A program made the translations under genes and the position numbers. Below, one piece after another: positions 1 through 64,000 of a DNA stretch of 64,000 nt. This DNA comes from Siphonodentalium dalli (taxonomy: Eukaryota; Mollusca; Scaphopoda; Gadilida; Siphonodentaliidae), in contig CP136068.1 of NCBI GenBank assembly GCA_032622095.1, positions 159,545,465 to 159,609,464 on the forward strand. The letters run 5' to 3'. The notes under the pieces were generated by a model, which saw only the letters and a list, made by a program, of their open reading frames with translations, did no database searches and was not told the origin of the DNA. Position 1 is the first letter of the stretch; every line of letters begins with the position of its first letter.

Positions 1-656
1 TCTGAACGTACACTTAGTGTTGAATTGGCCACACAATAACTTGAGTGTGAATGCCATGGGCATTTTAATATTATCAGGTTCACATTTGTTCAAAATAATG
101 CTATGAAGAAGTACCTTTATATACAATTGCCTTTCAACTTCAAGTTATATTTTCAATAAATGTGACCTTTTTGTTTTCCAACTATTGTCATATTAATCTC
201 GACCGATAATACACAGAAATTATGGCTTTATGCCGGAATTAGATTTTGCAGAGTAAAGTCTAAAGATTCCCATTCACGCAATCACGGAATACTTTTTTGT
301 ATATAGCATTAGAAATTAAGCACAAATTAGAACTTAATAAAAACCGTTTTTGCAAAGTTTCCCAGTTTTGCGAATATTGTTGAGTGGTACATTGATATAT
401 GAATGATCAATGCGTATAATCATAGTCCATCAGATGTTACTATTTTAACATGATAAATCATAACATATGGCAACCCGATCATCGTTTTCTAAAATTTCGT
501 ACATATTTCACCCACAGTAAAATTCACGATCATTTCATTTGAAAAAACATGGATAAATCACGCAATTGTAATCGTAGTTCAATTAAGTATATCACTCGTA
601 ACAACATGTTCGTAAAGAGAAAACACTTCAACAGTTTACATATTAAGTTCACTTAC
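1..656. other. AT-rich stretch without recognised gene
   Basis: No exon, RNA gene or repeat that I can name was found. If the minus-strand exon at 657-815 is real, this is its first intron. Confidence 0.5.
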
Positions 657-815
657 CTGAATATAAATCATATCAAGCAAAGAGTTTATTTCCGACGTTG
701 AAAATAAGTTGTTGTCAAAATGGACGAACCGCGTGATTTGACGAGACACACTAAGAGTTGTAGTGCAATTCCGAGTCCAGTAAAATGTGTAGTTCGGATT
801 ATCAATTTCGTCCAT
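657..815 (-). CDS. possible first exon of an unknown minus-strand gene
   Basis: Read on the minus strand, an ATG at 815 opens 53 codons that run without a stop into a strong donor, TTCAG then GTAAGT, at 657/656. There is an in-frame stop a few codons upstream of the ATG. The peptide has WTRNCTTTLSVSRQITRFVH and no family I recognise. A TTTTATAAAATA stretch lies just upstream but too close to the ATG for a normal core promoter. No second exon was identified toward base 1. Confidence 0.22.
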
Positions 816-1202
816 ACCAGAGATCTAGTATATTTTATAAAAGAGACATTTTCTGCACAGATCTATACCATTCGCATGGTCATAAAAGGTATCTAGGGAT
901 TACTCATATGGTGGGCCTATATAGACTTGAGTGATGTGTTTTGGCCTGTGCCATTTAAAATTAATTCAGGGGGGGTGGGAATCAATGCACATTATTTTTT
1001 GTTTGCAATTAAGCGCAAATGATTTACGCTTAAACATAAATATTTGCGCATAAGCCCAATTGGTAGAGGTTATTTGCACTTAAGCGAAAATATTTGTGCT
1101 CAAGTGTAAATAAATAATAAATGTGAAAAGGGCCTCCCATGTATATGACCATTGCGGGAATTCCGCTGGTGCAGCATTAAAGTCTTAACATACCATGTGC
1201 TA

Positions 1203-1273
1203 GAGCATTCTCTTATATGTGTGAGTCATCCATATGGAGCCTCGCATCATATATAAGAGAATGCACTGGCTTA
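1203..1273. repeat. diverged copy of the 67-bp palindrome
   Basis: GCATTCTCTTATAT on the left is mirrored by ATATAAGAGAATGC on the right around a CCATATGG centre. It is the most diverged of the copies in the window, and stands alone. Confidence 0.8.
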
Positions 1274-1284
1274 CAAGGCTTGCC

Positions 1285-3900
1285 AATAAACTAAACATTT
1301 CTCAGGTTATTGCATGCACTTTTAATACACAGGGCAAGGTAGATTACATCATTTGATAGATATTCTAGAATTTCTAGTTTGTGAAAACTAACTTAAAGCC
1401 ATATTTTATGCACCCTGCCTAGCCGACTGAACTATGAACTATAGACATGTTATTATTTTTATTTTCAGAGACATACCTTCTGCAAAGATATAGCCTTATA
1501 CATTATAAACATGCAAATAGTTGCTTCATTTGGGCTAACTTCCATCATTTAGCGAGTCAAATCTGAGGAAATTCTCTTAGTTTGAAAGTTGTAGCATGCC
1601 TGGCCCGCTGAATTGATGTCACAAACATAAAATGTTGGTACTTCTTGTCAGATGGACATTTCTGCCAATAAACTAAACATTTCTCATTGCAATTGTATGC
1701 ATTTTAATACACAGGGCAAGGTAGATTACATCATTTGATGGATATTTTACTTAAAATAGTCTGTGGAAACAACCTAAATGCCATATTGTATGCATCCATG
1801 TATAGAAAAATGAAATACAACTATGGATAGTTTATTGTTTTTTTCATCAGAGACATTCATTCTGCTAAGATATAGCCTTATACATGTTATAAACATACTA
1901 ATAGTGGCTTGATTGGGCTTTTTTCATCATTTAGACAGTTAAATCTGAAGAAATTCCCTTAGTTCAAAGTTTATAAGATCATAGTGCCCCATGAAATGGT
2001 GTCTTAAATCTCAAATGTTAGTACTTCTTTATCAGATGGATATCTCTGCCAATATATCAAACAATTCTCATGATCATTGCATGGATTTTAATGTACAGGG
2101 CAAGGTAGATTACATTATGTTTTGGATATTTTACTTAAAATATTTTGTGGAAACTACCTAAAAGCCATATTGTATGCATCCATGTATAGCCAAATGAAAT
2201 ACAACTATGGATATTTTATTGTTTATTTCATCAGAGACATGTATTCTGTTGAGATATAGCCTTATATATGTTATAAACATGCAAATAGTGGCCTCATTTG
2301 GGCTTTCTTCCATAATTTAGAGAGTCAAAGCTGCATAGATTCCCTTATTTCACATTTATAAGATGCCAAGCCAGCTGAAATGGTGTATCAAACCTCAAAT
2401 GGCAGGATTTCTTATCAGATGGACATCTCTACTAATAAATTAAACATTTATCATGGTCATTGCATGTATGTTAATGTACAGGGCAAGGTAGAAAACATCA
2501 TTTGATTGATATTTTACTCAAAATAGTCTGTGGAAAACTGGTGGAAACTACATAAAAGCAATATTGTATGCATCCCTGTATAGCCAAATGAAATTAAACT
2601 ATGGATATGTTATTGTATATTTCACCAGAGACATGTATTCTGTTGAGATATAGCCTTATATATGTTATAAACATACAAATAGTGGCTTCATTTGGGCTTT
2701 CTCCATAATTTAGAGAGTCAAAGCTGAAGAGATTCCCTTATTTCAAATTTATAAGATGCCAAGCCAGCTGAAATGGTGTATCAAACCTTAAATGGCAGTA
2801 TTTCTTATCAGATTGACATCTCTATCAATAAATTAAACATTTCTCATGGTCATTGCATGCACTTTAATATACAATGCAAGGTAGAAAACATCATTTGATG
2901 GATATTTTACTTAAAATAGTCTGTGGAAACTACATAAAAGCAACATTGTATGCATCCCTGTATAGCCAACTGAAATTAAACTATGGATATTTTATTGTTT
3001 ATTTCACCAGAGACATGTATTCTGTTGAGATATAACCTTATATATGTTATAAACATGCAAATAGTGGCCTCATTTGGGCTTTCTTCCATAATTTGGAGAG
3101 TCAAAGCTGAATAGATTCCCTTATTTCAAATTTATAAGATGCCAAGCCAGCTGAAATGGTGTATCAAACCTCAAATGGCAGTATTTCTTATCAGATGGAC
3201 ATCTCTACTAATAAATTAAACATTTCTCATGGTCATTGCATGCATTTTAATGTACAGGGCAAGGTAGAAAACATCATTTGATGGATATTTTACTTAAAAT
3301 AGTCTGTGGAAACTACCTATAAGCAATCCATGCATCCATGTATAGCCAAATGAAATTTAGCTATGGATATTTTATTGTTTATTTCACCAGAGACATGCAT
3401 TCTGCTGAGATATAGCCGTATTCATGTTTTAAACATGCAAATAATGGCTTCATTGGCCTTCCTTTCATCATTTAGAGAGTCAAATATAAAGAAATTCCAT
3501 TAGTTCTAAGATAACATGCTCCCTCTAATGGTGTCTCAGACCTCAAATGTTAGTACCTCTTATCAGATGAACATATCTGCCAATAAATTAACATTTCTTA
3601 TGGTCATTGTATGCATGTTTGTGTACAAAGCAAAGTAGATTACATCATTTGATGGATATTTTACTTAAAATAGTCTGGAAACTACCTAAAAGTCATATTG
3701 AATGCATCCCTGAAAGGCGAATGAAATGGATAAATTAGATATTTATTGTTTTATTGAGACATGCATTCTGCTAAGATATAGTCTTTTTCGTGTTATAAAC
3801 AAGCAATATGTGGCTTCATTGGGCTTCCTTTCATCATTCAAGAGAGTCAACTCTGAGAGGAAATGCCCTTGGTTTCAAATTTGTAGCATCTTCCAACCTT
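1285..3900. repeat. tandem repeat, about 380 bp, seven units
   Basis: A marker segment (CAATAAA-T-AACATTTCTCATGG followed by ACAGGGCAAGGTAGA) recurs near 1285, 1664, 2048, 2429, 2823, 3206 and 3580, a spacing of 374-394 bases. Units 3-6 are closest to each other; the outer units are more diverged, as expected of a satellite-like array growing from the middle. It lies upstream of the lectin exon, probably in an intron or 5' flank. Open frames inside it are not coding. Confidence 0.93.
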
Positions 3901-5203
3901 ATTGGAAGGGGTGCATGTCTGCCAGCTTGAGGTACCAGTTTAAATGGTTCAATGCAAGTGGGCATCAGAGAGATTTGTCTAGTTCTGGGGGAGGGGAGAC
4001 ATACCGTCAACTGCTTGAGATTTCAAGGGACGACCTCCTCAATGGAACCCACTATAATGTGCCAAAATTATTTTAATAAAATTGTATATTGGTCACCATC
4101 CACTAAGAACATTGAGAAATAGATAAAAACTGGCTGACAGTTCTCCAATAAGAAAATTACATCTGATTGTTATGTAAATATAACTGTTACAGTGATTTGT
4201 CAACAAAAGTATATAATCCTAGCTGTAGTATTAGTTCAAATAATTAAGTATGAATATGATTTTCAGAATATTTAATCAACATGTTGGACCTTTTCCAATG
4301 TTTACCATAAAGTTTTGATCACAATTGTGATCCCATTGCACTTTAACAGTTATTCCAATACAGCAGTAATTTGTACATAACAATTAGTTCTTGGTTTAGA
4401 AATATTTTCTATTATTTCTTTAAATATTTCTTAACTTAGAAAAACAATCTTGAAACAAGAAATATATATTATATTTTTGAAGCCATTTTCTTAGTAAAGA
4501 AATTGTTTCTCAAACGAAATAATTATTTCTTAATTGTTTCTTGTTTCAAGACTAAAATCTTTCTTATTTGAGAAAACTATCTCTTGTCTAGTGGGAGTTT
4601 CTTAAATTTTCTTGATGTAGCAGACTTGAGGGGTATATTTCTCAAAATAAGATTTTTTTTCCTGTTTCAAGAAATTGTTTTTCTTGTTTCAAGTAACTAT
4701 TTCTTATTAAGAAATTATCTGAAGTTCATGAACTGTGTCTGAACATTGGTAATGATCCGCGGTTAAATAAAAGGATAGGGGATGCGCAGTTAATACTTAT
4801 AACATAGACATGTATAGCACGTAAGCGTATTTGTCTCGTATTCATGTCAATGCTCAGGAGATAACTTAGATATTGGTAATGTGGAGTCAAAATTGTGTAA
4901 CATGCGATGGAATTATTTGTAATTCTAAAGTAATACATACGTATAAACCAGAATTGTTTATCCATGGACAAAATGGATGTGTATGCCTTCTGCATCATGA
5001 CTATATCTTTTGAATCATGTGATTATCTTCTGAAGCATATGGTTATATTCCGAAGCATTTGCATATTTATATTCGATGAATGTTCATAGCTATCCATTCG
5101 GCCCTAATTATACTATAGTTTGCACAACTATAGAGAGACAGTCAAATACGTGTACTATTACTTTTACAATGATTTTCATTGCTATTTAATTTGCTTTTAA
5201 AAG
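3901..5203. other. non-coding stretch with AAGAAA-rich inverted repeats
   Basis: From 4420 to 4720 short AAGAAATT and TTTCTTGTTTCAAG motifs repeat on both strands, giving many possible small hairpins. No exon was recognised; the missing first half of the lectin domain was looked for here and not found. Confidence 0.5.
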
Positions 5204-5350
5204 CTGACCCACAACCAAACCTGATAGGACACTACAATCCGCCCACGAAAGGATGGAATGCTGACTGCGGCGTTGTAGATCTCACACAAGCTGGTCTATT
5301 TGACGAATGCTGTAACCGGAACGACTACCACTATGTTCTGTGCGAAATGC
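5204..5350 (+). CDS. exon: C-terminal half of C-type lectin-like domain
   Basis: 49 codons, phase 1 to 1, acceptor TTTTAAAAG and donor GTGAGT. The translation contains KGWNADCGVVDL, then LFDECC and YVLCEM. This is the conserved end of a C-type-lectin fold: a Trp, the Cys before the long loop, and the final two Cys, with CE near the end. The usual Ca-binding WND tripeptide is not clearly kept, so calcium-dependent sugar binding is uncertain. The first half of the domain was not found upstream in the window. Confidence 0.8.
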
Positions 5351-8300
5351 GTGAGTATTAAACTATTACCAACGTTAACGCTGGTCGATCTCTTTCGATA
5401 ATGAGTTGTTTATAGTTTCGTAGGTTAGTATACACACAAACCATGTTATGGCCCGCGTTCGTTTGGGTCGGATCGTGTGGGATAACTGTATTAAACAAAT
5501 ATGAACAATAATAGCGATGAGCGAGAAAAATATCAATTAATATTAAGTGATATAAGAATTTATGCACAGGTGTATTGGACTCCAATGTATTAGTGTATAC
5601 ACTGAACACTATATAAAACGTATTTATGGAGAGATATATCATACATAATACTTGCACATGGTGTGAATATCGTGTAAACGGACATGACTATTTTGAACCT
5701 CAACATTCATGCATAAATAAGTTGGTAGCTGTAGAAATATAGGTCGATCAATATGCGTACTATTGGTATAATATATTATACATACATGGAAATATACTAA
5801 GGTCTCAACACTGTTCCAACTGTTCGACCCGAAAATATGTCATGTAATAATTAGAATTCAAAATATAACTATGCAAAGGAACTGTTTGTCCATTTCCGTA
5901 CGTCAGTCACTCCAGGTGGTGCCAAATCAGCCAATATCTCCGATTTAGAAGAGTCGTTGATATCGCAGGTTCCATAACTGTTCTGCTACTATTCTAAGAT
6001 ATGTGACGAGCAGCCGTGACAGGTGTTTGTGTAATAGCTGCTAATTCCAACAAGGCATCAGATTGAACTTGACTTTGCACATTTAATCAGGAGAGAGCCA
6101 TTCATTGGCCCGGCCTTGATCGGTTTGACATTCAGTTGTCCAGCAATACTTTGTCTTAGTGTCTTATCAAGAGTTGTATAAATGATAAATACGAGTTGGA
6201 TCGAAGCTTAGAACCAAGTACTTGGGGAATACCACAGCAACATTGGAACTTAGTAAGTCATCATTCGTATGACCAGTATTGGATTTTTGCTTTGAATTGC
6301 CATAAACAATGCAAACATCGAAAACTAGCCAAGCGATGGATTAAGTCGGGTCAACTTAACCACCCGTCTTGAAGAGATGTACGGCCAAAGTGGGCCATGC
6401 GCCGTACCCACAGGTCGATGCCTGACGTGGTACGGACGCGATATTGCCACTATAAATCGTATACCATGCCTTGATTGATTGATTGGGGGGTTAACGTCGT
6501 TTTAGCAGTAAAGCCATATCACGACGAGGACATAAGGCCAGGGAACATATGCCATTCACGAACACAATATGCACTGTTGCATCACGTTCGTTGTAATGAG
6601 CACATTTTGGCTGCCATATCTAGGGATAGCAAATATTTGTAGTTTTAATGACATCACATAATGTAGAAGTGGGCGGAAAACGATCGTCACTGGGCGCCCT
6701 TTTGTGGAGCTTTCGTCTAATATGTGGGGTTAATACTGCCATTTAAAAAAAAGGCAATTATGGTAGTCAAGGATGTTTTAATCATACAGCTATTACTTTT
6801 GAAAATAGTTGGAGTGCTGTCCTGTTAGTAATTATTATTTTAAGTGACCTACAACTGGGCGCCATTTTAACTCAACCAACTAATTTTCTGCAATATATAG
6901 CTTTACCATGCTCAAATTATTTGTTAATAACCTATTTAACTTTGGAAATAATATGATAGCTCTTAGCATCGTTTTATATTGATCAAATCGTTTTTCGAGC
7001 CCATTTTATATTATTGGCTCGTTGAAAATGGTGGCCGTCTTTAAAACGGCGGCGATCTTGTATTTTAAGTGGATTGTCGAAAACTATTGTTTATTGGTAC
7101 ATACTGAACACATTTGCCAAAGTTCATGCTTGTATCACCACGATACCGATTTTCGAGTTAGCTGCCCTACTATGATATCAGCCTACATGTACACTCTTAA
7201 CTCATCGAGTTAGCCGCCCTACTAATATATCAGCCTACATGCACCCTCTTATAAATCAGCCGCCCTACTAATATATCAGCCTACATGCACCCTCTTATAA
7301 TTACAACTACTTTCGCTTTGACTAAAATGCGTGCATTTGATTGGTCAAGGCCCTTAGATACGCTTGGTAGCGACAATATCTATCAGTGGAGGGAAGTGTC
7401 GTTTCCCGCATCACTGGGGGTAGTGATACCTTAAACAGTTCGCAAACCAAGTCGAATATCTATGGGGCGAATTTACCCGGAATTTTATTTTGTCCACCAA
7501 TCAAATCGCAAGAAATCACTTCCGTTTCTAGTGGTAGCGCAAGACGCCAAATATCAGCGAAAAATTATCGCCGATTAAACAGCAAAATAGTACATTAATT
7601 TATTTGGGGATAAAAGAATGTATTACATAACTATTCCACCATTAGTATTAGCATTTATCCAGCTTCGTGCCAATAACAATATGACATGGCAGTGGTCATG
7701 AGAGCATAGAATGCACCTTTGTAGCGACTGTTTACTTTTCGAGTCGCCGGAGACCACAAATTCGGTGGCGAAGTTTGGGAACACCGCTTCGGAATCGCTA
7801 TCGAATCGGACTGCCTTTATGACAATACATGTTCTAGAATCGTTTTAAATAAGTGAAATTTACACCAGCAAGTACAGTTTAATAGTTTACGGGTGTGGTC
7901 TCTTGCCTTTGTGTAGTTGGAATGTCGGAAACAGCGATCGAATTGTGTGTGTTCATCTCTAACTTCCGGTCGGTCGCCCAATTTATTCTCGACCCAATTT
8001 CCCATTTCGGTTAAAAGAGCAGCTGAGTCCAGACACAAATATCACTTGGGTATTTTTACTATTTTAGTGTTTTTAATATAGTTTCTTTAAAAAGAACTTG
8101 TTTAATCACCAACTAATATGCGGATTGTCGTAATTATAAGCAATCAACGTCGTTTTCGATGCATCTGTCGGCGTATAGAAGTGTCGGATGCCGAACTACA
8201 TACTTTGTATAATTTCGCTTCGCGAAATTATACAGTATGTAATTCGCCATCCGACACTTCTATACGCCGACAGATGCATCGAAAACGACGTTGATTGCAT

Positions 8301-11300
8301 ATATAAATCAGCCGCCCTACTAATATATCAGCCTACATGCACCCTCTTACAAATCAGCCGCCCTACTAGTATATCAGTCTACATGGACACTCTTATAAAT
8401 CAGCCGCCCTACTAGTATATCAGACTACATGCACACTCTTACAAATGATCCGCCCTACTATTATATCAGCCTAGATGCACACTCCTATACAAACCATCGC
8501 CTTATATGCATACTCTGACACATCATCGCCTACACGCACACTGTTGCAAATCGTCTCCTACATGCACACTCTTACAAATCATCGCCTATATGCACTCTTA
8601 CAAATCATCGCCTACATGCAAACTCTTACAAATCATCGCCTACATGTACACTCTTAGAAATCAGCGCCTGCATGCAGACTCTTACAAATCATCGCCTACA
8701 GGCACACTCTTACAAATCGTCTCTTTTTCTGACAGCCATCCTTGAAGCAGAATCAATAAACAATGCGTACATCATTGTAAGTATGTGTTGTCAACTGTGT
8801 AGGTATGTTGATGATTTTCGCAGGCGCTTGAAGAAAATAAAAACTAACTTGCCCACTGTTTTGCAAAATAACAAAATTTGTCAAATATAATTGTATTGTT
8901 GCCATTGTAAATTATGGCAAGTGGCAGCGCGAACTCTTATCCTGTATAAATAATTAGCTAAAAATATAGTTAGGCTATCTGCAACAGTACAGTAATGGTT
9001 TATTTAAAGTTCACATACACTAACTACGGTATCCAATTTAACGTACGCGTATCGAGGGTTGCATTAACGTTAACCTTAACTCTCGAAATGAACGCACCGT
9101 TAATAAAATGATTTGTGTTATTTTAAAGGAGACGGTGGGATTACGCCTCAGTATGATGATTCGTTTCTCGTGGACAATACATGCTATCCGTACGTTGGTG
9201 AGTGTTATGTGGATAAAGGTAACGCACATGTATGCTAGATGTGGTGATTGTGGGACACGCCTACACATTGCGTGACTTCATACAACGTTTTAATTCGATC
9301 GAGTCTTCAACATGGGTAAACGAACTTAATCGACACATAACAGATTACTTTAACGAATTATTGTTCGAATTATTTGTTGCGCATGTTTGCCTGAAATAAG
9401 CAAGATTTTCCATTAATTTTGTGCAAACAATTTGTATTCGTCTCCATTACAAACGGTTTGAGTCGATATCCCAATTTGTAATCCATGAGCAATTGTGTTA
9501 ATATGCCCCAGCGTTGAACATAGGGAATTCCACATATGTATCTCCTCTTATGTAAACTTTCCTATTTTACACCAAAATATTCAGAGTGTGACAATGGTCA
9601 GATTGCCAGGCAAAAGAAAAGTGAATATACATGTACTTGTAAACAACATTAAGTGTACGGCGCAAATATCACAGAAGCCTTCCACCAAAACTGTCCACAT
9701 ACAGAGATAGGCTAACTACATTGTCCTCCAAACACACAGTCGTTATATTCTATGTTGCAATTAACATACGTTTAATTCAAGCAATACCTTATGTTTTGCA
9801 GGTACGGCGTGCTTGACGAACCCTTGCATGAATGGCGCTAATTGTTTAGTTGACGGAGCCATCGCGGGTTGTGTGTGTGCCGACGGGTTCTCGGGTGAAT
9901 TCTGCGATACGGGTATGGGTTGAATTGTATCTCACATTTATAACAACTTCACTCCCAGAGAAATGCAAAATCCGAAGAAAACAAAATGATAATAATAGAA
10001 TATATAACAGTTCAACTTCCAAATGTCACACAATCCTTGGTTATGAATGTAAATGTAATATACTGCAAATGTTTTCACATAATCATGCATGTATTTGAAA
10101 TACTATACTTATACAGACCTAATTTGTACGGTCTGATTACTTCTGACTATAGTTTACATACATGTTGCCATTCATCCGAGAGCTCTCGGGGAGAGCTTTC
10201 TGATGAACGACAACAAGCCATATTTCCGACTAAATCCTGAAAAGTTACCCATAATTCTGCTGTGGTTAAGGAGTGGATTACTTAGAGCATTACTGTACGT
10301 GAGCCCGCACATAACACATTTCGCGGGGTCGGGGGTATTGATGTTCAAACAGTGATCTCCAGCACGATTCTTAATTAAAAGCCTGTGACATCACATTATT
10401 CTATATCCTGTGATAAGCCAATCAATTATATAATACGATAATATTGACCTCCATGTTAAGTGTGGTATGCCACAAACACTTGACAGCAATAGAAGACATC
10501 ACTTAAACACTTGTTCTATCTCCACCGCTAAAATAATAATTTTACGAAAGTGTGCTAATTGTCATGATGAGCGACCACCAATCACACGTCAAAAGTTATG
10601 ATGCGCATCCATTATATATTCTGTAACTTCTGTCTGTATGTATGTGTGTATATATGTGTGTTATAGACTCGAAAACTGCTCGACGATCCGACTCAAATTT
10701 GGTATGTAGCCCTACTTTGATCCGGGGAACAATATGGGCTGGTCCAATTTCACGTGCGACCATGTCCTTACCTCGCTCATAAACGCTCATATAGTCATAT
10801 GTCTAGATCGATCGACCGATCCGACTAAAATTTGGTATGTAGGCATACTTTGATCCCGGGAACAATATGGGCGGGTTCAATGTAACGTGCGACCGTATCT
10901 TTGACCTTGACCTCGCTCATAGAGGCATATTTCTGGACCTCGACCGATCCGACTCAAATTTGGTATGTATATACGCCTATTTTTATCCCGGGAACAATAT
11001 GGGCAGGTCCAATTTCGAGTGCGACCGTGTACTTTACATTGGACTAGCTCACATACGCTCATATAGGCATGTTTCTGAACCGATCAAACTTTATTAGATT
11101 AGATTTATCCTAAAACTCTTCAACGTTGATAGCTCAGTATTAAAAGCCCGGGCGATAACCACAACACACATGTATGACAATTAGATTTCAGACCATTCAG
11201 CAGCACGGTCGTACAGGACAATCACACGTCACGTACATGTACACCGTTACTGCGAAGAGGTTGATATTGTCAGTCACATGCATTGCATTACACATATTAA

Positions 11301-14300
11301 GGGTACGACCATGCACGCGTGAGTTTACACATGTTTTTGCAGGCATTTCGATGTTGAAAACGATATGGTGCCAGACATTGAATTGCATCCTTACCAAAAG
11401 CTAACGACATGAGAAGTAGCACTGATGCAGTTTCACATGTGACGATCCTATCTAAACTTCCCTTTAAATGCACGTATTCTTCTCTGAAAATGCGCAATCC
11501 AGCGTCATCGCTGGATCATCCCGCATTTTCCAAGATGCCGAGACAATGTCAAGGCAAAGGCAAAGATCAAGGCAAAGATCAAGGCATATACCAAGGCAAA
11601 AGTACAAGGCAAAGACCAAGTGAAGATTCTCAAGACAAGATTCGAGACACATACGACGGTGACCAATCCCGGCCTCAAGACTTCTCCACCCGATCCGCGG
11701 CCTGACTGTTGAAGATTAAAGACTCCAGAAGATTCAAGACAATCTTCGGATGAGTCCACCAGCGTCCTCGTGCCGCCCTTCGAGCGGGCACGCAAATCCT
11801 TTCGCTGCTGCTCTTGTCAGATACTTGCATGCTTTGTATAGACAAATGTCGGTATAAGCTCTACGTGTGGAACTACTGATATTTCATTTATCACATAGTT
11901 GCCTGTGGTACAGTGGCATTGTGTGTGCATGTTTCCGTTCATATCATGGCAACATATCGTTTTCTGTGAAATGCTTGCAAACATACCGGTAAAACTTGCA
12001 AGTGGATGAGCGTAGCGTGACATGTCTACAATAAAATCTAAATCATAATCATGAGAACACTACATGTCCTTGTTGTCTTGTTAGTCCATGTTCATCCAGT
12101 TGTCAATATATATCTTTAATAACCTCCAAAATGCCCGTGTTGCTATGATCATATACATATTGGCATAGCATACATTTCATTTCTCTCAAATTCACAGCAA
12201 CAGCAAAGTCGACACAGATAACAATGGTAACATATGCGACGTCTGCGATGATAACAACATCGTCACGTGAGTTGTTAACATTACATAACCCTCAGAGAGT
12301 ACGTGCACTTTATTGTGAACTATATGAACTCAATGTCCTTGAATGTGTAATGTGGAAGAACATGTACCGAAATATACAACACGTTCATTATATTAATGTG
12401 TAACTTGAAATATCATTTTCATTTCCTACCATAATAAGTGTACATTATGCCGGGAGGGTTATACACAATAACTTGTTTACAATTGGTCAAATACAAACAT
12501 CGCCACGAAATTAAGTGAATTTAGACAAGTACTATAATCGTCTGTCTCGGAATTACATTTCCATCCAAGATTCAATGCTGTGTTTTGATTGTGATGGTAC
12601 TGTCCACTCTTGTTTCCATTAGAAACAAAACACTAAACTTAGAACGTAGATGTGACTACACCATACAGTTATATCGTTTACCTTAAAGGCACGTGCGGCC
12701 TTAATTGTCGAAAATATTCATATTTGTTCCAAACACCGTAAACAGTAAAACGCATACAGTTCCGTTCATATATACCATGACCATCGCGTAAACAGCATGT
12801 TATCATAAAGACCTACTATATTTTACCTAAGCAAGAGCCTGATTGTGTTACAGAAGACAGCACAATGCTACTGGCTAATCACACAAATGGCATAAACGCT
12901 CTTTATTAGTTCCATATCAGGTATTCACCAACAAAGAACGCTCTTTATGTTTACCATCATAATATAAACAAACACCAGAAAAATAACTGTTTACGCCTTT
13001 TTTTACATAACAATGGTCAAACATATGACCATAACATACTGTTTATGCGATATTTCTTATTTGTATACGGACAAAGTATATCTACATTTTGATGTTCTTT
13101 CTGTTTGTGGCGGTTTTTGACGGGTGGAGATATTTTCACAGGATACCCACCGCTAAGGCCAACCGTGTCTTTAAATTTACAGTAACATCGCAGTCGATAC
13201 AGATAACACAGGTAACAATTTCGACTTCCGCGATGACAACACAGCCCTCATGTAAGTTGTTAACATTACAGCACTCTCAGCTAGTACGTGTACTTTGTGA
13301 ATAATACAAGCTCAGTTTCCTTGCGTGTGTAATTAGTAATAATTTTTTAGTTTAACCCTTTACCCAACAGAACGGCCCTGTGCCAATGCATTCTCTTATA
13401 TATGCGAGTCGACCATAGGTCGCCTCGCATATATAAGAGAATGCATTGGCTTAACACATTACAAATTATAAAATTGTTAAAGAATGTAAGAAAAAATGGT
13501 AAAAAAAAGATTTTTTTTAGCCCAATGCATTCTCTTATATATGCGAGGCGACCTATGGTCGACTCGCATATATAAGAGAATGCATTGGCACAGGGCATAA
13601 CTGTAACTATCACAATGTGGTCAAGGAGCCGGTTCCAATGATATCCATATTTGTATGGTTCTATTGAGACAGACCGAAGATATTTTAGGCTGTTGAAGCT
13701 TTATTTGGCCGGTTTTCCTTGCGTGTGTAATTAGGAATATAATATGGAGTTAAAGGCACCCATTAATTGGCCATTGAGTTTAGGCGCGACAAAATAATAG
13801 TTCTTGATGGTCATTGCCGCGTAGCATATTTCATCAGTGTGCATCACTGTTATGGTATTATCCATGTGTTTCTTGTAAATACCATTATCCTGTCCAACCT
13901 TATTGTGTGACTTGCCCAGGTCGTTCCACACATTTGTATATAACATGTTTAATATCATTATATACATCAATCGCGACTGAATCAAGTGAACCTCCCAAAT
14001 GACGACCCTTCTGTTTTTCCTTTTTTATCCATTTCATTTGACGTTTATTTTCGGGTTTTGCATTACTCGCTCGTTGTGCCACTAGAACTAGAAACAACAA
14101 TACCATGTAAACACGAGCCTGGCATTTCTCTTAAATTAACAGCAAAAGGCAAGTACGAACTTCGCCGTCGGAAACGCCAGAACAACAACAACGGCCATTT
14201 GAATTTGTTATCAGTTGATATACTGTTTTCAAGAACGACTTATACCATATATTTACCACATGTCACGTGTATGTCCGTATTCCAATTTTCAAACACGGCT

Positions 14301-17300
14301 CATTTTGTGATCAAAACACTAACAATTAGAACACACATATGAACATGGCATATATTTAAACCATTTATCTAACATTTACAGCAGCAACGGATGCGACAGA
14401 GACACCACAGGCAACAATTGTGACGTCCTCGATGACAACATCATTGCCTTGTGAGTGTTAAACATGACCACAGCATCATATACATGTAGTGTGTGTACTT
14501 TACCACCGCCTCAGATACATGTAATAGGTGCAGATTGCCGCGCCATCGGATACGTGTACATGTAATACACTTACATGTAGCACCTTCTTAAAGGTGAAGA
14601 TGGTATCATCTTTCTAAAGACGAGTTATATATAGTTTCTGGTGTATAACATATTCGATATGAGTCGAAGAACTTTATACGGAGACGTTTCTATTGTTTAA
14701 TGTCGAATATATTTATAATATTTTCTAGTGTGATTTAGCTGACGATCGATACTGTTTAATGTTATCTGAGACCAGAAATATTATTGTGTAATTTTGTCAC
14801 AAAATAAAGTGACAATTGGACACATTATCGCTAATAGCTATGGAATGAAAACATACACTCAACATGGGACGTTCGAATTGTAGCAATCGGACAACTTTAA
14901 TAATATATATCGTTATCTAATATCGACTGCACTGTATGGGCTAAACTAGTACCAATATTATTATGTCTCATTGTATCAGCTTACTATATCAGAACATATA
15001 TCCAGAACATCGAGAGATAACCCATCTTTAAGCACTAAAACAACTGCATACGTTATTAGGAGTAAACTGTCTAGTATTACTTAAAGGCACTGCATAATTA
15101 ACCGTTATCCTCGTATTACTTGAGAGGATACAGGAAACAGACGCGTGGGGTTGTGCCACCCCAGCCCTTACAACATTTTCATTTGTATATAGTACTGTCA
15201 CGGTATTATTCATGTATTCTTGTAAATAACATTATACTTTTAAACCCATTAAGTTAATTTACAAGGGAGTTATGCAGACTACCATATTTGTAATTTCCTA
15301 CATACAAACGATATGTATGGAATCAAGTGACACTTGCCAATTATGATCATTGTGGTTCTCCTTATTCTGTGTTCATTCAAGATTCAATTTTGAGATTTCC
15401 ATTATCCGCTCTGTGTGCTACTATAAATCAGTGACAACGGCAAAACATAAATACGCTCATACGATTTTTCTAAAAAGAAAACAGCGATAAGGGCACATTG
15501 GAGTATGCACGGAATATTGGCTTTCCGCTAAGGTTTATTAATTGTCTCATTTGGCTCAATTCTAAAATATTAATCTGGCCTGTGATGACTGAACAAATCA
15601 AAAGCACTAACATTAGAACATGAATTATGGACATAGCACATTTAAATCGTTTATCTTAAATAAATATCAACATTGCAGTTGCCACGGACGTCTGCGATGA
15701 TAACACAATCGTCGTGTAAGTTGCTAACAGTACAAAAACCTCAGACAGTACGTGCACATTCTTGATAACTATAGAAAATTACTCCACCACATGCATGCAC
15801 ACTTGGCAATAAACTTAGCAGTTTAGCTTAAAGGCACTCACTAATTCACAATTATTATCGTATTATTTTCCAGACAGGATGTTAGTAGCATAATTTTCGG
15901 GGGGAATTAATTCTACTACAGTGCGTCGGTTTTTGTTACAACGGTTGTTTGAATGCAGAACAAATGATGCTCGAATGTTATGTCCATGAGAAATACTCGA
16001 TTGAAGATCATGTCTGCGTATATAACCATATCTATATCAACGAATATTCCATTGTTTCTCAAACTCATATCAACTCCTTTTGCTAAACTCATTTCTCTCA
16101 TTTGAACAGCCACACCACAGTCAACGCAGACAATGCAACTAACAGCGTTGCTGCCGACGCCAGCAGCATCTTTAAGTGCGTACATTATATATACACATGT
16201 TCATGCTAGTTATGTACTGAACAGAATAATTGTGGCGAATGATTAGGGAGTCAAACATCAAGCAGTAGCGACTGAACACGCTATTCGGTGTCACAAAATA
16301 GCAGTTTAGCCATTCCATAATATTGGTCTTGGCTATTTTAACTACACGTTCAGATATAGTTTCCAAATATGTCTCGACCACTCGTGGATCCTGCTTCACA
16401 GTGTTCATCATGGTGGACAGAAAACCAGTGCCTGTACAACTTGTTTTATTCTTAACATGCGAGCAATTAATTATATATATGACGATACAAATATCAGTCA
16501 TTATTCTGTATATGATCGTATATGTCAACAGTTCGCCTTTCAGTTACCAGACTCATCTCCCTGGTATTTACCCGTCAGTTTGTCGAGCTGATATATTGTC
16601 GGTGCATCCTGTTTTATGTTAATGGAACCGACATATTCTTTGCCATAATTGGCAAAACAAGTAAACAATACGGGCGATATATGCCACACATATACATAAT
16701 AGTAACTTGAAAAGTGCGTTCCACAAAGTGTTACATAAATACTGTCAATGGATATATGTCTTCAGTTTAATTACTCCTTGATACATATATAATATCAGTA
16801 TCCTCAAATTTGTGTTGACAAACCTCATTGTTTAAATTTCCTTTATTACATTAACAGCAGTAGCATGCGGAAGAGAATGTCAGATAAACTTGAACATACG
16901 TGAAATGTATAAAATTTTAGCAGTAGTACATTCTGGCTTATATCGATTTAGAGTCACAAATGGTACACTAAATTGGTTGTATGATCCTCTACTATATCTT
17001 ACTGGATTTATACCTATTCTAGCTACTTAAAATGGTGACATGATATTTAAAAAAACAGCACACGACATCTGTTGGGATAACGATATCACCTTCGCTGTGA
17101 CCATGGTCTTGTTGCTAATTTTAAGAGGAGGCGTTAGCTCCGGTCGGGTCACCGTTTGATTGATACACGGTCTTGCACCTTCGTTCCGAAAACGATAATT
17201 GTGGCGACCGCCTAGGGAGTCACACATAAAGCGGCAGCAACTGATGACGTTATCAATTGTCATTTGGACCTTTTATAAAATATAAGTAACACTGTTATCT

Positions 17301-20300
17301 GTTCAAAATTATTGGTCTTGACTATTTTATCTTTACTATGGTATATAAGTCCAAATATATTTTCCAAATGCGGTAAGCCGCTCGTTGACCATACCTCACA
17401 ACTGTTATCACGATGAAAGCGGAAGCCAGTGTATGTACCTGAACAAACCGTAAAAATATTCCCACTACTTTACTGTTATACAGATATATTCAACTCCCGT
17501 TGCGATATACAAACACCTATTTTATTATCATAGCATGTGAACAATTATTGATATGACGACATAACAACCAGCCAATTTACTATGCTGCAATTATTTCCTG
17601 ACTTACCTCATCTTGTTGGTGTTTATCTCTCATACCGTCGAGCTGGTGTGGTGTCGGTGCATCCAGTTGTAAGAGTTATTTGATCCGACATCCACTTTTC
17701 CATTATTGGCATAAAACACAAACAATATGGGCGATATCTTGCGTTCCACATTATTGTCCTAAACAATGTCATCGGATATCTTTCTTCAGGTTAGATGCTC
17801 ATTGATACGTATATAATACCAGTATCTTCAACTTGATGTTGACGAAACATCGTTGTTTTAATTTGTCTTTATTACATTAGGTGAAGCACTATCTATGCAG
17901 ACACCTCAAGTATCGACACCGATTTTGCCGACGACAGCATCGCAAACTTCACGTACGTGATTCACGTTATAATTTACACGGGACTACTATCCAAGTCCCC
18001 AATATCTCCGACCAGTGGTCACTATCACATACATTACAAGTGCTGGACATGCGGCCTAGTATTTCATCTAGGCATGTATAGTCACAACAAAATAAAGTAC
18101 TGTCCAGAAGTGTAGTTCTAAATGTTTGGGTTTCTGGTTCTTGCGTCTGTTATGTGGCAGTATTATCGCCCAAGTTCATACACGTATATGCCCGCAGAGC
18201 ATTTCTGCATATAGCCTCAAACGTCCATTTTACTCCACGCAGGTACGCCAGTCAAAATTATATCGAGATCCGACGGCATATTGCATTAATCCCATTCATA
18301 ATGGCCGTTTATAGTAAATACCGACGTTATGTTGCATAAACCTGTTATTAGTAACTTGAAAAAGAAGTGTGTCCCTCAACACAGTGACTGGCATGGCATA
18401 TCTTTCTTCAGTTTAGTGAATCATTGATAAATATATCATAGCATTATCTTCCATTTCTGGAGACGAAACGCCGCTGTTTTAAATGGTATTTATTGCATTA
18501 ACAGCGGAAATACAGTCGACACAGACAAACCAAGTATCAACGCCGATCCTGACAACGACAACTTCACAAACTTCAAGTACGTTATTCATGTTATAACTAT
18601 GCGCAAACACAATCCCCGACGCCAATGTCACAGAGGGACATTTTTCAGTAGCGATCCGGTTAACCTGCGTTGTCAGTTTTCCGTCGAAAGTTAGTCTTGA
18701 AACGCACAATTCCATATATATGTCGCTACTGACATGAGCAGCGGATTTGAAAAACAGTCAGTTTTGCTAACATTTATCGTATGAATATTATGGTATATTA
18801 ATGTTGATGGTTTGTGGGCTATATTTGATATATCAAACATGTCCAAAATAATATTTTACTATTTACTGTTCATCCGTACGGCTCTATCTGGAGAGGCATT
18901 AAACTAAACGAGTAAGGGCGAAACATATACAATTGCCTACTATAATGCGTACTTCCATCGCTGCTCAAATAAAAATAATAAAGACCAAACAGTTGTGTTA
19001 ACCTAAAAACCTGAGTACATGTGCATAATTATGTTATGCAGATCCGTCCACGATGGTACCAGGAAACACAACTGACCCAGTGGCCGCCGAGATGGCCTTG
19101 CGTGCTCAGCTATTCAGCTTATCCACCTACGCCAACGAAGTGAAACCAGCCGACACGAGCACCGTCACTATAACCGTTGATCTACGGGTGCTCTTCGATG
19201 TGGTGAGCTAATGGAATCAGACAACAATTACAAATCCAGTACATTATATCAGCACCGGTTATGTTAGAATGTTACAACTGCTTCTATGTGTTGGAAATTT
19301 TAGAACCGAACGCATCTATATGGCTTGACCGAAGATAATATTAATCCTACTCTGCGGTCTGTTCTCCCGAAAACCCGCACATTATCTGCTCATAATAAAA
19401 CTGATTTTATGTAGATAATCTACTTATAATCGCATCATTTTGAGTCGTTATTGTACTGAAAATGAGAGCGTTTTGTCGCATTATTCGACTCACACTGAAG
19501 CATTTCTAAGCAGATTATGTGCGGACAATGACACAAATAAGCCAACTCACGACTCTTCAGGTGTACGCTCTTTGACAAGTGTGGCCCTCGTCACAAAACG
19601 AAATAGCGGATATGATTCCAGTGTCTGCTTCTTTCAGAATCATGTACGTATTTCACATTATAGGTAGATTATGTGCGTAATTTAACACTCATTCCTGCCT
19701 GCAACTACACGTATGCTAATCTCGGCCATAACTTGCGGCAACACAAGTTTTTCATTGCACACCTATTCGATTATGTTTGTGAAATACAGTTAACGAAGTG
19801 GCTAAAGAACGGTATACCGCTCTTTAGTACTGAGAGCTAAAGAACGGTATACCGCTCTTTGGTGATGAGGGCTAAAGAGCGGTACGGATTATAACGTTAT
19901 GTGTTGGCGCAATGCGCAACATATCTTGGCAACGCACGTGCCGCTCATCCAACCTGGACCGCTCGTTAGCACCGAGGGCTAAAGAGCAGTATACCGTTCT
20001 TTAGCACCAAACGCTAAAGAGTGGTATACCGTTCATTAGCGTATCAGGTCCATATAGCTAAAGCGCGGTATACCGCTCTTTAGCGTTTGTCACTAAAGAG
20101 CAGTATACCATTCTTTAGCACCAAACGCTAAAGAGCGGTATACCGTTAATTAGCGTATCAGGCCCATGTAGCTAAAGCGCGGTATACCGCTCGTTAGCGT
20201 TTGGTACTAATGAGCGGTATACCGTACTTTAGCCACGGCCTACAGTTAAATACGGTTGATAAATTATGTTGTATTGTCCTTAAATACAAACCGATTACGT

Positions 20301-23300
20301 CAGTAACGTACGTCATTGGCGACGTCAACTTTTACAAACAAATATTGTAGTTTATCGTTTCGCGATGTAAAACGCATGCTTCTCGTTTTATCATTCCGCC
20401 ACAACAAATCAGTTCGCAGATTTGTAGCGTTCTAGCTATGTTTAGAATAATACAGAATGGCTTAATCTTAACCTACTTTCACGCATGGTGTGCGGTGCTC
20501 AATGTTCGCTCTCCCAGTTAGTATGTATGTATGTTGCAATATGTTACGATTACTACTGGGATATCTTTGGGCCCATAACTAAATTAAATGTGATCGCGGT
20601 CACTTGATATACTGTTGTATATATCAGAACAAGGTTATCGTTCATTGCCCGTTGATATTCCGCCGGGATTAAATTATTCCAAGGAAATGCACGACCATGG
20701 CCGGAATCCCAAGCGAAAATCCCGGTGTTATTTCCGAAGGGGTGGTGTATAACATGATTATATGTCTGCCTTATTTCAAAACTAGTTTGTCCACACGCCG
20801 ACACTGTCTGTCTCTCGCCCAAGCAATCATCGTTCTAAAGGAAACTAGACGTTATGCATAATGAAGCATAGACGTGTGAAATTGCATGGATGTATCCGCC
20901 AAATATGTATTCGCACAATAACATAAGCAATATTATATGTAAATATAAATTTTAAAAACATTGGATGTGTACAATTATTGTATAATTTCTACATTTTTAT
21001 TGTATTGGTGTATCACGACGTCAGACAAAAACTTGCAATATGTTATCGTTAACATTATTTACAGGACATAGAACAACAAGTTGTGAAGTTCCAAGCGTTC
21101 ATTGGTCTGGTGAGTATCTGAATCGCGTAAAGGTCACCGCAATTTATCGGTGAAATAAAGATAAACTTACATCTGTAGTTTGGGTCATCAGTTTCCAAAA
21201 TCGCTTTCGCTATGTTTGTCATTCTCACACTATTGATACGTGCGTAGCAGATTCAACGAATGTAAAAGTCAAATGGTAGATGGGATCTCAGAAATACTGA
21301 ATAGTGAAAGTGAGCAATGTAATAATTATGGAACTGAGTCTCTGTTAAGTAGTGAACGTTCCCAATGTTATATTTATCGAACCGAGTCTCTACTAAAGTA
21401 AAATGCTAGTAAAAGTATATATTACAATAGTATTATCTCCTACAACAAGTGTGAAAACATAAATTATTGAAGAGAACTTGGGGCTATAACTGTTGCCCGT
21501 AGATACATGTTTGTCCAATTTCTGTTCCTTGATTATTGATTCTTATATTTACCACCATGGACAAGTATGCAGTGTCTGACTCCATTTGTCTTACATAATG
21601 TGCTTTCCTCACTCCCATTGCGTTATAATGCAATACAGTATGTTTACACTTATGCATTAATATGGCTTCATCATATTCCCGAGACAATCGTATTGTGATA
21701 TATATTGGTCATATTGGTACGGTCTTACGTCCAGATTAATGTCTTAGCAGACGGCATAGCCATGTATATACATATACATGTAGTGTAGCCCTCCCCTGGT
21801 AGTATATGTATTTATTAATCAGATATGAAAGTTCTGCACAGAATGGCTTGTTATCGAGTTAGGTGAATATCGCTTCAATCTGGCACTAAACCGAGTAATA
21901 TCATGTTATGACATCACAACTCCGATTAATATCAATTTACGATATCACAAATCCGAGTAATATGGTATTACGATATGAGTAGTATGGGGGGCTTGTTACA
22001 TCCACATCTAAAAATAGATTTTTTGGGTCTAAAATTGTTTGTACTAAAATATTCCCAAAAAAAAAATTCAAAACCCAAATTTTTTTTTCAAAATTTTCAA
22101 CAAAAAAAGTTTTAATCTCAAAAATTTATAATGAGTTTTCGGTTTCGGATAATCTCGGTATTAATTTTTTTTTAATTATTTGAGTGTAATATCTTTCGGT
22201 ATTTTTGTTCAACCAAATTTTGAATATTTTTCATGAAATAGCTTTATACCAATTATATGTGTATGGACAGGTCCGAGTCGCTGTAATTTTGGACATTGTG
22301 ACCATCGGTATGAATGCATACATTCCAGTGTTTATCAATCAGACACAACCCATACATCATATAATTGTCATACCTGAAATAATTTGACACCATTACTCTT
22401 ACATGAATAATAAAGAGCGTTTATTCTTTACTTCTCTATCACGATGAAGTTATTGAGTATATGACAGGTGTGTATTATCGCGAATTATTGGAAGTATTGA
22501 GATGTACTATGTTGAATCATGAGCGGACGAAGAGGGTGATGCGAAATTACAACCCCAGAATGAACTGACATATTCGATGGAACAAATTTTCAAGTATGTA
22601 CACACACACATAATCACCAAAAAATTTCAAAAACTTCCAAAACTTCCAAAATTTCAAAAACTTCAAATATTTCAAAAATTTCAAAAACTTCAAAAATTTC
22701 AAAAATTTCAAAAACTTTCAAAACTTTCAAAAAATTCAAAAAATTAAAAAATTTCCAAAACTTCCAAAACTTCAAAAATTTCAATATAATGGTGGACAAT
22801 ACACTCACGATGTGACAACATATATAGACATAGGCATAGTGTTATATAGTCTTCTATGTACCAACGCTATGACATAATTAAAGGGGGATAATACACGCAC
22901 GGTGTGGAATGTTAAAGTGACACGAGGTAAGGGACGTTATGTAATATTGGTGTGTGAATATTAAAGGAGCACAATGCGCTCTAAAGGGACACACGGCACT
23001 CATTTTGAATGATTGTTAAAGAAACACAATACACACGCAGTGGGTGAAAGTTTCTCGCTTTTCAGGATTTAGTCGGAAATATGGCTTGTTGCCATTCATC
23101 GGAAAGCTCTCAGTGAGAGCTTTCCGATGCAAGCCATATTTCCGACTAAATCCTGAAAAGTTACCTATAATTCTGCTGTGGTTAAGCAGTCCATTTTTAG
23201 GGCATTACTGTATGTAGGCCTACCAGTGGATGAATAGTCTGCCGGAGAAGCACTGTGTAGACGGGGAATCAACAGGTCTTGTCGGTAAGAGAGTCAGACG

Positions 23301-26300
23301 AGAAGTGAAGTCTCGGCTATTGAAACATAGTAATGCGATAGCGAACATCAAACGAGTCTGCGCACGCATATCTGTCAAAGGATACAATAGCAGTCATTGG
23401 TCAATTTATCCACGGTGTCAGCTCAGTATATAGGTGCATAGAAGAACGCTCGATTTCACTGATTATATAGGAAAATGAAGTATCAATGTGAAGAGTGCTC
23501 AAGTGTCTATGCTTGGCAAGATAGTTTGAAACGTCATATCAAAGTTAAACACAAGCCTTCAGAACAACAACAACAACAGTATCATCAGCCACAACAACAA
23601 CAACACTCATTTGCTCATTTTTTTTGCCCATTTGCTCATTTTTTTTGCTCATTTGCTCATTTTTCTCACCCCCTTTGAATATACTTTGTGTGATATTCTG
23701 TGTCATTGTTAATTGATTGGTGCATACTCAATCAAGATCTCAACGAAACGCATTATTGAAATCGATAACTATCATGGTGCATTTGGCATTCATGGCCAGA
23801 CAAATTTAATTCATGGATTTTAGAGTCTGATGTCGCCAGATATCAAAATTAATAAGAGTAAGTTGTACACGAGAACAATCATGGATAATAGAACAAGTAC
23901 CTTGGCGAATACGTTTCAAACAGAACGTGGTCGTCTACAGGTGAATCTCCTTAAATGGATAGGAATTACTATTATGGTAATCAGTGTGTCACTACCATTT
24001 ATTTTAGTTCCAAAGAAGATACCGCGTGAGTCGGTTGACTATGAATTACTTCATACTAATATGTCACACCCCAATGATTACGAACAACACCCGTGTGTTT
24101 TCGTGAAAAAGTGGACAATACGATCAAACATTACTGTTACATTATGTAATAATCAAGGACACATTTATACAGACATTAGGCGAGTTGTGAATAACACTCC
24201 GACGATTATAGGTATTCCGTTAAATTTGAACCAGTGGTCAATCTTCAAGCATATATTCAGTGATATCAATAAAACTATAAGAGAAGAAGAATAATGATTC
24301 TCTTTGAATTGTTTTATTTTAGAAACTATAGTCATATGGATAATTATTATCTGTACCTGACTAGCGACGATTCGATTAATAAATATCCAGATAATCGATT
24401 TTTATAAGAGGCGATAAATTTTCTAAAATAAAATGCAGAAAAAAGAGTGACTTGTACACTACATTTGAAGAAACATGTCGATCCCGTATATTCCAGCAGA
24501 TATTAAAACGTGGAAAAACATTTCAGAGACATGCTTGATGGGAAGTTAATACCAGATAATAAGGGTCGATACTTTATTGACATAACTAAAAATAGTGATA
24601 GTGAAGAAGACGTTCTAAAACCACATATTAACGTAGTGACGCCCATCGCTCAAGCGATTGAAATGGCTAAGGCCGAAGTTGCAGCAAATAAGTTGACAAA
24701 CACACGTAAAGCGTCCAAACAAACCAACAAGAGAGTGTTAGTTGGAGGTTTGTCTAATAATAAGAAGAAAATGAAAAGAAAAGTGTCATACGATTAGCCA
24801 AATCATGAATGAATACATAGAGTACCATACTGATAAATTAGCATTAATTGAATCACCGGCGGTCAAATATCTATACCCTAGCCCCGGGACGAACGTACTC
24901 TTAACGCGACGGTTGTATACCACACCTTATTCTCTCTTTTTATCGATACTTATAAGAGTGATCGTTCTTCCAATAATTCGCGATAATGCACGGGTGTCAT
25001 TTATGCGGAATTATTTTATCGACCAACTACAATCTACAAAGACATAAACAGATTAAACACGGAGTTATGTCCGAGACAAAAACAACTCTCTTCAGAGAAG
25101 ATACCGATGACCTAGAATCTGACGAAGCAGTTCTAGATTCAGATGAAGATGAACGGGGAACGATATCAGATTCAGAAGATGATAATGTCGTCGGTAGTAG
25201 AACGGTATTCGGTCTTAAGAAATCTGCGCGATGTGTCAACGAGATGGACACATTCAAAAGTATGATGAAACGCGTCACCAGTGATGCGAAAGGAGAAGAG
25301 AGCATGTCGGGAGATGAGAGCATGTCGGGAAAAGAGGCTACCATCGACACAGAGTTTGCTCTGTTTCTCAAAAGTTATAGACGATTAATAGAATACCAGT
25401 ATCGATTGAAAACATCACCCATACATAACATGATCATGAAGAAAATGGTCAAACTGACCAAACACGGATATAATAATGAATGGGCTGCAGATGAAGCGAT
25501 GAGAAAATTCAAGAAACTCTTAGAAATAAATCTAACGGTCGAAGATTCAGACAATGATTAAATTTCAATAAACTTCATCAACATGTTATTCTCGTCTTCG
25601 TTATATATCTATAAGTGGGGAGGGGAGATTGTAGAGCGAGAAACGATACATAAATGGTACATTACGAGCCCTAAAATTTGAAGTTTAAATATTGTTCTGT
25701 GTCTTTTTAATTTTCACCCACTGCGTGTGTATTGTGTTTCTTTAACAATCATTCAAAATGAGTGCCGTGTGTCCCTTTAGAGCGCATTGTGCTCCTTTAA
25801 TATTCACACACCAATATTACATAACGTCCCTTACCTCGTGTCACTTTAACATTCCACACCGTGCGTGTATTATCCCCCTTTAATTATGTCATAGCGTTGG
25901 TACATAGAAGACTGTATAACACTATGCCTATGTCTATATATGTTGTCACATCGTGAGTGTATTGTCCACCATTATATTGAAATTTTTGAAATTTTGGAAG
26001 TTTTTGAATTTTTTGAAATTTTTGAATTTTTTGAATTTTTTGAAAGTTTTGAAAGTTTTGGAAATTTTTGAAATTTTTGAAGTTTTTGAAATTTTTGAAA
26101 TATTTGAAGTTTTTGAAATTTTGGAAGTTTTGGAAGTTTTTGAAATTTTTTGGTGATTATGTGTGTGTGTACATACTTGAAAATTTGTTCCATCGAATAT
26201 GTCAGTTAATTCTGGGGTTGTAATTTCGCATCACCCTCTTCGTCCGCTCATGATTCAACATAGTACATCTCAATACTTCCAATAATTCGCGATAATACTC

Positions 26301-29300
26301 ACCTGTCATATACTCAATAACTTCATCGTGATAGAGAAGTAAAGAATAAACGCTCTTTATTATTCATGTAAGAGTAATGGTGACGAATTATTTCAGGTAT
26401 GACAATTATATGATGTATGGGTTGTGTCTGATTGATAAACACTGGAATGTATGCATTCATACCGATGGTCACAATGTCCAAAATTACAGCAACTCGGACC
26501 TGTCCATACACATATAATTGGTATAAAGCTATTTCATGAACAATATTTAAAATTTGGTTGAACAAAAATACCGAAAGATATTACACTCAAATAATTTAAA
26601 AAATTTTAATACCGAGATTATCCGAAACCGAAAACTCATTATAAATTTTTTAGATTAAAACTTTTTTTTTTGAAAATTTTGAAAAAAATATTTTGGGTTT
26701 TGAATTTTTTTTTTGGGAATATTTTATTACAACCAATTTTAGACCCAACAAATCTATTTTTAGATGTGGATGTAACAAGCCCCCCATACTACTGATGTGA
26801 CGTAACTCTATTTAACTGCTAACCAATTTGTATATATGGATTATGTGGCGTCGCTTATATGTCAGATTTATAGGTATTAGACTGTCACTAAGATGCGGTT
26901 TAATTAATAACTATGATATTATTTGGTTGGTTTGATGTTAAACCCCTGTCACACTCAGACCGGCGCTTGCAGGAGGAGCGCCGAAAACTGTCCCAAATTG
27001 TCAAACTTTTAAAACAAACTATGCTCATATTGAGTAACACGGAGGAGGAGCGCCGAAAACTGTCCCAAATTGTCAAACTTTTAAAACAAACTATGCTCCT
27101 ATTGCGTTCCTACTTTGTCAAGTCTCACGCTCTTATTGCGTTCAAGTCGCTGTCATTGTGATGCTAGTACGTTCTCAATACGTTTGCAAAACGCTCTCTG
27201 CGCGGGCGCGGAGAGTATAAATAGCGTCTCCTGCGTTCTCCAGTCATAGTCAGTTTTTAGTTTGTGGGGAATATACCCAACAATCCGCAATAGATTAGCT
27301 GTCCGATTAAATCACTATCAAACTCCGCTGCGATCAGACCGGGGCTTGAATTGCGCTGTAAAATTATCATAGCGCCGAGCAAAGCGCACTAAGGTATCTA
27401 AGAACCGATTGGTGACGCAGTAACGTCGCAGTTGACACTGGCTAGGACGGGATAGGGTCCCCGTGATCGCCTCTGAGCGCCAGAGTGCCGCGTTTGTTTT
27501 GTGCATGCACAAAACAAGCGCAGATGTTCGGCGTTCTGACCAGGCGCAGTACCGTCGCCACGACAGCTCAACGCGAACGACATGAGCGCCCCGTTGACGT
27601 AGCAAGGACTGATACAAGCTACTCGTGGTCATAGCAAGAATTCATCTGCAACTGCAGTAAGCTTACTACGCCTTGGGCAGAACGCAGAGCCTCTGCGCTT
27701 GTTTTGTGCATACACAAAACAAGCGCGGCGCTCTGGTGCATGTGGGCGACCATGGATACCCTCGCCTGTCGTAGCCAGTGTCCACTGCGTCACCAATCGG
27801 TTCTTGGATACCTTAGTGCGTTTAGGTGTGCGCTTTGATACTTTTGCAGCGCAATGCAAGCGCCGACCTTAGTGTGACAGGGGTTTTACAGGCCTAATCT
27901 CAGCGCTCGTAACATCATCTCTGTCCTTCGGTATAAAACCAACCAAGCAATAGCCTCTATGTACTGCTGACACTTGCCCCATCCATATGTTGTATCTACT
28001 CCAGGAGTGGGAGGACGCACGGCTAAAGTGGGATGCAAATAACTCGGTAGATGTCATCTATGATTCGCAGGGTCAGACATGGACACCGCCAATCATCCAT
28101 AGCAACAGGTTAGAGTTATATCAACCAATGGTTCGTTAAGTTTGGGCTTTCACGCCACGACAGTGTTAGAATACCAAGATACCATCATTTATAAGGACTA
28201 ACCCCATTAATGGTCGCGTGCGATCAGATACAGTGATGCTTATGTTTGTGGTCATGTCATATATGTTTTTCGATACATTTAGCTGATTGTAACATGTGTA
28301 CTTTATTAAAGATGTTCGTGTACAATTGCAAATTCAAATTCAAATTCATCACAAATTACGAACGATACGAATGATAGCAATATATTTATTTCAGTTCTCC
28401 CGAAAATCAGCACGTTCTGAACGTTTAATATATGTTTTAGGTTCCTAATCGGCTCAGAATTGCCTCATTCGGCGTCCATAACGAACTGATAATGAGATTG
28501 TTTCCGCGCCATAGTCGACTCATAATGATTTTGTATAAGTTCATTATGGGCCAAAATAACACGACTAAACCAACTCACGACTTGCCAGATGTAGGCTCTT
28601 TCAAATGTGTTTCACTGTGGCCCGCAAAACAGACAGGAATAACGGATATAAGTCCAATATGGGTTTATTTAAGAATAAAATAAACCTATGTGTATATTAT
28701 AAGTCGCTCGAGGATTTGTTGTATATTTATTGTATTCTCATCAACTGTTTACGCCACTATATAGACCATATCCTCACGCACATATAACAGAATGTGTTAC
28801 TCCACTCTCAAGATGTTAATCTAATTTCAGCACGACGTCATGACATCATAAGTATGTTTGGGTCATTCTGCTTGTGTTTGTTGTTTTTTGTCATCCCTGT
28901 GTCATATTGATTTAACTAAGTATGAACTAGGGTAGTGATACAGTGGTATAGATAGGAAAATAAGGGTTCTAAATTTGAACAAAATCTCCTTTTGGTAGGG
29001 GTATATCAAGTGTAGTGAGGCGTAGAACTATATCGTTGAGTTTTTCGTATATACATATTATTGGCTTATTTCATGGTTACTTATATCATTCGCAATGAAT
29101 TAAAATTGACGAAAATTCCAAAATATATCGATTGTACCATTTCAGAAAACACTGTGGCTGAATTACGCACACACTATTTATTACATTTTCGGGAGAGATA
29201 GAGGGAGGGAGGGATATAGAGAGATGATTTATTGACAAAGAGCAATTCCAACAATATATGCACACATAATAGTGAAGATAATGAGGTTCATACATATTAA

Positions 29301-32300
29301 AAGAGAAAAAAACTAAATTTATGCTAACCCATTTGGGATAACGATCCACCAGACGGGCTGAGTGCTCCTTGTCTGGGGAGGGCATAGCCATGAATTGGCT
29401 CTCTTGCTGCCCACCCCAACTAGTCATTAAAATAATACTCTGCTCTGTGTGGAAGCTGCGTGGCCGTTGGCACATTGTATAGAATAACTGTGGTCAATTA
29501 TAGGATATACAATTTGGTGTATTGGATCATTTGGAAACTAATTGGGAATCAAGGGAACATACGGATGAGCAACCACGCGAGTTTAACTGATATATGTATA
29601 TGTAATGATTGATTGGTCATATCACGCAATACTCTTTATGTATTAGTTTTATTTACACTCATTAATTAGAAGAGCCAGGGTCAGAGAATAAGGTGAATAA
29701 CTCGCGAGGTTCGATTGGATGAGATCCAGTCAGAACGTCACACTTTACCTGAAGCAATGTATGACGGGAAATGTCTTTGGCGTAGTTGAATACTATATGC
29801 CACGAGAGCCATATATATTTATATAATATATACATATACATTAATACCCTAAGTAATCGACACTTTATCTACGGCAGAATTATGGGTAAGGGGAGAGCTT
29901 TCCGATGAATGGCAAAAAGCCATATTTCCGACTAAATCCTGAAAAGTTACCCATAATTCTGCTGTAGTTAAATAGTCGATTACTTAGGGCATTACTGTAT
30001 ATGATAGGGACGCATTGTTGGGCAAAACATGACGACAACGTTTCAATGGGAGACTCGCATATATGAGAGAATGCACTGATATTGAATGATGCACCATCGC
30101 AGCTCACACCATGAAACCCACTTGAAAGAGTTAATTCTTACGTTCCAGTCATGGATCGATGACATTGCTTCGATCACCCGATGTTCCAATACAGATCAGC
30201 TCGACCGGAAAACTTAACTGGAGATTCCTGGGTAATATCATGACGTCATGTGAAATGACCGCCGATAATTTTCCATTTGACGAACACCAGTGTAAAATCA
30301 AATTCGAAGTTGTCGGGTATACAGCTGAGTTCGTCCGGATCGCTGTTCCCAACGGGTTGGTGACTGCCAACTTAAGGTACGCAAGTAGTCTGTATATATA
30401 CCCATTCTAGATAACGTGTGGAATTTCTCACACAAACAATCACCTATCGCGCGGCTTAATCTCGAAAGTGTCGTAGATTGAGGCGCGATATGCAGTCACG
30501 GTTAGATTGGCTGTCAGCGTGAGGTGGACCGTAATGACAGCTGTTCCATCATATGTGTTTTTGTTTTATTATTGTATTATTTATTATTTTATATAGTTTT
30601 GTATTCCGCATTAGTGTTATACAGTGCAGGAAAAGGCGTTCAAAATAAATTGAACAGAAATACAATAAGTATATGTCCCTGCCGCTGATGAATGCGGCAC
30701 ATTGGAACAATGCATGCTATAGTCTTACAATGTTTACCAACTCCTCTTGTTATGATAATGGATAACATGCCAAATCATTTGTAAATGTGCTTGATACAGT
30801 ACCAGTGTTTGTACTGTCGTATAATAATGTATCGTGTTTTTCTTAAGCAAAAACAAGGACTGGGTTCTTGCAACAGGCGACACAGACACCAGTAGTCTGC
30901 CTGAAACGGTATCCTACGCAGTCCTGCCATTCACAGTAACCAGACAGCCAATGTCCTTCCTCGTCGCCAATGTTATACCTGCCATTGTCGCAGCGCACAT
31001 GGGGCCGTTGGTATTCTACCTACCGCCAAGCTCTGGAGAACGCATGGGGTACATCGTCACGGTGTTCCTCGCTTTCGTGTTCATGAACACTTCTGTGAAT
31101 ACAATGCTACCAGCTCAGTCGGGAACACTATCATCACTGGGTATGTGCATTTGATTAATCAAAATTATCATAAATCACTATTGTACGCGAAGGTCTATAC
31201 ACTCAACAATTACCCAACGGCGGTGTAATTGTATATGTAGCTACGCTTACTGAATTGTATAATTGGTTCTACTCAACGTGTTGGGTAAACTTTCTGCAAC
31301 ACTTTGAAGTGAAGTCTGCCCACAACATATAGCAACCGGGGAGCGGCGGTCCATCTAACTTTCAAGAATTTGTCATCAAATCCCCTATTCTCTATATATT
31401 AATATACTATTCAATATGTTGATATATGTTAAAACAATACATTACATATAAGGGATTTGGGGACAAGTTATGTAAAACTTACATACATGGAGTTCCGATA
31501 TTAAAGATGATACCTAGACGCAATCATGAATATAACAAGTTATGTATTGATTTATTTTCGATTTCTAGCAGGTGTTGGTAGAATGGGTAGAGCATATATA
31601 TAACGTACGTGAATATAACGGATATAGCATGAGGAGTGTTAGCGATAGTCTATTTTAAATCCATGATTGTGTGTGGGGGACTGAAGAGTAGTTATATACA
31701 TATATATATATATGGAAATTATAACAACTGACAGCACACATGTAAATGGTGAGAAAGGTATAGTTGGTGGTTTTGGGAAATAGTAAATAGGAAGGGGTCG
31801 CAATGTTTGCGCCGGCCTAATGCGACGGAATTACCGATGCTCCACATGTTACTCGCTTGTTCGTTAAACATCAGTGTAAAGGTAAATAGATGTATTCTGA
31901 ACTATTCTTCCGTGTTTCCCTTGTTCTTAAGACACAGTTGCGGAAATGCAACGCAATTACACATCGCATCTACAACGTGCCTTTCATTGTATTACAGCCT
32001 TATACCTTCAACTACTGGGTTTGAATGGCGTGCTATGCATTCTGTTCTCAATGTGGAACATGGTAGTCAGTAACCGTGGTGACAAACCCGTTCCAAGTGT
32101 AACGCAACTCATCATCCGGCTGATCAAAACACCTTCACAGCAAACAAGTGAGAGAAAAGTACAACCGATCCCTGATATCGATATAATCATCAAACCGGAC
32201 CAATACACCAATAATATGATCATCAAACCGGACCAATACGATACACACGTCGGAAACGTATCATGGAAACAGGTGGCGGAGCTATATGACGTGATATGTT

Positions 32301-32368
32301 TAGTAATATTATCTGTGTACAACATTTGCCTCACGCTTGTGTTTGCTGGGAAAATGAACTTAATCTGA
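5204..32368 (+). CDS. Cys-loop ligand-gated ion channel subunit with C-type lectin, EGF and mucin-like ectodomain (15 usable exons, 5' end not found)
   Basis: Model: 5204-5350, 9129-9197, 9802-9912, 12198-12266, 13183-13251, 14382-14450, 16110-16175, 17881-17952, 18505-18576, 19042-19202, 21065-21109, 28005-28108, 30149-30376, 30848-31140, 31932-32368. All borders are AG/GT and every phase joins: 1-1 up to the receptor part, then 0, 0, 2, 2, 1. The product seen is 669 residues. Order: end of a C-type-lectin domain, EGF-like domain, Thr/Ser-rich stalk, pentameric-channel ligand-binding domain with Cys-loop, four membrane segments. The family forms pentameric plasma-membrane channels gated by small ligands. 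The pore keeps Gly-Glu before M2 and Leu at 9', which suggests cation selectivity. No vicinal Cys pair is seen in loop C, so it is not a classical alpha subunit. Ligand and partners are unknown. That the lectin/EGF part and the channel are one gene is inferred from strand, order and phase; transcript data would settle it. Confidence 0.85.
6470..6540 (-). mobile_element. SINE-like 3' tail
   Basis: On the minus strand it reads GTGATATGGC, then a CTGCTAAAACGACGTTAA stretch, followed by CCCCCCAATCAATCAATCA. A tail of the same build lies at 45720-45797 on the + strand. Tails of this type end SINE families in several marine invertebrates. No tRNA-like head with A and B boxes was recognised. Confidence 0.5.
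7299..8303. mobile_element. about 1-kb insertion in the minisatellite, with terminal palindrome
   Basis: The minisatellite is cut within a unit and resumes in the next with TATAA on both sides, which looks like a short target duplication. The right end is a near-perfect 159-bp palindrome (8140-8298) centred on TTTCGCTTCGCGAAA. The left end does not match the right, so it is not a simple inverted-repeat transposon. Two short open frames inside (7386-7598 +, 8038-7817 -) have no recognised relatives. Confidence 0.6.
8140..8298. repeat. 159-bp near-perfect palindrome
   Basis: The left arm GCAATCAACGTCGTTTTCG is mirrored by CGAAAACGACGTTGATTGC. The arms of about 51 bases match with no visible mismatch, then a partly matched centre. 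It could form a long hairpin. Confidence 0.9.
9129..9197 (+). CDS. exon: linker of the receptor ectodomain
   Basis: 23 codons, phase 1 to 1, acceptor TTTTAAAG, donor GTGAGT. It encodes a linker with a single Cys (VDNTCYPYV). It joins in frame to the lectin exon before it and the EGF exon after it. No domain was recognised. The single Cys could pair with another ectodomain Cys. Confidence 0.6.
9802..9912 (+). CDS. exon: EGF-like domain
   Basis: 37 codons, phase 1 to 1, as is usual for shuffled EGF exons. The six-Cys pattern is visible: C-x4-C-x4-GAN-C, then C-V-C-ADGFSGEF-C. The GFSG-x-x-C ending is typical of EGF repeats. The Asp/Asn residues of a calcium-binding EGF are not obvious. Acceptor is TTTTGCAG and donor GTATGG. 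Confidence 0.85.
10165..10310. mobile_element. palindromic miniature element, copy 1
   Basis: It shares AAGCCATATTTCCGACTAAA, then TCCTGAAAAGTTACCCATAA and the GCATTACTGTA end with copies at 23050-23215 and 29845-30000. An inner hairpin, GAGAGCTCTCGGGGAGAGCTTTC, precedes it. Confidence 0.75.
10608..11100 (+). mobile_element. Helitron-like repeat fragment with three 130-bp tandem units
   Basis: It starts TCCATTATATATTCTG followed by a TGTCTGTATG run, the same plan as the element starting at 63083. Three units follow, each with CCGACTCAAATTTGGTATGT at about 10687, 10817 and 10946. No CTAG end with hairpin was found, so the 3' end is probably lost. Confidence 0.55.
12198..12266 (+). CDS. exon: Thr/Ser-rich stalk unit 1
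   Basis: 23 codons, phase 1 to 1, donor GTGAGT. The translation is Thr/Ser-rich (STQITMVTYATSAMITTSS). It is similar in sequence and length to the exons at 13183, 14382, 17881 and 18505, so it is one of a tandemly duplicated set. The family of such segments is usually O-glycosylated and holds ligand-binding domains away from the membrane. Confidence 0.7.
13183..13251 (+). CDS. exon: Thr/Ser-rich stalk unit 2
   Basis: 23 codons, phase 1 to 1, acceptor TTTACAG, donor GTAAGT. It reads SIQITQVTISTSAMTTQPS. The flanking intron downstream also resembles that of unit 1 (a GTTGTTAACATTACA stretch follows both donors), so the duplication unit included intron sequence. Confidence 0.75.
13352..13716 (+). 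mobile_element. TTAA miniature element (piggyBac-like ends), right end lost
   Basis: It begins TTAA then CCCTTTACCCAACAGAACGG and contains two 67-bp palindromes (13383-13449, 13522-13588). The right part runs to TTTGGCCGGTTTT and then stops, without the TGTTGGGTAAAGGG end seen in full copies. TTCCTTGCGTGTGTAATTAG is present on both sides (13316 and 13714). Confidence 0.85.
14382..14450 (+). CDS. exon: Thr/Ser-rich stalk unit 3
   Basis: 23 codons, phase 1 to 1, acceptor TTTACAG, donor GTGAGT. It reads ATDATETPQATIVTSSMTT. Its length matches units 1 and 2. Confidence 0.72.
14451..16109. other. introns among the stalk exons
   Basis: Apart from the decayed exon at 15679 no coding segment was recognised. 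Parts are similar to neighbouring introns (CACTAATTCACAATTAT at 15840 and the matching stretch at 15088), as expected if intron sequence was duplicated with the exons. Confidence 0.5.
15679..15715 (+). pseudogene. decayed stalk exon
   Basis: This stretch matches the 3' half of units 1-3 (the ACGTCTGCGATGATAACA core) and keeps a GTAAGT donor and the GTTG-TAACA intron start. It is only 37 bases long after the nearest AG, so using it would break the phase-1 chain. The 5' part has been lost. It is left out of the gene model. Confidence 0.65.
16110..16175 (+). CDS. exon: Thr/Ser/Pro-rich stalk unit 4
   Basis: 22 codons, phase 1 to 1, acceptor TTTGAACAG, donor GTGCGT. It reads TPQSTQTMQLTALLPTPAAS, more diverged than the first three units and one codon shorter. 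Confidence 0.65.
16858..16899 (+). pseudogene. possible decayed stalk exon
   Basis: The acceptor context TTTATTACATTAACAG matches that before units 5 and 6, but the following sequence (VACGRECQINL in phase) is not Thr/Ser-rich and the candidate donor GTGAAA is weak. It is probably a relic of one duplication. It is left out of the gene model. Confidence 0.35.
16900..17880. other. intron among the stalk exons
   Basis: Parts of 17200-17850 resemble 16220-16860 (AATTGTGGCGA--GCCTAGGGAGTCA-ACAT, TATATAATA-CAGTATC), showing an ancient tandem duplication of about 1 kb that carried a stalk exon with it. No functional exon was seen. Confidence 0.6.
17881..17952 (+). CDS. exon: Thr/Ser/Pro-rich stalk unit 5
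   Basis: 24 codons, phase 1 to 1, acceptor TTTATTACATTAG, donor GTACGT. It includes MQTPQVSTPILPTTASQTS. It is clearly paired with unit 6, so the two arose from a recent local duplication. Confidence 0.72.
18505..18576 (+). CDS. exon: Thr/Ser-rich stalk unit 6
   Basis: 24 codons, phase 1 to 1, acceptor TTGCATTAACAG, donor GTACGT. It includes STQTNQVSTPILTTTTSQTS. It is the last stalk unit before the receptor domain. Confidence 0.75.
19042..19202 (+). CDS. exon: start of Cys-loop receptor ligand-binding domain
   Basis: 53 full codons, phase 1 to 0, acceptor TTATGCAG, donor GTGAGC. After a short Pro/Thr lead it contains LRAQLFSLSTYANEVKP, which corresponds to the N-terminal helix of pentameric channels, where mature nicotinic subunits start. 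A beta strand ending in VDLRVLFDV follows. The direct join of a stalk-type lead to this helix is what links the stalk to the channel. Confidence 0.85.
19370..19660 (+). repeat. dispersed repeat, copy 1
   Basis: GTTCTCCCGAAAACC-GCACATTATCTGCT and ACACAAATAAGCCAACTCACGAC are shared with 28390-28640 on the same strand and 48540-48755 on the opposite strand. No terminal repeats were recognised. Confidence 0.7.
19801..20232. repeat. array of 28-bp GGTATACC-centred palindromes
   Basis: The unit GCTAAAGAGC-GGTATACC-GCTCTTTAGC and close variants occurs nine times in full (19801, 19836, 19978, 20013, 20057, 20092, 20127, 20170, 20205) and once as a half at 19870. Each is a perfect or near-perfect inverted repeat. 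From 20011 the units form a higher-order repeat of about 114 bp, joined by GTATCAGG-CCAT-TA spacers. The array lies in a receptor intron. Confidence 0.93.
21065..21109 (+). CDS. exon: ligand-binding domain, beta1-beta2 region
   Basis: 15 codons, phase 0 to 0, acceptor TTTACAG, donor GTGAGT. It reads DIEQQVVKFQAFIGL, matching the conserved small exon of nicotinic-type subunits in which a D-E-x-x-Q strand precedes the W-x-D-x-x-L-x-W motif found in the next exon. Confidence 0.85.
21978..23049. repeat. left inverted terminal repeat of the Polinton-like element
   Basis: It is the reverse complement of 25712-26793 with few differences. It contains an A/T-rich minisatellite (AAATTTCAAAAACTTC units, 22615-22775) and an open frame at 22205-22387. 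The inner border is at TGGGTGAAA. Confidence 0.95.
22205..22387 (+). pseudogene. small hydrophobic frame in the left terminal repeat
   Basis: 60 codons. The same frame in the right repeat continues to 80 codons; here a TGA replaces the CGT-type codon of the partner, so this copy is shortened. The peptide is rich in Ile/Val/Tyr (VAVILDIVTIGMNAYIPVF) and may be membrane-associated. Whether it is expressed is unknown. Confidence 0.35.
23050..23215. mobile_element. palindromic miniature element, copy 2, nested in the Polinton-like element
   Basis: CTTTTCAGGATTTAGTCGG is mirrored by CCGACTAAATCCTGAAAAG around a GGAAAGCTCTC-AGTG-AGAGCTTTCC centre. Here, unlike the other two copies, both arms are present. 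It lies directly inside the left terminal repeat. Confidence 0.85.
23230..23433 (+). CDS. small basic protein of the Polinton-like element, unknown
   Basis: 67 codons with ATG start. Basic clusters (GKRVRREVKSRLLKH) could bind nucleic acid. No family recognised. It lies between the nested miniature element and the first zinc-finger gene, on the same strand as the other frames of the element. Confidence 0.35.
   Translation: MNSLPEKHCVDGESTGLVGKRVRREVKSRLLKHSNAIANIKRVCARISVKGYNSSHWSIYPRCQLSI
23475..23678 (+). CDS. one-finger C2H2 zinc-finger protein of the Polinton-like element
   Basis: 67 residues. A complete classical finger sits at the N-terminus: Cys5, Cys8, His21, His26 with C-x2-C-x12-H-x4-H spacing and the usual Leu before the first His. 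A Gln-rich stretch (about 31-43) follows, then a repeat of FAHFF-C motifs to the end. Such single fingers usually bind nucleic acid or protein weakly. The C-terminal half looks like expanded low-complexity DNA. Function in the element is unknown. Confidence 0.7.
   Translation: MKYQCEECSSVYAWQDSLKRHIKVKHKPSEQQQQQYHQPQQQQHSFAHFFCPFAHFFCSFAHFSHPL
23830..24294 (+). CDS. membrane-anchored PC4-like protein of the Polinton-like element
   Basis: 154 residues. Residues about 43-60 (WIGITIMVISVSLPFILV) form one hydrophobic membrane segment. Residues about 100-152 resemble the single-stranded-DNA-binding fold of PC4/Sub1 coactivators: a YTDIR strand, a turn, G-I-P-L-N-x-x-Q-W, then a helix ending SDINKTI. 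Cellular PC4 has the same Gly-Ile-x-Leu-x-x-x-Gln-Trp and terminal helix. PC4 proteins bind single-stranded DNA and act in transcription and replication; a membrane anchor in front of the fold is unusual. A second in-frame Met at 23881 would shorten the start by 17 residues and keep both parts. The PC4 assignment is from motif reading only. Confidence 0.65.
   Translation: MSPDIKINKSKLYTRTIMDNRTSTLANTFQTERGRLQVNLLKWIGITIMVISVSLPFILVPKKIPRESVDYELLHTNMSHPNDYEQHPCVFVKKWTIRSNITVTLCNNQGHIYTDIRRVVNNTPTIIGIPLNLNQWSIFKHIFSDINKTIREEE
24476..24797 (+). pseudogene. small basic-tailed protein of the Polinton-like element, frame broken near the start
   Basis: An ATG at 24476 opens a short frame that ends after 24 codons; from about 24511 the next frame is open to the stop at 24797. 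The switch is at a run of five A, so a one-base indel is the likely cause; the long frame has no good ATG of its own near this point. The long part has an acidic middle (DSEEDV) and a Lys-rich tail (NNKKKMKRKV), like a DNA-binding or nuclear protein. No family recognised. Confidence 0.45.
24805..25047 (+). CDS. short frame of the Polinton-like element, doubtful
   Basis: 80 codons, starting just after the preceding stop and overlapping the next gene. It has a hydrophobic run (SLFLSILIRVIVLPII). The last third is read in the wrong frame of the zinc-finger gene that follows, so at most the first 55 codons could be a real product. Confidence 0.25.
   Translation: MNEYIEYHTDKLALIESPAVKYLYPSPGTNVLLTRRLYTTPYSLFLSILIRVIVLPIIRDNARVSFMRNYFIDQLQSTKT
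24967..24987 (+). promoter_or_regulatory. 21-bp motif shared with both terminal repeats
   Basis: CTTCCAATAATTCGCGATAA(T) occurs here, at 26276-26296 on the same strand, and at 22474-22494 on the opposite strand. The exact 21-base match outside the repeats suggests a protein-binding or start-of-transcription site, or a gene-conversion patch. Confidence 0.5.
24986..25561 (+). CDS. C2H2 zinc-finger protein with acidic region, Polinton-like element
   Basis: 191 residues. One classical finger at the N-terminus: Cys4, Cys7, His20, His25 (C-x2-C-x12-H-x4-H). An acidic segment follows (about 38-66, many Asp/Glu/Ser), then an SMSGDE/SMSGKE double repeat, then a Lys-rich helical C-terminal half. The plan of a DNA-binding finger plus an acidic region suggests a small transcription regulator of the element. 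Directly upstream (24967-24987, overlapping the ATG) is a 21-base copy of a motif also found in both terminal repeats. Confidence 0.7.
   Translation: MHGCHLCGIILSTNYNLQRHKQIKHGVMSETKTTLFREDTDDLESDEAVLDSDEDERGTISDSEDDNVVGSRTVFGLKKSARCVNEMDTFKSMMKRVTSDAKGEESMSGDESMSGKEATIDTEFALFLKSYRRLIEYQYRLKTSPIHNMIMKKMVKLTKHGYNNEWAADEAMRKFKKLLEINLTVEDSDND
25712..26793. repeat. right inverted terminal repeat of the Polinton-like element
   Basis: It mirrors 21978-23049, ten bases longer overall, mostly through length change in the TTTTGAAATTTTTGAAG minisatellite (25978-26150). Confidence 0.95.
26323..26565 (-). CDS. small hydrophobic frame in the right terminal repeat
   Basis: 80 codons on the minus strand, so it reads inward from the element end, as does its twin in the left repeat. 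It shares the central VAVILDIVTIGMNAYIPVF segment and has a further basic tail (NNKERLFFTSLSR). No family recognised. It could be chance; the support is that the frame is open in both repeats for 60 codons. Confidence 0.35.
   Translation of the reverse strand: MFNQILNIVHEIALYQLYVYGQVRVAVILDIVTIGMNAYIPVFINQTQPIHHIIVIPEIIRHHYSYMNNKERLFFTSLSR
26941..27885. mobile_element. Harbinger-like non-autonomous element, 945 bp
   Basis: It starts AACCCCTGTCACACT and ends with the complement; the similarity of the ends runs about 30 bases (to CGGCGCTTGC). TTA flanks both sides, the target duplication typical of PIF/Harbinger. The left part has a 72-bp direct duplication from about 26971 and a TATAAATAG box at 27216 in a GC-rich setting. 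The right half is a large imperfect inverted repeat (27385-27600 against 27640-27826, with GAACCGATTGGTGACGCAGT and its complement). No transposase frame was recognised. Confidence 0.72.
28005..28108 (+). CDS. exon: ligand-binding domain, loop D to loop A
   Basis: 34 codons plus 2 bases, phase 0 to 2, acceptor CTACTCCAG, donor GTTAGA. It reads EWEDARLKWD, then IYDSQGQTWTPPIIHSN. These match the conserved W-x-D-x-x-L-x-W and I-W-x-P-D-x-x-x-x-N motifs of nicotinic-type subunits. The Asp of the WxPD motif is Pro here. Confidence 0.93.
28390..28640 (+). repeat. dispersed repeat, copy 2
   Basis: It shares GTTCTCCCGAAAA-C-GCAC and CCAACTCACGACT with 19370-19660. Diverged. Confidence 0.6.
29845..30000. 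mobile_element. palindromic miniature element, copy 3
   Basis: CCTAAGTAATCGAC and GCAGAATTATGGGTA at the left mirror TACCCATAATTCTGC and GTCGATTACTTAGG at the right. The centre shares the AAGCCATATTTCCGACTAAA segment with copies 1 and 2. This copy shows the outer inverted ends best. Confidence 0.82.
30149..30376 (+). CDS. exon: ligand-binding domain with Cys-loop
   Basis: Phase 2 to 2, acceptor CGTTCCAG, donor GTACGC. It contains the signature loop CEMTADNFPFDEHQC: two Cys separated by 13 residues with the FPFD core. Before it is the conserved GKLNW strand and after it CKIKFEVVGY. This one exon is decisive for the Cys-loop family. Confidence 0.97.
30848..31140 (+). CDS. exon: pre-M1, M1 and M2
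   Basis: Phase 2 to 1, acceptor TTTTTCTTAAG, donor GTATGT. It includes TVTRQPMSFLVANVIPAI (pre-M1 and M1 with the conserved R-x-P), the LPPSSGER turn, then M2 MGYIVTVFLAFVFMNTSVNT and MLPAQS. Counting from the Arg as 0': Glu at -1', Thr at 6', Leu at 9', Phe at 13'. Glu at -1' without the Pro-Ala insertion suggests a cation pore. The C-loop region lacks the Cys-Cys pair of alpha subunits. Confidence 0.95.
31932..32368 (+). CDS. terminal exon: M3, cytoplasmic loop, M4
   Basis: Phase 1 in, acceptor TTGTTCTTAAG, stop TGA at 32366-32368. M3 spans the region ITALYLQLLGLNGVLCILF. A short cytoplasmic loop of about 70 residues follows, with the motif IIKPDQY present twice in a row, and then M4, ICLVILSVYNICLTLVFAG. 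The protein ends four residues after M4. No clear AATAAA signal was seen soon after the stop. Confidence 0.93.
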
Positions 32369-32704
32369 TCAGATTTTAAAAGGTGACACCTAAGGAACAT
32401 CATGATCATGCACATGTATGTCACACAGAGTAATCAGACTCTCGCGATACTTATGTGCACACTGAAGTACTGACCTGAGTACTACATATTATATGTTGAC
32501 GTGATTTTTCTTATATTATCGCGCCAGCGGCATTATCAACGGGGAGAGACTTAGCATTCAGCAAATGACAGATTCGTTTGCAATGAAGCGTATTCCTATA
32601 CATCGCACTTATATACTTTCAGAATTTAAGAACGCTCTGTCTTAATTAAAAAAAGGTATTAACTAACTTCCTGCTTTGTTGAAATACCGATAAAATCAAT
32701 ACAA
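32369..32704. other. 3' flank of the receptor gene
   Basis: It probably holds the 3' untranslated region. No canonical AATAAA was seen; GATAAA near 32690 is a weak variant. Nothing else recognised. Confidence 0.4.
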
Positions 32705-33174
32705 TATGTGACCCGCCATATCCAATCCAGTCGTAAGTCGGGAATTTATTTTACCCTGTGCCAATGCATGCTCTTATATATGCGAGTCGACCATAGGTCG
32801 CCTCGCATATATAAGAGAATGCATTGGCCTAACAATTTTTTTACAATTTTAATAATTTTTTCTTGTATTCTTTAACAATTTTATAATTTCACCCATACAG
32901 ATCCCCAGACAAACATGAGCAGACGACACTCTTCTATATGCTTCTATATATGTGTGGGGCTCCCTGCATGGTAATGGGTGGTTTTTTTTATTTTATGTCC
33001 TAACAATTGTAAGAAACATTTATTTAAAAAAAAATGATACAAAATTGTTAGGCCAATGCATTATCTTATATATGCGAGGCGACCTATGGTCGACTCCCAT
33101 ATATAAGAGAATGCATTGGCACAGGGTAAAAAAAATCCCGACTTACGACTGGATTTGATATGGCGGGTCACATA
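32705..33174. mobile_element. TA-flanked miniature element carrying two 67-bp palindromes
   Basis: TA flanks both sides. The ends read TGTGACCCGCCATATC inward from each side, with about 38 matching bases to GTAAGTCGGGA, and then the 67-bp palindromes (about 32760-32826 and 33053-33119) in mirror order. The TA duplication points to a Tc1/mariner-type element. The ends are unrelated to the TTAA family that carries the same palindromes. Confidence 0.78.
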
Positions 33175-34307
33175 TATCCAAAGAAGATAGTGTATCGTTT
33201 TTGTTCTGACTGTGTAATTGACATAATTTGCTTTCATTTGACAATACAACTATGAACAATACTATTATGACATTACACGATATATATTGACTCATACTAC
33301 ATCGGAACACAGCAAACATGTCATACACAAACGAAACAACAGCCAACAATGATTGTCGGTAAGCCGAATACTTATTGTAAAATATGGTCCAATCATGATG
33401 AATTATAATTGTTATTACTGTGCTTATCATATATTTAATATTCATGAAAGCAGATATTTGTTTGAACTAGTGTGAAGTCAGAAATATGATGCATACATGT
33501 AAGGGGGAGAACTTATTAATAAATGTCAGTAGGTTTTGTTATCTTGTGTTCATGTAATTCCCCGGGAAGAAAATCATACGGACACGACGTTCAAATGAAT
33601 CTCTTCACGTACGATGGCGTGTGCGTAAAATGTCCGTTGGAGCATACATGTATAACATGATACAATTTGTGTCACATTATGGCGTGGTTTCGTGGATCAA
33701 ACACAATATTATGTCGAAACATAGTGTACTTGTTATGTATGTAATTGTTGTGTTTGTCACGGAACGAATTACTTTAGTAATATGTCGCCTTGCAAAGAAT
33801 CAATGACCACGCATTTGTACATAAGCATGAAGCAATATAGTGTAATCTTTATCAAGACGGATTGGTTCTTAAAGAGAAATAAAGTGAACTTGTTCGCTTC
33901 TGAACGATAACATGCTGATGCTTGGGGTTTGGTTAATTCGAGATTATTGTTGTTTAAGACGTCATGGGATCTCATTATACTACTTATTTATGTGGGCAGT
34001 AGCCTCTATACGGGCGCCTGTGGCGCATAAGATACTATGGGTGGCGGGATGGGGTGGTGGGTGGGATCTCATTATACTACCACAAAGTTGTCAGTTATGT
34101 GGGTGGATGGAATACCGTCCAGAGGGTTAATTTTACCCTGATATAAATATGGTGTACATCGAAACCACCGACCCCCGGAAAGCAATTGCCAAACATGCAC
34201 AGGTACATAAACCAGAATAGCCACCAAATTAACGAACATTTCAAAATTGTCTCAGGTCATACAAATCGGATTAATAACGGTAATTTGCCGTCACAGAGAC
34301 ATCACAA
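33175..34307. other. no recognised gene
   Basis: AT-rich. A GTGGGTGGGAT-type G-rich patch with a repeated GGGATCTCATTATACTAC lies at 33965-34080. Nothing else was identified. Confidence 0.45.
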
Positions 34308-34707
34308 TTAACCCTTTACCCAACAGAAGGGCCCTGTGCCAATGCATTCTCTTATATATGCGAGTCGACCATAGGTCGCCTCACATATATAATAGAATGC
34401 ATTGGCTTAACACATTAAAAATTATAAAATTGTTAAAGAATGTAAGAAAAAATGGTAAAAAGTGTTAAAAAAAGATTTTTTTTAGCCCAATGCATTCTCT
34501 TATATATGCGAGGCGACATATGGTCGACTCGCATATATAAGAGAATGCATTGGTACAGGGCATAACTGTAACCATCACAATGTGGTCAATGAGCCGGTTC
34601 CAATGATAACCATATTTGTATGGTTTTATTGAGACAGACCCAAGATAATTTAGGCTGTTGCAGCTTTATTTGGCCGTTTTTGGCCGGTTTGTTTGGTAAA
34701 GGGTTAA
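34308..34707 (+). mobile_element. TTAA miniature element, full copy
   Basis: TTAA at both ends; CCCTTTACCCAACAG at the left and TGTTTGGTAAAGGG at the right (one change from other copies). Two 67-bp palindromes lie inside (about 34337-34403 and 34486-34553). Ends in CCC/GGG with TTAA duplication are typical of the piggyBac superfamily. Confidence 0.9.
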
Positions 34708-37700
34708 CCATCATAGTGCCTTTGTACAACTTATACATAACAACTATTCGGCCCAGTCAATTAGCCTCTTTCTAAAAAAAAAGGTATGGTGTTCTGAATC
34801 ATGAAACGTCATCCTAAGTTTGTCAATCAGGTCCCATATAGTAGTCCGTATGTCGTCAACTCCACGTTGTGATACGCTTACTAATAAAACAAATAAAATT
34901 GCTCAGACTGGTCCGAAATAGGGAACATAACTTACTCTAAACGCCGTGAAAGGAAAGAGTGAATTGCAATAGTTAACATGAAACAATGACCAGGCAGACA
35001 TGACATATATAAAGTGGTCTTATAAGACAAATTATTCACACACATGCAGCTTCAAATAATAATGTGTAATAAACAAGTGGGTGATCGAGGAATTAGAACC
35101 TTATCTGATACTGTATTCCAGTGCTTTAATCTTACGTTGTTGGATATATACATAAAAACAGTGAAGACCATAACAGAACCGTTCAAATAGATATCCAGTA
35201 TACTAGTAGATAATCAATGTTGTAAATTTTGCAAGTGGCTTCGCGAATAATGTGCATAAATGCCAATGCATGTCACATGTATCATAATGTTAGCTTTGCA
35301 TCAATTCGCCAACATTCCGGTAATCATTGGGATTTATTCTCTCGACTTCGGTCTTGAATAAACTTACATATTTACGAGCATTTACAAGCAACATCAATGT
35401 CATTAAATTTTGAAATATATCCAGGTTTATGCTATATATAAATTGTGATGGACTGCACCCACGTCGATACATTTAGACGTTTATTAAATTGTCATCGTTG
35501 ATAAATTTCAAGATGTATTCCCCCAGAGAGATTCTGATAATATTATGATTATGAAATTTAAATTACCTGAATTATATAATCCATCACACCAGGTGGTTTT
35601 TGTTTTACAGAAACACTCTGCATGCTCCATGTCATATTTAACGGTCCATATTTGGAGCCTTGAGTGCGAATGTCGACCGAAATCCGCCCGCAATTATTGT
35701 AAAAACCGAAAACGGACAGCGAATATCAACACGTTACTATTATGTGTCGGCGTTGACATATCCGGCTGCACCCTAGATGAATCAGTCACTAGCAGTGCAG
35801 TATTAAAAACCTTTAGACACACAAACTCATCTAAAATCAATCAATAATTAGAGCCAGCAGACATTTTTATTTGGTAAACCAGGACCCACATGTCAATCCG
35901 AGGTATGAACATATATTAAACGCAAAAGCTCGCGATCGGGTAAATTGGGGCAAATAACTCCGTCTTAACAGGTCATGCAATTGACAGTTCGCTGTTGTTG
36001 ATTAAGGCAACACAGTGCCGCAATGGTGGTAGTTACCCTTCAAATTTGGGGAACATAACCCGTGTATTGTCATTGTAGATAACAAAACATAACACGGCCA
36101 CACCCGCCCCACCATGAGGACTAGCCTATACACACATCTATGTTGTGTAATTGATTAGTCGTAGTTCAACACAAATGCAGAACCCAAAACTTGTCCCGAT
36201 CAATTGTATATGCACAATGCACATAGTATGTGCATTAGTAGAATCGTTATTACTATTTAATTTTTGACTTAAAATAAAAAAATATTATTTTTATCAATTC
36301 CACCCAGAAATGTTTGAAAATTCTAAAAAAAATTGCACGTCCGCACATTTCTTTAAAACTATTGCTATAACATCGGAATATATTTTTGACAAAATGCTAT
36401 AATTCGGTTGTCTAACGTGGATTTTTGACAGATCGAACAGGTTGTGGGCAATACAATTATTGCGCTACATCGCTGAAGCAATAAGTTAATACTCACAATT
36501 CGCAGTCGCCACCGAATGGAATGTTATTTACGAGAGATATTTGAAAATCGCAAATTTGTTGATTTGGTGTGCCGTTTTGGCAGCCATCTTTGACTGGAAT
36601 AACATTTTCAATTGAATTTTGGTAAAGCATTCTAAAAACTGCTATTGATGAATTCCTCTTTACAGTTGTAAACTGAGCAAGCGTTTATACCAAAAAACAG
36701 ACAAACTTGAAACATTATTGATAACCAAAATTGGCGTCCTGGCGGATTGACAAAATTACGTTTTGAAGCGTTAACTAAAGGGGTACTAAATCCGACCAGT
36801 TATCGTCTTCTTTTATTGTCAATAAAATATATTTCCAGAAATGAATGAAGTTGTGCCATGCATTAGTGCAAAATACACGCATGCGCTCTATAATTAAAAT
36901 GAATTTATGATTCCGTTATAATCCGGATTTATTTACAGTCCCCTTTAAGCAACGCGTTATAATTTTGACAACAATTTTACTGTCCAATGAAGAACAAACG
37001 AGTCATCACTATAATATAGCTTGTTAATTTCTACATGACAAGTATAAACCGATTTGACTAAATAAACAACACGAACAGAAGATACAATAGAGATTGACGT
37101 TTGAAGATAATATTCATAATTATTATTCTTACTGAATATAAATTATATTCGTATTAAAGCTATTAGTTGTTGATTAAAACATGGTATGTTCACTGTACGC
37201 AACGCCAATTTCTAGCTTCTAGCCGACGTGAATGTATTCGATGCACATTTAAACTCAAAATGGCGTGAAAAACAAGAGATACTAATACACTCAACAACGA
37301 ACTAACTTAAAGCATAAACATATGATTTGATATCGATTTAAAATGTATAGCCAATCTTCCTTCGCGATAATACATATATGGTTCACCGGCCGATAGACAC
37401 ATGATATTTAACAGTCCACATTAAAATCAACGACATTTTATCCGATTACAGATCAATTTATGTCATTTAAGTTTGTGCATTAAGTTACATGGCTGGTGGA
37501 TGGTTACACAATATGCATCCGCATTCCGTGAGACGCTCATATCCACAAAACAAATACAGAACCATGTTTATGCCACCCCGATTAAATCACTGTATAGTGC
37601 ACGGTGAAACAAGCGATGGAAGCGAAATAAGAAAACGAAATTTCGTTTGATAATTTCGTTTCCTTCGCCTGTCTTGTTGTAATTGTTTGCATTTACATCG

Positions 37701-39216
37701 CGAAATACAAAATACTACCCATGCACGTGGTTTCCATAATAATAGCTGCTCGTATTTATGTTGTAATGTGAGAAATTTCGCTTTCTAATTTTGCTTGCTT
37801 TGTTTGTTTTGCGTACAGTGAACATACACTTGACGTTTTGTCGTGTTCATCAGTCACATATAATTTTGAGAACAAATACTGCAAAACAACCGACAAAATC
37901 AAACGAAATTTCGTTTGGTTATTTCGTTCCATCGATTTCGTCGGTTATTTGGCATGGCAGCTTACGTGCGCGTTTGATCTTATTTCGTGTTCGTCGCTTA
38001 TTTCGCATGGCAGCTTACGTGCGCGTTTGATCTAATTTCGTGTTCGTCGCTTATTTCGTTTTCTAATTTCTATTCCGTCACTTGTTTCGGCTTCGAATTT
38101 ACGCACGCGTTCGACATTTTTCGCTTTTATCGCTTGTTTACACACATCGGTAGTGGTAAAAACGAGATTCCATAGGAAATTTTAACCTGAGAATATGTCC
38201 GTATCACGGAGATTCGTTCAAGAAAATAAGTTCTTCAGTTGTTCATCTCGCTGAAACGCGGATTTAATATATGAAACGTGATGTATATATTTAAAGTGAT
38301 GTGGAACACTCCGGTATGGTGATCAAATAGAAATGAATAATTTTGGAGTAATTGTTGCAAATAGTACATCAACATAGACAGCACATATGAATCAAATGCA
38401 GCGACTCTTGATGGCGAAATCGTTTCCGTTAGTTTATCGCCGATAGATGCGTCCCGAATCGAGTAGTAACTATTTACAATTCAGCGTATTTCTGACGATG
38501 TTTTCTATGGATTGGTACGGTCGAGTTGTTCAATGTTGTCGGCGATGTTAGTATAATGGTACATTTCTCCAGTTGTCATGGCGCCTGAACACTAGCTCAT
38601 CAGTTTCAGGCACCCGAACAAGTACATATTATGTCTTTAACAGTGTTCCAGTTCAAGGGATCAATATACATGTAGGTCGATAAATGCGCTAAGCATTCTT
38701 ATATGGCATAGGGAGACTAAATCACATGATCGAGTTTCATAATGAAACAACATAGAGTATTCTGTGTTAGTCTATTCCTGACAACGGTAAACTAAACAAC
38801 ATTTGTTTCACTTCTGCATGCTCGAAAACATGAACACAGCTGCGTGTATTTATCACCCTATATAGTACGCATCCGTCCATATTACGCTAACATAATTTTC
38901 GACCGAGGCATGTCCGTTTATTCCTTTCTATTATAATGCATCATTGACGAGTAGTTATCCTTTACATCCATGCCGATTATTACTAGACACATTCAAGTGC
39001 ATCCTTGTTTAACTGAGTGGGAGGATATATTTAGAAATGACAGTATTAACATAGCTGTCAGTATTCGAAGTGCTGTACTTGACATATCATGTATGCAATA
39101 CAATATTATTACGTCAACCTTAAGTGTGACATGTTGTTGTTATTATCATACCAACCTATATTTGAATTGTTACTGGGAACGGAACGTCGATAGATATAAT
39201 CGTCACCCCGTGTCTG
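34708..39216. other. long stretch without recognised gene
   Basis: AT-rich. At 37950-38050 a 54-bp unit (GGCATGGCAGCTTACGTGCG start) is present twice in tandem. From 37610 to 37930 short AACGAAATTTCGTT palindromes recur. At 38260-38510 there is a dispersed repeat whose complement lies at 45425-45610 (TCTCGATT-GGGACGCA--TATCGGCGATA). Open frames are short and unsupported. Confidence 0.5.
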
Positions 39217-39616
39217 TTAACCCTTTACCCAACAAACCGGCCAAAACCGGCCAAATAAAGCTTCACCAGCCTAAAATATCTTCGGTCTGTCTCAATAGAA
39301 CCATACAAATATGGATATCATTGGAACTGGCTCCTTGACCACATTGTGATGGTTACAGTTATGCCCTGTGCCAATGCATTCTCTTATATATGCGAGTCGA
39401 CCATAGGTCGCCTCGCATATATAAGATAATGCATTGGCCTAACAAAAATCTTTTTTTCACACTTTTTACCATTTTTTCTTACATTCTTTAACAATTTTAT
39501 AATTTTTAATGTGTTAAGCCAATGCATTCTCTTATATATGCGAGGCGACCTATGGTCGACTCGCATATATAAGAGAATGCATTGGCACAGGGCCCTTCTG
39601 TTGGGCAAATGGTTAA
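39217..39616 (-). mobile_element. TTAA miniature element, full copy, opposite orientation
   Basis: TTAA at both ends; CCCTTTACCCAACAAACCGG at the left and TTCTGTTGGGCAAATGG at the right. Palindromes at about 39372-39438 and 39520-39586. Two changes in the right end suggest it is older than the copy at 34308. Confidence 0.9.
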
Positions 39617-39739
39617 ATGCACGTAGTACGTGTTTTACATACTCAATCAGCCGTTTCACATGATGCCGATGATGAATTCGCCCTCTTGTGACATGTTGGA
39701 CTTCGACTACATATAACATATAATACTATTTGGGTCTCT

Positions 39740-40180
39740 TGCTGAAGGTGCTTCTGGTGCTCGCCAAAAGCGACAAATATGCGGCTTGTGTCATTTTCCG
39801 CAGACGCCAAAGCATGCGATAACGTCGCATGTGTTGGCCCTCCCGAAAGCGACAAAATCCAAAAGATGTGCGCCGTAGTATTGCACATTTCGCCGCTTTT
39901 GTCGCATGTTTTGTCGCTTTCGGCGCTCGCCAAATGTCTCATGGTTTGGGGCGCTGGAAGCAATACAAGCGCCAAATTATGCCACATTATATTTTGTCGC
40001 TTTCGGCGCGTGCCAAAACATGCGATATTTTCATTTTTTGGCGCGCGCCGAAAGCAACACAACATGCGATATTAGTCGCACTGTTTGTCGCGTTTTGCTC
40101 GCACCAGAACATGCGACATTTTTAAATCTACATTACGTCGTAGATATTTTCGATTTCGGCGTGCAACCGAATCGCCACAC
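39740..40180. repeat. cluster of GCTTTCGGCGC / CATGCGA short repeats on both strands
   Basis: TTTGTCGCTTTCGGCGC-TGCCAAA and its complement, together with ACATGCGATA, recur at 40-90 base spacing in both orientations. Several frames are open through it in both strands, which reflects the composition and not coding. Confidence 0.6.
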
Positions 40181-40889
40181 TAGATACAAACCCGTATTAA
40201 GTGAGCAGACACGGATCAACTGATAATTTATTGATTAGGTGTATTAATCTTGTGTATGATTGGTCGATATCTACACGAAATGGATGCGTCGTCATTGAAA
40301 CTCACTATCATTTTCCCCGAACCAATGGACTATTTCGTTCCGGAAATTATAGACCGACCAAGAACTTGTCATGGTAGTAGCCTCGTTTAGGAAAATAAAT
40401 GTCCCAGTTGCACATCGCTCTGAAGCGTGCATTGTGGGTCAGGTTTCATTGGATTGATGTTACAATTTGACAGTTAATATATTTGAGGTGTCGCTGGGAA
40501 CTAAATACTAATAGCAAAAATCGGTACAGCTTGTCTACCTCATGGCATAGTGATACGAAAGGGATTGCAAAAATCCGAAATCGAGGTTCCCAATGGGAGT
40601 ACATCAAAATATTAACCATTTGGGAATTCAATCTGAGTCTATGTCTCCCATAGCAGATGAGGAAATGCAGAATGAGGTCCCCAGAGGGTGAATTTGGTGA
40701 TTCTAGACCGCTATGCAGGATAGCGCCACTAAATTCACCTTATGTGGACCTCATTCTGCAAATGACAGGCACACTAAACTCAGGTATGATCATCATCATT
40801 AACTTTTCAAAAGAAGCATCATCATCATTAACCCTTTCTTTAATAATTCCAATGATCTTACAAGTGTCCCGTGGTTGTTAACCAGTGTA

Positions 40890-41420
40890 TTCCCGCCCAA
40901 CCACAATTGATGTTATGACTCCTATGAGATTCGATGACATTCCCGCCCAACCACCCTTTATGTTATGGCTCCTAGATGATTCGATGACATTCCCGCCCAA
41001 CCACCCTTTATGTTATGGCTCCTAGAGGATTCGATGACATTCCCCCCCAAACCACTCTTTATATTATGGCTCCTAGATGATTCCATGTCATCCCCGCCCA
41101 ACCACTCTTTATATTATGGTTCCTAGAGGATTCGGTGACATTCCCGCCCAACCACTCTTTATATTATGGCTCCTAGAGGATTCCATGTCATCCCCGCCCA
41201 ACCACTCTTTATATTATGGCTCCTAGAGGATTCCATATCATCCCCACACAACCACTCTTTATATTATGGTTCCTAGAGGATTCGATGCCATTCCCGCCCA
41301 ACCACTCTTTATATTATGGATCCCAGGAAATCCGTTGTCTTTCTCGAAAAACTATTCTTTATGTTATGGTTCCGTGTGTATTCGAAGTCATTCATGCCCA
41401 GCCACTCCTTAGTGTATGGC
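40890..41420. repeat. 50-bp minisatellite, about 10 units
   Basis: CCCGCCCAACCACTCTTTAT plus ATTATGGCTCCTAGAGGATT recurs exactly every 50 bases from 40891. The last two units are more diverged. Open frames within it are not coding. Confidence 0.95.
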
Positions 41421-43368
41421 TTCGTGGATATTCGATGTCGTGCCATTTTTACAGCGGCTGGCATCAATATATTTAAATTAACTTTCGTATTTATTAATAT
41501 AGGCTGCACCACGGCCCGAAACTAGTTCAATATCACATACACACATTTGGTTGCCGACGAATAGTTACTTGACTTCAGTGATTGAATTGTAGAAATATTC
41601 AGCCAATAAGTTCGACTAGCAATCTATCTTCGTTGGACATATTGGCTGAACATTCGTACCAATGTATCACACAATGCATATATTGTGTCTGCTTATAGTA
41701 TTGTCCATAATTGAAAACAATAGATAACCCCAATGTAGATGTCAATAATTGAATGGATTGAATGAAATCGATTCAGTTGTGAAAGCAGGACATTTATTGT
41801 AAGATTTCCAGTGGTACAATGGCAACGACGAATATGATTTTCCAGCTCCATTCACATTTTCACGCGGATGTGAACCTTGTATCATATCAGATTGATATGT
41901 GTGGTAGTTAGCAGTGCTATATATACTAAATTGTCAGGAAGTTCTGGATGAACTTCAATGAATAGCAACTTCGAAATAGCTATGAATTTTATGTGTATTT
42001 TGGCTAAGTAATATCAACTTTGATAGATTTCTCAAGGAAACATGTTACGTATCTTATCGATCTGAGGTAAATATGTTTTCATTTTTTTCGACATATAAAT
42101 TTGTTGTCAATACTATCGGTAAGTATTATGAGGTATGTTCGGTAAACAAAATGATTGACTGTTCATTTCTTTAATCAGTGACGTTTGCAGTAAACAATAT
42201 TGTTTACCAAGGCTTGATTATACGTTCTGCTCTATAATTTGAGTATCTATATTCTTTAACGTCCGCTCTTATTTGATATTTGATGTCCCTTGTTCTGTTC
42301 CACGAAGTAATCTGGAGTTATGTAATATGTCAGTGGTGTTGGTCGGTTTCTAACTCCTGAAAATAAATGAACATGTATGTGACGGTGTGGAGTTTACACC
42401 CATTATCATTATTAGCATTTCTCTGGATAAATCCAGCAAAAGGACGTGTATTTCATATAGCACCATCTTCATTCCAAATACAATCTAAATGGATACATTA
42501 GTAGGATAAATCAGTAGACCAAAACATTGATTCTGATACATCAATGTGGTCAAAATATAATTTATTTTGTATATCTCTGCGACCATGAACTGCTTGTATA
42601 ATAAATAATATTCTAAAACAAGTAAATCGCAAGGGTTCACGCTGGCCCAAAAACTGACTTTGGAGAATGATTTTGCCACAACAATCTGACTGTTTTAACC
42701 AATTTTCCGAAACTTTCGCAACATTGAAAAAAAAATATTGGATCACCAAGAAATTCGAAACTAAAACAAAAGAAAATGTTGTTGTTAAGAAACAAAATCC
42801 ACGAAGCTGTAAAATTTGTTGTCACTTTATCAAGAAAATACACCGTTCTAACAGCTAATCATCATTATTGTTTTATATAAATAAGCATTGTGTGGCTTTT
42901 GATAAATTGGTATTTATACGCAGGAGACATACTGCTGATTAACTGTTACCGCATTACGGGTTTCATTGAGATCAGATGATAATTTGCGAGGTGATGTTTT
43001 ACAATAACCTTGAAACTGTTTTGCCAAAATAAATGATTAAACAAATGTCAATTTGGCCACCGATAGCGGGAGCTATGTAAAGCACCAACTAGCTTATTGT
43101 CTTTTCTCAATGTGATGAGGCGTCTGTTGTGTCATAATGCTGAATTAAATTCCAACTGCATAATGCAACATGATGATTTGAATTAAACTCCCAACAAGCT
43201 AACACCATCTTCTAAATTTAACTATAAGCCAATATCGCTTGACGAGAGACCATTGCGTGACATGCCAAACGATGGTACAAATTATGTTGCATTCGATTGT
43301 GTATAGTTACTAAACTGTGCACATTATCACACAACCTGTATACCATGCATGTAGCTATGCATCATAAT
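41421..43368. other. no recognised gene
   Basis: AT-rich. Short frames near 42485-42858 on both strands have no recognised relatives. If the minus-strand secreted-protein gene continues, its last exon(s) may lie here or further left, but I could not identify one. Confidence 0.4.
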
Positions 43369-43811
43369 TTAACCCTTTACCCAACAGAACGGCCCTGTGC
43401 CAATGCATTCTCCTATATATGCTAGTCGACCATAGGTCGCCTCGCATATATAAGAGAATGCATTGGCTTAACACATATTAAAAATGATAAAATTGTCAAA
43501 GATTGTAGAAAAATATTATAAAAATTGTTAAAAAATGTAAGAAAACATTCTAAAATTGTTAAAGAAAGTAAGAAAACATGATTTTTTAGGCCAATGCATT
43601 CTCTTATATATGCGAGGCGACCTATGGTCGACTCGCATATATAAGAGAATGCATTGGCACAGGGCATAACTGTAACCATCACAATGTGGTCAATGAACCG
43701 GTTCCAATGATATCAATATTTGTATGGTGTTATTGAGACAGACGGAAGATATTTTAGGCTGTTGAAGCTTTATTTGGGCATTTTTGGCCGGTTTGTTGGG
43801 TAAAGGGTTAA
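43369..43811 (+). mobile_element. TTAA miniature element, full copy with longer spacer
   Basis: TTAA at both ends, CCCTTTACCCAACAG and TGTTGGGTAAAGGG. The spacer between its two palindromes (about 43399-43466, 43590-43656) is about 55 bases longer than in other copies through a partial duplication of an AAAATTGTTAAAGAA-type segment. It ends 32 bases from the splice donor of the minus-strand exon at 43844. Confidence 0.9.
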
Positions 43812-43843
43812 TAAGGGAGTTAATTAGTAATACTTTAACTAAC

Positions 43844-43924
43844 CTTTGTCCCACACATATTGCAAACTTGTCACCAATCCTGAGCAGTAAGCATCTACAT
43901 GGTTGGCATCCCTTTTCCGTATGT
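43844..43924 (-). CDS. exon 2 of secreted Cys-rich protein gene
   Basis: 81 bases, phase 2 to 2, acceptor CTTTTTTGTGTAG, donor GTTAGT. It reads GCQPCRCLLLRIGDKFAIC, a second copy of the module that ends exon 1 (GCPCDCKLLRIGDDFERC). The phase joins exon 1 exactly. Both borders are phase 2, so the exon can be duplicated without frame damage. At least one further exon must follow to the left; it was not found. Confidence 0.65.
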
Positions 43925-45719
43925 CTACACAAAAAAGTTTAATTCAATTAACATACTTATTATATTCAATTTGTGTTGGGTTATTTAATGTTGACTGTGA
44001 GATAACATGGGAGATAAGGTGGTTAAACAAATCCGTCAACATGAACAGAGACATTTAAATGGAACTATATTTTTTCTTGAATGTGCGTTACTTCCTCTTT
44101 GGTTGTGGTAAGGAAATCAATATTAGTGTTTTCAACCCCAACCTTTTCGAGGACGTTTTACTTTGGTCAAAAGTGATTATGTAATAAATAGGAATAAAAT
44201 TCATCGCAGTTATATACGAAATGTATTAACCTCGTCCATTAAATGCGAATTTATTGGACTCGGTTAACGAACTTCGTATGGAATTGCGACTCATTAGATA
44301 TCGTCCATATACACACGACACAATGTTATGTGGTCATTAATCCGAGGGTTGCGGTCGGTTTGATATAGGACTATTGGTTTGCCTCAATAGTTCATTATTA
44401 TTGCATGATTGGGCCCTCTCCATAAATAATGCGAGATTAGTAAGCATTCGTTGATTAGTGCTACTGTACAGGTCGGATAGCTTCAATGTGTTGTATATTT
44501 TATAGTGTGTCTTTTATAGTGTGTCTTTTATGGTGTGTCTGTTATAGTGTGTCTTTTATAGTGTGTCTTTTATGGCTTTAAGTGATGTGTCTTGGTCTCA
44601 ACAATTTCAAGTTGTGGAACGCTTAAATAAACAACATTATCGTGGAAACAGGTTCACACTGAACCTAAATATTCATATAGGTTCATATTGGACTAATTTG
44701 ATTCTGAAATAAACCCAAGTGAACTTACAGTAATACACCAGTTATTCCTTCGAATGACATAGACCGCAGTGAATCCAAATTACTGCACAGTAAATAGGCT
44801 ATTTTTGCACTTAATACTAAAATAGTGTGATTTCGGGCCTACGTTGTTTTGCAATACGTTCATATTGGACATATCGTAAACTCCAAATAGGTTCATAGTG
44901 AACTCATGATCGAGCGAAAAGGTTGAACATAAATGGAAATTCGTCGCCGATTCCCTCTCGATATAACGAGCATAATATATTAGTATACGCGGTGTTTCTG
45001 GACCTGAACCTCGATGATGGCAAACAATATTGCTGTTGTCGATACCGAGGAAATTATGGAGGATAAATGTGTTCCAATGCGCCTATAAAAGTACTTATTT
45101 TGGATTGAAACACAGTTTACACATTTACACACATCTCTCGTTGTTTACCCGACGTTGTCCAACATTGGATTAGCACGCCACCACCACTGCTTGGAGTGAA
45201 CTCGATCGAGATGTGAAGGAGAATATCTATATCTAACGGAGCAATTATTATTTTTGGTGACAGCATAATTGAAAATATATTAAGGACTTGTTCGTTCTTT
45301 GTGAAACCGAGAAGTTAGTACTCAGGTGCTGTGTCAACTGGAGGAAGGTGGCATTCCATTACCATCGAAAATCTGAAATAAATCGACCCTGCCACTCCAT
45401 AGAATAGATTGTCTGAACTACGTTCAAATGCAAATATTTACTTCTCGATTTGGGACGCAACTATCGGCGATACACTAACGAAAACAATTTCGCCATCGAG
45501 AGTCACTGCATTTATTTAATAAATACAAATCACTGTGCGTGTTGTCAATTTGGAGCCATCGTTATTTGATCATACAAGAGGAGTGTTTCACACCACTTTA
45601 AATATTCAACTGTACTGACAATCCAGAAGAACAGCACATATATTTTCGCTCAGTCGACGAATTTATCGGCCATTCAAATCGCTGTTAATTTAGCCGTAAG
45701 TCTGCGGATTTCATCCACC

Positions 45720-45797
45720 ACTAAAACTGGCAATGTCGTGATATGTCATCTGTTGCTGAAAGCGACATAAAAACCCCAAATCAATCAATCAATCAAG
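45720..45797 (+). mobile_element. SINE-like 3' tail
   Basis: GTCGTGATATG, then GCTGAAAGCGACATAAAAAC and CCCAAATCAATCAATCAATCA. It is the same build as 6470-6540 in the opposite orientation. The head of the element was not recognised. Confidence 0.5.
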
Positions 45798-45928
45798 TTC
45801 GCCCAGCGTCGATCTCTGCCATTGGCGAACTTGACCAGCCCAGTAAAATGTCATGCCATAAATATAGGCAAGTATATATACACAAGTGTGAGAGATAATG
45901 AAGTAAATGAACATGAATTCATAGATAA

Positions 45929-46035
45929 TATCTACACTTTTTGGTTGGATATGGTAATTATCTCATGAGTGGAAATTCAGTTAATTGTTGTCATCACGAT
46001 TGAGATAATAACCATATCCAACCAAAAAGTGGAGA
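45929..46035. mobile_element. 107-bp miniature inverted-repeat element
   Basis: ATCTACACTTTTTGGTTGG at the left mirrors CCAACCAAAAAGTGGAGAT at the right; the arms are about 36 bases with two or three changes, and the unpaired centre is about 35 bases. Confidence 0.8.
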
Positions 46036-46991
46036 TGTTCTGTTTATTATATGCTCCGCTCAGTTGACCCATGGGTCAACTGGAAAGAAGAGTAAAACGT
46101 ACGCATTTGTATACCCAAGCACAGCCATGGTAATGAGCTTGTGCATATAAATAGTTCCATTTTTCAGACAGATTTGTTGAGGGATAAAGAGGCTAACATC
46201 AGTATGTTTAACAGACACATATAATTGATCACATATTACAATTTGTTCAACCCCAACATGAACATTTAGCACTGCCTTCCACCAACAAAACCGAATCACT
46301 TTTAATTTTAGCGCGGATGGATACGAGGGAGATATCGATACCTACTAGACGGATAACGGTTTTTATCTGATGCAAAAATACTACTATTTGATAGCTTAGT
46401 ATATAATAAAAAATTTACTTGAACACATCGTAGATAGATCAACATTACGTACGACAAATACTAACATGTATATGCGTGGTGATGCAAACGTGGTTGTAGA
46501 CATGAATTGTATATCTGTTATTCTTTATCTAAAATGTTTAATATATGTAGGACAATAAAGATGTTGATGTTGTAGGTTGGTAAATGTGTGGCGTCAGGAT
46601 GATAACGTGCGGTGTGTGTACATATTTAGTGTAATTCAAATTCGGCCCACATCTGTTTTGTGTTAAGTGTTGTTTATTCTCCGTTCTTCAATGTTGACAG
46701 GTTAATTGTTTTTATCAGCTTGTTCGTTATGGTGTTGTGTTTTTGTTTTTTTTCTCAATGATGATTTAGCTTTTTCAAACTTGGCAATTTGTTTTATAAA
46801 CACAGTCCAACCAAATTGGAAACAACAACTTTCTGCCCAGATCAGGCCCGGCACATACCAATGCGTGCAAATTACGAAGCGGTAAGCATGAGAAAATATG
46901 GTGCATTAAAAGGCGGCAGACATGATAAATACGGTTTATAAGACAGTAAATATGAGCACCAATGGTATAATATTGATCACAGTCTACTCAC

Positions 46992-47275
46992 ACGTTTAGT
47001 AAACATCTTTCAAAGTCGTCACCAATCCTCAACAGTTTACAGTCGCATGGGCATCCCTCTGGGTCCACTTTTGGATTAATCCCTACCGAGTTCCAATCCC
47101 TCTCATTTAATTCTTGGCCGATCTGAGCCGGCATCAACATCCTCTTAAGTTCATTTATCCGTTCTCCGTTCATCCGAGTCTGCCATTTGACGTCGGGTTT
47201 CCGAGAATTGTGGCAGTCGACCGATTGTTCAGCCATAACCAGACACACGCACACAACAAGAAATAACTTCGCCAT
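46992..47275 (-). CDS. exon 1 of secreted Cys-rich protein gene
   Basis: ATG at 47275; 94 codons plus 2 bases to a GTGAGT donor at 46991. The N-terminus is a signal peptide (MAKLFLVVCVCLVMA, likely cut after AEQSVDC or nearby). A charged linker follows, then the first Cys module GCPCDCKLLRIGDDFERC. Reading through the donor would give a stop one codon later, so the splice reading is preferred because it fits the phase of the exon at 43924. The product is probably secreted. No family was recognised; the module is described here only by its pattern G-C-x(0,1)-P-C-x-C-x-L-L-R-I-G-D-x-F-x-x-C. Confidence 0.65.
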
Positions 47276-50200
47276 TTGACCGCAGATAATATGAACGTCC
47301 GGGACTCAATGCAAGTAATTTACAAATAACTTATGGGTGATAGACGCAGTGCATTTATGTCTACTAGAATGTGCGCTGAGTGTTCCGGAAATGGAATAGT
47401 TGGTATATATGATATATAAGGAAGTAGTGTTTGTCATAAACTAAATGTCCATGTCGTTTGCATTGTGCATACGGTAAATAACTAAATTCGTGCATTTGTT
47501 GCATATATTATGTTGAGTATAAAATTAGATGGTCCAATAAATGGCTGGTCATTACACATTAAAGATTTGTCGACATAATTATGATAAATCTCAATGAACA
47601 ATGAAAGAAACACAGTAATTAAATCATTTGAATACTATAAAACACTAATGGTTACTACAGTAAAATACAAAGGAACGTTCATTTTACGATATGTGTATTA
47701 AACATAGTATATTGTGTTATGGTTTATGTCAGCATGGCAAAGTGGATATCAGACCTAATAACTTCAAACTGGGTGCATAGCACCACACCGACCCCCGGAC
47801 TAGCAGGAAAATACTAGTATGAAGGATCGACTGGTAACCGAGAGTCGCCCCTCGGCTATCTACAAGTCAACAAAGGATACAGGATAGTAAAATGGCAGAT
47901 CATTCTGCCGTTTTACATGTACTTTTTCACGTGATATGTGTATAACATAGTTGTTTGCATATCATGACGGAAAATGAACTTAGCTGTAGGACACATTCAA
48001 GATATGGGGCTATTGCCCAATGTGTACAGGTACAGGTTTCCCCGTCCATAATGATACAAAATTTGTGAGGCATGATCATCCAGGAAATGATTAACTGAAC
48101 GCTCTTCATTTAGCATCAGCCAATGATATTGCGTGTGGTTTGTTTAGATTATAGATTATAATTTTGTATCTGATCCTTTAAAATATATCAATTTATAGTG
48201 TACATAATATTTCCAGTAAATGAACGCATAGGCGAGTATGCCACTAACATAGGGGTGATCGCAATTAAGGTGAGATAAAGTACTGTAGTCAAACAACAGG
48301 TACAGCTAAATTCGATACAATATGTATTAACCTTGTCCACAAAAGCCATTCTAAACATTAAACTTTACAACAAACGTTGATAAGTTGCGGCGACCTCCCA
48401 CCTGTCTGGGAATTGAAGAAGTCATATGGTAATAATTAATTGGTCCAGTTAAGTGTTACGATATGACATCTCCAATGACAAATGCTTAGCTATACAACTT
48501 TCGCTTTCGAGATTTGCATGGACATCTCTCTCCAAGATGGTCGCTTGACTTATTTCTACTTATCTTAACACACACACTGTCGTGAGTTGGCTCATTTGTG
48601 TAATTGTCCGCAAACATCCTGCTTAGAATCGCCTCATTATGAGTCGATAATTTGAATGAAGCGCCCTCATTTTCAGCACATTTTCGACTCAAAATGAAGA
48701 GATTCTAACAGATTATCGACCTAAAATACTTAAGCAGATAATGTGCGGGTTTCGGAGAACAGGCTGAAATTACATCCAAGGGTTGCATTGTCAATATACT
48801 GTCAACAAGCTGAGTCTTCGAAGATCAACTAGCAGATAAATACTTGAGCGAATGATATTGTATCGTCGTATATCAACCAGCGACATGCATGTAGCTGCTT
48901 CTCGTTGTCTCCATATTTCCTGTTGGATGTTTAATATGTTAATCATAACGCCTGACATATTTGAGTGGTCACTATTGAGAAATAAGACCCCATGTTTTCC
49001 GGCGTTGAAAGCACATCACGCAATCTTTACCCTATATATAATAGCTACCAGTTTCATGTCAAACGTTGACCATGCATGTAGTTATTTATTGTTTATGAAA
49101 TCTGCACGTGATAAATCCATTAGCCTGTATTAAGGGACCAATACGTTGAGCATTGTTTATACACACTATTATAGAAGGGATCAGATGATCAGCATATGCA
49201 TTTTGTATTCGGTGAATGAACGACATACATGTATCGAAAACAGACGTACTGCCCGTTCTCCATTTCTATCTCCTATACTGGTATTCGGTCATTCAACACA
49301 GGAGTCAATTATTTCGTTAGATGTTGATTTCGTGTTTGAGACAAACCACAAAATCAACGAATAACGGACGCCCCACGAATTAAAAAGGATTGTACAGTAA
49401 TCACGGGGTCGCACCTGCCCCGTGAGGACTGGTTCACATTCAGTTTTGGACTTGGTGCGTATTCGCCAATGTCACGGTGCGCTCTTGCATTTTCGGAAAC
49501 GGACAAGACATTGCAGAAAATGCTAAACATTTCTATCGTTATCAGGAATACTATATATGTGTGAGCGTTCATCGATAGCTGTTGCTATGGATAACAATAC
49601 TAGCCATTTATTTTATCATTGTTCGTTGACCATAATATCGAACCGATCAGTAAGATTTGTTGATTATATTCCCAATGTGTTTTAAATGTTCGCTACAAAA
49701 GCAGACTTTCCAAGCTGATTTTCGGTAATATTTCATCGAGACGATTCCTGCTTGTCCTAATCCGATATGAAATGTCATATTCCAAAGGTATTCGCAGCAC
49801 ATGCGTCTTTTATGTGTAAGTCAAGCATGCCCCAGTGCGAATTTTCGATGCTAAGGTTCGCATTCTGCAAAATTTGATAGGCACCGGTGCGCATTTTGAA
49901 TAGCTCGAGCGATCAATTGCGGACATACTTGTTACTAAGCGGATACCATGCACCTCATGCATTTATTGTTGTTATATTAGCTATTGTATGTAGAGTGTAT
50001 GTATTTGTCCGGCAGATAAAAAAGCCTCTTTATGTCCAGAATATAACCACAATTATGGCCCGTGGCGTTAGAACGTTGTCCCGAAGATTCACTGATTGGA
50101 GGTAGACAGTAAGACCAGTAAGGGGTAACAACTGAGGGTTTCTTGAGTTGTGTGCATTATTCCTATTTCGAGGTGTATAGTTTCGTACATTTTAGATATG

Positions 50201-50516
50201 TGCACGTTCCTGTCGATATGTTAAAATGTGTTTAAATATGTTATAAAATGGCTCATTTCCCCCCTTTTACCAATTCCTGTCTTGCTTATTTTTTAGAGCA
50301 AATTCAGTTGTTCTTATTGGCAACATTTATATTTTTTATCCGAGTCTGTAGTATCTTCAATATGCTTGACTCTCATTTGAGAGCGCTTTCCACACCTGGT
50401 TTTGAATTTGCTGGCCCATAGATCACAGAGAAAGAGACACTCTCGGCTCCGTGTCTCGTGTTGTGATTTAATTTTTTGCTCATAGGCGTCGCCGAACTGT
50501 TTATCACATTGGTCAA
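47276..50516. other. no well-supported gene
   Basis: A dispersed repeat (copy 3, 48540-48755, minus orientation) shares GTGAGTTGGCT-ATTTGTGT with the copies at 19370 and 28390. A minus-strand frame from 49572 starts with a signal-like peptide (MNAHTYIVFLITIEMFSIF) and could be a first exon, but no convincing donor or partner exon was seen. Confidence 0.45.
47411..47418 (-). promoter_or_regulatory. possible TATA box of the secreted-protein gene
   Basis: TATATATC on the minus strand, 136 bases before the ATG at 47275. The spacing would allow a 5' untranslated region of about 105 bases. The surrounding DNA is AT-rich, so chance is possible. Confidence 0.3.
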
Positions 50517-50663
50517 CACTCAATACTCAACACGACGAAATTTCCCCTCGTGGAAAAGTACTACTTCGCTGATTTTATACGTGTGTTTATTTTTGGGCGT
50601 ACGGCGAGTTTCTTATTATTCCTAAATCTCATACCACCCGGCTTGATCATAGTTACATGGGGG

Positions 50664-50900
50664 CATTAACCCTTTCAGTGCCAGGTCCGATTTTTGTATC
50701 AACCCATATACCCTGTGCCAATGCATTCCCTTATATATGCGAGTCGACCATAGGTCGCCTCGCATATATAAGAGAATGCATTGGCCTAACAATTTTTCAT
50801 CATTTGTTATTATGTTTTACAATTTTAATAAATTTTAATAAATTTGTTCTTATATTCTTTAACATACTTATCTTGTAGGTTTAGTGCCAGGGAATCTTAC
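50664..50900. mobile_element. insertion carrying one 67-bp palindrome
   Basis: It begins TTAACCCTTTCAGTGCCAGG and contains one palindrome (about 50717-50783). It separates one satellite unit (50631-50661) from the main array. The right end is not a clear complement of the left, so the element is truncated or rearranged. Confidence 0.55.
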
Positions 50901-50929
50901 GTTTTTCATGGGCATCAAAATTATTACTA

Positions 50930-52939
50930 TACCACCCGGCTTGATCATAGTTACATGGGGTACCACCCGGCTTGATCATAGTTACATGGGGTACACCCGG
51001 CTTGATCATAGTTACATGGGGTACCACCCGGCTTGATCATAGTTGCATGGGGTACCACCCGGCTTGATCATAGTTACATGGGGTACCACCGGCTTGATCA
51101 TAGTTACATGGGGTACCACCGGCTTGATCATAGTTACATGGGGTACCACCCGGTTTGATCATAGTTACATGGGGTACCACCGGCTTGATCATAGTTACAT
51201 GGGGTACCACCCGGTTTGATCATAGTTACATGGGGTACCACCCGGTTTGATCATAGTTACATGGGGTACCACCCGGTTTGATCATAGTTACATGGGGAAC
51301 CACCCGGTTTGATCAAAGTTGCATGGGGTACCACCCGGTTTGATCATAGTTACATGGGGTACCACCCGGCTTGATCATAGTTACATGGGGTACCACCCGG
51401 CTTGATCATAGTTACATGGGGTACCACCGGGCTTGATCATAGTTACATGGGGTACCACCCGGCTTGATCATAGTTACATGGGGTACCACCCGGCTTGATC
51501 ATAGTTACATGGGGTACCACCCGACTTGATCATAGTTATATGGGGTACCACCCGGTTTGATCATAGTTACATGGTGTACCACCCGGTTTGATCATAGTTA
51601 CATGGGGAACACCCGGCTTGATCATAGTTACATGGGGTACCTCCCGGCTTGATCATAGTTACATGGGGTACCACCGGATTGATCATAGTTACAAGGGGTA
51701 CCACCCGGCTTGATCATAGTTACATGGGGTACCACCCGGCTTGATCATAGTTACATGGTGTACCACCCGGCTTGATCATACTTACATGGGGTACCACCCG
51801 GCTTGATAATAGTTACATGGGGTACCACCCGGCTTGATCATAGTTACATGGGGTACCACCCGGCTTGATCATAGTTACATGGTGTACCACCCGGCTTGAT
51901 CATAGTTACATGGGGTACCACCCGGTTTGATCATAGTTACATGGGGTACCACCCTGCTTGATCATAGTTACATGGGGTACCACCCGGCTTGATCATAGTT
52001 ACATGGGGTACCACCGGGCTTGATCATAGTTACATGGGGTACCACCCGGCTTGATCATAGTTACATGGGGTACCACCCGGCTTGATCATAGTTACATGGG
52101 GTACCACCCGGTTTGATCATAGTTACATGGGGTACCACCCGGCTTGATCATAGTTACATGGGGTACCACCCGGCTTGATCATAGTTACATGGGGTACCAC
52201 CGGCTTGGTCATAGTTACATGGGGTACCACCCGGCTTGATCATAGTTACATGGGGTACTACCCGGTTTGATCATAGTTACATGGGGTACCACCCGGTTTG
52301 ATCATAGTTATATGGGGTACCACCCGGTTTGATCATAGTTACATGGGGTACCACCCGGCTTGATCATAGTTACATGGGGTACCACCCGGTTTGATCATAG
52401 TTACATGGGGTACCACCCGGTTTGATCATAGTTACATGGGGTACCACCCGGTTTGATCATAGTTACATGGGGTACCACCCGGTTTGATCATAGTTAAATG
52501 GGGTACCACCCAGCTTGATCATAGTTACATGGGGTACCACCCGGCTTGATCATAGTTATATGGGGTACCACCCGGTTTGATCATAGTTATATGGGGTACC
52601 ACCCGGCTTGATCATAGTTACATGGGGTACCACCCGGTTTGATCATAGTTATATGGGGTACCACCCGGCTTGATCATAGTTACATGGGGTACCACCCGGC
52701 TTGATCATAGTTACATGGGGTACCACCCGGTTTGATCATATTTACATGGGGTACCACCCGGTTTGATCATAGTTACATGGGGTACCACCCGGTTTGATCA
52801 TAGTTATATGGGGTACCACCCGGCTTGATCATAGTTACATGGAGTACCACCCGGTTGTTTATCATAGTTACATGGGGTACCACCCGGCTGGATCATAGTT
52901 ACATGGGGTACCACCCGGTTTGATCATATTTATATGGGG
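50930..52939. repeat. 31-bp satellite array, about 65 units
   Basis: Unit TACCACCCGG(C/T)TTGATCAT plus AGTTACATGGGG, repeated head to tail for 2.0 kb with a few single-base losses giving 30-bp units. Variants with CCGGCTT and CCGGTTT are interspersed in blocks, showing block duplication. There are no unique spacers. Confidence 0.97.
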
Positions 52940-53200
52940 GCATATTTTGAAATAGTTTATTACGTCATGCTTGGAATGCCGCGTCGTTGTAGAAATGAAA
53001 TACAACATTATTATTATTATTTATCGATGGTGATGAATTACAAAGACCTATTATCTGAATGTGGAGGTTCTTTGGAGCGTTTGGTGGTCGAAGGTAATTG
53101 GTTATCAATAGCTCTGCATTATGCTAACACACACTTTAAAATCGCGACTAAAAATCAGCGAAGTAATACTTTTCCACGTGGGGAATTTTCGTCGTGTTGA
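52934..53200 (+). CDS. unknown short frame at the right end of the satellite element
   Basis: 88 codons. The last 41 residues (ERLVVEGNWLSIALHYANTH onward, ending PRGEFSSC) are matched by the end of the frame at 55119-55358 with several conservative changes. No family recognised. The stop lies inside the terminal repeat. It may be a relic of a transposon-encoded protein or just repeat similarity. Confidence 0.3.
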   Translation: MGAYFEIVYYVMLGMPRRCRNEIQHYYYYLSMVMNYKDLLSECGGSLERLVVEGNWLSIALHYANTHFKIATKNQRSNTFPRGEFSSC

Positions 53201-53270
53201 GTATTGAGTGGTGAGTATCCTCTACTCTGCATGTGTGAATTGGGGGTTCGTGTGCCCTCTTGTGTCAGTT

Positions 53271-53669
53271 TAACCCTTTACACAACAGAAGGGCCCTGTG
53301 CCAATGCATTCTCTTATATAAGCGAGTCGACCATAGATCGCCTCGCATATATAAGAGAATGCATTGGCTTAACACATTAAAAATTATAAAATTGTTAAAG
53401 AATGTAAGAAAAAATGGTAAAAAGTGTTAAAAAAAGATTTTTTTTTAGGCCAATGCATTCTCTTATATATGCGAGGCGACCTATGGTCGACTCGCATATA
53501 TAAGAGAATGCATTGGCACAGGGCATAACTGTAACTATTACAATGTGGTCAAGGAGCCGGTTCCAATGATATCCATATTTGTATGGTTCTATTGAGACAG
53601 ACCGAAGATATTTTAGGCTGTTGAAGCTTTATTTGGCCGGTTTTGGCCGGTTTGTTGGGTAAATGGTTA
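53271..53669 (+). mobile_element. TTAA miniature element, full copy
   Basis: TTAA at both ends, CCCTTTACACAACAG at the left and TGTTGGGTAAATGG at the right. Palindromes at about 53300-53366 and 53450-53516. It lies just outside the satellite element. Confidence 0.9.
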
Positions 53670-54179
53670 AGTTTACAATGCTTGGTGTAGTTTTGTAGTT
53701 TCATTCCTCACATGGAAACGCGGTTGCATATATTGGTGGCCAGGCACATGGGTTCGGTCAGGTGGAGATTCTGGTAGCCAGAGGAGAGGCGTTTGTTTCA
53801 GTTAATTGCCAATGGCGAGGATAGGTTCAAACATATTTCTGAATCCTCCATATAAATCGATGATACTTCCGCACTCCAGAATAAATTCTGAAAAGAGGAT
53901 ATATAAAAGTTTAGGTCAAATAAACTCTTAAATAGAAATGAAATTTATCACGAGTAATCCGTGATATGTGGTGTTGCTGTTACTGTACCACAACTAGCAA
54001 TAGGGAATGTGTCGAAATGACTGCGAAGAATGTGTTTACTGATACAGAATATGCAGCTAAATCACAATGCATCGGCTCGGAACTGGGGCATTTGATCGGG
54101 TGCGAACAAAAATGACAACATAAGATCAGAGGGGCACCATAGCATTTTCGACTCATTAAATGAAACGTCTCTTGTGACG

Positions 54180-55365
54180 TAGGCGTGAAGCCGGGTGGTA
54201 TGAGGTTTAGGAATAATAAGAAACGCGCCGTACGCCCAAAAAATGAACACACGTGGTTGGTGTGTATTTTGCAATTAGTCGGAAAATGCATTGAGTAATC
54301 GATGTTTTGAAAATATGACGAGTACACATTTTTCAACTAAAACCTCAAATTAACTATTGGATCGATATATCCATAACTAATTTTACTCATCGCAATGTAG
54401 GAGACACCATCTTAGAGTTTGTATCAGTCAACGATATTCATACCTGATTATTCTTTCGCATCTTGTTGTATTTTTTACTATTTCTAAATACTACGATTCG
54501 CACGAACATTTACTACGGCAGGAATGCAGTGCATATTTTGAAATGGTTTATTACGTCATGCTTGGAATGCCGCGTCGTTGTAGAAATGAAATATAATGGA
54601 CACATTCAGAGACGTACATCCGTTAGGATTTTATCGTCGGCTTTTCAAAGAGACTAGGTCAGACTGTGATGGCAGTGATGGACCTATATTCATCTAGTCT
54701 ACTGCAGTAGCTACCTGGGTGACATCTGTCGGCATCTGCGGTTGTGGTCTGTCAGTGGACACGAGCGTGGAGGGCTATTCGTGGTCCATTCCGGAAGCAC
54801 AGTGGGAAGGAGATGGGCGTCTCTCCGCTCTCTTCTGGGTCCACTTGGCCCTCCAATCGAAGTCCTTGAGACGGCGTGACGGAACCCTTTTATTCCTCAA
54901 ACAATCGACCGAGTGGAAGCCGTTCAGAGCATGCAGTATTTGTTCTCGGTGGGGATTAAAGATGAACAAATTGTCCATCGAGGCCAGACAGAAAATCCGG
55001 ATTCACCCTGGCGGCTAAGCTCTCTCGAGCGTCCACACGACCCAAGTACGGATCTGCACGGATTTTTAATTCAGATTTAGTATGTGTTTTCAAAGAATAA
55101 AACTGATGATTATTTATATTGTTTTCATTTTATCGACAGGCGAATCACCATCGAGTCTATTTACACTATTTCCCACGCGGACAATTTCGGGTTATCAATC
55201 ACGACCGGAATTTGGCCTATTATCTGAACGTGGAGCGTTTGGTGGTCGACGGTAATAGGTTATCAATAGCTCTGCATTATGCTAACAAACACTTTAAAAC
55301 TGATACTGAAAATCGGCGAATTAAAACTTGTCCACGCGGTGAATATTCGTCGTGTTGAGTATCCA
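54180..55365. mobile_element. rearranged relative of the satellite-bearing element
   Basis: GCCGGGTGGTATGAGGTTTA at 54182 is the complement of the segment at 50620-50645. GCATATTTTGAAAT-GTTTAT at 54531 matches 52938. The stretch 55225-55360 matches 53075-53210, including the terminal repeat. Between them is unrelated DNA (54660-55110) with an open frame that has no recognised relatives. There is no 31-bp array here. Confidence 0.6.
55119..55358 (+). CDS. unknown short frame, relative of the one at 52934
   Basis: 79 codons; the final 41 residues resemble those of 52934-53200 and end PRGEYSSC. No family recognised. Same caution as for its relative. Confidence 0.28.
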   Translation: MFSFYRQANHHRVYLHYFPRGQFRVINHDRNLAYYLNVERLVVDGNRLSIALHYANKHFKTDTENRRIKTCPRGEYSSC

Positions 55366-55744
55366 CTACAATTCCTAACCTTTTGCCCACCAGCCTCAAT
55401 TGTTTTTGAGTTGTCCAACCCCCGATGGAGACAAGCGAATCCTGGTATCTCGATTTCCCACAAAATGTGTCAATGTGAGATAGAACCTTTTGGTCAACAC
55501 GACGATGTGATGATATACCACTCAAGCCACGGGCGTCTATATGCGAGGGAAAATCAGGCTCCGTCGAATAAAGGTAATGCGGATTGTATTACTACGACAT
55601 TTGAAACTATGTATATACAACAGTCTCAATCATCGTCTTCCCACCAGCATATTGGTTAATATCATATCAGATATATTTCTCAGACGTACATGTACGCCGC
55701 TCTGACCTTTGTCCGGCTATGAAATAAATATATATATGTGTATG

Positions 55745-57105
55745 TTCGATTGCTAATCATAGTCATAGCGCAGATGCGAAAACTTGGCGTCTAGTAGATT
55801 TTTTAAATCACTGATATGCTCTGCCTCTACGACAAACCGTGGTAGTATGTTTAATATGTTCAACACTCTCTGGGTAAAGTAGTGGAGCCTCACATCCATT
55901 GAGCGTATGTTTATCTGAAATTTGTATGTATGTACGTTCACGGTTTGTTGGTCTGAACAGTGTGTTCGTGTCTATTTTGTATGCTTGATTCGATATCTTG
56001 TACGTTTCGATCAGCCATACATGTACTTCATAGACATCAAACCCAGTTCCACTAATCTTTCTCTGTAAGATAGGCTGCGAGAGTTTGGTACCAGTCGGGT
56101 GGCTCTCATTTGAACGTTCTCTATTGCCTTTGGGTGTTTAATCAAGTTGGTAATTATTACGCCGTTGCCGTACTCCAGTATATGTCTAATGAGTGATCGA
56201 ATAAGAGGCACTATTATACCTTTCTCTAAGAATGTGAAGGATTTCCATACTCTGCCAAGTATTCGATTGGCTTTCTTCACAGCGTGGTAGATATAAGTAA
56301 CGATGGACAGTTTTTATCTATGTATATCTCAAGATCGTTTTCGTTTTTCCATGGTGCAGTCATGGGTCGGTCTGGATCATCAGTCATGTGTTACATTAAA
56401 TTTGGGTTATTGAAGCCGAAATGAATTACATTTTTTTTTTTGGAATTGAATTGCATTTGCCACTGTGATAATCATCGGCAAACGGAATCTATATCAGATT
56501 GTAGGCTGGGATTGCCTATTATCCTGGTATGATCTGCAAATATCTTACAGGGACTGATACTTCAGTTGGCAGGTCATTTATGAATGATATGAATAACACA
56601 TGTCCCAAAAAAACTTTGTGGAACGCCACTGGTTCCATCAGCCCATTCCACGAGAAATACCTTGATCCATTGTAGCACATTCCGCTTACCCAATAGGCTG
56701 CTATTTTCTTGAGTAAACGCTCGTGGGGAAAAGAATACACAACGGCACATTTAACTCGTTGGCACACTATTTCAGCACTCTTACTGGTATATCGTCGGGT
56801 CCGTGGCTTTTATATGGATTTGATCTCAGTAGGCTATTTCTAACGGCTTCCGGGGTTATTGCTAAATCCGTGATACATGTCTCGTGTTGTTTCTTGATGT
56901 TTGGTTGAGATAATTTGTCTTCTACTGTGAAGAATTTCGAGAAAAAATCATTGAATACTCCTGCCTTTTCGATATCGCTCGTTGCAATTTCATTCGTGGC
57001 TATGTCTCGTAAATCAGCAACTCCTTGTTTGTGTGCGGACTTGCTTCGAACATATGCCCAGAATGCTTTAGGGTTTGTTTTCGATGTTATTTGCTAAATT
57101 CAGAA
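55745..57105 (-). pseudogene. LINE (non-LTR retrotransposon) reverse transcriptase fragment
   Basis: Minus-strand pieces in several frames match the C-terminal half of a Jockey/CR1-like reverse transcriptase: the NPKAFWAYVRSK segment near 57060, a GPDDIP segment near 56800, the LLKKIAAYWVSG and FINDLP segments (56767-56519), the late segment with KANRILGRVWKSFTF and ENVQMRATRLVP (56280-56011), and the end with WN-LP-like RFVVEAEHISDLKNLLD (55941-55753). Frameshifts and stops divide it. The 5' two thirds, including any endonuclease, are absent, the usual 5' truncation. Confidence 0.88.
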
Positions 57106-58329
57106 CAGTGATGTTGCCAAGGATGTGCCCTTTTCCAACGATGCATAGCACGACATCGTGTGTTAAGCCGGTGCTTAGTTATTGCGTTTTGTAATAACGC
57201 GCATGCTTTTGAGCGGCATTTAATTTCCCTCCAGACAAATGGCTTAACAAATATGCACCTAACAGGCGGACAGTTTCAATAAATTCCCACCCCGCAAAGA
57301 ATTGGCGGCACAAACATTTCAGCGGCATATCATTTCGCTCGAGATAAATAATTGAACCAGTTTAGCCTAACACGGCGAGATGCTTTCGCAGTTTGCGTCG
57401 CGCGAAAGGAATTGGTCGGCTGCCAGTTACTCCAATCAACATCACATTGCAAGGATGTTTTTGAAATCGTTTATCAGCGATGAAGTACGATTCGATGTCC
57501 ATCTTAACATGTGTCGACATGGTGGGAGAAGTCGAGATCGGACATCAACCAAATTTGTTGTCAAGTTGATGTGGGGGGGGGCTTATATGACCTTGACCTT
57601 GACCCTAAAATGACCTTGACCTTTGTTAAAAGACATCGCACTGAAAGGGCTATTTTGCTAGACATGTGTTGCGATGTACGCGCTTATGTCAATATTCAGA
57701 GGCCTCGTATAGCTATCCTTGATAAATATATCAAGGAGGCTCAGACAGACGAACAGATACATGGGACTACGATAACAATTTGACATTGACCTCCATATAG
57801 ACTAACATAGGAGACGAGTGAAATTGTGGGTAAAAATCGCGATTTGGAGATACTCATGTTAACAGGTGCTCTATATTGAATACAATGTGTTCTGTCCCGT
57901 GTCACACAGACCCGACCCAATGAACTATATAACGTACATAGTGCCACCGAGACCTGCCATATTCCACATATACAAGTAATTTGCACCATGCCCGTTCCAA
58001 CTGGGGTGATGCTTAATTTGGCATCGAGAATGTTCCCAGTGAATCACCTCCAAAACAAAGTAACTGGATCCGATTAAGCATCGTGTGTGGTTGCCCAGCT
58101 TCGTGTCATGTATGATCATATTATAAATAATTAAGTTTCTCTTCTTCTGGTGGGCATAGGAAAAGCGTCACGTCTTCTCTCCAAGCAACATTGTCACCAA
58201 CTCATCTAGAGCCTCCTCTGGTGATCTAATTGATCCCCATCTGGTGATTATTGATCGCATGATGAATCATCATTGATGTGTCATGTGCTGATGAGGTGAT
58301 CAGAAGTGCACAGGGCCAAATTTTCGAGT
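57106..58329. other. no recognised gene
   Basis: A TGACCTTGACC repeat at 57588-57625 resembles motifs in the Helitron-like elements at the right end of the window and may be a relic of one. Nothing else identified. Confidence 0.45.
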
Positions 58330-59225
58330 ATTACACTGAAAATTAGTCGCATGTTTTTTAATACCCCGGATGTAGTTGAGGACATCTACCTACAAGACAG
58401 GACTATTGTATATATAACCACAGCTTTTGCGGGGTCATAATATGGCGGAAATCGTTATTAAAGTGATATATAGGCAGGATGAGAGGGGTAAAATTTGGGG
58501 AGTTATAGTCATATGCTGCAAGTTAGTCGCACGTTTTCTCGTAGACGGGATGCAGATGAGGTCATCTACACACAAGACAGGACTATTTTGCCCACGGTTG
58601 TTGCGCCTCCGGTGTCATAACTTGGCCGAAATCGTTAGTATAACGTTATATAGACAGGATGGGAAGGGTTTACAATTAGGGAGTTATAGTCATACGCTGA
58701 AAATTAGTCGCACGTTTTCTAGTGTCCAGGATGTAGTTGAGGACATCTAACCAAACACAGCACTATATTACCCACGGTTGTTGCGCCTCCAGTGTCATAA
58801 TATGCTTGGCCGAAATCGTCATTATAACGTTATATAGGCAGGGTGAGTAGGGGTTAACTTTTGGGAGTTACAGTCATTGTGCCGAAAACTAGTTGCACGT
58901 TTTATAATAGCCGGGTAGTAGTTGAGGACACGTACAAACCAGACAGGACTATATTGCCCACAGTTTTTGCGCCTCCGGGATCATAACATGACCGCAGTCG
59001 TTATTATAATAAATTTATATAGGCAGGGTGGGAGCGGTTAAATTTGGGGAGTTATAGTCATATGCTGAAAATTAGTCGCACGTTTTCTAGTAGCCGGGTA
59101 GCAGTTGAGGACAAGTACTCACGAGACAGGACATGACCGGAATCTTTATTATGGCGGTATATAGGCAGGGTGGGGATTGGTTACATTTAGGGAGTTATAG
59201 TCATATGCTGAACATTACTCGCTAT
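58330..59225 (+). repeat. tandem repeat, about 180 bp, five units
   Basis: GAAAATTAGTCGCACGTTTTC recurs with spacing of about 180 bases (58340, 58520, 58700, 58885, 59075), each followed by a GAGGACAT-TAC segment, GCGCCTCCGGTGTCATAA, and TATATAGGCAGG-TGGGA.G. The same unit is found in opposite orientation at 60955-62290. Confidence 0.88.
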
Positions 59226-60400
59226 TTTCTAGGGATGCGGACCGGACCGCAAAAAAACCCATAAAAAACGGTCCAGTCCGCGGCCCAGAGCCGGACCGCG
59301 GACTGGACCAGACCCCGTACCGGACCAGACCGCGTCATTGCACTGCTTTGGACCGGTCCACACATGGCGGTCGGGTACTGTATCTGTTCGCGAACTTGAA
59401 TACATACATGTACTAGAGACAATAGTTATAGTTTTATTGTCGTTGGGGCAAATGGGCAAGTGACGATGTAGTTTCAAATTTACATTATCGATTGCAATAA
59501 GCCCTTTTGTAAAGTCAGACATTGCCGCTTCAGAGGTAAGATGTTTTGCGGGACACTTTCTAAAAGGCGTTTTATACGGCCATCGTCTCGAACCATACAG
59601 CTTGAATCCAGAACAAAAATAACGAACCTTAATGTAACGAACACTTTAAATATTTATGAGCTCTTTAACCTTTGATATCTGAAATGACAATGTCTGAAAT
59701 AACAAAACCGCTTATACAACTGCCATGTTCTCGGGCCTATGCATGATACATTGGGTATACATATTGCTGGTGACAATGGCTGATGTCAGACAAGATAGCG
59801 AATTACCACCAATACATGTACCATGTCAACTACCCTCATCGATCTACATTTCAATGTACTGAACATAGGTCGCGAATCGCGATTAGCTTATAGTTGGCGA
59901 TATCTAACTCCAAGTAACTACATTCCATTCCGATAGGGCGGTACGCATACGCATACTGCCGGAAATTGCATGCCGCTGAAAGAATTGGAGCAATTGCAGT
60001 CAACTCAATCACAACATGGCGTGGGGGATGGGTAACGGAAACGTGAACTACAGACTCTACACTGAGTCATATTTAGTCACAAGTTTTAAGCACATGTATT
60101 CGTTCTCTAACTTCTATACATTGATGGAGATAAGAAAATACACTACACATTCCACAATGCGCATGCAATGTATTATATATGATTTCCAGAGTGTAATACA
60201 AGCTTGCCCGACAGCAACGCTTTCTACAACACAAACGCGTACCCCAAGGTAAGATTTAACACATATCAATCGATTTAATTCATTTTTATAATGATTGGAC
60301 CGGTCCGGACCGGTTCAGGCAAGAATACCGGACAACCGGAAGCTGGGCCGGACCGGACCGCCTCTTTGTTGGACCGTCCGGTCCGGTCTTATACCTAATA
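59226..60400. repeat. spacer with GGACCGG-rich segments at both ends
   Basis: Clusters of GGACCGGACC and complements lie at 59235-59360 and 60294-60395. Such repeats are seen near the ends of some hAT elements, and AGGGATGCGGACC at 59229 looks like a hAT end, but no transposase and no 8-bp duplication was recognised. Confidence 0.35.
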
Positions 60401-60954
60401 ACCATGTCGTTTTCGTCGTCCATAGAACACACGAGTGTATTTTGCGCTAATCCATGGCTCAAAATCATACATTTGTTGAATATTTTCTGTCGAGTATAAA
60501 AGGAGATGGTCCAATAAATGACCGGATTTAGCGTAAAGCTCCCCTTTAACTTCCTGGCTCTGCATGGAGAATCTGAAAATATTGACTCTGTATGCACTTG
60601 CGAGTAGCCACCGGAACAAAACGTTCAATTACGAATGAATACAACAATATGTTGCACTATATTATCATGCGGACGCTCGCGCCGTGCGTGAAATCGTTTA
60701 CAATCTTACTCAAGTGCAATACTGCTTACACAACCCACATGGGTAAAACTGCATTCATAATAAAAACCACTCAAACGTAAATATGTACCCGTGAATACAC
60801 CGATTAATTCTCCCGGATTCGCTGTGTATGTGTGACGCGTCAAATATTTAGCTGTTAGTGTTGTGCTTTTGTTGTGATTGTTTTTGTTTTTTGGAACTTA
60901 TTGACCCGAAATCAGGTAAGAATTACATAAACAATTAACTTCACTAAATTATGA

Positions 60955-62290
60955 GGCCTCTTTTCGTCTACTAGAAAACGTGCGACTAATTTTCAGCATA
61001 ATGACTATAACTCTAAAATTTTAACACCTTCCCACCCTATATAACCTATACATGTGTACCTATAATAACGATACCACCATGTTATGACCCCGGATGCGCA
61101 AAAACAGAGGGTAATACAGTTCTGTCTTGTGGGTACCCGGATACTAGAAAACGTGCGACTTATTTTCAGCATATGACTACAACTCCCTAAATTTAACCCC
61201 TTCCCACCATGGCTATATATAAGGATTAACTGTCATGTGGACTGTTTTTATGGAGATGTAACCGTGAGGTAAGTGGACATAACTTGTGTAAAACCCGAAG
61301 GGTTTTACATACAAGTTATTTCCACTTACCTCACCGTTATATCTCCATAAAAATAGTCCACATGACAGTTAATCCTTATATTTATATACATTTAGCGAAA
61401 AAGCCACTTTTGTAAATATATTTAAATCGAAAAGTGTATCGTGACAAGATCAGCCCAAAATACCCAATAGCACCCTTGGCAAAAGTTAATAGGAACAATT
61501 TCTCTTCATGTTGAAACCCGATGATGTAATAAGTCAATCCTGCGCGAGTCAAAATTCGCCCAAAGCACTACGCGTTCGTCTTTCCAAACCTAATGACGTA
61601 TCGATGCTGTTATTAGCTTGGTGTTATTAGGCGTTGCGCAATAACTGCAACTAGCCACGTGGGCGCCGACCAATCAGAATGCTGGATTTAGTGATGACAA
61701 CACTTAGTGTGTAAATATAAAGTTATAATAACGATATCGGCCATGATATGACACCGGAGGCGCAAAAGCTGTGTGTAATATATTACAACATTGGGGACTT
61801 ATGTCCTCAACTATGTATACCGAATACTAGAAAACGTGCGACTAATTTTCGGTATATGATAATAACTCACCAACATTAACCCCTCCCCACCCTGCATATA
61901 TAACGCTATACTAACTATTTCCGCCATGCTATGACACAGGAGGCGCAAAAACTGTGGGTTATAAGGTCCTGTGTTGGGGGTAAATGGCCTCAACTACAAC
62001 CTGGATGCCAGAAAACGTGCGCGTAATTTTCAGTATACGACTATAACTCCATCACACCCTTCATAAATAATGATATAACGAGATTTCGGCCATGTTATGC
62101 TCCCGGAGGCACAACAGCTGGGGGTAAATTGTCCTGGCGTGTGGGTACGTGTCCCCCGCTAAATCCCAGATACTAGAAAACGTGCGAGTAATTTTCAGTA
62201 TATGATTATAACTCCCCAAATTTAACCCATCCCCATCCTGCCTATATCACGCTATAATAATAATTCCGGTCACGTTATGACTTCGGAGGA
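60955..62290 (-). repeat. inverted counterpart of the 180-bp repeat, about six units, interrupted
   Basis: GAAAACGTGCG-CTAATTTTCAG occurs at about 60973, 61146, 61828, 62011 and 62172, the complement of the 58330 array. The array is broken between 61205 and 61735 by an inserted palindromic element and unrelated DNA. Confidence 0.85.
61225..61390. mobile_element. palindromic miniature element, about 160 bp
   Basis: AAGGATTAACTGTCATGTGG at the left mirrors CCACATGACAGTTAATCCTT at the right, and the pairing continues almost without break to GTAAAACCCGAAGGGTTTTAC at the centre. It can form a hairpin of about 75 base pairs. Confidence 0.9.
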
Positions 62291-62318
62291 GCAAAACCTA
62301 TATATATATATATATATA

Positions 62319-63082
62319 TCTCATATATATTTTGAAGACCTCTGTTTGTATGTCTGTCTGTATGTCTGTCTGTCTGTATGTCATTGATACAAATCTACGA
62401 TTCTCGACCGATCGAGACGAAACTTGGTACGTGCGTGTAGTTTGACCAGGCGGTGGACGTTGTCCTATTGGCGAGCCCGTGCGGCGCCCGCTTCGCGCAT
62501 GCGCAGACGAGATCTCGGAAACGGGTGGAGCTATCGACTTGAAATTTGGTATGTGTCAATGTATATTGCCCCGGATACGAATTATATCGGGTCGCCGAGC
62601 CCGTGCGACGCCAGCTTCGCGCATGCGCAGACGAGATCTCGGAAACAGGTGGAGCTATCGACTTGAAATTTGGTATGTGTCAATGTATATTGCCCCGGAT
62701 ACGAATTATATCGGGTCGCCGAGCCCGTGCGACGCCAGCTTCGCGCATGCGCAGACGAGATCTCGGAAATGGGTGGAGCTATCGACTTGAAATTTGGTAT
62801 GTGAATGTATCTTGCCCCGGATACGAATTTTATCGGGTCGCCGAGCCTGTGCGACGCCAGCTTCGCGCATGTGCAGACGAGATCTCGGAAACGGGTGGAG
62901 CTATCGACTTGAAATTTGGTATGTGTCAATGTATATTGCCCCGGATACGAATTATATCGGGTCGCCGAGCCCGTGCGACGCCAGCTTCGCGCATGCGCAG
63001 ACCAGATCTCGGAAACGGGAGGAGCTATCGACTTGAAATTTGGTTTTTGAATAGCCCGGACAACGTCGGGCTCATCGGCTAG
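62319..63082 (+). mobile_element. Helitron-like non-autonomous element 1
   Basis: It starts TCTCATATATATTTTG after an A and ends with the hairpin GCCCGG-ACAACG-TCGGGC followed shortly by CTAG, the hallmarks of Helitron ends (5' TC, 3' hairpin and CTRR). The interior is five tandem units of about 124 bp (CTTCGCGCATGCGCAGACGA at 62491, 62615, 62739, 62861, 62985). It carries no protein gene. Confidence 0.65.
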
Positions 63083-63717
63083 TCTATTATATATTTTGGG
63101 AAATCTGTGTGTGCGTCTGTCTGTCTGTGTGTTCGCGATGGACTCGAAAACGGCCGAGCCGATTTCGATGAAACTTGGTATGTGGTGAACTTTCGGCCGG
63201 GAAGTGGCATGGGCCTATTAATTTGTCCGTGCGACGTGACCTTGACCCTGAAATCGGGTCATTTCGAGGTCAAACGCCCGAGTATCACGGATTTCGATGA
63301 AAATTAGTGTCTAGTGATACTTTCGTATGGGGAGTGTCGTAAGCCTTATAGTTTGCCCGTGTGACGTGACCTTGACATTGAAATCGGGTCAATTCAAGGT
63401 CAAATTTTTATGGGATTTCGACGAAATTTGATACTTATGGTTACTTTTGTCCACTGAGTGTTTTGGACGGGTCAAATCGTGACCCCGACCAGACTTTGAC
63501 CTTCAAAATGATAAATTCGAGGTCAAATCGGGTAAAACCGGATGGATTTCGACGGGTACTTTTGTCCGGTACTTTTGTCCGGGCAGTGTTTTAGACGGGT
63601 CAAATCGTGACCCCAACTGACCTTGACCTTCAAAATGGACAATTCAAGGTCAAATCGCGCAATTCGCCGAAAAGCAGACGGAAAAACAGTCCGGACGAAG
63701 TCGGGTCCAGCAGCTAG
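63083..63717 (+). mobile_element. Helitron-like non-autonomous element 2, head to tail with element 1
   Basis: It starts TCTATTATATATTTTGGGAA directly after the CTAG of element 1 and ends GTCCGGACGAAGTCGGGTCC followed by CAGCTAG, with T after it. The start aligns with that of element 1. The interior has TGACCTTGACC-TGAAATCGGGTCA repeats. Confidence 0.65.
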
Positions 63718-64000
63718 TATATATATATATATATATATATATTGATATTGCAAAATTATGCCTAACTTCGTTGCACTAACGAAAATAAGCAAAAAGACAG
63801 GAACATTGGGGGACAATATATTTCGTCGTCAGCCAGAGCTCGCAATACTGTCGTATACGTTTGTGAAACGTCCCAGCCAACGCCGAACATTTAGGCATTT
63901 TGCATGCACTTTCAATTGTTCAGCTTATTTTAAAGAATTTAATTTGTAGAAAAGGCATAACGCTCTAGTTTATTCATATGATATACACAATCTTCAACTC
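63718..64000. other. TA microsatellite and non-coding end of window
   Basis: A (TA)n run covers 63718-63741. The remainder is AT-rich with no recognised feature. Confidence 0.6.

Follow-up and report, generated by a model that had tools for sequence, protein, structure and literature searches.

A putative Cys-loop channel subunit with a C-type lectin-like head, an EGF-like spacer and a Thr/Ser-rich stalk, and its paralogues in the same genome

The usual picture of an animal Cys-loop channel is that of a ligand-binding domain (LBD) and four helices. In the window, i.e., the whole stretch of 64,000 nucleotides that was analysed (C8:159545465-159609464), exons for a C-type lectin end, an EGF domain, a Thr/Ser-rich stalk and a nicotinic-type channel follow one another, and the initial annotation had joined them into a single subunit. 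This raises the question of whether one protein could carry both a lectin-like head and a channel and, if so, what such a protein might be used for. Exon bounds were set by reading, with consensus splice sites, and the exons were joined by script. Paralogues were compared within the same 2.23-Gb genome (nine contigs, of which C2, C3, C7 and C8 are cited here).

It was found that 14 exons of the window, from 5204 to 32368 on the plus strand, join in phase without a break. The annotation had counted 15 unbroken exons; the additional one, at 15679-15715, disrupts the phase and appears to be a mini-exon that has decayed. Extension of the model upstream, as the annotation had proposed, supplied two C-type lectin-like (CTLD) exons that complete the lectin domain but not the signal-peptide exon of the gene, which was not found in a scan of the 25.6 kb before the first CTLD exon (two candidates). 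The nearer candidate, 3.6 kb before this exon, had nine DNA matches, namely itself and eight scattered places, none of which belonged to the head loci of C3 or C7. The start of the gene lies 14.4 kb or more before window base 1. Together, the 16 exons (14 in the window and two upstream) read through 739 codons and a stop, with no internal stop, and the proposed order of lectin, EGF, Thr/Ser stalk and complete nicotinic-type channel was upheld. The features of the model, in window coordinates, were as follows.

-14424 to -14264, plus strand: CTLD exon 1 (e1), phase 1 to 0, from the 40 kb of upstream sequence
-11307 to -11193, plus strand: CTLD exon 2 (e2), phase 0 to 1, from the 40 kb of upstream sequence
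5204 to 5350, plus strand: third CTLD exon (e3), QPN...GWNADC...LFDECC...YVLCEM, phase 1-1, Lectin_C over the cut-off
9802 to 9912, plus strand: EGF-like exon, six Cys, phase 1-1
12198 to 12266, plus strand: Thr/Ser mini-exon S1, phase 1-1
13183 to 13251, plus strand: Thr/Ser mini-exon S2, phase 1-1
14382 to 14450, plus strand: Thr/Ser mini-exon S3, phase 1-1
15679 to 15715, plus strand: apparently decayed mini-exon, outside the model, 37 nt as bounded here, phase broken
16110 to 16175, plus strand: Thr/Ser mini-exon S5, phase 1-1
17881 to 17952, plus strand: Thr/Ser mini-exon S6, phase 1-1
18505 to 18576, plus strand: Thr/Ser mini-exon S7, phase 1-1
19042 to 19202, plus strand: LBD exon L1, phase 1 in and 0 out, 5' end NTTDPVAAE
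21065 to 21109, plus strand: LBD exon L2, 45 nt, phase 0-0
28005 to 28108, plus strand: LBD exon L3, EWEDARLKW...TWTPPIIHSN
30149 to 30376, plus strand: LBD exon L4, Cys loop CEMTADNFPFDEHQC
30848 to 31140, plus strand: exon T1, LBD end, TM1 and TM2
31932 to 32368, plus strand: exon T2, TM3, intracellular loop, TM4 and stop

In the spliced protein, Pfam Neur_chan_LBD was detected at 6.5e-27 (94.8 bits, cut-off 26), and in the scan of the whole protein, Lectin_C was detected at 6.6e-5 (24.0 bits, cut-off 22.6). When the heads were scored alone, Lectin_C reached 26.4 bits for the window, 28.4 for the C7 paralogue and 27.4 for a C2 head, and the CTLD of the C3 paralogue fell below the same cut-off at 17.9 bits. 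The Pfam EGF score was under its cut-off of 21.5 bits for the window (17.7, head alone) and for C7 (13.7), no EGF match was listed for the C2 head, and C3, with two EGF exons, scored 47.2 bits. The six cysteines of the window EGF exon aligned with those of Notch EGF structures. The Cys loop CEMTADNFPFDEHQC, with 13 residues between its cysteines, was aligned with the octopus chemotactile receptor CRT1 and with nAChR alpha, and TM1 and TM2 were placed by alignment with these two proteins. TM3 was placed by reading only, and for TM4, a weak second stretch was obtained with nAChR alpha (3.0 bits, not significant).

Calcium-dependent sugar-binding CTLDs carry EPN or QPD and WND motifs. At the place of the first motif, QPN was found in the window, C3 and C2 heads and QPD in the C7 head; the place of WND was occupied by LFD (window), ILD (C3), IYD (C2) and VLD (C7). 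Because WND is absent, calcium-dependent sugar binding by this CTLD is uncertain, and it may recognise a ligand that is not a sugar bound through calcium.

The stalk of the window protein comprises 139 residues, 27% Thr and 18% Ser, without an N-glycosylation sequon; such sequons are present in the LBD. When Thr/Ser/Pro-rich exons of phase 1-1 were sought, with thresholds chosen after the exons had been seen, all six mini-exons were recovered in the 9.9-19.1 kb interval (seven rows). The 32.4-64 kb interval and the entire reverse strand of the window gave no match, and with these controls a chance alignment of the mini-exons is unlikely. Over 20 kb of the C3 paralogue, no match was obtained either; the C3 stalk is a single exon.

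The question of whether the head and the channel belong together was approached through the paralogues. With L4 and T1 as the query, nine further loci were found at 62-88% (best 150 of 585 candidates scored). All ten loci carried L1, L3, L4, T1 and T2 in a single order (best 150 of 164 candidates scored for L1 and L3, and all 38 for T2), and L2 was examined at the C3 paralogue only. At three of the ten loci (the window on C8, C3 and C7), CTLD e1, e2, e3 and the EGF exon lie upstream of the channel in this order and on the same strand. The positions at the two paralogues were as follows.

C3 locus: e1 at 58562157, e2 at 58575853, e3 at 58578413, EGF at 58593515, L1 at 58604946
C7 locus, minus strand: e1 at 152968609, e2 at 152962304, e3 at 152950711, EGF at 152871554, L1 at 152851506

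By reading, the head exons at C3 and C7 have the same phases as those of the window and contain no stops; at C7, a gap of 79 kb separates e3 from the EGF exon. At the C7 paralogue, a partial second copy of T1 (L038:912-1037, 81% over 42 residues) was noted next to the T1 exon. The recurrence of the CTLD e1-e2-e3-EGF-LBD-TM order on one strand of three contigs supports the annotation's view of one subunit that carries a stalked lectin/EGF head.

The stalks of the paralogues were studied next to their LBD exons. At C3, one exon with a phase-1 acceptor encodes a stalk of 668 residues, mostly Thr-rich repeats of 18 residues, and reads on into the LBD. At C8:159.20, the stalk is also in one exon with the LBD, has a period of 18 residues and comprises approximately 1670 residues from the likely acceptor (1676 if counted from where the open frame begins) with no stop. 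Thr amounts to 31% in both of these stalks (668 and 1676 residues), and 25 and 85 N-glycosylation sequons, respectively, are present. By reading, a phase-1 acceptor precedes each of the two stalk frames, and neither begins with Met; Met codons lie inside the repeats. The second EGF exon present at C3 (L067:2562-2674) apparently has a GC rather than a GT donor (gcaagt, by reading).

In a neutral simulation based on the 68 of 93 repeat units kept as regular, the C8:159.20 array acquired a mean of 7.3 stops, and none of the 200 runs was free of stops, compared with none observed in the genome. The same test was weak for C3, with 2.8 stops expected and a minimum of 0 (25 of 37 units kept). Because dN/dS between units was 0.89 at C3 and 1.21 at C8:159.20, it appears that the frame is kept and the sequence is not. 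The repeat array was seen only at the LBD exons of C3 and C8:159.20 (51 matches; best 150 of 402 candidates). Its 18-residue unit resembles the start of window L1 (NTTDPVAAE), and therefore the array has probably grown within the LBD exon L1, to judge from this resemblance. At C8:132.87 (one of the 133-Mb genes, of which 300 bases were read), L1 seems to begin with ANTTDPVAVEM, with no stalk in the exon. At C7, a mini-exon before L1 aligned with window S7 and its flanks (approximately 72% identical over 171 columns); in the rest of the 2.5 kb of C7 that was read, only L1 with its flanks and a 25-nt piece aligned to the window.

Purifying selection on the channel exons was evident from codon comparisons. 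Over L4 and T1 (173 codons), dN/dS was 0.16 between the window and C7 and 0.25 between the window and C3, and it ranged from 0.16 to 0.42 in all 28 pairs among eight of the ten loci, C8:159.11 and C8:132.87 being omitted. For the EGF exon, dS was saturated (1.73), and its dN/dS was not used.

Two alternatives to a single working gene have to be weighed against these data. Genes of nAChRs usually leave the signal-peptide exon in phase 1. Since L1 starts in phase 1, as does nAChR exon 2, the splice phases alone do not decide in favour of one gene, and the phase at L1 would equally suit two adjoining genes, namely a CTLD-EGF(-stalk) lectin ending before 19042 and a plain or stalked channel that has a promoter and a signal peptide of its own. 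The same arrangement is consistent with a cluster of CTLD-EGF exons without a T2 exon on C2 and with signal-peptide-like places ahead of the mini-exons. In a scan for an ATG, a hydrophobic core and a phase-1 donor, the interval 9913-19041 of the window gave five rows at two places, four of them overlapping at 10598 and the other, MYTVTAKRLILSVTCIALHILRVRPCT before GTGAGT, at 11237; this is about the density of the controls (0.95 rows in every 10 kb of the 32.4-64 kb interval, and 0.31 for the reverse strand). An ATG at 18839, found by eye, opens MSKIIFYYLLFI before a phase-1 GT and is too short for the scan. Because of the weak places at 10598 and 11237, after the EGF exon, a headless stalked channel is possible in the window. 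The place at 10598 lies at least partly in a block that is 70% identical to C3, in a tandemly repeated stretch; however, the 11237 place is outside all blocks aligned with C3, and the 18839 candidate is outside all blocks aligned with C7. The initial annotation had looked to a promoter and signal-peptide exon just before 19042 as the sign of a separate channel gene. Because the stalk and the LBD share one open frame at C3 and C8:159.20, such a promoter is unlikely. Moreover, the scan gave no candidate between the second EGF exon and the stalk exon of C3, none in the 2.2 kb before C7 L1 (of 20 kb from EGF to L1) and none in 410 bases around the start of the C8:159.20 open frame (388 bases before the frame were read). 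With the shared exons, the scan, the alignments and the repetition of the head-channel order on three contigs all against it, the two-gene arrangement was considered very unlikely.

Even less credit was given to the view that the gene copy behind the fused model is damaged or not expressed, and the chance of this was judged to be slight. The decayed mini-exon would fit it, and approximately 80-90 kb upstream of the window, a weak EGF-like match (C8:159457314-159457439, E 0.003) and a lone T2 fragment (C8:159464788-159464934, 55% over 52 residues) were observed, which are perhaps a relic copy. The 16 exons without a stop or frame break and the dN/dS values relative to C7 and C3 argue against such decay in the window gene; with the unbroken reading of 739 codons and the dN/dS of L4 and T1, a pseudogene is unlikely. 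The single-protein architecture is considered highly probable. Its basis at the sequence level, i.e., the exon order, the phases, the recurrence at three loci, the common exon for stalk and LBD at two paralogues and the purifying selection, was established.

The origin of the heads was also considered. Among the matches listed up to an E value of 1 (best 150 of 249 and best 150 of 547 candidates), no head exons were found at seven of the ten loci. These include C8:159.11 and C8:159.20, the closest channel relatives of C3, and it follows that the head would have been lost or gained repeatedly. In a tree of the ten channels and three outgroup rows, the window grouped with C7 with support of 81/76, which is not strong, and C3 grouped with C8:159.11 and C8:159.20 (C8:159.23 in the tree) with support of 100/96. 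The channels of the window and C7 are 87% identical, and the head of the window is 63% identical to that of C7 and 60% identical to that of C3.

On C2, at 209.85-210.62 Mb and 218.69-218.77 Mb, many sets of CTLD e1, e2, e3 and EGF exons were found on both strands. They share this exon set with the window gene; unlike the window gene, they lie where the T2 exon query gave no match up to an E value of 1, with all 38 candidates scored. Thus, the C2 genes probably encode CTLD-EGF proteins without a window-type channel, and, to judge from the exon sets, they may have been the donors of the channel heads. The head of one of them is 63% identical to that of the window and 69% identical to that of C3. 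Apparently, either the heads change faster than the channel or the C3 head was acquired independently, from a gene of the C2 type. A remoter channel relative was observed elsewhere on C2 (52100797-52106960, minus strand), in which T2 is 38%, part of T1 45% and part of L3 41% identical, in order.

The channel part was compared with solved structures in one sequence search. Its best match was the octopus chemotactile receptor CRT1 (4.5e-25), and the next was nAChR alpha (4e-24); the octopus receptor would therefore be the closest solved relative, by a small margin. WTPPI is common to the window channel and CRT1. We take the loop B Trp and the vicinal Cys pair to be acetylcholine-site residues of the alpha-type nicotinic receptor, and the TM2 residues -1' Glu and 9' Leu to be as found in cation channels. 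In the alignment with nAChR alpha (9dmg_A), the loop B Trp is replaced by Val and the vicinal Cys pair by Ser-Leu, and both TM2 residues are conserved. Because the Trp and the vicinal Cys, the marks of an alpha-type acetylcholine-gated receptor, are absent from the window channel, the usual binding of acetylcholine is not expected, and because -1' Glu and 9' Leu are kept, passage of cations is expected. Judging by these residues, the channel should be cation-permeable and should not bind acetylcholine in the usual manner.

An LBD exon of 45 nt is also present in nAChR genes. The window channel shares it with nAChR subunits, together with the LBD-TM fold, the Cys loop and the two TM2 residues, and differs from them in the acetylcholine-site Trp and vicinal Cys. 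With the cephalopod chemotactile receptors (octopus CRT1; PDB 9e6b, 8eis), it has in common a nicotinic-type channel that gave the best structure match, but the matched CRT1 chain of 410 residues has no lectin, EGF or stalk, and the intron-split channel part is a feature of the window gene as opposed to these receptors. According to a review (PMC11526382), chemotactile receptors arose by divergence from nAChRs, and hydrophobic molecules open them. As described in PMC6896357, some mollusc nAChRs carry other domains, e.g., dynamin and GAIN, and intronless nAChR expansions occur in molluscs; the word lectin is absent from the main text of that paper. In the genome studied here, many nicotinic-type LBD matches lie in single open frames, many of them of 350-500 codons (among the best 150 of 822 candidates, hence at least so many). 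In the light of the molluscan expansions, the genome is likely to be that of a mollusc.

More distant proteins with accessory domains were also compared. DeCLIC is bacterial and has a different accessory domain, without lectin, EGF or mucin stalk, and polycystin-1 has other ectodomain modules and no Cys-loop fold. The likeness to the window protein consists, for DeCLIC, in a Cys-loop-superfamily channel with an accessory domain N-terminal to the LBD and, for polycystin-1, in a protein of a channel complex with a CTLD in its ectodomain; the latter is an unrelated protein with 11 TM segments. In PMC7728438, the CTLD of polycystin-1 is reported to activate the PC-1/PC-2 complex. Polycystin-1 was thus the nearest precedent found for a CTLD acting on a channel.

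The annotation knew of no described family with the CTLD-EGF-channel order, and this agrees with the open-licence PMC literature as represented by titles and the beginnings of abstracts. There, no lectin-bearing Cys-loop channel was found among the papers listed, which in two of the searches were 10 of 22 and 12 of 55 matches. In a protein search with the 739-residue model, none of the 7996 scored candidates reached 0.001 or less; ordinary nAChRs were also missed, so that this result has little bearing on animals.

For the head, the annotation had envisaged attachment of the channel to glycans or matrix, or the reception of glycoproteins or microbes. How such a protein might work can be proposed as follows. 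One Cys-loop subunit would have its ectodomain lengthened by phase-1 exons that encode a C-type lectin-like head, an EGF spacer and a Thr/Ser stalk. Five subunits would assemble into a cell-surface cation channel of sensory, epithelial or blood cells, and the stalk would be glycosylated and extended. The lectin head would bind glycans, be they on mucus or matrix, on prey or food or on microbes, and, once bound, would hold or concentrate the channel at the contacted surface. Gating would take place at the LBD by a ligand other than acetylcholine, as in the octopus chemotactile receptors. This glycan-anchored contact sensing was ranked first among the uses considered and is put forward tentatively; the blended proposal of a lectin-EGF-stalk Cys-loop subunit working in this way is, on balance, slightly favoured.

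The same protein would lend itself to two other uses. The lectin head may be a tethered agonist that opens its own or a neighbouring channel by binding N-glycans there, as has been reported for polycystin-1 and polycystin-2. The sequons in the LBD of the window protein and those in the stalks of the paralogues would provide sites for this; the mini-exon stalk of the window, however, offers none, and this second-ranked use seems unlikely. As a tether-gated mechanosensor, which was ranked third and appears improbable, the protein would grip a surface with its head, and a pull on the stalk would open the channel. The order of head, spacer and stalk would suit such a device, as would the different lengths of the stalk among the paralogues (139 residues in the window, 668 at C3 and approximately 1670 at C8:159.20), but a mucin-like stalk without folded repeats would be a soft spring, and no Cys-loop channel is known to open by pull.

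If contact sensing through an anchored head is the use of the protein, a lectin head on a mucin-like stalk would give a fast ion channel a device for recognition and placement, and glycan recognition and electrical signalling would be joined in one molecule. Stalks of 668 and approximately 1670 residues precede the LBD at two paralogues, one of which (C3) is headed. The exon record suggests how such proteins may have been built: phase-1 modules would have entered the phase-1 intron of the nAChR signal-peptide junction, and a stalk would have grown from the receptor's own sequence. More broadly, a long-reach family of lectin-headed channels can be envisaged, although with some reserve, which would have arisen by phase-1 shuffling of CTLD-EGF heads, perhaps repeatedly, with stalks lengthened via two routes (multiplication of mini-exons in the window and C7, and growth of 18-residue repeats, seeded by NTTDPVA, within the LBD exon in C3 and C8:159.20), and whose members would detect or hold glycan-coated surfaces at distances of up to hundreds of nanometres. 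The headed and apparently headless paralogues in one genome constitute a comparison set.

Several repeats were also observed in the window. A tandem array with a unit of 383 bp and 6.8 copies lies in the intron between CTLD e2 and e3 (1283-3882). The stretch 13352-13716, which is palindromic in the window and 96% identical over 374 columns to sequence close to the C3 paralogue (L068), is probably a mobile repeat, judging from this match. The L2-L3 intron contains an element of approximately 4.8 kb (21975-26796) with long terminal inverted repeats (22031-22784 and 25986-26739, 95% complementary) and several open reading frames, one of which (23463-23675) encodes a C2H2 zinc finger above the Pfam cut-off. 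Downstream of the gene, a satellite with a 31-bp unit in 65 copies occupies 50930-52939.
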